Source: Agrocybe praecox (taxonomy: Eukaryota > Basidiomycota > Agaricomycetes > Agaricales > Agrocybaceae). From it: a DNA stretch of 64,000 bases. The notes under the pieces were generated by a model. It worked only from the letters and a program-made list of their open reading frames with translations, was not told where the DNA came from and did no database searches. Made by a program: the position numbers and the translations under genes. Numbering within the stretch: the first letter of the stretch is position 1; every line of letters begins with the position of its first letter. Where the stretch lies: the NCBI GenBank assembly GCA_964017145.1, contig OZ024849.1, forward strand, positions 2,108,001 to 2,172,000, given 5' to 3'. Of this stretch, positions 1-64,000 are shown in pieces.

Positions 1-555
1 CAATGTACTTGGCCAATTCGGATAATCAAACAATCACAACCCCTCAGTTCTCGCAGACGACCTCATCCGACAGCGTGCATCAGACTCAAGGGATGATTCC
101 CCCCTCAAATAATTATTTGCCGACAATCAGAAATCGCATCGTTCTATTTATAGGTGGACTTATCCTCGTCTATTTATGTGCCTAATTTCCAAATCGCACG
201 TAGTAAGCTCATCTATTACCTGTATTTCAGTCAAAAAAGCTCATTATGAGGTAGGACACAGAAGCACAATGCGCAGAGAAGCACTCTCAAAATCTTGAAT
301 TATTGTGCTTTCTTTGGATTTTGATTCACTCAAACATCATTTCAAAGTTTGTACACTCATGTTCAACGGTACATTATATCATATGTATTATGTTTTATAC
401 ATTTATAACTACATTGCCAAATATTCTGGTGACAGAATACACTTTTTGACCAATCATCACCTTAGGATATAAAAATGTCCTACATATCATATAAGTGGGA
501 TTTTCTATCCATCAATATTGCTTCCTCAATTGACGACAATCCACACCGATCGATT
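1..555. other. AT-rich intergenic sequence
   Basis: No gene is supported here. A 60-residue open frame at 3-185 on plus is rich in Ser/Thr/Gln and ends in a hydrophobic stretch; it could be the last exon of a gene truncated by the window edge, but nothing confirms that. Confidence 0.4.
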
Positions 556-1750
556 CTAGAAGTTTGAGGCCCGAGATGCTGTATGGCTTGGTACATCTTC
601 GTTTTCAGAGGCGCTCGTATCTGCCAGCATGCTTTCCGAAATGGCTTCATGCGTCTGAGACATGATATTGGTTGATAAATCCTTCATTGTCCGGTGTCTT
701 GCCAAGGTTAGACGAGCAACCATAAGCGTGGGAGCGAATACCTATTACAAATGATAAGATAGTTATAAGCATTAGGTAACAAGATATCATACAGATGAAA
801 AGCAAGACAGCGATGATGTGTAGAGGTTTGCATTCAGAATTGCCGATCCAACAACGTCAAAGTTCCCATTATCAATAAGCGCCATAATTGCCTGTACGAG
901 CATCACGAGAGAGTATAAAGCTGAGGACTGGATGGTTATTTCGATAATGTGTGTATATCGTCTTCGAGCACGAATATTCATGGTCGTTGATGCAAAGATT
1001 TGAGTGCCAATAATCACTGTTGCGATTGTACTGGTTGCGGCTGTCAGGCATAGAATGCTTCCTTCCATGACATTGTAGCGTCGGGAATATTGAATAGTCT
1101 CATCTGCAGGGTCAAAATATCCGAAACCATTTACTACATTTCCTATAATTATTGCTGCTGTGACAATCCGTCAGTACAGGATATATATGTGCGCAACACC
1201 GCCAAACCTAAGAACGAAATAAGTGGTGTACTGTTTTGCCTAATTATGGTTCATCCGATATTTACCAAGGGCATGTCCGCAAGAATTTGACTCAGTCCCT
1301 GAAGTAACACGCACAAGAAGTTCTCCACGGGCATGAATGAAGATCCCAAACTTATATAAAACATTTCCAATCTGGTGCTTGGCGTCCCAACAAAGCACAT
1401 ATTTATAGAATACCACTGTAAGGTTATCTGTGCAAGGGTGATACCAAATAGCGCTGTCAGAACGATTATAATGATTTTCTGTTTTGAGTGAGACTTGGCT
1501 ACGATCATTTGGAGTCCGATTAGTTGTTTCAGTCTCTAGAATCACCCTTTTGCCTTACAGTAGATTTTAAGTGTAGCAATATACGAACCAAAATAGCCTC
1601 CTATAACGCTTCATTAATATAGAGTCAATTGATTTTGTATCAGAACATACCCGAAAGAAACAGCAACATAAGAGTGGAGTTTAGGTTACCGCTGATGACC
1701 GATTTTTGAAAGGGTATGGAAAAGGTTTCATCGCCAGACTGGGAAGACAT
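556..1750 (-). pseudogene. Broken copy of a multi-pass membrane protein (paralogue 1)
   Basis: Exon-by-exon this matches the intact paralogues at 10451-11738 and 16599-17893. The first exon (1750-1651) encodes a start beginning MSSQSG and reaches the same GNLNST motif, and later exons share AATS..., ARRRY and a final APTLMV-type motif; the stop is at 556-558. These are helix-rich integral membrane proteins of a kind common in agaricomycete genomes (DUF6533/6534-like in appearance, my inference). The copy looks dead. The exon that in the paralogues starts IWRSWQ and spans 79 nt is reduced to about 30 nt (near 1225-1195), its downstream intron is almost gone, and the frame needed to continue contains TGA. 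The GT donor of the preceding exon is conserved. A rescue by unusual splicing is possible but I found none that keeps frame. Confidence 0.65.
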
Positions 1751-3074
1751 GGTGAGCGACAGTGTACTATGAACCGAGGCTTGGCCTTAAGTATCCTGTC
1801 TCTATCTATTTAAAGCTCTATACACATTACATCATCATCAGAAACAACATCATAGCAGATGTATAAAAGCGAGACTCAGTGCCCGACGGCCTTTTCATGT
1901 TTCACATATATTCTTGACTCATCATTGAGAAAGTGATGTTTTCGGGCTTTGATTGACATATATTCCCGTCATCGTGGATAGAGCTTGATACTCAACAAGA
2001 ATCAGGATAGCCATCATTGTGTCTTGTTTGAGAGGATCAGTTGGCCCTCATGGCCGCACCTAAAATATACCATGCCGAAGACGGTATCTCACTGATTTCC
2101 TCTGAATCCCCTCGTTTATCAGATCATACCTTTCATGGAACTGCTCTCGTAGGTGTCTTTCAATCCCTCTAATAGTTCGTCTGATAAACCCATTAAATGT
2201 ACAACCAAGGCAAAATTGGACTTATCACGGCTCTGAGCTGGCTTGATGGACGACAATATGAGTGTGTCGCGTCCGAGTGATGAATTTCTTCGATAGACGA
2301 CATTTCATTTGCTTAACGTTTAAAATTAAGCGAGAGAAAGACGTCGTAGCTTATGCGGTGCTCAACGCTGGCAGTACTATAGTGTGGTATGTCGGAAATC
2401 CCTAAATCACCTGATTAGGCTGATGGGGCCGATGGGGCTCTAGATTCATATTTAGTAACCCAGTAAATCTAATTAGGTATCGGTCAATATGATTAGAATG
2501 AAGCAAGCGGCCTGATTAGGCATCAATTCCCATGGACTAATCTTAGCAGCGGAATCTAATTAGATTCGGCAACCCTAGTCAGGGCAAAAATATATTGTTA
2601 ATCACAACCTGCACTAGTAGTGCAGTAGGTGATAATTAACCTACATGTACGGGAATCGAACTGCAGACCTCGTATATAAGTAGAATGCACCGAATGACAA
2701 GATTTACCACTACACCAGCTAGGCTATTATATATGTGTAATATGTCTTAATCACATGCGCACTTCTGCCCTTGCCATATATGAATAAATAAAGCTGTCTA
2801 CATCAATGTACCTCACCTTCATTGACCCTTTTAGCTTTATACATCTCTACTTAGGCGTAAAATCTACAAGGAATACTTATTATCTTGTGCACCACCCAGA
2901 ACTGCAGTCATATTAGCAAATACATAATCGGGTATGACACTGCCTATATCTAATTGTGCTCATATCTCCTCATGTTTCAACCAGTATTATATGAAACTTG
3001 GTTAAGATGTGTTGATTATATATTTGAGTATATTCATTGCATAAGATTTGAGGCCAGGTCACTGTGTACTGAAG
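1751..3074. other. AT-rich intergenic sequence left of the first retroelement
   Basis: No coding region is supported. It contains a tRNA-like segment (2640-2725) followed on the minus strand by several TAATTAGATT/CTGATTAGG-type repeats at about 2400-2580, which could be the body of a short interspersed element. The stretch ends abruptly at an assembly gap. Confidence 0.5.
2640..2725 (-). repeat. tRNA-like segment, possible head of a SINE
   Basis: Read on minus, TGGTGTAGTGG (2717-2707) fits the RNA polymerase III box A consensus and GTTCGATTCCC (2661-2651) fits box B, spaced as in a tRNA gene. CCTA at the start can pair with TAGG at the end, but the T-arm does not pair well, so it is not a functional tRNA as it stands. 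It is a decayed tRNA gene or the tRNA-derived head of a SINE whose body would continue to about 2380. Confidence 0.42.
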
Positions 3075-3274
3075 NNNNNNNNNNNNNNNNNNNNNNNNNN
3101 NNNNNNNNNNNNNNNNNNNNNNNNNNNNNNNNNNNNNNNNNNNNNNNNNNNNNNNNNNNNNNNNNNNNNNNNNNNNNNNNNNNNNNNNNNNNNNNNNNNN
3201 NNNNNNNNNNNNNNNNNNNNNNNNNNNNNNNNNNNNNNNNNNNNNNNNNNNNNNNNNNNNNNNNNNNNNNNNNN
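3075..3274. other. Assembly gap (200 N)
   Basis: Exactly 200 N, a nominal gap size. Sequence to its right corresponds to position 9114 onward in the other LTR of the same element, so the gap hides about 1.2 kb of LTR plus the element boundary. Confidence 0.95.
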
Positions 3275-3838
3275 ATAAGTCGTGTGGTGACGTCATTTGA
3301 GGCTTCGAGGCGTCGAGAGTTGTTTGTGGGCGCAGTTCTCGTTCGGTGAGTGTCGAATATGTTCGTTAGTGTTCGTAGAGTGTCTTCGAACGTTCTCGAG
3401 CCTTCCCGAACCTCCACAAAGTCGTCCGAATGGTACTGAACTCGTTTAAGGCCTAGAGGGTCGTCTGGAGCTTGAGTCTCGTTCGCTGGGGTCAATACTC
3501 GTTTGGTGGACGTGAAATACGTTCGTTGTGGTTCGTTGAATATCCTAGAGTGCTCATTAAGACTGCCGAACCGAGGGGAGTGCGCTGCGGATAGGTGTGA
3601 GGCTCCCAAGGTCGTGTAGCTCGGGTAATGACGTCATTTGAGGCCTCGAGCCTCGAGACTCGTTCGGTAGTGGCACTGTCGGTTCGGTGCGTGTCATATA
3701 CGTTCGTTGTGCTTCGTAGAATGTCCCCAAACGTTCCCTAGTACTTGTCGAACGTTCTCGAGGTCATCCGAACGATGGGACTCGGTCCAGACGGTCGAAA
3801 TCGAGTTTTCAGAGCCTGTAGAGGCTCGAGGCACATCA
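3275..3838 (-). repeat. 3' LTR, partial
   Basis: Matches 9114-9677 base for base as far as I compared, with equal length (564). It ends in CACATCA like the other LTRs of this family. Confidence 0.88.
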
Positions 3839-3847
3839 TCTCCTCCC
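3839..3847 (-). promoter_or_regulatory. Polypurine tract, element copy 1
   Basis: On minus the interior ends GGGAGGAGA immediately before the LTR start TGATG. This is the expected place and composition for plus-strand DNA priming. Confidence 0.7.
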
Positions 3848-4247
3848 TACTGAAATATTGACTGTCCTCAGTCAACCGTCGCAAGTCTCTTGAGGTTCGA
3901 AGCTCGAAAGTCGTCGATCGAATGGGTTCCGAGGCTGGAATGGAGCTGCTTTCGATGTAGATATGTCGCTTTTGAAGTTGAAAAGAATTAAAGGGAATAG
4001 GATATGCTCGAAGGTTGAATGAAAATCGTAGATACTGTGAAAAATGATCGAATCGAGACTGTCAAAGTATGAATGGACTCGGAAAAGTGGTATGAAAATC
4101 GAAACGAGGGGTAGAGGACGAAGAGAACTATCTATGGGGTGCAAATGAAGAAACTGAGCGAACCTATATACAATGCGAGAATTAGAACTGAAATGCTAAT
4201 GAAAAATGAAAAAATGAATGCGAAAATTGGGTCAAACGAGGGGTCTA

Positions 4248-4283
4248 TCTCCTCCCTACTGAAACCTTGACTGTCCTCAGTCA
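4248..4283 (-). repeat. Internal duplicate of the polypurine-tract module
   Basis: About 36 bases including the same GGGAGGAGA tract and the following CAGT-rich stretch recur about 410 bp inside the 3' LTR boundary. The second element has the same duplicate at 21300-21336. It could act as a second (central-type) polypurine tract. Confidence 0.6.
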
Positions 4284-4299
4284 TCCTTCGTTCGGTATG

Positions 4300-5060
4300 C
4301 TTGAGGTCGCCTTCGAAGTCTTGAATGGGTTGCTGAATGCTGATCGTTCAGGAGTTGTCCGAGATCGTTCGAGAAGTGTTCGCGAATGTTTTGGGATTGT
4401 TCGAAAGTGTTTGGGGGATGTTCGAGAGTCGTTCCTGATCGTTTGAGAGTCGTTTGAGAGGTGTCCGATACTCGTTCGAGGCTGTTCGAGGGATGTTCGA
4501 GAGATGTTGGGAACCGTTCGGGGACGTTTGAGAGTCGCTCCTAATTGTTTGCTGATCGTTTGGGAGTCGTCCAAGTGTCGTCTGAGTATCATTGGAATGG
4601 TGTGCGAGCTTTGTTCAACGAGGATGTTCGGAGGATGATTGAGGGTCGGTCGAGAGTCGTTTGCGGATGTTTAAGGTGAATATAAGTGAGCGAGAGTCGA
4701 AATAGGCGAGACTGAGGGCGAGCGAGACGTTGCACGGAACGTCGAAGGCGAAAAGTGAGTGTGTAGACGATATAGACAGTTTATACGAGGCGGTGTGACG
4801 AAGTACGAGCTGAGAGACGACGATACGAGCCGAGATACAGAGTGTCGAGCCGAGCTACCAAAGTGTCGAGTGGAGATACGAAATGTCGAGCCGAGATTCG
4901 AAGTTTGGAGCCGAGATATAAGTTTTTGAGTCGAGATTCAAAGTGTCGAGCCAAGATACGAATTGTCGAACCGAGATATGAAATGTCGAGCCGGGAACGA
5001 GGTATGAGTCGAGATTCGAGGTACGGGACGCGATATGACGTTCGAGGACGTTCGAAGTAG
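4300..5060. repeat. TCGA-rich degenerate minisatellite inside the retroelement
   Basis: Short units built on GTTCGAGAGTCG (4310-4680) and on GTCGAGCCGAGATACGAA (about 4800-5010) repeat with drift. The equivalent stretch in copy 2 is about 21360-22100. Apparent proteins here are Ser/Arg/Thr-rich by-products of the repeats. Confidence 0.7.
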
Positions 5061-5249
5061 GTTCGGGGACGTTCAAGAGTCGTCTGGGTATCGTTCGAGG
5101 GATGATCGAGGTCGGTCGAGAGTCGTTCGGGGATGTTTGAGACGACTTTGAGAGGGTGCGAGAGGTGTGAGACGACTTGAGAGCTCGAGTGAGTGTCGAA
5201 ACAACCGGGATAGTGTTCAGAGCGTTCGAGGTTCTTCGAATGAGTGATG

Positions 5250-5682
5250 TCAAATATAGGATAGGTGTACTGAATGTGTTTGAAGTCGTGTGGATCGAGG
5301 CCGAATGGTGTAGATCGATGCTGAGGTGCCTGTAGATGCTGTCGATTGAGCGGTACGTGTGGTAGAGGTACTGGAAATGATGATGGTGAATTTGTTTGAA
5401 GCTGTTGAGGTCGAGACGAGGCTGGCGAAGATAGAGATGGGCTGTCGATGGTGTCGAGGACGAAATGGATGTGCTATGAATTGCTGGTGTGATGAGTCGA
5501 GGCGGTTAGGGCTGAAGGTACATTGAATGGGGAGTCGAGAGTCGAGAGTCGAGATAGATGTTGAATAAGAGGTCAATAGGATTGAATGATCAGAGGTTGA
5601 GCTGGTCAGGTAGTGTCGAGTCGAGATGAGTAAATGGGTGCCGATGACGGTGAGAGCTGGTCGAATGGTCAACGAGAGGTAT
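5250..5682 (-). CDS. Second reading frame of the retroelement, candidate 3' exon of gag (copy 1)
   Basis: This Ser/Thr-rich frame opens right after the gag stop and becomes continuous with gag if the 100-nt intron 5782-5683 is removed. It starts RYLSLTI in both elements. In copy 1 it stops at 5250, and the rest of the frame seen in copy 2 continues in another register to about 4855, so copy 1 carries a frameshift relative to copy 2. No enzyme motif or zinc knuckle is visible. There is no ATG of its own at the 5' end. Confidence 0.4.
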
Positions 5683-5782
5683 CTACACAAAAGATTAGTA
5701 TGCTGAAACGAGCTGCAGGTGCTCGAGCCTCGAGTGCGAGCCTATTGTCGAAGAGTTCAAATAACAATGTTGAGGAAGCGAC
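5683..5782 (-). other. Candidate spliceosomal intron across the gag stop (copy 1)
   Basis: Donor AAG|GTCGCT, branch-like TACTAAT, acceptor TGTGTAG. The TAA of gag is part of the branch sequence. Removal keeps phase (codon AG|A) and joins gag to the second frame. The same intron of the same length is present in copy 2. Confidence 0.5.
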
Positions 5783-7620
5783 CTTGAAGTTTGTCGTATG
5801 CTGAGGATCGAATGCTGTGAGTGTGCTGGTAGAATGTGTCGATTGGGGGGTTTGTCGGGTACGAGAGTATACATGTGGGTGTTGATGGGCTTCGGGATTA
5901 CTGGTATGCTGTGTATAGGGCTTTGGAGTTGTCTTGCGGTGAGGGCGAATGGTCGAGGAAGGGAATGGACAAAGGTCTTGCTGTCAGTGGTCGATGTTGA
6001 CGGTGTAGTCTTTGTGTTGGTCTTGGGGCTATCTGTGAATGACTTGCGGGCTGTGTTGAAGTTCGATATGGGTGCGTCGAGTGTGTCGAGGTCGTCCTGG
6101 GGTTCCTTGCTGTATTTGTGCGTGGTTGAAGTCGGCATCGTCTTGTCGGGCTTCAATATCGATCCGTCGTCCTTGATATCTTCCTTAAAGACTGAGTTGC
6201 ATTCGATTGGCTGTTGACGAGTCGTGGTTGCTTTGGCGAATCGAGATCGAACCTCTGGGGCGAGTACGAGGAGTTCCTTTTGTGTGAGTACTACTGGCGA
6301 GTCGAGGGTGCGCTGGCTGACTTGATCGATGCTGATTGAATGTTGAATAGGCGGTAGAGTGTGATGGGAGCGTTCGGGCTTCTTCGAGGTCGATGGTTTT
6401 GTGGGAGACGGTGTTCCGAAGTTTCGATCGGTGGGTGGGGCGTAGTTTGAGCTGTCAGCTGCTTGGTACGGTTGTCTTCGAGCTAGATTTGAGGTCGTCG
6501 AGGTCGCAGTCGTAGTGGAGATGTGATTTGATTTGTTCGAGCTTGGCGAGACGGCTTCTGAGAGTTCTTTGATACGAGAGGTGCCTGAAATGGGTGCTTC
6601 ATCCTGAGGTTCGACGTCCGTGGCTTGAGTTGATTCGACGTGTGTGCCTTGAGTCTTCTGAGCTCGAGTCTTGATGCCTGGAGCAAATGCCTGTCGTTTC
6701 GATTGAAGGGTAAAGAGTTCGGCTTCGATGTTCGCTATTTGTTTGTCGATGTCGAGCTGATATACTGGCTGTGAAGGTGTCGTTCGAGCTGGTTCGATTG
6801 ACGGCTGTTGGCGGCTATTTGAAGGTACGATGGCGTGGAAGAGACTTGCTGAAGTGATCGAAGGTTGAGGAGACTGCTGAGCTCGTGGTGAGTTGTTCTT
6901 GTTCGATTGACTGATAGCGCCGATAATGGTCTTGGTGAGCTGTGAAACGAGGCTGCCTAGGTCTTCTGTCTTGACTGTAGATGCTCTTGATGTTGGTGGT
7001 GTCGTCGAAATTGATGCCGAAGGTGCCTGTATGTCGATGGATGAACTTCGGAGTACCCAGCTTGCTGCGTCGAAGACCTGTGTGATGTCATAGGGTCTCA
7101 AAGGAATGTGATCGGGATACTTAACCTGAAGTCGGTTCGAAATAAGCGTCCAAAGCGAGGTTTGAAAGCCTCGAACGTATGCGCGCCACTGTTCATACTC
7201 CTGGATGATATCCTGTGTGATGAGAAACGAGGTTATGACGATAAATTGACGATGATAGTTGGCTAGGTCGGTGAGCGAATGGATTCCGATGCGTTGCTGA
7301 GTGCCAGTGAGTAGGTCGAGGTCGTTGATTGTGTACCGATGCTCGTCGTTGGCGTCTGGATAGAGGTCGTTAACATCGTTCCTGAAGTCGGAGAAGGTCT
7401 TGCTGGTGTCGGTGAAGCTCGAGAGGGTTTCCCAGAGGTCTGCAGTGTCGATGTCGAGGTATCGAGTGGCGTGGATCTTCTTCTCATCTTCGTTGGTGAC
7501 TGCGGATCGGCCGAAAAGAAATTCGAGCTCGTTGAAGTATCTCTTGAGTTCTCGAGGGCGTGCTGAATCGAAAATGGGTGCGGAGCGTTCTCCTCGAGCG
7601 GGCATATAAACAATAGACAT
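5695..7620 (-). CDS. gag: Gag-like protein of LTR retroelement, copy 1
   Basis: This is a 641-residue frame beginning MSIVYMPARGERSAPIF. Residues about 1-190 form the structured gag/capsid-like region (ARPRELKRYFNELEFL, then a Trp/Tyr-rich helical part) that I recognise from agaricomycete Gypsy elements. The rest is a long Ser/Thr/Pro-rich tail without a CCHC knuckle. Expected role: self-assembly into particles and packaging of element RNA. No pol frame follows. It is 8 residues longer than copy 2, mainly through an insertion around residue 330. Splicing at 5783 would replace the last residues with the downstream frame. Confidence 0.8.
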   Translation of the reverse strand: MSIVYMPARGERSAPIFDSARPRELKRYFNELEFLFGRSAVTNEDEKKIHATRYLDIDTADLWETLSSFTDTSKTFSDFRNDVNDLYPDANDEHRYTINDLDLLTGTQQRIGIHSLTDLANYHRQFIVITSFLITQDIIQEYEQWRAYVRGFQTSLWTLISNRLQVKYPDHIPLRPYDITQVFDAASWVLRSSSIDIQAPSASISTTPPTSRASTVKTEDLGSLVSQLTKTIIGAISQSNKNNSPRAQQSPQPSITSASLFHAIVPSNSRQQPSIEPARTTPSQPVYQLDIDKQIANIEAELFTLQSKRQAFAPGIKTRAQKTQGTHVESTQATDVEPQDEAPISGTSRIKELSEAVSPSSNKSNHISTTTATSTTSNLARRQPYQAADSSNYAPPTDRNFGTPSPTKPSTSKKPERSHHTLPPIQHSISIDQVSQRTLDSPVVLTQKELLVLAPEVRSRFAKATTTRQQPIECNSVFKEDIKDDGSILKPDKTMPTSTTHKYSKEPQDDLDTLDAPISNFNTARKSFTDSPKTNTKTTPSTSTTDSKTFVHSLPRPFALTARQLQSPIHSIPVIPKPINTHMYTLVPDKPPNRHILPAHSQHSILSIRQTSRSLPQHCYLNSSTIGSHSRLEHLQLVSAY

Positions 7621-7862
7621 GTCAAGCGAAAGGCGAATCGAATGGAGTCAGAGTGTTTTGAGGGCTGTGAGTGTGCGTGAAACTTGAAGGTGATGTCGAA
7701 GGTGATGTTGCGGATGTAATGAATGGTGATGGGAGTCGAAAAAGACTGTTGTTAGTGACTGAAGAACTGGGCTGTGTGTCGAACGTAATAGTGTCGCTGG
7801 GACCGCTGTTCTTGATCGTGCGCTGTGGGCTTTGGCTGGAGAACACAATGTTTAATGAAACC

Positions 7863-7880
7863 CCCTCGCGGTGGGCTCCA
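7863..7880 (-). promoter_or_regulatory. Primer-binding site, element copy 1
   Basis: Three bases inside the 5' LTR, on minus, lies TGGAGCCCACCGCGAGGG. It begins with the TGG expected to pair with the CCA tail of a tRNA. The priming tRNA cannot be named from the sequence alone. Confidence 0.65.
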
Positions 7881-7883
7881 AAA

Positions 7884-9677
7884 TGATGTGCGTACAACGT
7901 TCTGAGTGTAGAAAAGATGAGATATGTACGAAGCGCGAGCAAACAAAACAAAAATAAAAGAACACTCAGGAATCGTCGTGAGGTGCTCTGAGGTTGCGAG
8001 ACAAGGTTCGGGCTGCGTTCCAGCAAGAGGCAAGCCACTACGAGGGTACTAGGTGTCGAGCAAGTCGTCTCGAGTCGAGCGAGTGAGATACGAAGGTTTC
8101 GGAGGCTTGAGAGGTTCGGAAGGTTTGAGGTCGTTCGTTAGACGTTCGAGAATGTTCGTGAGACGTTTGAGAGGGTTGGTGAGCGATACCGAAGGTGTAC
8201 AGAACTGTAGCGAGTGTAGAGAGGTCGAGATATTGCCGAGAGACTGAAGCGAGGCGAGATCGAAGTGAAATACGAAGCAGACGTTACACGGAACGTTCGA
8301 GGACGAAGGACGAGGGCGTAGACGGTATACGCAACGAAGTGGGACGCAGTATGAATAAAACGAAAGGGAAACGAGGAGCTTCGAGACGGTTTCGAAGCGA
8401 GACTAAGCTGTGAGGAGAGGGGGGACGAATACTCTTCTTCTTTTGTGTGTATGTACATGAGGTCGATAATATAGTACCTACAAAAGGGAAACCAATAAAA
8501 TCGAATGATAAAGAAAGGAATAAAAGGAGATATAGAATAATATGGAACATATGTCAAATGTCAAAGGTATAGTATAAAATGCAGAGGGAAAGGGTCCTGA
8601 AAGGGTCCAAAATGTATAAAATAGCGAAATAAAGACATACGAGCATATGGAAATCGTTCGTTGACGTTCGTTGACGTTCGTAATCCTAGACTAAAGTCTC
8701 CCGAACGAATATATAAGGTATACAGAGTTCCATAAAGAGTTTCGGATCGAATAAGCGACGCTTGAGCGACCGGCGAACGTGAGAGGTTGTGTGGCGCTTT
8801 CCGGGATCGAAAACCGATGTTCTGGTGTCTCGGAATGGTTCGTTACTATCCTGGGAGGGTCGTCGAACGGTAATATCAATATGCCGAACCCTGTAGATCG
8901 CTACCGAATGAACGAAAGACCTTTGAAGTTGCACAGGTCTGGTGATGACGTCATCCGAGGCTTCGAGGTGTTGAGAGTCGTTTGTCGAGCCACTACTCGT
9001 TCGGTGCATGTCAAATATGTTCGTTAGGGCTCGTAGGATGTCTCCTAGTGTTCGTGAAGGTTAGCGAATGTAATAGATCGCGTTACAAGTGGCTGAAAGG
9101 CATTCAAGGTCGGATAAGTCGTGTGGTGACGTCATTTGAGGCTTCGAGGCGTCGAGAGTTGTTTGTGGGCGCAGTTCTCGTTCGGTGAGTGTCGAATATG
9201 TTCGTTAGTGTTCGTAGAGTGTCTTCGAACGTTCTCGAGCCTTCCCGAACCTCCACAAAGTCGTCCGAATGGTACTGAACTCGTTTAAGGCCTAGAGGGT
9301 CGTCTGGAGCTTGAGTCTCGTTCGCTGGGGTCAATACTCGTTTGGTGGACGTGAAATACGTTCGTTGTGGTTCGTTGAATATCCTAGAGTGCTCATTAAG
9401 ACTGCCGAACCGAGGGGAGTGCGCTGCGGATAGGTGTGAGGCTCCCAAGGTCGTGTAGCTCGGGTAATGACGTCATTTGAGGCCTCGAGCCTCGAGACTC
9501 GTTCGGTAGTGGCACTGTCGGTTCGGTGCGTGTCATATACGTTCGTTGTGCTTCGTAGAATGTCCCCAAACGTTCCCTAGTACTTGTCGAACGTTCTCGA
9601 GGTCATCCGAACGATGGGACTCGGTCCAGACGGTCGAAATCGAGTTTTCAGAGCCTGTAGAGGCTCGAGGCACATCA
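7884..9677 (-). repeat. 5' LTR, element copy 1 (1794 bp)
   Basis: Starts TGATGTGCG and ends CACATCA on the plus strand, giving imperfect TGATG/CATCA ends. It is about 190 bp longer than the LTRs of copy 2, with extra sequence in the right half. It is rich in GTTCGTT and TTCGA motifs and contains TGACGTCA (a palindromic CRE-like site) at about 8945, 9128 and 9469. Confidence 0.85.
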
Positions 9678-12030
9678 ACGTTGAGATGAAGATCTTCGCT
9701 GAATCCCCGTTTCCTCCTTCAATGGGATGTCAACTTACTTCGTCATCTCGCTTCAAACATTCCACTTCGAATTCTCATGTACCGTTCCTGCCTCACCTCG
9801 AGCACAATCAGGCTACCTGCATGCACCGCTGGAAAATTGGGGTGTGTGTGGGTATCTATTCGTTGACTAAACAAGTATCGGAAATTCCTGTGTCAGGTAG
9901 CAACACCGCTCAAGGTCTAGTTGAAGATCAAGCTTAGTCTGTTCATAGAGGCTTCGAGTTCTAGCCGGGTTTGCTGTGATAGCTCGATATGTGTTACAGA
10001 TATTAGCAACTGTAGTAGAAAATAAGATATGTATACTAGTGAAGTGACTGTTTTCGATTTGAGTTGAGAAGTGATTTCAGATCTCTCTTAAGGATAAGAT
10101 GGTGCCGGCCATTAAGCATATGAGAAGAATGCCTAGAAACTACCAGGGGGGCCTTACTATAAGGGGCCAATACCATCGCGATATCGAAGCGTATGGCACC
10201 TAACACCATTGGAAATGACTAAAACTACGAGACTTGTTCTCAGTTTCCGTGCTTGTGCTGAATCCTATAGCACCGGTTGGATGGTCAATCTTTTTTTGAG
10301 ACTGGATCGTACCAATGTCACATGGCTCGCTCTCGTCTATGCTCAAAGTGTACCATGAGAACATGATTCAAGCCCGCGGAATAGACGTCCGGAATAGTAC
10401 TTAAAGACAGCGACTACTGGACTTAGGGTATTACAGAACCACATCCCATTATGTCTTCCCAAGCAAATGACACCATTCCCATATCTCAAAAATCCATTAT
10501 TGGCGGTAACTTAAATTCAACATTGTTGTTACAATTTCTTGGAGGTAAGTACCACCTTTATGAAACATAACGTGGCTAAACAACTACATAGGAGCATATA
10601 TTGGGTTTTATTTGATGATATTTCAAGTTTATTGTGGGGGCGTGCAGCGTGAGGGAGGGATGAAATGCTAATCAATTTGCAGCACGCAGGTCCCAGGCAC
10701 GTCACCGAGTGGTTACTGGCGTTCTCGCAGGACTGTTTGCTTGCACTCTTGGAATTTTGATCGTGCAATGGGGTTATACAGTTACTTGCTTTGCTGGAGC
10801 AGAGGCCAACACTAGATATGATATTTTTGATTTGAGCGTGTTTAACCAGGCTTTCTTCGCAGCAGATATCACAACTGCATTATTATCAGGATTAAGTCAG
10901 GTTCTTGCCGATGGCTTGCTGGTAAATATTGTATGAGCCGTATTACTTCAACTTGCTGACAAGAATCTTAGATATGGCGTTCCTGGCAACTTTTTCCTCA
11001 CCAGAAAAACATCACACTTGCATTTCTGGGAATTTATATTGTTGAAATTGGTAGTTCCACTGCAACTGTGTATTCCAAATTTTACATTGATATAGTTTTA
11101 CAGTGATGATCATTACAGCTATTATCATGAATTTTCTCATTTCCCTAGACCCACTGCGCTATCACGCAGATAAATTTGGGCAGCAGTCCAACATTCTTTA
11201 TGCGACTAGCCAGTGTGTGACAGCTGCAACAAGTATGATTATGTCACTTGCAATTGGAATGAAAATATATTCCTCAACAACCATGAATCCAAAGGCTCGA
11301 AGAAAATACATGCACATCTTTGAAATAACAATAGGGTCGTCAGCTTTATACTCCTGCTCAACATTGACGACGGCAATTACTCAGTTCGTCAATAGTAGCT
11401 CCACGTTGTCGGCTTCTACAGCATCTGTCTCCAATGCAGAAGCATACATCAATGCGATTATGTATATCACAACCGTAAGCCGATCATGAATCACCTTTCC
11501 GAGCCTCCCCGATGACCTTGAATCGATTTGACAGGCATTTGCACCGACCCTCATGGTCGTCCGTCTCGAATTTACAAAGAAGAATCTAACTGAGGAGTCT
11601 TCGACCAATATAAATACAGAACCAAGTGTCAACAATCCTATTGTCTTTGTAGTCGCTCCTCAAGATCACAACAGCTCTGAGATTCAAGAAGTACCTCTTG
11701 ATGTTGCAAACATCCGATATCCTACTGAAGAAGTTTAAAATATATACGGTACGGGATATACCTGCAGTATTAACAATTTTTTCTCAAATTTGGTATTACC
11801 CATAGCTTCTTCCTTGCCTCCGCGTCGTCCACGGTCCTTATGTTGCAATCATGTATATTTGGTCGCACCAATTTCAACACCTCTCCATATATAATTTCCA
11901 AGATTATCTCGATTTTTGATACCATAATTTAATACATGCTTCTACCTTTATTTGTAGCAATGGATTCTGCCATAAATTTATCTGCAATTCCGCGCCAAAA
12001 CGTCAAAAACAAACAAGCCAGTAATTGCGG
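9678..12030 (+). repeat. Segmental duplication, left copy (partner about 15825-18170)
   Basis: Direct repeat of about 2.35 kb containing a complete membrane-protein gene with its upstream (9700-10450) and downstream flanks. Similarity begins within a few bases of the LTR end at 9677 and fades after about 12030. Confidence 0.75.
10451..11738 (+). CDS. Multi-pass membrane protein, paralogue 2
   Basis: Six exons: 10451-10544, 10592-10633, 10683-10921, 10972-11050, 11104-11474, 11535-11738, giving 342 residues with all junctions in phase. About seven hydrophobic helices are visible, including those around GVLAGLFACTLGIL, the IWRSWQ...GIYIVEI exon and the ITAIIMNFLI exon. A conserved ARRKYMHIFEIT loop and a last-helix APTLMV motif are followed by an acidic Ser-rich tail ending PTEEV. 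I recognise the overall layout of abundant agaricomycete integral membrane proteins without assigned function (DUF6533/6534-like, uncertain). The second intron uses a GTGGGG donor aligned with GTAAGG in paralogue 1. Junctions were chosen by comparing the three copies. Confidence 0.8.
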
Positions 12031-13011
12031 TCTCCTCTGACCACATAGAATTTATTAGCAGTGGTCATCACACTGGATACCCAGATCAGTACCTGGAAAC
12101 ATGAATTGCACAACAGATTCAACACGGTGAACGTATGTTATGTGGTCGAAGCGACCCCGCGCGTACGAAAATACAATAACCTCTCCTTTTTCAGACGGTG
12201 ATGTTTCGGTCTTAAATATAACCGCAACCGAAAACATAATTTTAAAGGTCGCACCACAATAGAAGATGCCTCCGAGACTTTTCATCAAATAAAATACCTT
12301 GCCTTTTTCTTTCTTTTGTGTTTGGTCGATACGCGTCGTCGCCAATGTGTTGCGTCGCTGAAATTATGATAATAGGAGATATAACATAATCTAATCTATA
12401 CACCGCCGGATCAGTTGGTACAAATATTGTATAAGCACCTGTGGGCAGCACTTTTTCACGTATATTCCGATTGATAACATACCATACGACTGTGGATATT
12501 CCGAAATAAAGGCGGCTAGAATGCAGGATGGACCGAACGAGCCCAGCGCCCAGCGCCCAGAACCCAGAACCCACTAAAGAACCTAGAAAAAAGATCAGAA
12601 CAGGCGCATGTGCAAGTGCAGGTAGTACGTTCGATATCTCCCTTGATGTCGCTGGAGTACGTACGTACATATATACAACAACTCAGGACTGCGTGCGTAC
12701 CTGCCTTCCAGCATGCGTTCCTGCCTTTTTGCGTTCCTGCTTTCCTGCCTGCGTGCGTTCCTGCCTAACAAACTGGGTTGAGCTTAATGACATGCGGCCG
12801 CACACAGTGTGCATATACGCACCTTCAAGACTCTTACTAATTTGTTATCGATACATATAGGGCTTTCATAGACCGAGGACCGTTCACCGGGAGACGAACG
12901 AGAGCTAAGCGATAATAATAATAAACCAGGATGCAGGCATGCGACAGGTTAGGGTTGGTAGAAAGTACAGAAGAAGAATATCACGCATAATACATTGATG
13001 CATCATGCATC
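11739..13011. other. Intergenic sequence with a short minisatellite
   Basis: No supported gene. Up to about 12030 it is still the duplicated flank. A minus open frame of 142 residues (12670-12242) has no recognisable domain or paralogue support. A GCGTTCCTGCCT-type tandem array lies at 12690-12771. Confidence 0.45.
12690..12771. repeat. Minisatellite of about 12-16 bp units
   Basis: Repeats of TGCGTTCCTGCCT with variation (GCGTACC, GCGTTCC, TTTCCTGCC). Confidence 0.7.
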
Positions 13012-13790
13012 ATGAGTCAGTCGGACGTATGGGATAGGAGAGGCAGTCGCCAAGACATGAGAATTGATGGTGTGCTGTACGGTGTTGGACCTAGCGCTAA
13101 GCCGAGCGCTAAATACCAGCATTTCAACCCACGAGCATCAATTCATGGATCCGACACTACCCCTATCCCTATCCCAAGCCCAATCATCGTCTCCAACTGG
13201 CAAGCCCAGACCCAAGAGCTCTCGAGCTACGAATTTCCCGCGATTATAACCAACGAGTCCAAGACTTCTCGCCAACGTTGGCGCGTGAAATCGTATTCCA
13301 AGAGTTGGAATGGACACGAGAACTCCAGCATGAGCGCTGCATTGAGCGGGAGAAGCAACAGCAGTAGAAGAACCTAGCGAGATATGATGATAATGGTGGT
13401 ACCGGATCTAGATGTTAAATTTCGTTAGACATTCGAGGAATCATCCAGTACCAAGACCAAGACTGGGACCGGGAAGATGGGTTGCAGAGAGGAAGAGGAG
13501 TAATCGGAGAAAGGGGAGGAGAGGGGGAGTGGGACAGGATACGACAGGGTGGGAAGAATGAACTTGAAAAGCCTACTCTAGCCTTGCCTGGTCTGAGTGA
13601 AGCACGATGAGATGAACTGTGTTGGGGTGTCGGGCGAGTACGAGGTGACATGGACGAGATGCGCGAGCGTCAGACGTTCTTGTCGAGGGTGTAGGCCTAG
13701 GCGCTGCTGAGATCGGGGGAGGCACGGAGAGGAAGGGGAAAGAAAGGAGTGAGGAAAGGACGTGGAAGATAAAGAGGGGAGCGGGGAGAA
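13010..13790 (+). repeat. Dispersed repeat, relative of 53590-54480 in inverted orientation
   Basis: Both loci carry, in the same internal order, a stretch encoding LDLALSRA and then R(A)TNFPRL or R(A)SNLPRL-like peptides, a conserved block around TCCAGTACCAAGACC, and a purine-rich block that is the 3' part of the gene at 14670-13573. Divergence is substantial, so the duplication is old. It may be the footprint of an unrecognised element. Confidence 0.6.
13012..13377 (+). CDS. Small hypothetical reading frame in a dispersed repeat
   Basis: 121 residues, no recognised domain. Similarity to the inverted relative near 54217-54456 is strongest in a different, shorter frame (13064-13249, containing VLDLALSRA) and then shifts frame, which suggests a decayed gene. 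Low confidence that any of it is translated. Confidence 0.25.
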   Translation: MSQSDVWDRRGSRQDMRIDGVLYGVGPSAKPSAKYQHFNPRASIHGSDTTPIPIPSPIIVSNWQAQTQELSSYEFPAIITNESKTSRQRWRVKSYSKSWNGHENSSMSAALSGRSNSSRRT

Positions 13791-14670
13791 AGGTAGAAGG
13801 AAAAAATGAATCGAAAGGGAGAAAAGGGAGGGAATCCCAATACGTGCTATCAATCCCCTCAGGCCTCGCTCCATTTCGCTCGTACACGACTACGGGAATA
13901 GGGTTAGGTGTCGGTCTCGTAGCGCTTAACCCGCCCACGCCCACGTCCCCATTCGCATTCCGTTGGAAAGAGCCCGAGTCCTTCCTCACGCGCCTCTGTG
14001 CCACATCGGCATTGGTGCTAGGAATGGTGATAGCAGCATCTTCGACTTCGTCAGGAGATGAGGATGAAGTTGGGTTTGGATTGACCGGAGGAGTGCGTGT
14101 ACATGGGTGCTGGTGCTGGTGCTGGTGCTGGTTCGTGGGTTGGCGGATTTGTACGATGAGGGGAAGGATGAGATCGAGCTCGAGCTTGAGGAGTGACTGG
14201 AAGCGGACGTCGCTGTGGTGGAAGAAGTGGAGGTAGACGAAAACGATGATGAGGAGAAACAAGACGAAGTGGAAGGCGAGGACCCCCCTCCAACTCTGGA
14301 TAACTCCCCGGATTACTCCTCGGGAAAGGGATGTTATTCTTCTGCCGCTGCGTGTGTATCGCTTGAGTCTGGGGGCATACATGCAAGGAAGAGGAGGAAG
14401 GCAGAGCGAGCGAGCATTTCCTGCTACTGCTCGTGCCTTGGTCTGATGATTTTGTGGGTGTGGTGGTGGTGTTTTTCGGTGCGAGGGAGGAGGGATGAGA
14501 GGAGCGGTAAGAGAGAATGACGATGAGGGAGAAGAGACAGGGAGAGGGAAGACCGCGGACAGGTCAAAATCAAAGACTGGCATTCGCGTCGTTGGTGGTT
14601 CCTGTTTCGATGTATTGAGAACTAGATCGAGAGCTGGAATCCGAATTGGATTTGGATTCGGAGAGGCCAA
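13573..14670 (-). CDS. Hypothetical Pro/Ser-rich single-pass membrane protein
   Basis: A single open frame of 365 residues. Residues about 1-100 are Pro/Ser-rich, a basic stretch (RLKRYTRSGRRI) precedes one strong hydrophobic segment at about residues 128-150 (VLAFHFVLFLLIIVFVYL), and then comes a low-complexity region with a QHQHQH run. The middle part (RRVRKDSGSFQRNANGD) recurs in a decayed copy at 15.3-15.6 kb, and the C-terminal part recurs in inverted orientation near 53.6-54.0 kb. Function unknown. An upstream frame beginning at 14776 overlaps in another register, so the true 5' end may involve an intron. Confidence 0.45.
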   Translation of the reverse strand: MASPNPNPIRIPALDLVLNTSKQEPPTTRMPVFDFDLSAVFPLPVSSPSSSFSLTAPLIPPPSHRKTPPPHPQNHQTKARAVAGNARSLCLPPLPCMYAPRLKRYTRSGRRITSLSRGVIRGVIQSWRGVLAFHFVLFLLIIVFVYLHFFHHSDVRFQSLLKLELDLILPLIVQIRQPTNQHQHQHQHPCTRTPPVNPNPTSSSSPDEVEDAAITIPSTNADVAQRRVRKDSGSFQRNANGDVGVGGLSATRPTPNPIPVVVYERNGARPEGIDSTYWDSLPFLPFDSFFPSTFLPAPLFIFHVLSSLLSFPFLSVPPPISAAPRPTPSTRTSDARASRPCHLVLARHPNTVHLIVLHSDQARLE

Positions 14671-15199
14671 ATTCAGAGTAAGCGTATGGAGCGACTTGAG
14701 CGTGAGGTGATGTCCCTGATATCGTCACCGCCGTCGTCGAGGATGATGATGATGCAGATGCGGGGTACGCTGACATTTCCAGATGGAGGTGATGCTGACG
14801 AACGAACGGGGCTGTGTTGCTCTCCAGGAGGTAGCTATACGCGGCTCTTCTGCGTGTGGTGCCCGTGCTCGTGCTCGGGTAAGACGTAGGGTGGGGTAGG
14901 GTGGTCTGTCGGCTATGCGGGTTGTACCGTTTCGGGCATGTTGTCTGCTCTGGTCCCCAATAGCTTAAATTGGTTTCTGTTCAAGAAACCCAACAACGTC
15001 CGGGCGGAAGGGAAGGGTGGGTTGAGGTCAACAGAACTCGAAGCGCTTTCAACTAGAAAGAAAGAAAAAAGATAATAATATCACATAACCCATATCGTCA
15101 ATTTCGTATGGCAAAATATGTACTCAGCACGACGTACATTTGGACCTGGACTTGGGCCTGCGTCCCTGGGAGAACAGAAACAGTCAATATTAATGGCGA

Positions 15200-15640
15200 T
15201 GGCGATGGAGGTAAGACGTGTTGAGGCTGAGCGCTGAGTTGCGGACAAAGGCGTGGGCATCACCTCCTGCTACTGCGCCATCCTCTCCCTCACCCTCTCC
15301 TGCGACTCCCCAGGCCCATGCCCACCCACACGCTTCCGATGCGCGAGGGGAAGAGGGATAGCAATAGGTCTCGCAGCGCTCGACCCGCCCACACCCATGT
15401 TCCCGTTCCCGTTCCCATTCCATTGGACAGAGCCCGAGTTCTTTCTCACGCGCCTCGTGTCGATGCCGATGGGTCAGCATTGGCGGTGTTACCAGCCTGA
15501 GCATGCGCGAGGAGTAGAGATTTGTTCTTCGTGACGTGGTGAGTGCGACTTGAGCTGAGGAGTGCGTGTGGATGTGTGGATGTGCTCGTGCTAGCGCTGG
15601 TTCGTGCGTTGGTGGATTTGTATGATGAGGAGTATGATTG
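15200..15640 (-). pseudogene. Decayed partial copy of the gene at 13573-14670
   Basis: On minus, a VRKNSGSVQWNGNGN segment and an SSAARPIAIP segment match VRKDSGSFQRNANGD and LSATRPTPNPIP of the neighbouring gene, and the flanking stretch near 15600 matches the region encoding the QHQHQH run. Frames are interrupted and both ends are missing. Confidence 0.55.
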
Positions 15641-15824
15641 CTACTAGCTAGCCGAGGTTTCGTTCAGAAACGTGACACGTCTGGTTTGTGGAGTCACGGA
15701 CTGTCACAAAGAACTTTGAATATTATCGACGCTCGCCAATTCGAGGAAATTCAAATCGGCTCACACCAAAGATAAGACAGATGCACAGCGGTACTGGCAC
15801 GGCGCGCAAGCACACGTCGGGGTG

Positions 15825-18170
15825 AAGATCATTGCCCGCTGAACCCCCGTTTCCTCCTAGTAAAAGCGAGTGTACAACCTTTGATGGGATGCCAACTTAC
15901 TTCGCCATCTCGCCTCAAACATTCCACTTCGAATTCTCATGTACCGTTCCCGCCTCACCTCGAGAAAAATCAGGCTGTCTACATGCACCGCTTGCGAATT
16001 GAGGTGTGTATGGGTATCTATTCGTGGACTGAACAGGTGCCGGGAAGTCCTGTGTCAGGTAGTAACACCCCTCAAGGTCCAGCATCAAGCTCAGTCTGTT
16101 CATCGAGGCGTCGACTTCTAGCCCGGCTTGATATGATAGTTCAGTATATGTTACAGATATAAGCAACTGCAGTAGAACATAAGATATGTATACTAGTGAA
16201 CTGTTCGGGATCTGAGTTGAGAAGTGATCGATTGATCTCAGATCAACATGCGACTGAATGGATCTGCTGATGTCTCTTAAGGATAAGATGATGCCGGGCA
16301 TTAAACATATCATATTATGGGCCAATTCCATCATGATATCGAAGCGTATGGCACCTAGAACCATTGAAAATCACTAAAACTATGAGACTTGGTCTCAGTT
16401 TCCGTGCTTGTGCTGATAGCACCGGTTGGAAGGTCAATCTCTTTTGAGACTGGATCGTACCAATTTCACATGGATCGCTCTCGTCGATGCGCAAAGTGTA
16501 CCATGACAACTTGATTCAATCCCTCAAAATAGATGCTCGTAAAAGTACTCAAAGGCAGCGACTACTTGACATTGGGTATCCCAGACCCAGATTCCATTAT
16601 GTCTTCCCAGGACGATGGCACCTACCCCATATCACTTCAGAAATCCCTTATTAGCGGTAACTTGAATTCAACATTAATGTTCCAATTTATGGGAGGTAAG
16701 TAACACCTTTATGGAACGTAACGTGTCTGAAAAACTATACACAGGAGCATATATTGGGTTTTATTTGATAACCCTAGGAATTTATTGTGGGGGCAAGTTG
16801 CATGAGAGAGGAATAGGATGCTAATGAATTTCCAGCACGCAGGTCCCAGCCAGGTTACCGAGTGGTTACTAGCGCTCTCACAGGACTGTTTGGTTGCACT
16901 CTTGGAATTCTGATTGCGCAATGGGTTTATACAGTTACTTCCTGTGCGGGAGCAGAGGCCAACACTAGATATGATATCTTTTACTTGAGTATTTTTAACC
17001 AGGGTAGCCCCGCAGTATTTGCCACAACCACAATGTTGATAGGATTAGGTCAGGTTCTTGCCGATGGCTTGCTGGTAGGTCTCGTATGAGCTGTATTACT
17101 TCATCTTGCTGACAAGAAATTTAGATATGGCGTTCCTGGCAACTTTTTCCTCACCAGAAAAACATCACACTTGCATTTCTGGGTATTTATGTTGTTGAAA
17201 TTGGTAATTCCAGTCTCTCTCTGTGTATTCCAAATTTTACATTGATATAGTTTTACAGTGATGACCATTACCGCAACTGTCATGGTTTTTCTATTTTCCC
17301 TAGACCCACTGCGCTATCAGACAGATCAATTTGGGCAGCAGTACAACATCCTGTATGCGACTAGCCAGTGTGTGACAGCTGCAACAAGTATGATTGTGTC
17401 ACTTGCAATTGGCATGAAGATCTATTCCTCAAAAACAGCAAATCACAAGGCTCGAAGAAAATACATGAAAATCATTGAAATAACAATAGAGTCCTCGGCC
17501 TTATACTCCTGCTCAACATTGATGACGGCAATTACTCGGTTCATTGATAGTAGCCCCACGTTGTCGGCGTCTGCAGCATCTGTCTACAATGGACAAACAT
17601 ACGTCGAAGTGATTATGTCTATCACAACTGTAAGTTGATCATCAATCACCTTCCGAAGGCTCTCTGATCACACCGAATCGATTTGATAGGCATTCGCACC
17701 AACCCTCATGGTCGTCCGTCTCGAATTGGCAAAGAAGAATACAACCGAGGAGTCCTCAATTAATATGTTCTCAGTACCAAATGATGACATCCTCAGTACA
17801 TTTGCAGCTGCACCTCAAAATCCCAACAGCTCTGAGATTCAAGAAGTACCTCGTGACGCCACAAACATCGGAAATCCTACTGAAGAAGTCTAAGATATAT
17901 ACGGTACAGGATATACTTGCAGTATTAACAGCCTCTTCTCAAATTTGGTATTACCCATAGCACCTTCCTTGCCTCGGTGTCGTCCACAGTACTTATCTTG
18001 CAATCATGCATATTTAATCATATCAGTGCCAACATCTCTTCGTTTATAATTTGCAAGGTTTTCTAGAATTTTGATACCATAATTTAATACATGTTTCTGC
18101 TTTTAATTATAGCAATACATTTTCCCATAATACCTTCTAAAATTCCGCCCCAACACAGAGATAAACAAGC
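15825..18170 (+). repeat. Segmental duplication, right copy (partner 9678-12030)
   Basis: The upstream stretch (CCCCGTTTCCTCC..., the GGGATG-CAACTTACTTCG block) and the downstream stretch ending AAACAAGCCAGTAA are shared with the left copy. The unit-to-unit distance is about 6.15 kb. Confidence 0.75.
16599..17893 (+). CDS. Multi-pass membrane protein, paralogue 3
   Basis: Six exons: 16599-16695, 16745-16786, 16836-17074, 17125-17203, 17259-17629, 17690-17893, 343 residues, all phases matching paralogue 2. The same helices are present, with ARRKYMKIIEIT in the loop and the same PTEEV end. Substitutions are scattered (for example IVQWGYTVTCFAG versus IAQWVYTVTSCAG) while splice sites and length of exons 2-6 are kept, which argues that both copies were under selection after duplication. 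Function not known; likely an unassigned plasma- or endomembrane protein. Confidence 0.8.
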
Positions 18171-19274
18171 CAGTAAGTACATTATGCGCTTAATACCCTA
18201 CGCAACGTCCTATGGATCCTCGGGCCGTGTCTGGGGCTCTCCCCTTCCCATTCTCCCTCCGCATGAACACTCGTCTTACATCCCCTCTTTTCAATTTATC
18301 CAAAGCGACGACTGACAGCCCTAGTGCGCTTCAAATTCGTGTCCTTCTGCTAGTGACTGGTGACCACCGGGTTAACTGTAGCTCCTCAGTCTTTTCTCCT
18401 CATCCAAGCCCGAGATCGAGCACCTCACCGCGTCTGTTTCCCATCCTTTCAATTGGAAATAGAAGCATTTTACATCACTGAATAGTATATGGATAGACTA
18501 CGCGTATTAGGGGTATGTTTTATGGTGAGATATTGAAGACGAAAGAGCGAGTTGATTTTGAATTTCGTATTTTGAATTACCAAACTTTTCCTCTTCCAGT
18601 GGCGAAGGCGTTGAATAGCACAAGCAGAGCAGAGCCGGTACCTGCCCCTTGCTACTTCCTCGCTTCAAATCCAGAGTACAAATTATTAAATCCAATCCCA
18701 TCCACCGCACGGCGTAAAAAAACGGGACGTACATCATATCATGTCCCTGCGACACTCACACACAAATCCATTATGGAGTAGAAGAGAACAAGCGTCCATT
18801 CGTTGCGTGGTGGATAAGTAAATATTTCGCTCACTCGCAGGCGTCCGATGTGAGTGCCGTAAGAATCAGATTCGTGCGCGCCACTCCATCTTTATCAATA
18901 TCCTTAAATTAACCTTCCCTCTTTACGAAATGCCACCAGATTGCAATTTTTGCCACATCACGCCAGCGATAATGTGAAAATCGGGAGATGCAGAGGCAAG
19001 TTGAAAGACATGAGAAGACCAGAGGTTTTGAACGTTGCTATTTACATTGACGTTCAAGCATACAAAGGGAAGGGAGTTGAACGTAAACGTTGGTCTGTTG
19101 ACTCGCCGCGAGCAGGATGGGACCGGGGCCGTCGTCCAATGGTTCGGACTCGGGGCTGCTATACGCCGTATAGTGATCATATTGGTTCTATGAGCGCGAA
19201 AGGATTCAGGCCGGAAAGTCGCAGCAGCGTTGCAAGAACGTCGAACGTTGAGGTTTCAAGAGGTTGTGATACGA
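17894..19274. other. Intergenic sequence between paralogue 3 and retroelement copy 2
   Basis: No supported gene. Open frames on plus at 18212-18481 and 18941-19471 have no domain and the latter runs into the LTR. The element inserted after ACGA at 19271-19274. Confidence 0.45.
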
Positions 19275-20880
19275 TGATGTGCGTACGACGTTCTGAGTGT
19301 AGGAAAGATGAGATATGTACGAAGCGCGAGCAAACAAAACAAAAACAAAATAAACACTCAGCGAGCGTCGAGAGGTGCTCTGAGGGTGCGAGACGGAGGT
19401 TTGGGCTGTGTTCCAGCAAGAGGCAAGCCACTACGAGGGTACTAGGTGTCGAGCGAGTCGTCTCGAGTTGAGCGAGTGAGATACGAAGGTTTTGGAGGCT
19501 TGAGAGGTTCGGAAGGTTCGAGGGCGTTCGTTAGATGTTCGGGAGTGTTCGTGAAACGTTTGAGAGGGTCAGTGAGCGATACCGAATGTGTACTGAACTG
19601 TAGTGAGTGTGGAGAGGTCAAGATATTGCTGAGAGACTGAAGCGAGGCGAGATCGAAGTGAAATACGAAGCAGACGTTACACGGAACGTTCGAGGACGAA
19701 GGACGAGGGCGTAGACGGTATACGCAACAAAGTGGGACGCAGTATGAATAAAACGAAAGGGAAACGAGGAGCTTCGAGACGGTTTCGAAGCGCGACTAAG
19801 CTGTGAGGAGAGGGGGGACGAATACTCTTCTTCTTTTTTTGTGTATGTACATGAGGTCAATAATATAGTACCTATGAAAGGGAAACCAATAAAATCGAAT
19901 GATAATGACAGTAATAAAAGGAGATATAGAATAGTATGGAACATATGTCAAATGTCAAAGGGATAGTATAAAATAGAGAGGGAAAGGGTCTTGAAAGGGT
20001 CCAAAGTGTATAAAATAGCGAAATAAAGACATACTAGCATATGGAAATCGTTCGTTGGTGTTCTTAATCCTAGACTAAAGCCTCCCGAACGAATCTACAA
20101 GGTATACAGAGTTCCATAAAGAACTTCGGATCGAATAAGCGACGTTTAAGCGACCGGCGAACGTGAGAGGTTGGGTGGCGCTTTCCGAGCTCAAGGATCG
20201 ACATATTAATGGCCGGGAATGGTTCGTTATTGTTCTAGAAAGGTTAACGAACGATATTAGCAGGGTACCGAACATGCTAGACCCCTATATGACTGAGCGA
20301 GCGACACTCAAGAGTGGACTGGTCGAGTGATGACGTAATTTGGGTATCTGAGCCTCGCAAGTCGTTCGGTGGAACCGTTACTCGTTTGGAGCGTGTCGAA
20401 TACGTTCGTTAGTGATTGTAGAGTGTCTCCGAATGTTCTCGAGCCTTCCCGAACCTCCACGAAGTTGTCCGAATGGTACTGAACTCGTTTAAGGCCTGGA
20501 GGGTCGTCTGGAGCTCGAGTCTCGTTCGCTGGGGTCAATACTCGTTCGGTGGACGTGAAATACGTTCGTTGTGGTTCGTCGAATGTCCTAGAGTGCTCCA
20601 TAAGACTGTCGAACCGAGGGGAGCACGCTGCGGATAGGTGTGAGGCGCCCAAGCTCGGGTAGCTCGGTAATGACGTCATTTGAGGCTTCGAGCCTCGAAA
20701 CTCGTTCGGTAGTGGCACTGTCGGTTCGTTGCGTGTAATATACGTTCGTTGTGCTTCGTAGAATGTCCCCGAACGTTCCTTAGTACTTGTCGAACGTTCT
20801 CGAGGTCATCCGAACAATGGGACTCGGACCGAACGCTCGAAATCGAATTTTCAGAGCCTGTAGAGGCTCGGGGCGCATCA
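19275..20880 (-). repeat. 3' LTR, element copy 2 (1606 bp)
   Basis: Starts TGATGTGCG, ends GCGCATCA. Same length as the partner at 24861-26466. Confidence 0.92.
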
Positions 20881-20889
20881 TCTCCTCCC
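20881..20889 (-). promoter_or_regulatory. Polypurine tract, element copy 2
   Basis: GGGAGGAGA on minus, directly abutting the LTR. Confidence 0.7.
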
Positions 20890-21299
20890 TACTGAAATAT
20901 TGACTGTCCTCAGTCAACCGTCGCAAGTCTCTTGAGGTTCGAAGGTGGAATGTTGTCGATCGAATGGGTTCTAAGGCTGGAATCGAGCTGCTTTGGATGT
21001 AGATATGTCGCTTTGAAGTCAAAAAGAAATGAAGGGGAATAGGATGTGGTCGAAGCTCGAAAGAAAATCGTAAAAACAATATGATACTGTGAAAAATGAT
21101 CGAATCGAAACTGTCTAAATATGAGTGGGCTCGGAAAAGTGGTATGAAAATCGAAACGAGGGGTAGAGGATGAAGAGAACTATCTATGGGGTGCAAATGA
21201 AGAAACTGAGCGAACCTATATACAATGCGAGAATTAGAACTGAAATGCTAATGAAAAATGAAAAAATGAATGCGAAAATTGGGTCAAATGAGGGGTCTA

Positions 21300-21336
21300 T
21301 CTCCTCCCTACTGAAACCTTGACTGTCCCCAGTCAT
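21300..21336 (-). repeat. Internal duplicate of the polypurine-tract module, copy 2
   Basis: Same module and same position relative to the LTR as 4248-4283 in copy 1, so the duplication predates both insertions. Confidence 0.6.
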
Positions 21337-21896
21337 TCTTTGTTCGGTGTGCCTGAGGTTGTCTTCGAAGTCTTGAATGGGTTGCTGAATGCTGATCGTT
21401 CGAGAGTTGTCTGAGATCGTTCGGGAAGCGTTCGCGAGTGTTTTGGAAGCGTTCGAAAGTGTTTGGGGGATGTTCGAGAGTCGTTCCTGATCATTCGAGA
21501 GTCGTTCAAGAGGTGTCCGATAATCGTTCAAGGCTGTTCGAGGGATGTTCGAGAGATGTTGGGAACCGTTCGGGGACATTTGAGAGTCGCTCCTAATTGT
21601 TTGCTGATCATTTGGGAGTCGTCCGAGTGTCGTCTGAGTATCGTTCGAATGGTGTGCGAGCTTTGTTCAACGAGGATGTTCGGAGGATGATTGAGGGTCG
21701 GTCGAGGTCGGTCGAGAGTCGTTTGCGGATGTTTAAGGTGAATATAAGTGAGCGAGAGTCGAAATAGGCAAGACTGAGGGTGAGCGAGACGTTGCACGGA
21801 ACGTCGAAGGCGAAAAGCGAGTGTGTAGACGATATAGACAGTTTATACGAGGCGGTGTGACGAAGTACGAGCCGAGAGACGAAGATACGAGCCGAG

Positions 21897-22683
21897 CTAC
21901 CAAAGTGTCGAGTGGAGATACGAAATGTCGAGCCGAGATTCGAAGTTTGGAGCCGAGATATAAGTTTTTGAGTCGAGATTCAAAGTGTCGAGCCGAGATA
22001 CGAATTGTCGAACCGAGATATGAAATGTCGAGCCGGGAACGAGGTATGAGTCGAGATTCGAGGTACGAGACGCGATATGACGTTCGAGGACGTTCGAAGT
22101 AGGTTCAGGGACGTTCAAGAGTCGTCTGGGTATCGTTCGAGGGATGATCGAGGAATGATCGAGGTCGGTCAAGAGTCGTTCGTGGATGTTTGAGCGATGC
22201 TCGAGAAGCGTTCGAGATCGTTCAGGATGTGTTTGAGAGACCTTAGTAACCGTTCGGGGACTTTGAGACGACTTTGAGAGGGTGCAAGAGGTGTGAGACG
22301 ACTTGAGAGATCGAGTGAGTGTCGAAACAACCGGGATAGTGTTCGGAGTGTTCGAGGTTCTTCGAATGAGTGATGTCGAATGTAGGATAGGTGTACTGAA
22401 TGTGTTCGAAGTCTTGAGAGTATGTGCGAGGTCTTGATTAATGCTGAATGATGTAGATTGAGGGCTAATGGCGTAGATTGAGGTCGAATTGCGTAGATCG
22501 ATGCTGAGGTGCCTGTAGATGTGGTTGAGGTTACTGGAAACGATGATGGTGAGTTCTTTTGAAGTTGTTGGGGTCGGGACGAGGCTGGCGAACGTAGAGA
22601 TAGGCTGTAGATGGTGTTGAGTCGAGATGAGTAAATGGGTACTGAAGACACTGAGGGCTGGTTGAATGGTCAAAGAGAGATAT
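21897..22683 (-). CDS. Second reading frame, candidate 3' exon of gag (copy 2)
   Basis: Full-length version (about 261 codons) of the frame that is truncated in copy 1. Ser/Thr/Leu-rich, starting RYLSLTIQPAL, no recognised domain. Joined to gag by removal of the intron 22783-22684 it would give a protein of 866 residues. The long open frame across repetitive TCGA-rich DNA can arise by composition alone, since TCGA repeats lack stops in some frames, so coding status is uncertain. Confidence 0.42.
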
Positions 22684-22783
22684 CTACACAAACAATTAGT
22701 ATGCTGAGACGAGCTGCAGGTGCTCGAGCCTCGAGCGCAAGCCCATTGTCGAAGAGTTCAAATGAACGTGTCGAGGAAGCGAC
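22684..22783 (-). other. Candidate intron across the gag stop (copy 2)
   Basis: AAG|GTCGCT donor, TACTAAT branch-like sequence containing the gag TAA, TGTGTAG acceptor; 100 nt, exactly as in copy 1. Confidence 0.5.
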
Positions 22784-24597
22784 CTTGAAGCCTGTCGTAT
22801 GCTGAGGATCGAATGATGTGAGTGTGCTGGTAGGATGTGTCGATCGGGGGGTTTGTCGGGTACGAGAGTATACATGTGGGTGTCAATGGGCTTCGGAATG
22901 ACTGGTGTGCTATGTATAGGGCTTTGGAGTTGTCTTGCGGTGAGGGCGAATGGTCGAGGAAGGGAATGGACAAAGGTCTTGCTGTCAGTGGTCGATGTTG
23001 ACGGTGTAGTCTTTGTGTCGGTCTCGGGGCTATCTGTGAATGACTTGCGGGCTGTGTTGAAGTTCGATATGGGTGCGTCGAGTGTGTCGAGGTCGTCCTG
23101 GGGTTCCTTGCTGTATTCGTGTGTGGTTGAAGTCGGTATCGTCTTGTCGGGCTTCAATATCGATCCGTCGTCCTTGATATCTTCCTTAAAGACTGAGTTG
23201 CATTCGATTGGCTGTTGACGAGTCGTGGTTGCTTCGGCGAATCGAGATCGAACCTCTGGGGCGAGTACGAGGAGTTCCTTTTGTGTGAGTACTACTGGCG
23301 AGTCGAGGGTGCACTGGCTGACTTGATCAATGCTGATTGAATGTTGAATAGGCGGTAGAGTGTGATGGGAGCGTTCGGGCTTCTTCGAGGTTGATGGTTT
23401 TGTGGGAGACGGTGTTCCGAAGTTTCGATCGGTGGGTGGGGCGTAGTTCGAGCTGTTAGCTGCTTGGTACGGTTGTCTTCGAGCTAGATTTGAGGTTGTT
23501 GGGGTCGCGGTCATAGTGGGGATGTGACTTGATTCGTTCGAGCTTGATGGGATGGTTTCCGAGAGTTCTTTGATACGAGAGGTGCCTGAAATGGGTGCTT
23601 CGTCCTGAGGTTCGACGTGTGTTCCTTGAGTCTTCTGAGCTTGAGTCTTGATGCCTGGGGCAAATGCCTGCTGTTTCGATCGAAGGGTAAAGAGTTCAGC
23701 TTCAATGTTCGCTATTTGTTTGTCGATGTCGAGCTGATATACTGGCTGTGCAGGTGTCGTTCGCGCTGGTTTAATTGAAGGCTGTGGGCGGCTATTCGAA
23801 GGTACGATGGCGTGGAAGAGGCTTGCTGAAGTGATCGAAGGTTGAGGAGACTGCTGAGCTCGAGGTGAGTTGTTCTTGTTCGATTGACTGATAGCACCGA
23901 TAATGGTCTTGGTGAGCTGCGAAACGAGGCTGCCTAGGTCTTCTGTCTTGACCGTGGATGCTCTTGATGTTAGTGGTGTCGTCGAAATTGATGCCGAAGA
24001 TGCCTGTATGTCGATGGATGAGCTTCGGAGTACCCAGCTTGCTGCGTCGAAGACCTGTGTGATGTCATAGGGTCTCAAAGGAACGTGATCGGGATACTTA
24101 ACCTGAAGTCGGTTCGAAATATGCATCCAAAGTGAGGTTTGAAAGCCTCGAATGTATGCGCGCCACTGTTCGTACTCCTGGATGATATCCTGCGTGATGA
24201 GAAACGAGGTTATGACAATGAATTGACGATGATAGTTGGCTAGGTCGGTGAGCGAGTGGATTCCGATGCGTTGCTGAGTGCCCGTGAGTAGGTCGAGGTC
24301 ATTGATCGTGTACCGATGCTCGTAGTTTGCGTCTGGATAGAGGTTGTAAACATCGTTCCTGAAGTCGGAGAAGGTCCTGCTGGTGTCGGTGAAGCTCGAG
24401 AGGGTTTCCCAGAGGTCTGCGGTGTCGATGTCGAGGTATCGAGTGGCGTGGATCTTCTTCTCATCTTCGTTGGTGACTGCGGATCGGCCGAAAAGAAATT
24501 CGAGCTCGTTGAAGTATCTCTTGAGTTCTCGAGGGTGTGCTGGATCGAAAATGGGTGCGGAGCGTTCTCCTCGAGTGGGCATATAAACGGTAGACAT
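22696..24597 (-). CDS. gag: Gag-like protein of LTR retroelement, copy 2
   Basis: 633 residues from the ATG at 24597 (MSTVYMPTRGERSAPIF). An upstream in-frame ATG at 24825 lies in leader sequence that reads in a different, interrupted frame in copy 1, so I chose the shared start. Same architecture as copy 1: N-terminal gag domain of about 190 residues and a Ser/Thr/Pro-rich tail. The frame is intact, consistent with the young age of the insertion. Confidence 0.8.
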   Translation of the reverse strand: MSTVYMPTRGERSAPIFDPAHPRELKRYFNELEFLFGRSAVTNEDEKKIHATRYLDIDTADLWETLSSFTDTSRTFSDFRNDVYNLYPDANYEHRYTINDLDLLTGTQQRIGIHSLTDLANYHRQFIVITSFLITQDIIQEYEQWRAYIRGFQTSLWMHISNRLQVKYPDHVPLRPYDITQVFDAASWVLRSSSIDIQASSASISTTPLTSRASTVKTEDLGSLVSQLTKTIIGAISQSNKNNSPRAQQSPQPSITSASLFHAIVPSNSRPQPSIKPARTTPAQPVYQLDIDKQIANIEAELFTLRSKQQAFAPGIKTQAQKTQGTHVEPQDEAPISGTSRIKELSETIPSSSNESSHIPTMTATPTTSNLARRQPYQAANSSNYAPPTDRNFGTPSPTKPSTSKKPERSHHTLPPIQHSISIDQVSQCTLDSPVVLTQKELLVLAPEVRSRFAEATTTRQQPIECNSVFKEDIKDDGSILKPDKTIPTSTTHEYSKEPQDDLDTLDAPISNFNTARKSFTDSPETDTKTTPSTSTTDSKTFVHSLPRPFALTARQLQSPIHSTPVIPKPIDTHMYTLVPDKPPDRHILPAHSHHSILSIRQASRSLPRHVHLNSSTMGLRSRLEHLQLVSAY

Positions 24598-24839
24598 GTT
24601 GAGCGAATGGTGAATCAAATGGAGTCGGAGTGTCTTGAAGGCTATGAGTGTGCGTGAAACTCGAAGGTGATGTCGAAGGTGATGTTGCGGATGTAATGAA
24701 TGGTGATGAGAGTCGGAAAAAACTGTTGTTAGTTGCGGGTGAACTGGGCTGTGTGTTGAACGTAATAGTGTCGCCGGGACTGCTGCTTTTGATCGTGCGC
24801 TGTGGGCTTTGACTGGAGAACACAATGTTTAATGAAACC

Positions 24840-24857
24840 CCCTCGCGGTGGGCTCCA
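24840..24857 (-). promoter_or_regulatory. Primer-binding site, element copy 2
   Basis: Identical 18 bases to copy 1, again separated from the LTR by AAA. Confidence 0.65.
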
Positions 24858-24860
24858 AAA

Positions 24861-26466
24861 TGATGTGCGTACGACGTTCTGAGTGTAGGAAAGATGAGAT
24901 ATGTACGAAGCGCGAGCAAACAAAACAAAAACAAAATAAACACTCAGCGAGCGTCGAGAGGTGCTCTGAGGGTGCGAGACGGAGGTTTGGGCTGTGTTCC
25001 AGCAAGAGGCAAGCCACTACGAGGGTACTAGGTGTCGAGCGAGTCGTCTCGAGTTGAGCGAGTGAGATACGAAGGTTTTGGAGGCTTGAGAGGTTCGGAA
25101 GGTTCGAGGGCGTTCGTTAGATGTTCGGGAGTGTTCGTGAAACGTTTGAGAGGGTCAGTGAGCGATACCGAATGTGTACTGAACTGTAGTGAGTGTGGAG
25201 AGGTCAAGATATTGCTGAGAGACTGAAGCGAGGCGAGATCGAAGTGAAATACGAAGCAGACGTTACACGGAACGTTCGAGGACGAAGGACGAGGGCGTAG
25301 ACGGTATACGCAACAAAGTGGGACGCAGTATGAATAAAACGAAAGGGAAACGAGGAGCTTCGAGACGGTTTCGAAGCGCGACTAAGCTGTGAGGAGAGGG
25401 GGGACGAATACTCTTCTTCTTTTTTTGTGTATGTACATGAGGTCAATAATATAGTACCTATGAAAGGGAAACCAATAAAATCGAATGATAATGACAGTAA
25501 TAAAAGGAGATATAGAATAGTATGGAACATATGTCAAATGTCAAAGGGATAGTATAAAATAGAGAGGGAAAGGGTCTTGAAAGGGTCCAAAGTGTATAAA
25601 ATAGCGAAATAAAGACATACTAGCATATGGAAATCGTTCGTTGGTGTTCTTAATCCTAGACTAAAGCCTCCCGAACGAATCTACAAGGTATACAGAGTTC
25701 CATAAAGAACTTCGGATCGAATAAGCGACGTTTAAGCGACCGGCGAACGTGAGAGGTTGGGTGGCGCTTTCCGAGCTCAAGGATCGACATATTAATGGCC
25801 GGGAATGGTTCGTTATTGTTCTAGAAAGGTTAACGAACGATATTAGCAGGGTACCGAACATGCTAGACCCCTATATGACTGAGCGAGCGACACTCAAGAG
25901 TGGACTGGTCGAGTGATGACGTAATTTGGGTATCTGAGCCTCGCAAGTCGTTCGGTGGAACCGTTACTCGTTTGGAGCGTGTCGAATACGTTCGTTAGTG
26001 ATTGTAGAGTGTCTCCGAATGTTCTCGAGCCTTCCCGAACCTCCACGAAGTTGTCCGAATGGTACTGAACTCGTTTAAGGCCTGGAGGGTCGTCTGGAGC
26101 TCGAGTCTCGTTCGCTGGGGTCAATACTCGTTCGGTGGACGTGAAATACGTTCGTTGTGGTTCGTCGAATGTCCTAGAGTGCTCCATAAGACTGTCGAAC
26201 CGAGGGGAGCACGCTGCGGATAGGTGTGAGGCGCCCAAGCTCGGGTAGCTCGGTAATGACGTCATTTGAGGCTTCGAGCCTCGAAACTCGTTCGGTAGTG
26301 GCACTGTCGGTTCGTTGCGTGTAATATACGTTCGTTGTGCTTCGTAGAATGTCCCCGAACGTTCCTTAGTACTTGTCGAACGTTCTCGAGGTCATCCGAA
26401 CAATGGGACTCGGACCGAACGCTCGAAATCGAATTTTCAGAGCCTGTAGAGGCTCAGGGCGCATCA
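24861..26466 (-). repeat. 5' LTR, element copy 2 (1606 bp)
   Basis: Partner of 19275-20880; ends GCGCATCA next to the ACGA target repeat. Confidence 0.92.
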
Positions 26467-26470
26467 ACGA

Positions 26471-27514
26471 TTATGCCCATTCATCGTCCTGTGTAAATCC
26501 TTCCTTCCTCCATTTCTCCATTTCTCCTCTTCCTAAAGCCAACCAAGACTATCCCTGGGCCCTCAGCGCTCGAACCTCAGCGGTTAAGTAAAAATGTCGA
26601 AAGTAACCAACTTCGACGCCGTGGGTGTCCTAGATCTGACAGACAACTCTAGTGGGACTACACACCTTCAGGGTCAACGCGAACGTCCGATTCGGGATAT
26701 TGGTGCAGATGTTTGACGTTTATCGATTTTCATCTGGTCATGAAAAGTCAGTCAAGGAAGCAAGAGCGAGATGATAGTGACTTGACAAGAAGGGAGGTGG
26801 AAGGCACCGGAAAAATTAATACGTGTTGTCTGTGTGATATACAGTGCACTCGGCCTTGGAAGTCTCAAGATGGAGCCTAGAGCTCATCTTGTGGGATCCT
26901 CCTTCGATCCTCCCTTTCTTCTTAGGAGCTGTGGATGCATATTACCTTACCGTCATGAATATTCTGCAAACGCTACTGCCGCGGCGCCATTCAAATCTAG
27001 TGGTCCTTCTACCTGTGCAGGCAGAAAAGAAACACTCAGGGCATAGAACGAAAGGAGAACGAGTTGGAATGACGAGCGCTGAGCGTGCAGTACGTATTCC
27101 TCGTTTGGACTGGACTGGCCTGGACTGGCTGCATGTAGAGATGGATAACTCGATTGAAGGAATTCAAGAGGGAGCTCGGCCGGAGGGAAGGGATGGATTA
27201 TGTGCATGAAGAGGCAACTTGCTGGCCAACATACCCAGTATTTTCGTCCTTGTCATCGTCAACGCATCCGCGTCAACATTGACATCACTGTTCCTTCGAT
27301 CATCTGGCATGAAAGAGAGTTGAGAAAGGAAGAGTGGGGATAAGAATCTGAATTCGGAAGAGCATGAGACCGCGGAGAGAAAAGAACTTGAGGTGGAAGT
27401 GCTAGTGGACGCTCGTCAGAGTGGCCTGTTTGATCGAAAATCTTCCCTTAACGCCCTCTCCTCCGGACCGGTTTATACTGTTTCTGTTTCTTCTCGCATA
27501 TGTATCGCTTCCTT
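26471..27514. other. Spacer between retroelement copy 2 and the large DNA transposon
   Basis: No gene is supported. A short stretch at about 27265-27345 reads like coding sequence (IDITVPSIIWHERELRKEEW) but no start, stop or exon partner could be found; it may be a gene fragment disrupted by the transposon at 27515. Confidence 0.4.
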
Positions 27515-27554
27515 CATCAGGAAAAACACTTTACGCCTTTGGAACCTTGAGGAA
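27515..27554 (+). repeat. Left terminal inverted repeat
   Basis: CATCAGGAAAAACACTTT followed by ACGCCTTTGGAACC; pairs with 53246-53207. Confidence 0.85.
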
Positions 27555-27569
27555 CCCCCAGGGTGCTAT

Positions 27570-27595
27570 AAGGCAGTCAAGGCAGTCAAGGCAGC
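27570..27595 (+). repeat. Subterminal AAGGCAGTC array, left end
   Basis: Three tandem copies of AAGGCAGTC; related AAGGC motifs continue to about 27960. Subterminal motif arrays are typical transposase-binding regions of CACTA-like elements. Confidence 0.6.
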
Positions 27596-28083
27596 TTGGA
27601 GTCTAAAATAACCTGGGGGCTATGCCCTAGCCGATATTCATATCCCCGAGGTGTACTAAGGCAATTTAAAATGCGTTGAAGTATAGGTCATCTTTTTTTC
27701 GTCTTAGGTATTGGATGTCACAAATAGACACTTGCTTAGTCTATTCAGCATCAAGGATTAGCTGAGAATACATTTTTGTTAATCAAGAATTTGTAGCCTT
27801 TGTATAGCTAGTAAATAACATAGCGTCTTTGCCCTACTACAGGAAAACATAGAATCTACGAGAACCTCAAATGAGCCAAATAATATCCAAGACCCTTTGA
27901 GTGCAAGTGTATACTCAAGGCCCTTTAAGTCTACTATACGGTAATAGAGCCCTTAGGCGTCCTCAAGCATCCCTCAGATTCAGCGCAAATTTGGGGTTAC
28001 ATAACAAAGGTTTATTAAAAATAGGCTACTATGGCCAGCGGATCAAGAAACAGGCGAGCATTCATACATAAAGAATGATTAAT

Positions 28084-30152
28084 TTAAAGCGACATATTGA
28101 CCACAGATCCAGCACTAGTAATATCTGCATCGGTTGTATTAATGGCGGATGGAGTGGATGGGGCAAGAGGACTGCCAGCAGGTTTGCCAAGGGCCGATTT
28201 TGCAGATGCTTCCAAAAGGTCGAGATCGACACCGTCAAATTCCTCCTCAGGAGAACCAGCTCCACCGCTAGGAGAGGTTTGTGCACTATGGTAAAATTAG
28301 TAACGTTCATGTAGAAAATTTGATTCTCACTTACCGAATTTTGGCATACATGCTCTCTTCAAGGTGGCGTGCATAACTTGGGGACTTGTCCTGAAGAATC
28401 TTGTATGCCTTTGCATGATGAGCGTATCTGTATACCGTAAAAGGTTAAACAGAGATAAAAAAAAAAAAAATTATATTAGCTACCGCTCGCTGCAATTGTC
28501 CTCGCTAAAGTGAATATTGGTCTTGGCTCCTGTTGCCCAGCACCTCAAGCAGTGTTCAATCTGACAAAACAATTAATAAATAAAAAAAGAAAAGGCAAAT
28601 ACGTAGACATACACAAGTGACGGTCAGGATTATGACCCGTGGAAAAATACGCTGTCCAGCCACCATGGCGTTATACGCACCTTGGTCGCTTCTGCTTTTC
28701 CCAAACCACTGTATGCATATGATATGGGCTATGATGGGATGGGAAAAGGGTAGGTGCTTGTTATGTGTTTCATTCTGGTATATATATAAGAAATTAGTAA
28801 AAAGCTTAATAGAAAAAAAGATACTTGCGTCGATGTCAAGCTCGCCAAATTTGAAATGACCAGCTGTGATCAACCATCTGACTTTCTTTTGGATGTTGTT
28901 TGGATCCATGAACTCTCCACCAATCTTATAATAGCTTGAGATATGCTCAGAGGTCTTGAGAGCGAGTGAACTGGTCAGATGGCCCCTTCCATAAGACGCC
29001 TACATGAAACTTAGTCAGTTATTCACTTAAAAATATAAATAATACTGCACATATGTCATCAAGGCCTCCAATGTGTCCTTGTTGTCAGAGTCAGTAAGCC
29101 TTCTCATAATAGCGATCAAGGTGGGCTTGGACGTTGAGGAATCAGCCCTAGCGGCCTGCTTGATCATAGACATGGACTGCTTGTAACGTTCAAGGGCATC
29201 CTTTGGTGGGTAAGCTTCTTCAAGAGCAGCTTGCTGGCGGAAATAGGCCTTTGTGGCTATTGCCAAACGCAAGACTTCCTTGTCAAAGTCGCCCTCGACA
29301 ACCTTGCCTGATCTTGGACGGTCAGCAGTGTTGTCACTAGACATGCGAGCGCGTCTTGCATGTGTTTTCTTTTCAGGTGCTTTTTGCGTGTATATCTAGA
29401 TAATTCCAGTGAGCAGTAGATGTCAAATTAACGAAGGAACATACGCCATTCATGAACAGCTCATTATTTGGTGGACCAGAAGGTAGTGGCTCGTCCTCAA
29501 GCTCTTCATCTTCTTGATTTTCTTCATCTTCGTCTTCCTCAGAGTCAGATTGATGGAAACTCTTTTGGCCGTCAACTGAGCCTGTATCTGAGTACTGATC
29601 AGTGTCATCCTCTCCGTTAAGATCTTTGGCCAAGTCCATTTCTTCATGAGAGAGATTATCGGCTGTACCCCTGCTTTTCTTCTTAGCAGGACCAGAAGCT
29701 TCCTCTTCTTCATCCCCACTAACTTCTGTATTTTCAGTGGCTTTTCGCTTGAGCTTGGGATCTTGATTGTCATCCGATGAATCAGATTCCGAGTCTTGTT
29801 CAAGCATAGAAGCATTGATATCTCGGCTCGCTAGTAGACAGATTGTGTCAATTAAGAGAAGCACACACTATATATACTTACCTTGGTCTGAGGCATTTTT
29901 GGCTTGCTGATGACTTTTTTTTTTTTTGTCAGCAAGAGCGCGCACCAATCTTTCTTCTTCCAGCGTGAGCCCATGTTGGGAAGGTTGTGGTGTTGATGGA
30001 GGTGGAAGAGCTGATTTCTGTTTTGACATAGAACCAGTCATGGTTTTCTTTTTAGAAACAGTATTCTTGCTTGTCTTTTTGACTTTTACCCCTGAAGAAC
30101 GCACAGGCGACTGAGATCCTGAGCGTGCAGAGCGCCTTGTCTGAGATACCAT
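28084..30152 (-). CDS. DUF6532-type protein (transposon cargo)
   Basis: Eight-exon model; exons read 30152-29882, 29830-29445, 29395-29051, 28999 onward and four more to the TAA at 28086-28084. The N-terminal part (about residues 1-90) is strongly basic and Ser-rich, residues about 95-220 are a highly acidic Asp/Glu tract, and the C-terminal half is the folded part. There, AIATKAYFRQQAALEEAYP, ASYGRGHLTSSLALKTSEHI, a KVRWLITAGHFKFGELDID segment, SHPIIAHIICIQWFG and IEHCLRCWATGAKTNIHFSE are the motifs I know from DUF6532 proteins, which are abundant near agaricomycete transposons and of unknown function. One intron (after ELDID) uses a GCAAGT donor. It is tail-to-head with the TET/JBP gene on the same strand. 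Nuclear location is likely from its charge pattern, an inference. Confidence 0.75.
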
Positions 30153-30325
30153 TATTATAAGGAGAGTATGGGGAGAAATAAAGTATAAAGTGAAGAATTT
30201 TAAGTAGTCGACAGCGAGGTTGAACTTGAAAGGAGCAGGCATAAACTTGTTTCAGGTTCAAATCATGTACAAACAAAAAAATCCAAAATAACAAAGCAAA
30301 ATATAATTTATTCGAGAGACTTATA

Positions 30326-33300
30326 TCAGGCATTCAGATTGACAAAATACATATTATCGGCCCAACCATTGAACTTCTCCTTGATCCAGGACTCCGCTTC
30401 TTTATCAGCATGAAAAACTAATGATGCGCGTAAACCATTGAAGGGCTGGTTTAAGTGGCTAACCTTGTGCGATCTGAAAAGCATGTAGTCACCGTTTCTT
30501 CCTTTGATTGACAGTCCATATTCGTAGAAAGAAGTTGCACCTCCAATACATTCAGAGATGACAAGAACACCGCATACATGCCAGTCATTCCAGTCCCTGT
30601 GGATGCCAGTCATGCAGTTGAGATTGATAACGAGGCTTGAGAAAGGTTCCATGGGCGCTATTTCATTGTCGGGAAGAGAATCAACATATTCCTGCAGGGT
30701 TTCGGTGACATCAGGAAGGAGGTGTTCCATCTGAATATACGGTCAGGAGAAAAATTGTCATACATCAAGATAGACATACCTCTACTTTCTGCCACTCGAG
30801 AACGTCTACAAAGGCAGAACAAAGCTGGTTGTACTCATCGACGTTGGCGTTCAGCTCTTTAGAGCCACGAGGAATAAACAAATAAGGATTTGGAGCATTT
30901 TTGGCACGTTGGTGTATCAGTTGAGTGGGATGAATATCAGTTGGAGCATCTGTGCCCTTGACAGAAAAATTAAGATTTGACAAAAATAATATATGCATAA
31001 CCTCAATTTCACCTTTGCAGAGAAACGATTATAGAGGCTGCAGTGGATACTCTTGTATCGATAGCCCAGATCAGCAGTAAAAGTGTTTGTATCTGTAAAC
31101 ACAGAAGGCCATACTGCCTGAAGATCGCCGACGAGATTTTCACGCAAGTAATCTGGCATAGATGTATCAAGGATTATTATGAAGTTACCATTTTTGTCGT
31201 TTATACGGAGGTCCATATCTCTATACAAGACAAGTTCAATACTATCATTGGTGAACATATAATGCTTACTTCTCTAAGATTGCAGGATCAAGGCAGATAT
31301 ACCTATCCTCCTCCATTTTTCCCGATTTGAGTTGATCAACGAGCATCTTCTCAAATTCAGCCAAAGACTTTGGTGTTTCACCCCTTTCTACCAAGTCCCG
31401 CTGTTTAGCAGTGAATTGGAGACCTTGTAACATATTTCCACGTTCGAGAGGGTAAGACTTGTTCTGGGGCAAATCCGGATCATATGCAGTGTTGATGATA
31501 TGAAGTTTGCGGTTTTGACGTTCATAAACTTTCTGACATGGCAAAAGAGGAAGCTGACGAGGTGGGGGCGAGTATGAGTCATCATCATCATTCCGTTTAG
31601 AACCCACATCAAATTTGAGAGGCGTAAGAGAGTGAAGTAAAGGAGTAAAAGAAGAGAGAGGGCCTGCCAATGGTGATGATGCACGAAGGGTAGGAGATGA
31701 AGCTGAAGAAGACGCATATGATCTGAAGGATGTGGATCTTTGGAAATTTATTGGAAGTAAAAGTGGATCGAGATCGTCTAACCCTTTTTCAAGATCGGGC
31801 ATAGTGTAGAGAGGCGGAAAACATGAAGCCCAGGCGTCTCTGTTTCGTGATTTTGGGTCTTTGATAAATGAGCTATGTTCACGTTTAGTGAAATTCAGCC
31901 TTTATTCTGGTGAGTGACTTACTTATCATGAAAAGAGGCAAAGTAGGCTTGTGATGCAACAAAGTCTTGACAGTCGACTGTTGATGAACAGCCGAAGTCT
32001 TGCTGAAGTTTAAGAGAGAGGTGCGTGTCTATAGTCATTGGCCACGTTTCTCTCAGATATGATATCCAAGGGATAATTGTATCGTAAACCTTTCTTCCAA
32101 TACGCTGCTCTGATTTATTTATTTAAGCATGCTAATATTTCATAGAAAATGTTTGCACTTACTCTGATCAGGATTCATAATGATATCGGCCAGACGGTCA
32201 ATGCCACTTGCAGTATCTCTCACGATTGCGGTCTTGGAACTTGATGCAGCGAGCAGTAGCAAGAAATACACGCTTCCTATGCAAGTATTTAATAAAGATT
32301 TGTTTTCAATCAAAATAAACAAAATACCTGCTTCTGCAAGTTTGGCGAAGTGCAGGGCTGCTTTCCGGTCTGCTTTGAATGTATCGAAGGAACGTATTTC
32401 TTTAGACTTAGTGTCTATTCCTGCATTTGTCATGTTCCATATTTGCTCGCGATTAAACTTCATCTGGCGTAAGCTACACAAGAAAGCATAAGTCAAGAAT
32501 AATTTCAAAAACAAAGAATAACGCACCTTCGAATCTTTGCCTCTAACTGAATAAGAGAAATCATAGACATAAAAAGGTTCACAACCTCATTTCCCTTGTG
32601 CTGCACATAACGTTTGGTCAACTCTGCAACGGTGGCACCATTTTCACAGAGTCCTCCTTCCTGGGTGGGTACGACACCCTTGAGTGCTGATTGAAAACTT
32701 TGAATAAAATTTTCGTTTAGAAGGAAATCCAACGACTTCTTCTTGCATATATCAAACGACACTTTGATCATTAGTGGTGATAAATTTTCCTCTTGAGTTG
32801 GAAGAGGAAGGTCCTGTTGCTCGATCCACGGTCCCCTGTTGCCTCGTGTGATAGGAGCAATATCCTCCTCTTCAGCCTCATTTTCTACCTCTCTTTCTCC
32901 AGCTTCCTCCTCCTCCTCCTCCTCCTCCTCCTCCTCCTCTTCATGATCTTCAGCCCCACCTCCCGTCTCCCTTCCTTCCTCTCCCTCTTCCCCGTCTCTC
33001 TCCCCATCTCTCTCCCTCTCACTAGGCCCTTCTTCCTCCTGCTCCTCTGATCCAGCCTCTTCCTCACTGTTTTCACTATCTGTATCCACGCCGCGTTCGT
33101 TTTCTAGCCTCTCCTCGTGTTCCTCCTGCTCATGCTGCATGGCAATTGCTCTAACTTGATTCCGCCTTGCGCGTCTAAGTTCCTCGCAGTTTCTGTTAAC
33201 TCCTAGTAGAAAATTCACTACTTGAGGTTGAGCATTGCCGCCATTCCCGTGTCCACCCCCACGTCCACCGTTTGGCCTGTGACCATGACCGCGCCCACTA

Positions 33301-33686
33301 TTTTGACCACGTTGCTCAGCTTGATTGATTGAATATAAGTTTATTTCAATATCAACGAATAAGCTAAACATACCTTGATCTGCTGCAGGGTGCATGGTTT
33401 CGGTTGCTTCAACCAGACTATCCAAGACACCAACAATTTCTTCTTCTTGATCTTCAGTCAAATCTTCATTTTGACGATGGCCAGATACAGCTGCAATGAC
33501 CATACTAAGCTGGGCTTCTGTGAGTAAGACATGGTGCATGCTGAAGCAAATAGAGATAGATTTCGCAGTGTAGAAGGTAATACTACTACAGTGTTGGTTA
33601 AGTACAAGATGCAAGTGTCGTGCATCATGCCTTCCGCAAGGCAACTCATGACAAAGTCGCACAGGTGATCTATCTATATTTGGCAT
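30326..33686 (-). CDS. TET/JBP-family 2-oxoglutarate/Fe(II) dioxygenase with long N-terminal extension
   Basis: Nine exons (33686-33374, 33319-32527, 32473-32328, 32276-32163, 32109-31923, 31872-31270, 31220-31013, 30956-30780, 30730-30326) join in phase to 981 residues. The C-terminal domain has the HxD iron motif in GIHRDWND (His about 891, Asp about 893), GVLVISE and GGATSFYEYGLSI strands, a distal His in KVSHLN (about 939) and the 2-oxoglutarate Arg in GLRASLVF (about 948), so it should be active. Family role: oxidation of methylated pyrimidines in DNA or RNA. Ahead of it are a Gly/Arg stretch (GRGHGHRPNGGRGGGHGNGG), a long Glu run, and about 350 residues of unknown fold. The start and first intron are uncertain; a split into two genes near 31802 is the main alternative, but the splice between the two parts keeps frame. 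Confidence 0.75.
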
Positions 33687-33764
33687 ATCTCTGGTTTATT
33701 ATAGCACTCGAGATTCGGAATGATAATTGGCGTTAGCGAGTCTTCAATATTGATTTTGATTCCT

Positions 33765-33907
33765 GGGAAGCAGAAGCGGAGGCGGAAATGGATGAAAGAT
33801 AGTGTCATGGTTGAGATATCGCATACATTTGATTTGGGAAGTGGAAGTGGAGGCGGAAATGGGTGAAAGATAGTGTTGTGGTTGAGATATCGCATACATT
33901 TGATTTG
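33765..33907. repeat. Two tandem units of 71 bp
   Basis: Each unit begins GGGAAG..GAAG.GGAGGCGGAAATGG and ends GATATCGCATACATTTGATTT. It lies about 80 bp upstream of the TET/JBP start, so it may be promoter sequence. Confidence 0.8.
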
Positions 33908-34269
33908 GGTGCAGAGTGATGGCTGCTCGAGATTCACAAATCGGCCTACCAGGTTTGCGTACTAGTGAGGGTAAGCACAGGTTTTGGCTTGATATCTTTA
34001 TTCAGGGAGTTATAGAACAGGTATAGCTTGATTACAATATACATACTGAGAAAGTCCTTCATGTCCTCACTCCTGCAAGTCCAACCACCTCCGGTTATGA
34101 ATTCAAATAATTGTGGTATGTCTATCGTCGTTCTATGCACTAAATGTGTTGAAGGCAAGAGTGTTAAGTAGTTTGCACACAGTGTGTTGAGCTTCGAGAT
34201 AGGGCAAGGATCGTGTGTTGCGTAGGTGTTGCAACCAGTGGAAGACGCGGAGATGTGTGACTTGTTGAC

Positions 34270-34309
34270 GTGACAGAAATTGGGTAGGTACCTACCCAAT
34301 CTCTGTCAC
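34270..34309. promoter_or_regulatory. 40-bp palindrome centred on GGTACC (left copy)
   Basis: The two arms GTGACAGAAATTGGGTAGGT pair with one mismatch. Near-identical to the 42-bp perfect palindrome at 45828-45869. It lies between the TET/JBP gene and the mosaic block. Confidence 0.85.
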
Positions 34310-34949
34310 AGCCAATACAACTCCAAAGTAATTCTATTCGATAATGGAAAGACTGCGATTATGAAACAGTTTTAAAAGAAGGAAAAGATAATAGAGAGGT
34401 TAAAGAAAAAAATGAAAGTAGCAAAACATTCAGTCCAATGCAAGTGGGAAAAAAAAAGAGCGAGGTAGTACATACATGTGCTGGCCGTATATGATGCGTG
34501 AATAATTACGATTATTGATAACGAAGCCCATGCCACACCACATTTCTTGGCAAACAGAGCGTGCAAGTAAGAGTGCGAGAAATATATGACATTAATGCGC
34601 TGGTACAAGATATGATGATAGCGATATGACCAATGAACGAACAGCGCAATATAAAACCTGTTCAAACGACGACGACAATGACAAACACAACGACAGTATA
34701 TGGGGATCAGCGGTAGACGACGAATGAAAACGACGAACGAGCGCGGGACTAGGTGTGGGTCATGGACACATCAGTGGCGTCTTCCTAGAAACTAAACAAT
34801 GTTCTAATAGAAAACAAAGTTGGCTGGAAATCGTAGACAAGTAGAAAAAGGAAAACGTACCCAAACCCAAACCCAGACGATACCGATCCATCCACCGCTG
34901 ATAGCACAGATATTTGTGAAGCCCCAATCACTGTAAGCATGCCAATCCT

Positions 34950-36695
34950 CATCAACAGCAGATTATCTGCGCTGTCACCAAGGTACCCGGCAGGAGGCGC
35001 AAACGCCTCATTACCATGTGTATAATCCGCCCCATCGTCCAGAATGGCATCATCGTCCATCTCGCCTGCGCCGCCCTCCCTCGACCCCATGGTGTCTTTC
35101 TCCCGCGCACATAGAGCGTCTTCAACCATCTTCCATGCTGAATACCCTAGCCAAATCATGCGGTGTCCAACAATGAAATCGGTCCCTTCAACCCACCCAT
35201 TCGCACGAGCGCATTGGACGATCCTCTCCTCTTCTGAACCTCTCATCGTGGGCACATCGATCGCAGAACTCGGCTTGATCGAAGTGGGCGATATAATCGA
35301 TGCTCTTCTTCGCGACGATATCTGGTAAAAGAAGACTGTGAATTTGTCCTTTAACTCGTCTCTTGTCGAACGAGTTGGCAGAGAAGGAGTCGTTAGGTTG
35401 GACACATGTGACGGTCCATAGTCTTGTACAATCAAGAGATGCGAAAATCTCCGAGAGGGTAAAGTTGATTTGGGCTGTTACAGGGTATGTCTTGGAAGGA
35501 TCCAATCGTGGGTGTTTGTCTTCCGCCGCAGGAGCAGTGTTGTTGACAGACAAAATTGTGGAAGGCTTGCTCAAAGGCCTTGCGGAAACTTGTGCCTGGA
35601 CGACTATAGACTCGTCTTTACTGTGCTTCTCGGCTGCTAAACTAGGACCAGACAGGAGCTTCGAAACGAAGGAGTCTGAAGAGCCGCGCAAGAGCGTGAC
35701 GAATGCAGAGTCAACCAGACCCGTGTCCTTCTCCACAAAGTTAGACGCATCGTAATAAGCGGCACCTGAATAGTGGTTAATTCCAAACAGCCTCCTATCA
35801 GCGGCACCTCCTGTACTGGGGCTGGCAATGAAAGAGGAATGAACTCCGTATTTTGATGCGAGTTCTTGCAACAGCTCATCGTCGTCCCGCTACTCGCTAC
35901 TCTTGCCGGACTTGAACAAAGAGCAAGCTTTGAAATGCCGTCAGCATTTCGTCGGCAAAGTTCACACAAAACTCGTCGAATGTGTTCTGACCATATGCAG
36001 AGATAAGAGGCTGGTTTCCTGAGAGCGACATGGACGTCGTTCCTGATGGGCCGCGAGTGTGGTAGCCTGGTTGATCGACCAAGACAATTTGGATAGGCGA
36101 CAATGGGTCCGACGCGTTCGGTGCCAGATGGTGGTTACACGTTTCTGTGACGAATGCGAACAGAATTGCATACAAATCCCTAACGAACCCATCTCGCTGC
36201 TTTGCGCTCTGATCTTTGATGAGGAGCACAGTATAGAGTTCCTTGCGCACATAACTCGTCTTGTTCGTCAATATTGAGCCCAACTCCTCAGTGGGTACGC
36301 CCAAGAGCCTCGAAACTTGGTCCAAAACATGCACGTCGGCGACATGCGCTGAAATGTTGTGCGCATCGCCTTCTGCCAATTCAATATTTCTGAGGAAAAG
36401 GATAGCGACAATGAGACTAAAAATAGAGGTCATGTTTTTAAGCTTGAAGCCCAGAGTTCGCATGGCAGCGCACAGGTCGGCCATTGCAATGGAGGCGTCA
36501 CTGAATGGGCCTGAAGGGAGGCGAGCAAGGTCTAGTCAGAGGGATCCTCAAGGTTGAATGCATCCCGTTCCGCAGGAGTCGCACCAGCAAGGAATTGGTA
36601 AAAATCGCGGTAAGATCTTTCTTCATGCGTCAGCTTGTTCAGCCGGGATTTGTCCAGTCAAGAACTTTGGCTGCACTGATACGTCCGTTGTCGGC
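34950..36695 (-). pseudogene. Fragment of a myosin-motor chitin synthase (class V/VII type), broken
   Basis: In order: GRISAAKVL, LDKSRLNKL, YRDFYQFLAGATPAERD, SIAMADLCAAMRTLGF, VSRLLGVPTEELGSILTNKT, FGINHYSGAAYYD, LWTVTCVQPND, IDYIAHFDQAEF, SEEERIVQCARANGWVEGTD and SADNLLLMR. These belong to the second half of the myosin-like motor that precedes the catalytic GT2 domain in these enzymes. The N-terminal half of the motor and the whole catalytic domain are missing. Lesions: frame change after AAKVL (about 36660), TAG at 36532-36534 followed by a small deletion, and a frame change near 35250. The fragment abuts the acetyltransferase piece within one codon run. Confidence 0.75.
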
Positions 36696-37435
36696 CTTGG
36701 TCATCGCAGGCTCATACGTCCACTCCACTCTTCCATACAACCCAAAATACGTCATCTGGAATGCCATCTGGACATACGCATCGGGGCTGAACCCATGGCT
36801 CGTGATGAAATTCTTGCCGTACCCCTTGAACTCCAACGCTTACAGGTCATTCTGGCATATTACATCACTGATCCTAGTCTCTGCGAACTGTACGCCAGCG
36901 CGTAGTTTGGGCGTGAGGTGCCATTCTAGCTTCTTTGGCGTGGTGTCGATCTTCTCGATTGGTGATGGGGGTTCTGAAGAGGTAAAGAGGGATTAGTTGA
37001 TGTAAATAATGACAACAAGTAGCGATTGTGACTGACTCTGTTGACCCCTTGGAGCCTTGTATGCCTTTGCGTGAGAACAAGCGGTGCGTGGAAAAGGGTA
37101 GGTGCAGAAGGATTGATTGAACGAGCGAGTAACATGAGACCCTCCGCAAAGATGTCCGCTGCGAATCTGATATCACGCATGAATATTATCATTCATAATA
37201 AGAGAGACGACAAGTTGACGAACCTCGGGACAGTGTACCCATCCACACCGGTATGTTCGAAACTGACCCCAGCTGCTCCGTCCGTGCAGACAATGGTTTG
37301 AAGCTAGAAGAACATTCAAGTTAACAAATAGATTTCAACGCCCGTAATAACAACACCAAACTCGCTCACCTTGTCGTACCATCTATTTGTGCATGTCCCG
37401 ACCTGCTCTCCATCCTTTAGACCATATGTCCCACA
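36696..37435 (-). pseudogene. Fragment of carnitine O-acetyltransferase, truncated
   Basis: Exons read YGLKDGEQVGTCTNRWYDK, then IVCTDGAAGVSFEHTGVDG (containing the family's catalytic His), RFAADIFAEGLMLLARSINPS, RLQGVNR, and EFKGYGKNFITSHGFSPDAY with QMAFQMTYF. Spacing and splice sites still look host-like, but both the N-terminal third and everything after TYEPAMTK are absent, where chitin-synthase sequence begins. The parental enzymes move acetyl groups between CoA and carnitine in mitochondria or peroxisomes. This piece cannot make an enzyme. Confidence 0.72.
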
Positions 37436-37449
37436 AAGGAAATTGCTAC

Positions 37450-38520
37450 ATAGATCCACCAGGCTCTCTGGTCGATCCACGCTTGAACACATCGACACCC
37501 CTAGCGGGGTCCCAGACACAAGTACCCTTCCTAATAGGCAAAGGAACAGCTTGCCCATCAACAGGTAACACTGGACCTATAGAAGACAAAGGAGAACCAA
37601 GGGACGAATCGTTCGACACCCAACGTGTTATAGAAGCAGGTGAGAATCGAGCTGATTGCTTGGTAACAGACTCAGGAACATGCGGTGCTATCACTGGAGA
37701 TGCAGATAAAGGTGCAGGTGAAGACGTGGGCTGCTCTGCAGGGATCAATCCTGTCGTGGGTGAATTAGAAGTGCGAACAGTAGGTTTGACCTTGCTGGTA
37801 CTGATAGTGGATGGTGCGATTTTGGGAGAAGGCTGTGGGAGGAGGCTCTACAGCAGGATTCCATGACATCATCGGAGTAGAAGCAGGATGCATTCGAGGT
37901 TCCTCAGCATGCTGTTTCTGGAGACCATGAACAGGAGATTCGCGAGGGTGAAGGTGATTTCCAGGAGCAGTAGGTTCGTGATGGTGATGGTGATGATGGT
38001 GTGGGTAATGTATGCTATCGAGGTCCATCGTTTTGCAAAGCAGCATGACGAGAAATAGGGGTAGAGAATCCAAAGGATTCGGATGGTAAACGATCTGAAT
38101 CGTCTGTGGGTTGACTATATGCATTCTGATCCCGCTGTTGCTGACTGACTTGCGAGACATTGGTGGGAATTTGCTCCGCTTTTCTTGGACGCATAAGATC
38201 AACGCGACCCTGGAGTGGTAAACTTTTATATGCGCCCTCGCCTGGTCTACTATTCTCATAAGAAGCATTCAGGCCTCGAATGGCCAGATGCTTGAGTTTG
38301 TCGGGTCTAGAGGCGGAGCAGAAGGCAAGGGGTCCATAGAAGATTCCCAAGCAGGAGTATAGTGCTTGACTTCGAACGGCGCTTGAGGAATATAGACATT
38401 GTAATGACGATCGTACACGTCCAACCATCGATCCACGAGAGAGTCATAGTCATAAGCAGTTTGTATGGATTTGGAAGGATGATGAGAGGTGGGTGTACGA
38501 TATCCAATGGATTTCTAAGG
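37450..38520 (-). pseudogene. Unrecognised Ser/Pro-rich gene fragment
   Basis: Several overlapping frames on minus each carry protein-like stretches, such as IQTAYDYDSLVDRWLDVYDR followed by YNVYIPQAPFEVKHYTPAWE (about 38470-38350), a GLNASYENSRPGEG segment (about 38270) and an HHHHHHHHE run (about 37990). The frames do not join cleanly. Likely a third host fragment; family unknown. Confidence 0.4.
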
Positions 38521-38851
38521 TTTATTGGGGGCCATGAAATGGATTGCCTTTATTTGAGAACCATAAATGATAACGAGTGTAACGGAGGGACTATTTACAT
38601 CTATTTGGCAACGCCTTCGGTCCTGCCAGTCTTACACCCATCGATTAGATGGTTAGAGTCCTTAGTTCTTTGTTTACCTAGCTACGCTACCCATATAGAC
38701 GTGGTCAGGCTTAGCCTTGCGTGAACGTAAGAACTACCCACCGTAAAGCCCAGCTTTACACTTTTTTAAGCCCACCCGCTATACAAAATAGCAAAACTAT
38801 AGCTCTTACAAGCTCTTCCTATTCTTATCGATACCGAATTACCAAACCACG

Positions 38852-40657
38852 ATGGATCGACCTCGACCAAGCGACAACTCAGGACACACTGCGATGACCC
38901 CCGACCCAGGCCCCTAAGGATCAGGGCTATCACCCAGGGGACTACTACCTGCGGCCATGCGCGCACCGTCGGTCACTGGGATGGGTGAGGGCATTGACCG
39001 GGACTTGATGAGTCACGGCACTGAGAGGAGCGAGCGACAGGGGATGGAACAGTCACCAACTTACGTCGTGGAAGGTACAGCGCCGCTCAGAGCGAAAGGA
39101 GAGGCAGAAAGTCCGGGTGGTGAGTACTTCATGTCAATGGTTGACGAAGGAGCTATCGAGTATGAAGCAACGGATCCAAGGCGATGTTGACATCCGACTA
39201 GTGCATTTGTGGACGATGTACGGCGTGGAAAGGGAGTATCGTAGGAGAATGATCAAAGAAAACGCGGAGCAGTGTGTACTCCGCGCCTTGGAATACGGGA
39301 ACCAATACTTAAGTACCCAATCTGAAGAATATATGGAATTAATAATTGCAACTGCGATGGCAGCTGCTAGAATATATAAAGAAAAGAGAATGAACAAGCC
39401 TGATAGTAGGCTTGACACACCCATGTCCCAAGTATTTGCCAATAGTTTGCAGATGGCAGGAGAACATTCGACACCTGCACGATCCCTGTCTAATAGGGCT
39501 CGACGTGTTGAGTTCAATACCTCACAGAATATAGAAAGGGCCATGGCTTCGTTGGAATTGCTGCGCCAAGAAAGCGAGACCGACGAGCAGTATGCCCGTC
39601 GTCAAGCGGCTGTATACAGTACAACGGATGCGCCCCGAAAGGCATGATATACAATTATCATCACACAATAATGATAATATAGTCGTAAAAGAACAATCCA
39701 CGACAGATTCAATGTCAGCGAGACTGGGAAATCACCCGAACGTAACGTTGCGGGCGAGTAAATTTAACGATCGCGTTGCATATCAACGGATGAGAGAAGA
39801 TGACTTACGAAATCATGGAACCTCGACTATCGAGGACCAAGGAATTGTGTTCGATGGGCATATACCAAGGGAAGCAGAGTCACAGATGCCCACCGGAGCA
39901 ATGTTGTTTGCTCCACCTATGATAACGCAGGCAACAGTTGCAGATATCCCTATCAAAGATGACCCAATCGTATCGCAAATATCGAATATGGCACGAGTAA
40001 ATGCGAACCACAAACAGAAATCGGTGAATAACATAGCTCATGCACAGCGTCTGCGCACACCCACCACGTATGTGACACACGCCGGTGCGAGAGCGGAGTC
40101 GCGGATACTCCATGCCACGGACAATACCCGTGAGTAGACACGGAGAGGCATTACCTGGAATACCAGAAGCATCAAGTAATCACCAGAAAGAAATGAAAGA
40201 GAGACTCGGCAAACTCATACATGAGAACCTGAGCGTGCGGATGGAATACCCATGCGGATTCAAGTTCAATCAGAAAATTGAGGCCAACAATAATGAGAAG
40301 TAAGGCGGATCGTCGAAGTTCGCTGACCTAGAAAAATGGCTGTCGGACCTATGTTATAAATTATGCAGTACGACAGCTGGGAGGACCCGAGCTAAACAGA
40401 ATGAGAAAAATATTACTATTGGAACATTTAGACGGCGAAGCAAAAAGTGGTTTACACGACACGTAATGAGCACTGAACGGTCCAGGAATGATTGGACCTT
40501 TGAATCAGTGATACTCGAGTTGTACAGCAGATTCGTACACCCTTCGAGTATGCAAGATGCTTGCGAAGGATTCCGTAAAGCAAAATATTCCACAGCTACT
40601 GGAGTACAGGGATTCTACGATACTATACTGGATTATCGACCGAATGTTCAGGACTGA
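38852..40657 (+). pseudogene. Relic of a Ty3/Gypsy-type gag gene
   Basis: From an ATG at 38852 (MDRPRPSDNSG) several frames must be joined: YFMSMVDEGAIEYEATDP, then EYMELIIATAMAAARIYKEK with SRLDTPMSQ and ARRVEFNTSQNIERAMA, then LRASKFNDRVAYQRM, then FADLEKWLSDL, LLLEHLDGEAKKWFTRHVM and YSRFVHPSSMQDACEGF. This is a gag family of agaricomycete Gypsy elements, different from the gag at 5.7 and 22.7 kb. At least three frame changes and a stop after DYRPNVQD show it is dead; no protease or polymerase follows. Sequence just upstream (38600-38850) may be the end of its LTR and leader. Confidence 0.65.
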
Positions 40658-41069
40658 GCGTCGTTCCGTCTTTGGCTCACAAGGACGTCAGAGTTGAAGA
40701 TATCTGGCCAACCCACATCAGGGAGGCAGAAAATTCATGGGTAGAGAAAAAAGATGTGAATGGGGAGAACATCCGCGTCGAGAAAGGTTATTTTTGAAAA
40801 CTGGACGAGACGGAAGACGTGCAACTTTGTAAGGTCAGTGGTAAGGTCAGGACGACCTAGAACAGGGTGAGATTGAGGACATGGATGTAGAGAAAAAGGC
40901 GATACACACCGAGAAGCTTGAGACCTGCAGGGTTTTCCTGCTCGAGAATCTCCACGCCAACGATGAGCCATTCGTTCTCTGACATCGGGGGAGGTGAGAC
41001 ACTCCTGGGATAGGACCCACTAACTGAGCCTGTCCGGGGTTTATTGGCAAGAGGAACATTGACGGCGGG

Positions 41070-44000
41070 TCAAGGAGTGGTGGAAGGAGGAATGGAACTT
41101 GCTTTCGTCGAGTAAGACCAAGCGGAACTCGCAGAGCTACGAGAACCAGATGTGGCTGTAAAGTGGACGTTGCTCGCGTCAGAGGTAGATGAGCCAGTAT
41201 ATCCAGAGGTAAAGTATTTCGGTACGCTGGGCGATGAGCTAGGAAGAAAGGAAGAAGGCGAGGAAGATCTCAAGCTGTCGGTGCGTCTACGTTCTTCACG
41301 CTGCCTCTGGATTTCCTCTTCGCGTTTAGCGTATTCGATTTGCTGTAAGATATGATATTGTTGGTCAATAAAGCCAGGAGAAAGTCCCTGCCCATGCAAC
41401 ATATCGAATTCCTCGTCTCTGTGGCGCTTCTCAGCCTCTTGTTGCTGACGTTTCATCTCGGTCTCGAGACGAATGCGCTCAGCTCGATCGGAGACTTCAG
41501 CGCGTTTGGCAGACTCTTTGGTGGCTTCCTCCGCCTGGCGTTGGGCTTCAGCTTTCCGTTTGACCTCATCCTCTTCCTTTAGCTTTGTTTCACGTTCCTT
41601 TCGTTTCATCTCATCTTCCTTGCGCTTTGCTTCAGCCTCTCGTTTCTTGATATCTTCGCTACAGCGATACAAATCTTCCTCGCGTGCCTTTCGTTGCGCC
41701 TCTGCCTCTTTCTCCTGAGCGGCCTACTCCTTCAAATTAACCTCCTGCTCCTTGAGCTTCGCTTCCTCCTCCTTCTGTTTCGCTTCCGCCTCTCGCCGCT
41801 TGAGCTCTTCCTCACGACGAGCCAAAGCCTGCTCCCGCTCCTGAATTTCCTGTTCTTTCTTTCTAGTCTCCTCCTCCAATCGTCTGAGATTTTCTTGTTT
41901 CTCTCTCGCCTCCTCTGCAATCTTAGCGGCCTCCTCTTGCATCTTCTTGGTTTTCTCTGCTACTTCCTTCAACTTGGCCTCCTTCGCCCTTGTCTGCTCC
42001 TCTTTCTTGTTGACCTCCGTCTCCTTGCGCTTGGCTTGCTCTGCTTTCCTAACAGCATCCTTCTCCAACTTCTTCGCTTCGTTTGTCTTCTTCTTGAGAT
42101 CATCCTCCCTCTGCTTGATCTCAAATTCTTTCTTCTTAGCCTCTTCTGCCCTCCTCATTGCCTCCACCTCCTTCAGCCTGATTTCCTCCTCCCTCCTCTT
42201 CCTCTCCTCCTCTCTCTTCTCCTGCTCCAGGCGCTCCTCTTCCTTCCGTGCTTCCTCTTCCTCACGCAAACGCTCTTCTTCCTGCTCCTGCTCCTCCTCT
42301 TCCTCCAGACGAGCAGCTTCCTCAGCAGCCAACCTCTCAGCCTCTTCCTCTGCTGCCGCCAACCGCTTAGCTTCCTCCTCAGCTAACCTAGCCGCCTCCC
42401 TTAGCTCAACGGCCTCCTCTCTCACACGCGTCTCTTCCTTCAGCCTAGCTGCTTCCTCCTCCCTCCCCTGCTTCAACCGCACCTCCTCCAACTTCTTCGC
42501 CTTTAACTGATCGCTCTTCACCTTCGACTCCTTCTCCGCCTGCCTTTGAGCCTGTCGCTGCGCAGCAAGCTGCTCTATCTTTCTCTCCTCCTGCCTCGCA
42601 CGTTCCAGCTCCTTCTGCTTGATGCTGATGAGCCTCTTAGCGTCAAGGAGCGTGCTATCGCGTATCTTCGCCTCCTCCGTTTCGCGCTGGAGGTGGTGAC
42701 GAAGGTCGTTGTTTGTAGGTGGGCGACTGGCATTGATTCCGGATAGACTGACTGTCGTCCTTGATATGAGCTTTCGTCTTGGTGCTTGGACATTGTTCGT
42801 AGATTTCGGAGGAAACTGCCTTGTTCGTATGCTCAGCTTCTCTACCTCTAACACCAACTCTTCTTCTTCTTCGGCCTCCTCGCTCTCTTCCTCGCTCCCA
42901 CTAGTACTACTGGCACCACTGCTCGCGCTAAGAATAAGTTCCCTTCGATCAGAGTCTGCGTCTGCGTCCGTTAACCCAGCGCGGTCCGGTCCTTCTTCGT
43001 CCTCTTCTTCGTCATCACCTTCCTCTTCCTCCTGCTCTTCCTCCTGCTCTTCCTCCTCTTCCTCCACTGTTTCCTTCTCCTCTTCGCCATCATCATTGCT
43101 ATCACTATTTGTATACTGATCATCCTCCCCGCTCTGCCTCTTTGCCAACCTCTTTGCTAGCCTCGCATCAACAGGCGCCATCGTCATCTGCCTTTCCGGA
43201 TACAGAGGAGCAGGAGGAGCAGGAGCAGGAGTCGATTCATACGGCGAGGGCGAATGCGCTCTCGACGGCGCGTACACAGAAGGGTACACACCATCGCGAT
43301 ATCCAGGTTGCGTCGGTGGGAGCTGTTGGCCCGATCTCCGCCGCGGTCGAGGGCTGCTGCTATACATGTCGTTTGAGGGCGTCGAGGGAGGAGGCGAGCG
43401 GGCAAAGCTCAATGTGGTTCGAGAACCACCTTCCGTTGCCCAATTGCTCCATGCAGGGCGTGGGCCTGTGCTACTCTCGGTGAGAGAAGGAGGAGGAGGT
43501 CGAGGTATTGGTATACTTCCGGGGGTATGCGGGGGTCTTGACGAGTGGTTGTCTGGATAGAAGTAGAAAGGTCAGTACGTGTACCGATTGAAAAGGGAAC
43601 GAAGATGGGATGAAATGAAATAAATGGGAGAACGGAAAGATGATACGGAAGCTGGGGAGAAAGGCAACAAAACAAAAAAGAGGAGAAAAGAAAGATGGAT
43701 GCACAAACCGGTAAGGGCATATCGATAGAATAGCGTATTATACTTTCTAGTTCTACGATATGAGGATAACGAGGAGCGATGTGAAACTATATAACTGCAA
43801 AAGAGAAAGGCGAATAAAAGAAGTAGAAAGAGAAGCTGAAAAAAGGCAGAGAGGAAGAAAAGAGACAAACCAATATTATCACTGGTCATTCTCCTGTTGT
43901 CGCTACTCGTTTCCTCCGATTCACGACGCGAATAAGATGGCTGACGCACTGGGCCTAAAGGCCGTGGCGACACGCTGCCATCTGGATTCCTGAAATGGTC

Positions 44001-45500
44001 GTAATCGTTGTTGTTTTGCAGTGGCGCAGGTCGGTGATAAGAAAAGGGGTGTTCACGCTCGCGTGATTGGGGAGGAGGTTGGTCCTCCCATTCGCTGTCG
44101 CAATCATCGTATAGTTCATGCATAGGCGGGTATTCCATAGATCCCCCATGGCGTCCTGCACTTGACGGCGGCGTAGGATAGCTTGGAGGAGGGCGAGCCG
44201 AATAAGGTCCACCAGAATCTGGGGCCGGGATAAGCATGTTCGCGGTCGCGTGGAGTTGATCTAGATGACAGAGTGTGATATGGTTCAGTGTAAGATGCAG
44301 ATTTATTTGGTCGGTCTATGCCAGAGTAATATCTGTCTGAATCGCCCGGGGGGAAAGAGCCGTTACTACCTGAAGGAGACAGAACACAACTTGGAGGATT
44401 ATACTGTTGGTTGAGACTTGATGGTTTCACAGGAGAGGAAGACGTTACATAATGCATCGTCGCAGATGAAGATGGACCAGGATGGTTTGAGAACGTCGAA
44501 GAAGAGGCTGCGGAAACTGAAGGAGGTCGCAGATACGTGAGGCGGTTCGTCTTGGCGTGATGTTGCATTGTCAGGTATACTCGCTTCACTATCTCGCCGA
44601 CGCTGAGGCCGTTTCTCTTGTTTCACTGAAAGTCTACGTTTAGTGCTTGCCCCACCGTTGTTGTCGAGATTCTTCTGTTGAAGCGTGTCTTTCTCTGATG
44701 CTTCATCCTCCATGACACCGTCTACCTTTTCTGGTATCGTCTCAGTAATTGAAGGTCGGATGCTTGCACCGGAGCCAGTCGACCGTATACTCGCAGTACT
44801 ACCCCGACGGCCAAGATTGACGGATTTAGCAGACGAAGAACTTGGTGGGGGCGCAGGTGGAGGTGTAGAAGGACTGATGGTATCTTCAGTGAGATTAACC
44901 GATGGCTTCCACATTTCGGGAGCAGGCGAAGCGCGCGTACTCCTGTCAGACCTCACAGATCGTATTGAACCTGATGACCGACCAAAGGAACTTTCAATCC
45001 GGTCATTTGGAGAAGGTGGAGGCTTATCAGAAGAGTGAGAGTACATTCTCTGACGGGAAGAGGATGGCGATGTTGACGGCGGCGGTATTGGTGCTGCGGG
45101 TGGCATTGCCTGCATATCTTCCGGTTCCACGACAAGAGCTGCTGAGATAGTAGGATATGACGATCGGTCTCGCACATGCCAACGACTGATACTACCGCTA
45201 CTAGACGCTGTGCGCCGCCTTTCCTCGGGGTCATGCGACGTTGATGATTCAGCATTTCGATGTGCGTCAGAGGCTCTACAAATAGGTCGCGCCGCAGAAG
45301 TGGTTTCTTTACATTCCTCCGTGGTAAACTTCTGCATGCGCAATGATGACAAAGTCGTTGTTAAAGGCAGAGTCCGGTTTGGGACAGATATTGTCCAGGT
45401 GTCCGAGTTGAATTCGTAAGCCGGCATCCTTGAGGGAAGTTCTTCTAAAAAATCTGTTCTCCCATACCTTCGAAACCAGTATGTTGGGCACCTCCACGAG
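41070..45500 (-). pseudogene. Large coiled-coil protein gene, broken (nonsense and two frame changes)
   Basis: Pieces in order on minus: a short region with TYWFRRYGRTDFLEELPSR (about 45490-45430), a Ser/Pro-rich part (45427-44540), more Ser/Pro-rich sequence in a second frame (44560-44220), a third frame (44237-43860), an intron, then an acidic tract and a Glu/Lys/Arg coiled coil of several hundred residues (43560-41070). The frame shifts near 44540 and 44225, and TAG at 41726-41724 interrupts the coiled coil, after which the same frame continues to 41070. The 5' end is missing. The parent gene is not recognised; the shape suggests a cytoskeletal or scaffold protein of about 1400 residues. 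Confidence 0.6.
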
Positions 45501-45827
45501 TGATGCCCTTGATGCTGTCCTATGAGTGCCCAGCTGTGGCTGCTTGGGGTTTGGATGTGAGATTGTGATTATGAAGGCGTAGGTGTAGGTGGCTTTGAAG
45601 CAGTTGGTGTTGAAGGCCACACATCCACCGCACAGCTGACAGAGCAGGAGACGAAGAGATGATGCTCAAAGTATTGAAATTTGATAGCAGGACATGGCGT
45701 GGATGTAGCAATCAAGCTATGTATAGGAGTCAGAAAGACAATAAGCCCTGATGGTGGTGGATCAAAAGAAGTGTGTCTAGTAAAGACAAGTTATAGATAA
45801 GATAGAGCAGGATAGCACGATGGTAAG

Positions 45828-45869
45828 TGTGACAAAATTTGGGTAGGTACCTACCCAAATTTTGTCACA
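45828..45869. promoter_or_regulatory. 42-bp perfect palindrome centred on GGTACC (right copy)
   Basis: Arms TGTGACAAAATTTGGGTAGGT pair without a mismatch and without a loop. It lies 87 bp upstream of the start of the next plus-strand gene. The core GGGTAGGTACCTACCC is shared with 34282-34297. Confidence 0.92.
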
Positions 45870-45956
45870 ATGTATAGTCGTCAGTAAAAGTTCACAAAGC
45901 AGCCCACATCAAAGTTGCTGCAACCAAAAACTTCACACCTTTCTCTGTATTAAATC

Positions 45957-46372
45957 ATGTCAATTACGGAGTACACTTCTATGTATACAGAAAATCACAT
46001 CAGAGTTTCCGAGAAAAAGGTAAACCAGATTCATTTGCCTTTCAGAATCTAAATGGGCGGGAAACTGACCATATTTGCTTTTTTTAGTTATTACTTTCAC
46101 TAGTCGCTGACGCTCACACCATTCCTCAGCAAGACTCTGGAGCAAAGTCAGCAATAGAGTCTGTGGCTGTTCATTCCAAATCACCGGAGGCTTTACCATC
46201 AATACCTGCCAAGTTGTCACTGAAGTTAGACGATACTCATCAAGCACGCTATATCCCTACTTCTGCTCCCATGACACCAATGTTATTCGTAAATCCTGAA
46301 ATTCAAGATTGGGATGCAGTAGATTGGGGATCTGCTGATGACTGGAGCTTTTGGGATAAATTCAGGAAGTGA
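45957..46372 (+). CDS. Small acidic hypothetical protein (transposon cargo)
   Basis: Two exons, 45957-46022 or so and about 46088-46372, joined in frame across a GTAAAC...TTTTTAG intron; about 115 residues. It ends with a Trp/Asp-rich motif (DWDAVDWGSADDWSFWDKF). No family recognised. Start chosen at the first ATG after the palindrome. Confidence 0.55.
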
Positions 46373-46576
46373 CCTTAGACCTTGCTTAGACCTGAGTAGT
46401 ATTGGTGTTTATCAAGCGTTTATAGTAGAATTATGATTTCAAGTTTGTAGATGCTAAATACTCTGGGTCGTCCAAATACAGGCCTAGCTTTCTCCAAGTT
46501 TCTTTTTGATCACAAGTATAAGTAATTGAGCATAAAGAACAGAGTTTTTGGGATATCTACCTAATCTCTTGCACAA

Positions 46577-47071
46577 TCAATGATTGCCATCGCCCTCATC
46601 ATCACTGACGAGATTGATAGGATTGAATGTAGACCCCCCTGGTGCCCTCACCAAGAAAAATCTCCTAACGCATGCCTTACACAATTGGATATCGCCATCC
46701 TCCTCTTCAATTTCTGGTGTTATCTGAATCCAATTTGGGCCGTTCTCATTGCCATCACCACAGTGAGCCAATATGACATCGTTGAAAAGAGGGTGGAAAA
46801 TGATAAGATCTGGGCGATCAGAAACCTCCTTCCAAATGTGCTCTGTGTCGCTCCCCTTCTTTGCCGCTCTATAGAAGATCTTTTCTCCCTCTGATATAAT
46901 GTACAAGTCTCCAATTTGGAAATGATGCGCGCTCAAGGATAATGGAAGAACCTCCTTTACATAGTGCATTTTGTAGTTGTGAATAGATTGTTCGCCATTT
47001 TTTGTGTGAGCAAAACATTTGAGTTTGTGGCGACCATTAAAATGAAAAGAAATGTATGGATTTTCAGCCAT
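46577..47071 (-). CDS. Hypothetical protein, 164 residues (transposon cargo)
   Basis: Single exon starting MAENPYISFHFNGRHKLKCF. Mixed alpha/beta composition with an IGDLYIISEGEKIFYRA segment and an acidic end (LVSDDEGDGNH). No family recognised. Divergent from the gene at 47220 with a 148-bp intergenic space containing CATGACTAAATTTTGG, a possible degenerate half of the palindrome. Confidence 0.55.
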   Translation of the reverse strand: MAENPYISFHFNGRHKLKCFAHTKNGEQSIHNYKMHYVKEVLPLSLSAHHFQIGDLYIISEGEKIFYRAAKKGSDTEHIWKEVSDRPDLIIFHPLFNDVILAHCGDGNENGPNWIQITPEIEEEDGDIQLCKACVRRFFLVRAPGGSTFNPINLVSDDEGDGNH

Positions 47072-47219
47072 TTTGATGAGGAATGAGTATTGTAACCTGC
47101 TATCTGGTGTAGTTTTGGGCGTATCTTAATCACATGACTAAATTTTGGTAAACCCAAGTTCGCTGTCCTCTCTCACAAACATCTTACAGCACAAAGATTG
47201 TTTAGTACTAAATTCATTC

Positions 47220-48130
47220 ATGCCACTTACATATACCCAAATACCTCCTCTTTCAACTGAAATTATAGAGTCCTCAGTCGAATATGAAAGATTTGAATAC
47301 AAAAATCTTTTGGATGTATGATTATTTTATTTATAAAATATTCGATGACGACTAATCAGCTCTTTGTAGAAAGATAAAATACCTCAGCATCATGCTTTTT
47401 TGTTATCTCAGGACTCGCCACCCACTTTGAAATCACCTCAGCTTTCAGAAGAAATATTAAATGAAGCCAAAGCTGAACACGAGATCAGACACCGAAAAGA
47501 CTGCTCAAAATCATACTTACGTATTTGCTGTCAATGCACGGAGGATCATTTATCAGCATCTGGGGATGAGGAAAATACAGACAGTCCTGCTTGTTGCTAT
47601 TGTCAATGCCCAGGGTGTTGCTGTGAAAGCTGCATGAACGAACAGGCCAGAATGAATCTCAAAGTTAATTCAGCAAGCCTAAAGAGTCCGTCAACAGACT
47701 ATGCGCAACGCCAGCCTTCTTACTTTGAGGACAATGACTATGAGGATGATTCCCAGGTCAGATTTTATTAAACATCTACTCCATATTAACTAATGATTTT
47801 TTTAAAATCAAGATAATGCTTCGTACCCCACAAGAAGAAGCGCCCAAGGATCTACATGGGGATACACCTTTGTTAATAGAGGCGTCTTCTGACGAGGATT
47901 TTATTAAAGAAACATTATCAACACATAAGCCTGTGGCTTCCAATAATAAGCGGAAAAGAGGTCTTAGTGACACCGACGTGGAAGAGCTCAAAAAGCGAAT
48001 AAATATAAATATGGAAAATCATATACTGGTTACTGAACAGATTAGAAATTTGAACATGCGTAGAGAATCCCTTTTTAAAGAGCAACAGTATCTAGTATCC
48101 AAACTTTTGGACAGATTCTCTTCTGAATGA
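47220..48130 (+). CDS. Cysteine-cluster protein with C-terminal coiled coil (transposon cargo)
   Basis: Three exons: from 47220 to the donor after NLLD, an exon from about 47411 to 47755, and an exon to the TGA at 48130. The middle has a dense cysteine cluster (ICCQCTEDHL... then ACCYCQCPGCCCESC), about 11 Cys in some 45 residues, likely to bind zinc. The C-terminal part (ELKKRININMENHILVTEQI) is helical and probably coiled coil, preceded by a basic KRKRG. No family recognised; zinc binding is inferred. Confidence 0.6.
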
Positions 48131-48153
48131 TAGTCGTATTAATCTGCATTAAT

Positions 48154-48880
48154 CTACTCTATGTCTACCCATAAATTCCATTCTAATGCATTACATAGTT
48201 CTCGCTCTGCTAATGCTATTTGACCAACTAAAATCCCAGAAAGCTTGGCCCATGAAATGTTAGTATAACAACAATCTTCACAAAATTTCCATGCTACCAT
48301 CAATACCGCAATAAAGGCATGCCATGGGCAGAGAAGAGGGGATAAGGGATTTTTCTCAAATATTTCGGGGAGTACCAAGTAAAGACGCTTGATGTAAATC
48401 ATAGCTACTTTTAAATGAGCGATTGTTGAGTGCGATTGGATAAGAACATGAGAAAGGTAGTTTTTCAAATAAGAAATGGTGAGTTTGGAGGTACCAGGTG
48501 GTTGACTCCATGGTGTCGGTGGTAAAATGAATATTTCAGGAATATAAAAAGGATCCCATAGTGCCGCAAAAAGATTAACTGTATCATCTGTAGATTAATT
48601 AGTATTATTCATGTACATTTCATTTTCTGTATACCTATCAATCCCAGCAGATATTGTGATGTTGCAACACAAGATATTCGAGTCGAATCTGCATGGTAGC
48701 AGCATTGACGCTGCCAATTTCCTTGACGTGCATTATGCCAAAATCCTTGGTCAAGGCTTTTTGTATTTAATATATGAACAGAACATAGTATTTCAAAAGA
48801 TAAGTACCTCATGATATAGACTTTAAATTTTCTCAACACTGCCTGTAAATACAAGAGCGGATGCTTTGAATACACTCATA
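48154..48880 (-). CDS. Cyclin-box protein, Pho80/PCL-like (transposon cargo)
   Basis: The main exon (about 48591-48154) carries the cyclin-box signature in order: an STIAHLKVAMIYIKRLY helix, HAFIAVLMVAWKFCEDCCYT, NISWAKLSGILV, then IALAERELCNALEWNLWVD. Such proteins bind and activate cyclin-dependent kinases. An upstream exon ending SQYLLGLI joins in phase across a GTATAC...CTACAG intron. The first exon probably starts at the ATG at 48880 (MSVFKASAL), but its junction is unresolved. It sits 23 bp from the third palindrome. The conserved Lys and Glu of the box (WKFCED) are present. Confidence 0.62.
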
Positions 48881-48902
48881 TCCTAGATCACGTGATAAAA
48901 AA

Positions 48903-48920
48903 TGGGTAGCTACCTACCCA
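48903..48920. promoter_or_regulatory. Short palindrome TGGGTAG-CTAC-CTACCCA
   Basis: Seven-base arms with a 4-base spacer, same GGGTAG arm as the two long palindromes but without the outer arms. It lies between the divergent starts of the cyclin-box gene (48880) and the gene at 49210; CACGTG is 12 bp away. Confidence 0.65.
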
Positions 48921-49209
48921 CTTTCATATACGCTCTTTCATACGTCCCAGCATAAAATAGTCTTTATTTCTATGCATCTAATTTTTTCCCCTTCATATGA
49001 TGTCTTCAAACTACTGCTTATTCTTTTCCAAGCAAGTATGTGTCCGACCACTAACTGGTTTCCAACGTGGCATCACACACGACACACACGATGCAGATTG
49101 TTCTTTGAGTCTTTTCCATTTACAATTCCTGAGAAAGAGTTTACGTGAAACTGGCTACTCTGGTTGAGATGTTTATCAATCTTTCTTTTTAACTTTATTA
49201 TACCCAAAT

Positions 49210-49732
49210 ATGCCTGATTTCTTCCCTTGGAATAACAAAGGTGAGTAGTATTGCTGTCGTTGTCTAATTATCTTCAAGAATTTCTGTATACTTACTATAC
49301 CGGTACATTAGATGCTGCTTATAATACCCTATACCCTACTGCAAATGTTGGACACACTGCTATTTGGGTTAAAAAGGGAGACATAGTTGCGCCTCACGAT
49401 CAAGAACTCCTGGATGCACTTCGCACAATCAAACACCATCGAAAGTCACGTAGTAAGTGTCTCTGCTTTTTGTTTACTCAAGTCAATGCTCACAAAGTCA
49501 TATTTAGACTACAAATTGACCCAAATTCTTACTATTGGTGGAGTAACCGTTATTGACATATGGAAGGATCTTAATGGTGCGTCGACAATAGGTCGTTTAT
49601 ACTTGTATGCTAATTTATTATACAGAATGGGTTCAAAGGGTGATCGGGGCAAACCAGCGCATAGAGCTTCCATTTGTATTAATGGTCCATACCACATCCT
49701 ACGAACCTCTGGAGAAAATTGACAATGTCTAA
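49210..49732 (+). CDS. Small hypothetical protein (transposon cargo)
   Basis: Four exons with in-phase junctions give about 115 residues from MPDFFPWNNK through HTAIWVKKGDIVAPHDQELL, LTQILTIGGVTVIDIWKDL, to the end EKIDNV. No family recognised. It lies directly upstream of and on the same strand as the transposase. Confidence 0.55.
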
Positions 49733-49828
49733 TTTTGTATTGTTCTGTGCTGAATAATATTGACGTTTATCGACTGCTCTCTATTTATGGGTTAAGGACA
49801 CCATCTTTTTCCCTTTGAAACATTGATA

Positions 49829-52800
49829 ATGCCTCTGCAGCCAAATACATGCCCAATATGCCTCAAGACACTACCGACAGTCAAGGGAATGAACTTACAC
49901 ATTCGAAACAGTCAGGTTTGTCGAAATTGGGGAAAGGCAAAACGTGTAGAGATCTTCAAGGAAATGTTGGAAGACGAAAGCAGTGATATCAGCATGGACA
50001 ACAATGAGGCCTACTCAGAAGATGAATTCAGTCGCCTTGCTACTCCTTTGGTATCACGGCCTTCAACACCACGGCTTGACGAAGAGGCTATTACTGCTCA
50101 AACATTAAAGCGCATCCTTCAAGACATCGAAGAGGTAGAGGATGATGATCCTGGGCACTTTCTTGAAACTCCAGAAGATGTAGAAGAGGTAGAAGTTGGA
50201 GGGGCTGGGCCTGGACCATCAACGCAAGCAAATCGAGGAGGTCAAAGCCAAGGCCCTGATCGAGAGCAAAATGAGGATGACCGAGTTTACATTGACTACG
50301 ATGGGGCAGGACAGGTGCTTGGGATCGATCAGCAAATTCACGAAAAGTGGAAACATTTTTTCCATTCCAATTCCATCAACAGTGATAAAGAGACGAGTGA
50401 AGATAAAATCCCAAGTTTTTATGCTCCTTTTACTAGCGAGATGGACTGGAGAGTCGCACGATGGGTCGTAAAGGATAGAATAGGCCACAAGTCATTCGAC
50501 AGGCTGTTATCAATTCCTGGGGTGTGTTTCCTATTCTTGCTCTGATAACTATTCATTGACAACAGTCCTTTAGGTTAAAGAGAAGCTGGGACTATCATAC
50601 AATAATATACGCAGCCTGCATCAAGTTATTGACAATAACATCCCCGAACGCGCTGGCACATGGAAAGTCGAGGATTTATTCTTCAAAGATATGCCCGATA
50701 TGGCCCATACTATGCGCTACAGAGATCCAATTGAGGCTATCAAAAGCCTGTGGGGTGATCCTTCACTTTCGTCTTGCTTAACCTATCGTCCGCAAAAGAT
50801 TTTCAAGACCAAAGAAAAGGAAGAGAGAATTTATACTGAGCTATGGACAGGTCAATGGTGGCATGCTGTTCAGGTGCGTTTGTATTCTTTTTCTATTTTA
50901 TTCCATTTCTTATAAGGAGTTTAGAGCAAGTTACCCATAGGTGCTACAGTCGCACCCATAATTATTGCCACAGACAAGACCCAGCTCACAAACTTTTCTG
51001 GCGGCAAAAGTGCATATCCTGTATATCTCACGCTAGGAAATATTCCAAAGTCCATTCGAAGAAAGCCATCAAAGCGCGCATGTGTCTTGATTGCCTATCT
51101 ACCAGTCGACTCATCTACCAAGTTAAAAGGAACAACTTTAAAACAGAAGGAAGTTAAAATACGGAATCAACGCATTTTCCATGAGGCTATGCGCTTTCTT
51201 CTTGGCCCCTTGATTGAAGCAGGCAAGAAAGGTGTTCATATGACTGGAGGAAACGGAGAAGTTAGAAACGTACATCCCATTCTTTTTTGTTATATTGCCG
51301 ACTTTCCAGAACAGTGCCTTGTCGCATGCACTAAATATGGAACCTGCCCAAAATGCCAGTCTCCTGCAAAGGATCTCGCCAATCCCATTCCTGGTGACCC
51401 TCGCACACGAACATGGACATTAGATGTAATTAATAGTGCCAAGCAGACATCTATGACAGAGAACCAATTCTATGCAAAATGCATGGAAAAGGACGTGTCA
51501 GGATGTGTTTATGACCCATTCTGGAAGGACTTTCCATTTTGCGATATTCACAAATCCATTACCCCAGATGTTCTTCACCAATTATACCAAGGCGTTCTCA
51601 AGCACATAATCACCTGGTGTCAGACACTAATGACTCCAGAGGAACTTGATGCCCGTTTACGTGTTCTTCCTCCTGCATACGGAGTACGTCATTTCAAAAA
51701 TGGATTCTCAGCACTCAGCCAAATATCTGGCCCTGAACGCAAGAACATGGCAAAGGTCCTGCTTGGGTGCTTGGTTGGCAGCCTGGCTAAACCTGGAATC
51801 CGTGCTGTTAGGGGATTGCTGGATTTTATCTACCTTGCACAATACAAGTCACACGACGACACCACTCTGAGCTATCTCCAAGACGCACTTGATAAGTTCC
51901 AACAGAATAAGGATTTTTTTATCAAGACTGGCATCCGCCTTGACCTCAATATCCCTAAATTCCACTCCTTACTCCACTATATTGAATCCATTAAGCTTTT
52001 TGGCACAACCGACAATTACAACACAGAGGCATTTGAAAGATTTCATATTGATTTTGCCAAGGAGGGATGGCGAGCATCTAATCGAAGAGATGAATTCCCT
52101 CAAATGATCAACTGGCTATCCCGACAAGAAAAAGTATCCATGTTCGACAACTATCTTGAGTCAATTGACTCAGAAGAAAGACCTCCAACAGAATTAAATG
52201 AACGGCCAATCATTAAAATCGCCAAGTATCCACCATATCCAGGGCGTCTTATCACTCAAATTGAGCAGGAGTATGGAGTACCACTATTCTCTCAACATCT
52301 GAAGGAATATCTCAATCGACTTCTTGCTAAAGATTCTCGCACATCAAGTGCGGTAGCACAGCTATATGCACTTCCCTTCGAGCGCCTTGATTGTTACACC
52401 CAGTTCAAGTTTCATCCTAACAGCCTTCTTGATGACTATGACCATCAGGACATTGAAGAAAATGACACAGTTAAAGCCATTCCTCAATCGTACAAAACCC
52501 CAGGTGGACGCATGGATACTGTTATTGTTAACATGGATAATGAGGTTGATAATGTTGGCATTGAAAGTGAGTAGATTATATTTTTACTTAATATCTACTC
52601 ATAAGCCAATCTCAACTTAGACACGCGTGTTGCAAGACTCCGTGTAATTTTCAAGCTACCTACAACTGTTGACGTTGGATTTGGCAAGCACGCGGGGCCT
52701 AAAGACTGGCCAAAAACAGAATTAGCATATATTGAATGGTATGCACCCTTTAAGCATGATCCAGATGAGGCAAGTGGTATGTTCACAGTGAAGCGACTAA

Positions 52801-52988
52801 AAGAGCCATCTTTTACTATTATTCCTCTTACTTCAATACGACAAGGTTGTATGTTAATTCCTAAATTCTCTGACAAATCTTTTCATATTATAGAAAATAC
52901 CCTTAAGTCCCAGGATGTATTAGATACTGTTTCTGTCTTTTTACTTAATAATTGGCAAAGCGCCTATGCTTACCAGACACTGTATTAG
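49829..52988 (+). CDS. Plavaka-type transposase, copy 1 (intact)
   Basis: Exons 49829-50521, 50574-50873, 50925-52566, 52621-52988 join to 1000 residues. The N-terminus has a zinc finger (CPICLK...LHIRNSQVC). Then come an acidic linker, the WRVARWVVKDRIGH region, EERIYTELWTGQWW, the RNase H-fold strand IIIATDKTQL (candidate catalytic Asp about 347), YLTLGNIPKSIRRKP, a second Cys pair (CPKCQSP), TPDVLHQLYQGVLKHI, GVRHFKNGFSALSQISG, HSLLHYIESIKLFGTTDNYN and TEAFERFHIDFAKEGWRASN. I recognise this as the Plavaka group of fungal transposases, related to the CACTA/CMC lineage. No lesion seen. It lies 220 bp inside the right terminal repeat. Confidence 0.88.
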
Positions 52989-53086
52989 AATAAATATAAT
53001 AGCTTTTCAATAAATCCATAAGCAAACTGAAGGGCATGTCAAGATGCCTTGAAGGCATTACAAGAGCATAAAAGGTATGTAACATC

Positions 53087-53120
53087 AATCAAGGCAATTC
53101 AAGGTGTCTCAAGGCTCCTC
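53087..53120 (+). repeat. Subterminal TCAAGGC array, right end
   Basis: TCAAGGCAATTCAAGGTGTCTCAAGGC: three spaced TCAAGG motifs like those at the left end. Confidence 0.55.
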
Positions 53121-53206
53121 AGGGTTCCTCAGGCTCCTTATAGGAGCTGTTGATGCACTCGTGGGAAACCACAATAGTCCTTGTTGATCCTTGTTTATTG
53201 CCATAT

Positions 53207-53246
53207 GTCTTGAGGGTTTCAAAGGCTGAAAGTGTTTTTCCTGATG
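53207..53246 (-). repeat. Right terminal inverted repeat
   Basis: On minus reads CATCAGGAAAAACACTTT then CAGCCTTTGAAACC; partner of 27515-27554. Confidence 0.85.
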
Positions 53247-55300
53247 TTTCCTTACTTCTTCCTCCTATCCACCTTCCCAACCAGTCGATATTTGGAAATT
53301 CGCTCGTATAGCGGCCAAGCCTGGATCCTCATTATTCCATCCTCTGTTCAACTCGGTATCATATGAGGAATGAAACTCAAAATAAGATGGAGAATGGCGC
53401 CTTGGCTGGAGACAGACGACTTCAAGCAGCAGCTGGACGCCGACGGATGATAGGAAGGAAGGAGAGAGACGATGAAGATGATGGCATGTCACTTTAACCA
53501 AAATTTGGCCCATCAAAAATTCAACAAATACTTCTTATCTCCGATAGGCCGGTCTGAGACTCGGACCTCCGACCCTGGGTCAGCATCTTCCCCGTCCCTT
53601 TCCTCCCTCCTTTCTTTCCCCTTCCTCTCTGCGCCTCCCCCACTCCATCTCCACCATCCCGATCGCCTACAATTCCACTATATAAAATCCCCCGTACCCC
53701 TCAACTCACCCATCACGTCATCTCAATCGTCTGTGTTTACGAATACAGGCGTCGATGATTATTTATTAATCCTATGTGCTTCGTTAGTTATGTCCATGTC
53801 CGCCGATTACCCCACCGTACACCCTCGCACAGATCCCCTCAACACCCCAGCACAGTTCATTTTATCATTCACCTATCTATGTCTTGTGCATAAGATGCTA
53901 TGGCGTCTCCTGCTTCGAGCGAATCGTGCTTTCACTCGGGCTAGGCTAGGCTAGGCTCTTCAAGTTCGTCCAGTCATCGCACTCCCCCTCTCCGATTGCT
54001 CTCTGCAACCCTTCCTTGTCCCGGTCTTGGTACTGGACGATTCTTGAATGCTCGATGGTTAACGTTTACATTTAGCACTTAAAACCCATACCAACATTAA
54101 TGATTATTTCTCGCCAAGTTTTGCTGCTGCTTCTGTCACTCAACGTCAACGCTCAACACCAACGCTCAAGCTGGTATTTCTCATGTTCCAGCTCTCTGAA
54201 TCTGATTTCTGAACTACTAGCTACGAAATAGTAGTTCACGTGCCAACGCAACGTCGGTGAGAAATTGGAGCTGGAGTTGGTAATATAATCGCGGGAGATT
54301 ACTAGCTCGAGCGCTTGGACTTGGACTTGGACTTGGACTTATTTGGAGACGATTGGGATCGAGGTGGGTGGGCGGTGGTGTCTTGAATTGAACTGATGCT
54401 TGTGTGTCGTATATAACGCTGTTATCTGGCGCTCGGCTTAGTGCTAGGTCCAACACAACACACCATCAATTCTCCTGATCCTCTCCTATCCTATCCTCTC
54501 CCATTCATCCGACCGACTCGTCATGACCCGTCTTCTCCTTCTATACTTCCAACCAACTCTAGCCTGGTGCATGCATGGAGTCGAGTCTCCACCCTTTCAT
54601 ATTGCATTGGGCGACACCTTGCAAGGTTACCGAAATGGTATGCCATTCAAATTAACGATCGAAAAATGGATAGTACGCTCACAGTATATTTGCAATACAT
54701 CTCAGCTGCACCCCATGTTGGTATAGATCCAGCTTTCAGAAGAGAATCATCCCATTCAGCTCTGCGAAACAAGAAAACAATTTATGCCGAATGTGACGAA
54801 AAAATATTCATACCTCTGTGACGTCCTATTTCTTTATTTTTCTCTGCGAAACATTATATTCCACTTCATTCAGCCATGCCATTTTAATGGCATTATATGT
54901 AGCAAATGCATCTTCGAGTTTCTTCCCCAGTTTTCAAGCATCCCCGGATTACTTCCCGGCTCAGGAGGCGATTGATCGATCTCTTTCGACAAAGTATCTT
55001 TGATAGGTTGCGCATTTTTTCAACTGCAGAGTGCTTTGCCGAGACAGATACGTTCGGATCTTCGTTTCCTTGGACCAGGAATAACCAGGCATGCTCAGTA
55101 CTCAGTCGCACTACCTTGCCAGCCAAAATTGGACCTCTTGGTGTGGGTTTCGTCATATTGATAGGCATGAAAGCTCATGTATCAGGATAAGTATTTAGCC
55201 TTCGGGTATAATTACCATCAATCGTATCCAGGTACCCATGTTACAGTGTATCGTATACAACGATTAAAAGAGGCACTACAGTGTAGCGTATCTAACGGGT
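53247..55300. other. Spacer right of the large transposon
   Basis: Apart from the inverted dispersed repeat (53590-54480) no feature is supported. Short frames at 54441-55190 have no paralogue or domain. Confidence 0.4.
53590..54480 (-). repeat. Dispersed repeat, inverted relative of 13010-13790
   Basis: Carries a minus frame (54456-54217, starting MLDLALSRAP, containing SARASNLPRLYYQLQLQFLT) matching the peptides at 13064-13330, and a pyrimidine-rich part matching the 3' portion of the gene at 14670-13573. An insertion of unrelated sequence separates parts of the match. Confidence 0.6.
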
Positions 55301-55370
55301 TCACAGATTTCTGTAAACCTTTCTATCTAGGGGGTACGGATTAGGAAAGGGGGAGATATTAGGTAATGAG

Positions 55371-55405
55371 GGGGATGGTAGGGTATGGTAGGGTATGGTA
55401 GGGGA
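55371..55405 (+). repeat. Short G-rich tandem GGTATGGTAG
   Basis: Three units of GGGTATGGTA in a broader G-rich stretch (55320-55580) that could form quadruplex structures on the plus strand. Confidence 0.6.
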
Positions 55406-55989
55406 ACTGGGTGGTGTATATAGGGTATATATTTGGCAGCACGCGGGTAGGGGTACCAGAATAAATAGAAAAATTAGTACCCGAAAATTCGGGGGTAGGA
55501 TGGGGTGGGGCAGACAGAAAAACGCGGTGGCAGGGCGCGTATTTAAGGCCCAAAACACGCGGGGTATTTATGGGTAATCCTGGGGGGCTGGGGGGGATAT
55601 AGAACAGTAGATATGCAGTTGAAATGCATTGTAAAATAGCGAAAAATGCATTCAGAAATGGGTGAAATTTCGGTGCATAAACACGCGGTTTTTTTTCAAA
55701 TAATAGTACGCGCCGCGTCTATGCACATATAAATCCAAAAATAACCCAAAAAGACCGCGTGTTTTGCTGCTAAAAAATCGTTCTGCTACCGGTGCAATAT
55801 CCTTGGTATATAATAGCACTGTGTAGTAGATAGTACACGAGTCGTACTTGCCCGCACCGCGTCTTTGACACAGTGATTGAGGATACATGTCCATACACAT
55901 AAAACAGAGAAAATAACCACAATATTCCACGTGTTTGGCTGCTTAAAATGCAAATAATTGTGAAATATGTACCAAAAATATGTCATGTA

Positions 55990-56690
55990 GATCACCACAC
56001 GATTCGCTCAAATCCGCGTCTTTTAAAATATTTTTTAGTGCAGACAGCAGAAGCGTGTAGTGTTTAATGTAGAGCATGATGCAGCTCGCTCAAATCCGCG
56101 TCTTTTGAAATATTTTTTATATTACAGAAAATGGAAGCGCATAGTACCCAATGTAGATCAGAATGCGGTGCGCTCAAATCCGCATCTTTTGAGATATTTT
56201 TTTATGTTAAAAGCAGTGGAAGCGTGTAGTGCTTAATGTAGATCACCATGCAGCTCGTTCAAATCCGCGTCTATTGAAATAGATTTTATACTAAAAACAG
56301 CAGAAGCATGTAGTGCTCAATGTAGACAAAGACGCGATTCGCTCAAATCCGCGTCTTTTGAGATTTTTTTTTAATGTTAAAAGCAGCAGAAGCACGTAGT
56401 AATTAATGTAGATCACCATGCGCCTCATTCAAATACGCGTCCATTGAAATAATCTTTATGTTAAAAACAGCAGAAGCGCAGTTCTCAATGTCGACAAAAA
56501 CACAGTTTGCTGAAATCCGCGTCTTTCAAAATAGTTTTTATATTACAAGAAACGGAAGCGCATTGTGCTTAATGTAGAGCATGACGCAGTTCGCTCAAGC
56601 TCGCGTCTTTTGAGATATTTTCTATATTAAAAGCAACGGAAGCGTGTCATGCTTAATGTAAATCACAACACGGCTCGCTTTTTTCCACTC
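55990..56690. repeat. Tandem array of about eight 84-bp units
   Basis: CGCTCAAATCCGCGTCTTTT-like starts recur near 56006, 56088, 56172, 56257, 56341, 56427, 56509 and 56593. Each unit continues with an AT-rich TTTTTTATATTA stretch and AGCAGAAGCGTGTAGTGCTTAATGTAGATCA-like sequence. Units have diverged, so the array is old. A single related piece may extend left to about 55900. Confidence 0.85.
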
Positions 56691-56974
56691 TCATTAGGCT
56701 AATTACCTTGTTTAAAAACCACACTGGTGTATGTTTTATGACTGTTGTTGAACCCTATACATCATAATATGCTCCTCTGTTGCGTAAGGTATTCATTTAC
56801 CTGCATTACATTTCTTTATTTAAAAGTATTTATGTTGTACACTTGTCAGATCATGAAGAACTACGTCACCATTGGGCATTATATACATTTGAAGAAAATA
56901 GGCGCCCCAAATGTGCTTGCAACGACAAGGCATCCCTATCTCATATGGACAGTTTTATACATATACAATTTGTG

Positions 56975-56994
56975 TATATATATATATATATATG
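56975..56994 (+). repeat. TA dinucleotide microsatellite
   Basis: About ten TA units. Confidence 0.9.
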
Positions 56995-57120
56995 TAACAT
57001 ACTACAGCATGAGAAGTTCAAGCTATCTCATACACAGTACAGATATAAGAGCTCCATTGGAAAGCATGATTAACATGTGGATATGTATATATCACATCAG
57101 CAAGATAACAAGTTTGTAGG

Positions 57121-57325
57121 CGCGCTTGGCCAAGGTCAACGAGTACACCAAGCAGCGCCAACGACACCAAACACACCAAATATTTCAACTTGGCCAAAAA
57201 AAGAGGCCGGATCCTAGACTGCTCCCTACGACACCAAATCACACCAAGTACGTTCGAAATGGCCGTGACTCAGACTTCAGGCCAACGACGCCAATCACCC
57301 CAGTTGCATTTGAAACGGCCGATGC
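57121..57325 (+). repeat. Candidate subterminal repeats of the second Plavaka-type unit
   Basis: Three units at about 57162, 57229 and 57286 share CGACACCAA, CACACCAA and a closing CGAAATGGCC-like motif. They lie just outside the left-most gene of the unit. The exact left end is not identified. Confidence 0.5.
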
Positions 57326-57414
57326 TTACTATTTAAATTTTTAGAGAAATGAATATAATAAAATTACTTTTGAAATTAGGAATTAGGTCTAAAATACGTT
57401 AACGTTGTGTAAAT

Positions 57415-59916
57415 CTAAATGTCAATTATGGTACGAGGATCTGGGCCATCGTCGTTCGAGTCGGCACCAGCAACTGAACACCCTGGGATGACAGAATCGG
57501 CATTCGAGATCCCTAGGGCCGTCAATCGTGAAGAAACATCCTCTAATATATCATCCCAGTCCTCATCTTCGAGTTTCTTGGCCAATGTCGTCCAAGCCTG
57601 AGCCCGAGGTCCCCATTCTGCGCCAAATGGCGGCATTGGTTTTTTGCGTCCATCTGTTTTCTTCAAAGTCGTTGGGTCTGTGCCTGCTGCCCACAGCGTC
57701 AAAGCTCGTTCAATCTAGTGCAACAGAAAATTCAAGTTCAGTACTATAACATTGTTGCTATGGAGATTAGTAAGACGTACCGCGGCAGTGCAGAGACCCA
57801 ATGCACCAATTTGATGTCCGTATGATTGCGGCGAATTTCGTGTTTTCTTAGAAAGATGGAAAGCGAAGAGGTCAAGAATTAAATCTGACCTGAAACCTCG
57901 TCGTGCTCCCTGGTTATTGATAAACGTGAACGACGATCAACTTCCGCTGATATAAGACAACTCACCGGCTGTGCTTCGGGATCCCCATATATGAAATTAA
58001 AGCCCTTCATACTCCACTCGACGTACTCCTTGATATCAGTAGGGGTGTAGTCGTGCGCTGTGAAGAATTTTTCAACGTTAGTCAGCGCTGTGCTCCCTAC
58101 AGAGCTACGCCAGTCGGTGAGAATATCGCCGGCCTATTTTGTAAGGTGAGAAACAAACAGTAACCACATGATCTTCTGATGAAAAACTTACCACCGAAAT
58201 GATGATTGCCACCCCTTTCTCTATGTCGTCGTGTTCAATGCCCATCCCAGGGTACACAACTTCCCATAGCTCTGATATCTGCTCATCTGATAGCAGTGCA
58301 TTGGTCAAGTATGGGTGGTCGCAGCTTGCTGCCCATGATATCAATAATGGCCGGAAAGAATTTCGCCACACCTTCGCATTGGCTATCCGTGTAGCACTCG
58401 GAAATGGAAGATTTCCAACGCTGTACTTCGGCTGGCGACCGCTGGGACGTGGCTCACCCACTACAGTCCGCTCAACAACTTGGATAGCGGGTGCTACCTG
58501 GAAATTGGAAATTGTTAGGGTGTTGAATGATGAGAATCGATCACATTTGAAAGTGGGTAGGTCCACTTACCTGCTTTTCTTGTTTGATGTTGATAGCCAC
58601 CTTCGCTGGTTTGGACTCTCTGACAGCCGCGAGCATCACAGGGTCTTCTTCATAATCAAACTCTCCCTCCTCTTCAACAGGTTTTGTGCTGCTTTTCTTG
58701 GCCGGCTTCGGAGCGGCCTCAATGCTCTTCTTGTTTTCTTCGATTTTGCGTCGCCAATTTGGTTTGAGGCCAGCCACTTCAGTAACTTTGTTGCGTTTAG
58801 CACTACAAGATGTGTATACCAGTCAGCGTGAAATTCGGCCCGATATACATACAACAATTTGATAATTCACTTTGGCGCTGCTGCGATCTCAGGTGCCAAC
58901 TGTGTTTCTTTGCGTTTGACTGGAACCGCCGCCCCACTAGCAGGTTTGAGCACACGCAAACCTTGAATCTGTTCTCGGAACAATCCACGCTCAGGTTTGG
59001 GGGCCTAGATGAGAGAGCTGTCAGCAAATAGTCGTGCTGTGAAGGTAAGTATATGACACACCTTTGTTTTAGCAGAAATAACCTTTTTCTTAGGCTGAGG
59101 CACTTCGGGTTCTACGTCCTCGTCGTGTTCGGACTCGTCCATTTGGAAATCCTCATCACCCTGATCCGAGACGTCTTCTATGTTGTCAGGTACAAAGATC
59201 TCCTCGACATCATTCTCGCTAGTATCGTTCTCGCTAGTTGCACTCCAAGACGTATCAAGGTGTAGGCCATCACTTCCTGCCGCTGATTCACTGTCAAATG
59301 TTGAATCTGCGGGCACATCCTGATGGTCAGAGTTGACACTTTGGTCATCATCGGCATGTATGTCTTCGTCGTTCCAACTCAACGCTGGTGCAAAGTCCTT
59401 TAATGATTGGTGTTCTTAGTGAAAAAATTCGCAGATATTGGGCACACGTACTTCGTCTACAAGCCCTTTTGATTTTGCTAGTAGCAAGTCAGGACGTTCA
59501 GCATGCTTTTGCAGCGTCTTGTCTGCCTTTTGAAGCCTATCCTCAAGGCCCGCCACCCTTCGTTTTTTGTTAACGTCCTCAGCCTCACGTTGCTTTTGAA
59601 CAGCTGCAGCATTGGCGGCTGCCCTCTGATCATCGAGCTTGACTTGCTCCGAAGTACGTCGTTGCCGTTGTAACACCATGTTTCCATCCGGATTGATGTT
59701 GTTGTTAGCAGCATGTTTCACACGTTGAGAAGTGCGTTGTTGTGGCTCAGCTTCGATAGCAACTGGCTGTTTAGCTGCAGGAAGTTCTTCGGCTCCTTGA
59801 GTCAATTTTGTTGCTTCTTCGATGGGTTTTGCAGCACCACCACGACCTCGTCCGCGACCTCTGCCTCTGCCTCGGGCTCTCCCTCTTGTAGTGTGGGTCC
59901 CTCCATCTGAAGACAT
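57415..59916 (-). CDS. RGG-rich hypothetical accessory protein of a Plavaka-type unit
   Basis: Exons from 59916 to about 59452, 59397-59062, and further exons near 58990, 58800, 58500, 58130, 57960 and 57770 to the stop at 57415; junctions are in phase where checked. The N-terminus is an arginine/glycine stretch (RGRARGRGRGRGRGRGG), followed by an Ala/Gln/Arg-rich helical part, an acidic linker, and a conserved C-terminal part with WRNSFRPLLISWAASC, LTNALLSDEQISELWEVVYP, AGDILTDWRSSVGSTALTNV and IGALGLCTAAIERALTLWAAG. I have seen this C-terminal pattern in uncharacterised agaricomycete proteins next to transposases but cannot name a domain. It is divergent from the transposase with 199 bp between starts. 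Confidence 0.65.
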
Positions 59917-60115
59917 GGTTGTGAAGTGAAGGTCAGATAAGATGTGGGCGAAGGAAAGTTACAAAAAGTCAAACGTGACTTACCTGATGAAAGGTAAAAT
60001 TTCTGATCACTTTTGAAAACCGCGATCACGAGACCACTTTCTGACGCGTTCCTTGATTTTCTGACTTCTAGTTTTTTAATACCTACCTTCCTGCTCTCAT
60101 TTAAATATCTAAACA

Positions 60116-63100
60116 ATGGCTCGTATACCCTGCCTTGACCCACGCTGCTCTAAAATTTGCTCTACGCAAAGAGGCTTAACATACCACATACGAACAATGC
60201 ATCAGAACGCGAATATCATACAACCTGGTGAACGCCATCGCCCGCAACTGTCACCAAGTCCTCCGCCAGCACAACCAAGCACTCCGCCAGCACAACCAGC
60301 TGAGGACTTCCCGGTCTTAGAAAACAACAATCCAACAACGCCGTTGGCTGGTATACTTCCGAAACAACCTTCAAAAAGGTTTCATCCATTTCTTACAGGT
60401 AGAGTCTTTGTTGTGGAGAATTCTCATTTTTTACTTATGCAGCCCTCAGGTACTCCATGCAACGTCAATGGGAATCCCCTCCCTCGTGGCACATCTCCAC
60501 CAGCTCGACAACCAGCAGACAATAATCCCTGGGAGCCATACGATGGCGAACTTCAATTTGAAACTGCCGATTTTCTATACCGACAGGTTGAGATGTCTGG
60601 TAGCAAAATCGACCACCTTCTTGGGCTTTGGGCAACGTCGCTTGAAGAATCAGGTGGACTGGGACCATTCGGGTCTCACGAGCAAATGTACACAACAATT
60701 GATTCGACCAAACACGGTGACGTTCCATGGAAGTGTTTTACAACAGGATATGGAGGAGAGGTCGGAGCTCATGGGCCCAGCTGGCAGAGAGAGGAGTACG
60801 AGGTCTGGTATCGTGATCCAGACGTGGTAATTTCTGAGATGCTTGCCAACCCCGATTTCAAGGAGCAATTTGACTATGCGCCTTATGTCGGTCTTGATAA
60901 ATCGGGTCAGCGACACTTGTCAGACTTCATGTCAGGCAATTATGCGTGGCGACACAGTGTGAGTACATCCTGAAGGTTAATAATATCTATATTGAGTTAC
61001 AACTGAGTCCTCACATTAGAGTCAAATTTATGAGGAAGACAAAACCACGAGGGGGGCAATGTATTGCCCCATTATTCTGGGTAGCGATAAAACAACTGTT
61101 TCGGTTGCTACCGGAAATGTTGAATATCATCCTTTATACCTGTCAATTGGAAACGTCCATAATTCCCTCCGTCGGGCGCATCGAAATGCAATAATACCTA
61201 TCGCATTTCTCGCTATTCCCAAAGGTATTCTTCTTCCTTACATGTACTCAGGCTGCTTCTTACTTTTTTTTATAGGTGACCGCAAGTTTGACAATGACCT
61301 CGCATTTCACAAATTCAAGCGACAGCTGTACCATGCCTCACTCGAGGCAATTTTACGAACGCTAAAGCCAGGGATGACAACACCTGTCGTTCGTCTTTGT
61401 CCAGATGGGCATTATCGTCGTGTTATCTACGATCTGGGCGCATATATTGCAGATTACCCTGAGCAAGTATATCTTTCAGGAATCGCACAGGGGTGGTGTC
61501 CAAAGTAATATCATTTACCGATGCTTTGTCTACTATCTGCGCTAATCCAATGCTTAGATGTACAGCTTTCTGCAAAAATCTGGATGGCCCAGCCGGCAAG
61601 CGATCACGGACACATACACAGGGGTTAGTTGAGGTGTTAAATTCGAAGGTTTTATGGGATGAATATGGCATTGATGATGATATTACGGTGTGTATAAGCC
61701 TTTCCATCTATTACTCCACAACTAAAATTATTCAGCCATTTACGTACCACTTTCCTCGAGCAGATATTCATGAGATGCTCTCCGCCGACCTACTCCATCA
61801 ATTAATCAAAGGCACATTTAAGGACCATCTTGTTACATGGGTGGGAGATTACCTGTATCTCGAGCATGGGGAAGGAAAAGCCAATGACATATTAGATGAT
61901 ATTGATCGAAGGTACAGTCGAATTTCAATTTACAATACTTTTCTTGAAGCTAAGCTTGGGCTTAGAATCAACGCATCACCATTATTTCCTGGTCTCCGTC
62001 ATTTTTATCATGGGCGACGATTCAAACAGTGGACGGGCGATGATAGCAAAGCTTTGATGAAGGTTTACCTTCCCGCCATTGAAGGTCATGTACCTGATGA
62101 GATGGTGAAATGCATTGCAGCATTTCTCGATGCCTGTTACATAGCTCGTCGAGCTGATATTACTGCTTCAACAATCCGAGAACTAGAAGATGCCATTAAA
62201 CGTTTCCATCACTATCGGGAAATATTTCGCACTACTGGTGTTCGGCCAGATGGATTTTCCTTGCCACGACAACATTCATTGGTCCATTATGTGCATCAAA
62301 TTTTTGAGTTTGGAGCGCCGGGTGGATTGTGTTCTTCAATTACCGAGTCACGACACATAACTGCAGTGAAGAGACCCTGGCGCAGATCCAATCACTATGA
62401 AGCCCTTGGACAGATGCTACTCACAAATCAGCGTACTGAAAAGTTGATGGCTGCGCGTGCACAATTTGTGGCAGATGGCTTACTCAACCCCACATATGAT
62501 TTACCGCCTCGACCGGTTTTACGCAAGGATGAGGGAGATAATGACTCGGATGAGGAGGATCCAGATGTAGACCCAGTAGAAGAACCTACTGATGAGTACG
62601 TGGATGGAAATGTGGTACTGGCGAGGACGCAAGGTATGTAAAAACTCGAAATATGATTGATTTCGCTCACATTCAATTAACACACACCAGTGCGCAATGT
62701 CCCTCGCAATTTTGACGGATTAGCCAGATTCTCATCAACCCCTGATCTTTTGGACCTGACACGACGATTTCTCTATGATCAGTTACACCCAAACTCGACG
62801 TCCGCTGATGTTGAACTAGACGAATGTCCAGATCCATCGGCATGTAAAGTGGCTATTTTCAATTCTGCTGTGGCAACATTTTTCGCACCGAGTGATGAAG
62901 CGGGGATACGGGGGATGAAGAGAGAACGTATACGTTCAACACGTTCATGGAGAAACACTGGGCCACGGCGCGATTGTGCCTTTGTGGTCGAAAACCCTGA
63001 AAAGAAGGGAATGCGAGCTTTACGTGTCGTTCGGGTCAAGCTTTTTTTTTCATTTACATATCGTGGTGTTGAATATCCCTGCGCCTTGGTAGAGTGGTTC

Positions 63101-63361
63101 AAAACAATGGGATCAGGCCCCGACAAGGTCACCGGAATGTGGAAGGTCAAGCCTGAGATGGAGGGTACAGGAGGAGCCCAATACCGCTCGACGACGGTAC
63201 TCCACATGGACTCGTTCTTACGAGGGGCACATCTTTTACCTGTACACATGGGGTCCCAATTTATACCTCACAATTTCCACCACAGCTACACATTAGATAG
63301 CTTCGAAGCTTTTTATGTAAGTAAATACGCAGATCATCATGCAAATGAAATATGCTTTTAA
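60116..63361 (+). CDS. Plavaka-type transposase, copy 2 (intact)
   Basis: Seven exons (60116-60398, 60450-60958, 61020-61224, 61276-61504, 61558-61687, 61736-62633, 62691-63361) close in frame to 974 residues. Zinc finger at residues 6-29 (CLDPRC...HIRTMH), then ETADFLYRQVEMSGSKID, FGSHEQMYTTIDSTKHGDVP, MYCPIILGSDKTTVSVATG with the candidate catalytic Asp (about 286), YLSIGNVHNSLRRAHRNA, a Cys pair split by an intron (GWCPK|CTAF), FPRADIHEMLSADLLHQLIK, FKQWTGDDSKALMKVYLPAI, DGFSLPRQHSLVHYVHQIFE and SITESRHITAVKRPWRRSN. Much diverged from copy 1, so it represents another Plavaka lineage. No lesion seen. Confidence 0.88.
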
Positions 63362-63411
63362 AAGAAGTTGGATCATGTTGCCAATCAGTGATGAATACAG
63401 AGCAAGGTAGT

Positions 63412-64000
63412 CTACTGAGACGGTGCCAATACATTGACCAAAGGTGTGGCTACCTCCAGGATAGTGTTAAGACGAGCCTCAATCTCCTGGTACCTGGCCC
63501 TCATTGCCACGAGCTCCTCTTCAAGGGCCTCTCGCTCCTGCCAAAGGTCGTTGACACGACCCTCATATTGTTCTTCACGGCGCTTGAATTCACCCGCAAC
63601 ATCCTCGCAGCAATGAGTGTTGCTGGACAGGACATACGCGACGATTCGACGGACCTTATCACTCGCGCTGTCAATAGCCTCCTGCCTGTTGAGGACGTGG
63701 TCAGCTTGATCGTTGGGTGTAAAGGCAGGCAGGCCATCGTTGTCATCATCGCTCGATTGAGCACAATAGTTAACTAAAGAGAAGATATTAGATTGATAAT
63801 AAAACACATAAAAAGTTACACACGGAGCTCAGCCATGCGAGCAGTAGCATTACTACCTGCCTCGCTGACCTCGCTAACCTGACGACCCTCTGCAGGGCGA
63901 CCGAAAACCTGGGAGGTGGCGGGTGCGAGTGGCGTGCGCTGGCCATTGGCCATAAGCTGGAGGTCAAGCTTTTTTATGGGGATGTTATCAGAGTTCCTTT
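63412..64000 (-). CDS. Coiled-coil hypothetical protein, 5' end beyond the window
   Basis: The last exon (about 63775-63412) encodes an Asp-rich start (SSDDDNDG), then a helical Glu/Arg-rich segment (REALEEELVAMRARYQEIEA) and ends NVLAPSQ. An upstream exon at about 64000-63822 reads KKLDLQLMANGQRTPLAPAT and ends at a GTGTGT donor. It faces the transposase tail to tail, so it is probably another gene of the second unit. No family recognised. Confidence 0.5.

Follow-up and report, generated by a model that had tools for sequence, protein, structure and literature searches.

The window, a stretch of 64,000 nucleotides from Agrocybe praecox, holds a 25.7-kb element at 27515-53246 with a TET/JBP-like gene near its left end, a Plavaka-type transposase near its right end and a variable middle. 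The element has CATCA..TGATG termini. Its terminal inverted repeats at 27515..27553 (+ strand, starting with CATCAGGAAAAACACTTT) and 53208..53246 (- strand) are 85% complementary over 39 nt with a perfect match of the outermost 18, and TT flanks them on either side (27513-27514 and 53247-53248), which bears out the bounds proposed in a sequence-only reading of this DNA. Both the termini and the 2-bp flanks agree with PlavakaB elements, which have CATCA..TGATG ends and target duplications of 2-3 bp. At up to three mismatches the 18-mer occurred in the window at the two outer ends alone, while shuffled sequence gave a mean of 0.12 occurrences, with at least two in 2 of 100 shuffles. Genome-wide there were 84 exact sites, and other loci carry the same ends; with up to three mismatches 125 sites were found on the + and 122 on the - strand compared to 39 and 38 when the 18-mer was reversed as a control. 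The CAAGGC-rich subterminal arrays that had also been described proved weak. The motif occurred 37 times in the window vs 26.3 (sd 5.1) in shuffles, with 3 copies within 500 bp of each end, 19 elsewhere in the element and 12 outside it. Repeats abound in the left flank. Joining the two flanks yielded no spanning gene model of at least 80 aa.

The left module (27515..34608) was 93% identical to that of a sister element on C12, and its outer 1.8 kb was 80% identical to an element on C6. It contains a DUF6532 ORF piece (28559..28999, - strand; PF20149, E 1.3e-9) and the TET/JBP-bearing gene (29030..33686, - strand), which we treated as one multi-exon gene with approximate extent and exon borders. 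The Tet_JBP-like catalytic exon (30329..30742, - strand) conserves the HxD motif as HRD and the distal His. It matched PF12851 with an E-value of 0.0026 and 17.5 bits, under the cut-off of 34.9. All seven aligned TET copies matched PF12851 at E ≤ 0.1 with a best value of 1.4e-6; these matches are not independent because four of the seven had originally been found with PF12851. HRD was present in all seven, i.e. they do not have the HxE of the PE type. By an ungapped count the window copy has V at the position of CcTET 337, nine residues after the Asp of HxD (HRDWNDWHVCGV), instead of the Asp of the AG type. In the same genome the copy at C12:2720989 has D at this position (HRDNGSAYQCMD), as placed without structural alignment. 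A sequence search returned no relatives of the TET protein in the PDB, and a fold predicted from one sequence was poor with a pLDDT of 41. Compared to the C12 copy, pN/pS was 0.17 over seven ORF pieces (29030-32586), while the catalytic exon alone had 5 synonymous and 6 replacement changes with a ratio of 0.31. Thus of the apparently active TET/JBP gene in the sequence-only reading, the conserved HxD and distal His and purifying selection over the whole gene stand, and enzymatic activity is predicted.

The right module (45533..53246) was 97% identical to the C12 sister, and its outer 3.7 kb (49568-53246) was 87.5% identical to the C6 element. A Plavaka-type transposase lies inside the element as had been claimed: the core with DUF6830 at 50925..52571 (+ strand) matched PF18759 with 280.4 bits at a cut-off of 26.3, the domain expected of PlavakaB. 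As in the CMCT clade, the translation has a C(2)C and an H(3-4)H motif, read by eye as CPKC and HSLLH. The frame is open, and pN/pS vs the C12 copy was 0.06. An ORF just upstream (49829..50545, + strand; pN/pS 0.23) is probably the N-terminal part of the transposase. The TET-like gene and the transposase, both with an excess of synonymous changes, are thus located near opposite ends in outward orientation. The right module also carries a cyclin piece (48157..48594, - strand; PF08613, 26.1 bits, cut-off 21). Near the left and right edges of the variable middle there are palindromes at 34270..34310 (41 bp, near-perfect) and 45828..45868. We rejected them as a family-wide capture device, as there were only six sites in the genome, and two sister elements account for five of these.

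In its middle (34.6-45.3 kb) the element is a mosaic, made up of partial copies of loci that lie on other chromosomes; the originals are left in place. Identities are 89-97% to the source loci and 78-91% for the pieces related to C6. The latter (34551..34939; C6:836752-837913) may stem from an old capture or be what is left of an element, because related DNA adjoins the left module of two further elements. A frame-broken part of a Myosin_head and Cyt-b5 gene follows (34941..36692, - strand) that derives from C4:555887-557839 (89-93%) and that we take to be of the chitin-synthase type. Next to it are a piece of C5:505198-505974 (36694..37472, + strand; 92%) and pieces of a Glyco_transf_8 gene from C1:3036494-3039388 (37473..38566, - strand; 94-95%), whose source we read as glycogenin-like. 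A 2.1-kb stretch without another genome copy among the matches listed (38567..40678) separates these from the last piece of the same C1 locus (40679..40967, - strand; 89%). Finally, 40968..45335 was captured from a locus on C12 (2771636-2776382; 95-97%) that is part of a repeated gene cluster. The donor loci are among the best matches listed, and the donor lists are incomplete because one of them missed a 99% copy. No captured piece covers its source gene model in full, and six of the eight pieces examined have stops or frameshifts, the two short C1 pieces being free of both. Consequently a middle of intact cargo genes is ruled out, and the claim of at least six other genes did not hold for much of this region. 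The mosaic interior had been overlooked in the sequence-only reading.

How the pieces are joined was inspected at six junctions, which were blunt with gaps of 0-1 bp and without evident microhomology. The window and the C12 sister have 27512-34608 and 45533-53247 in common, while the middle of the sister is replaced by other DNA with a single 84-bp match to that of the window. Four pieces in the sister match a single C2 locus and follow each other as 288-762, 1751-4234, 1217-1294 and 1473-1624. The two small out-of-order pieces might have another source because they have identities of only 76% and 85% over 96 and 161 bp. In a copy of a C10 source, which is collinear over 1.7 kb, both modelled introns were kept. 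This rules out capture through RNA for the one source concerned. Mosaics were also scored inside the elements on C6, C12 and C8 in the parts of the middle that were sampled; the sampled middle of a C5 element mostly matched other family members and repeats. In the C8 element one modelled frame joins a piece that is chitin-synthase-like by our reading to part of a C10 gene.

Among the matches listed for the 59-Mb genome, 26 of 37 TET exon homologues were paired with a Plavaka transposase within 60 kb in one outward layout, with spans of 18.7-55.3 kb. This count was obtained with all 89 transposase matches and again with 50 of them. Random placement on 11 contigs gave a mean of 1.1 and a maximum of 5 in 2000 trials, and strand shuffling gave a mean of 14 and a maximum of 23. 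Eleven of the 37 TET places had no transposase in the outward layout; six had one in another layout. That the element belongs to a large family with fixed layout had been missed in the sequence-only reading. Both ends were read in 11 giant elements of 22-38 kb. The 2-bp flanks were equal in nine, i.e. the window element (TT), C6:503462 (TA), C12:3176134 (TA), C8:2937096 (CA), C12:2097516 (TG), C5:4089451 (AA), C3:9015 (TT), C6:3721105 (AA) and C5:2411555 (GA), and unequal in two; eight of the ten giants other than the window element thus have the duplication. For a twelfth giant the second end was not found in the stretch examined. In 12 short end pairings within single loci, flanks were equal in eight and unequal in four. 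The C8 and C12:2097516 elements sit in unrelated flanks, are 99.4-99.8% identical over the 9.95 kb of middle compared and identical across the 105-120 bp or so read inside each end. This pair is a unit of about 29.7 kb that moved recently. Thus elements of this kind are mobile.

Taken together, we favor the view that the window element is a giant cut-and-paste transposon of the PlavakaB type, and assign a probability of roughly 0.84 to this as the whole explanation. The transposase would excise and insert the entire unit, and the TET-like enzyme would oxidise methylcytosine on the element, thereby easing silencing. The middle would grow whenever a break or an unfinished repair within the element is filled in with DNA copied from unrelated loci with template hops; copying of this kind is suggested by the blunt joins, the out-of-order pieces of one donor and the retained introns. 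The captured pieces would subsequently travel and multiply together with the element. A broader proposal for mushroom-type fungi is speculative and in our estimate rather doubtful: TET-armed giant Plavaka elements would be their counterpart to giant cargo transposons, a repair-driven middle would keep joining host exons in new arrangements and spread them, sometimes as expressed chimeric genes, and in the line of descent of the window element the palindromes would serve as a hinge for the start of copying.

On the other hand, the mosaic may have been built as proposed for Pack-CACTA, where copies that inserted near one another leave as a single hybrid together with the intervening host DNA and then recombine with further copies (described in the available parts of PMC13317346 and PMC8903248). 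Plavaka transposases are related to EnSpm/CACTA (PMC12730594), overlapping layouts do occur, e.g. C11:1537091-1577246, which holds a second pair, and the C5 middle noted above largely consists of family members and repeats. Yet this route might leave remnants of ends inside the element, where the window has its two outer 18-mers alone, and it would not readily produce the reordered pieces of the C2 locus, although two of these four are weak matches. We regard it as unlikely, but worth keeping in mind. That the region is merely a transposon-rich island with segmental duplications, in which two unrelated ends face each other by chance, would fit the repeat-rich left flank, the approximately 170 genome ends in excess of the control count and the unequal flanks of some end pairs; the matching flanks of 9 of 11 giant pairs, the fixed layout in 26 of 37 cases and the near-identical C8 and C12:2097516 copies in unrelated flanks make it highly improbable. 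A TET gene that belongs to a nested KDZ (Kyakuja/Zisupton) element, as might be suspected from the wide distribution of Kyakuja TET in Agaricomycotina (PMC12730594) and from one ORF piece that matched PF18803 CxC2 ('cysteine cluster associated with KDZ', 8.2e-5; the piece was not located when 43 of the 122 ORF pieces were scanned singly), is ruled out for practical purposes, because the 122 pieces include no KDZ transposase, in line with the sequence-only reading, the flanks are 2 bp instead of duplications of 7-8 bp, five elements have the TET exon at 2.8-3.1 kb from their end, and the window copy does not have the AG-type Asp seen at C12:2720989.

If the preferred reading of a giant PlavakaB-type transposon is correct, two separate subjects are joined, i.e. 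transposon-borne DNA-demethylating enzymes and the capture and shuffling of host genes by transposons. One lineage of 22-38 kb appears to do both, and with about 26 TET-transposase pairs in the genome an anti-silencing role of TET and the origin of fungal gene mosaics become testable together. Basidiomycetes would gain a family of giant mobile elements distinct from Starships.

TET on Plavaka with CATCA..TGATG ends has already been reported from Agaricus bisporus and Gymnopus confluens (Kojima 2025, PMC12730594). The sequence-only reading is right about a single, very large element of the Plavaka class with a TET/JBP-like gene, but its headline, TET/JBP taken up by another transposon class, is not new. 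The published TET+ PlavakaB elements share the Plavaka transposase, the ends, the 2-bp flanks and the TET/JBP gene with the window element. However, their TET is of the PE type with HxE, whereas that of the window has HxD without the AG-type Asp. The main text of that paper does not use the words 'fragment', 'cargo' or 'kbp', and its passages on 'captur' concern TET/JBP genes. Plants have Pack-CACTA and other Pack-TYPE elements, whose inverted ends are those of a related superfamily and likewise enclose captured gene pieces, including coding DNA; according to the part of PMC8903248 available they are non-autonomous by definition, while the window family retains TET and a transposase, with an open frame in the window, at 22-38 kb. 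In fungi, genes carried and amplified by DNA transposons are known from transduplication by hAT and Tc1/mariner elements in Pyrenophora (PMC3538342) and a hAT with histone H3 (PMC6710886), with a single captured gene in about 2-10 kb; the accessible portions of these reports mention neither a multi-locus mosaic nor TET. Helitrons of Pleurotus (PMC4289320) are basidiomycete elements with captured gene pieces and reach up to 14 kb in fungi (PMC6431247), yet, as far as these excerpts go, they are rolling-circle elements, in contrast to the inverted ends, 2-bp duplications and Plavaka transposase seen here. Starships are giant fungal transposons with cargo as well, but from what was accessible of PMC12134995 they are known from Pezizomycotina and are classified by a tyrosine recombinase, in contrast to the inverted ends and Plavaka transposase of the window element; no such captain was among the 11 families listed for the 122 ORF pieces. 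As far as we searched, giant multi-locus capture and a Plavaka TET with HxD in place of the published PE-type HxE are new.

The inverted ends, TT flanks, Plavaka transposase and Tet_JBP-like gene that the sequence-only reading had assigned to 27515-53246 were all found inside these bounds. The element measures 25,732 bp and carries its transposase on the + strand near the right end and the TET-like exon on the - strand near the left end, referred to here as the outward layout. Allowing ≤3 mismatches, the 18-bp end occurred in the window only at the two element termini. One ORF piece within the element matched PF18803 CxC2 (8.2e-5), and the 43 of 122 pieces scanned singly did not include it. 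Outside the element, 61047-62521 holds another, distantly related Plavaka-like transposase that aligns at 29-36% identity over three stretches, one of which has a stop, and the repeat-rich left flank (3275-9677 and 19274-26466) contains an LTR-like 564-bp pair with 100% identity and a 1.6-kb direct repeat with 99.9%.

The window corresponds to C10:2108001-2172000 of a 59.17-Mb genome. Across this genome the 18-bp end (≤3 mismatches) was present 125 times on the + and 122 times on the - strand, where its reversed control gave 39 and 38; at 84 places the match was exact. Among 12 short pairings of ends (138 bp to 1.3 kb, each inside one locus) the 2-bp flanks were equal in 8 and unequal in 4; two of the unequal cases share a single right end, paired in alternative ways. 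Miniature elements with the same ends include short derivatives of 138-167 bp and 745-765 bp (C4:541630-541767, C4:396520-397284 and others). A 5.8-kb end pair on contig C2 had AA/AA flanks.

Among the matches listed in the genome there were 89 stretches for the transposase and 37 places for the TET exon. With all 89 transposase rows, 26 of the 37 TET places showed the outward layout with a transposase within 60 kb, 6 showed another layout and 11 were unpaired; the unpaired place C2:147732 sits within the 5.8-kb C2 end pair. A 50-row set, in which 38 of the 89 rows were dropped and two neighbouring rows merged, gave 26 outward and 5 other layouts. Random placement (11 contigs, 2000 draws) yielded a mean of 1.1 and a maximum of 5 outward pairs, and shuffling the TET strand alone a mean of 14 and a maximum of 23, versus the 26 observed.

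Ends of giant elements were read in 12 of the 26 layout pairs, the window element included, and flanks were equal in 9 of these 12. They were unequal at C6:922986-952158 (CA/TA) and C6:2477092-2514271 (GG/TG), and the right end of the C13 element was not found in the stretch examined. The strongest proof of a mobile unit is the copy pair C8:2937096-2966879 and C12:2097516-2127243: 9.95 kb of their middles is 99.4-99.8% identical, no differences occur in the ~105 and ~120 bp read inside the respective ends, and the flanks are unrelated with duplications of CA vs TG. A 23.7-kb pair of the same ends at C208:68400-92089, with neither transposase nor TET among the matches listed for that contig, is perhaps a giant non-autonomous element.

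Comparison with the sister element C12:3176134-3214628 showed 93% identity across 27512-34608 and 97% across 45533-53247, while the middles differ in DNA and size (10.9 kb in the window element vs 23.4 kb), their sole likeness being one 84-bp match at 79%. The element at C6:503462, in inverted orientation, matched 27515-29313 at 80% and 49568-53247 at 87.5%, with weaker protein-level likeness along the TET gene as well as a 143-bp stretch at 34384-34526. Between window element and sister, the transposase core had 24 synonymous and 5 replacement differences (pN/pS 0.06). For the TET gene, compared over seven pieces, the counts were 70 and 42 (0.17), the TET exon alone giving 5 and 6 (0.31). Selection therefore seems to preserve both genes, with the middle being exchanged for other DNA.

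The middle of the window element (34551-45335) is mostly a patchwork copied from other loci: C6:836752-837913 (78-89% identity), C4:555887-557839 (89-93%), C5:505198-505974 (92%), C1:3036494-3039388 (89-95%) and C12:2771636-2776382 (95-97%). The C4 donor has a long open frame with Myosin_head (277.5 bits) and Cyt-b5 domains, which together suggest a myosin-motor-type chitin synthase; the C1 donor starts with a Glyco_transf_8 domain and we read it as glycogenin. Relatives of the C6:834-838 kb locus adjoin the left module in three elements, and the related piece could therefore represent an old capture or element remnant rather than fresh donor DNA. The captured copies are partial, and 6 of 8 pieces examined contain stops or frameshifts: the two from C4, the two from C12 and two of the four from C1, whose pieces a and b are free of either. 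The pN/pS of 0.2-0.5 is as would be expected for a constrained source and an unconstrained copy. Six junctions inspected were blunt, with a 0-1 bp gap and no evident shared bases. For 38567-40678 a second copy was absent among the matches listed in the genome; the search returns best candidates only, and a missing donor entry is no evidence of absence because the search with the C8 middle missed a C12 copy that is in fact 99% identical. The C12 donor lies in a cluster of repeated loci (C12:2724067-2777097), from which both sister elements captured neighbouring parts; the model for one of these loci is a long, low-complexity gene rich in charged residues.

A mosaic middle is general in the element family. 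Sampled middles of the C6:503462, C12:3176134 and C8:2937096 elements are also multi-locus mosaics (about 79-98% identity), and that of C5:4089451 largely matches other family members and repeats. The C12 sister holds four pieces of one C2 locus in changed order, two of which are short, with identities of only 76% and 85%. The C8 element retains the modelled introns of its C10 source. These features point to DNA as the template of copying and to a process beyond deletion. A palindrome, GTGACA..GGGTAGGTACCTACCC..TGTCAC, occurs at 34270-34310 and 45828-45868. Six genome sites match its 20-bp core (≤2 mismatches); 5 belong to the window element or its C12 sister and lie close to the margins of the middle or separate two captured pieces. 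Nested in the C12 sister is, in addition, a young LTR element whose LTRs are 99.7% identical. In the C8 element one modelled frame links a presumably chitin-synthase-like piece with part of a C10 gene and is a possible chimeric gene.

In this family a whole unit has moved, two end modules are conserved, the middle is replaced and partial DNA copies of several other loci are present. We propose that the Plavaka transposase would excise and insert the unit, that the middle may grow through repair copying with template hops, and that TET might act against silencing, following Kojima's proposal for the group (PMC12730594). The main rival explanation is that the mosaic is built by the Pack-CACTA route, as outlined in parts of PMC8903248 and PMC13317346.

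The combination of TET with Plavaka is already known. The titles and abstract openings surveyed showed no giant Plavaka element that gathers genes from several loci; this literature left out most papers behind subscriptions, any preprint not in PMC and the PMC12730594 supplement. A Marasmius oreades study mentions a library whose elements reach about 42 kb, the class not being given in the passages concerned (PMC9674265). Confidence in the TET/JBP assignment of the window gene is moderate because the window copy scores below the Pfam cut-off, its relatives match Tet_JBP better but were partly retrieved with that family to begin with, and none of the solved structures matched. HRD and the distal H are kept in 7 of 7 aligned copies of the exon. 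By residue marks in an ungapped count, the window TET would be neither PE-type nor AG-type. The PE-type TETs that accompany Plavaka have HxE (PMC12730594, Kojima), whereas the window TET has HxD. It shares HxD with the AG-type TETs encoded by Kyakuja and Zisupton, yet in the ungapped count it is without the mark at the Asp337 position that is conserved in that type (PMC12730594, Kojima). The AG marks are present in another TET copy of this genome, C12:2720989.
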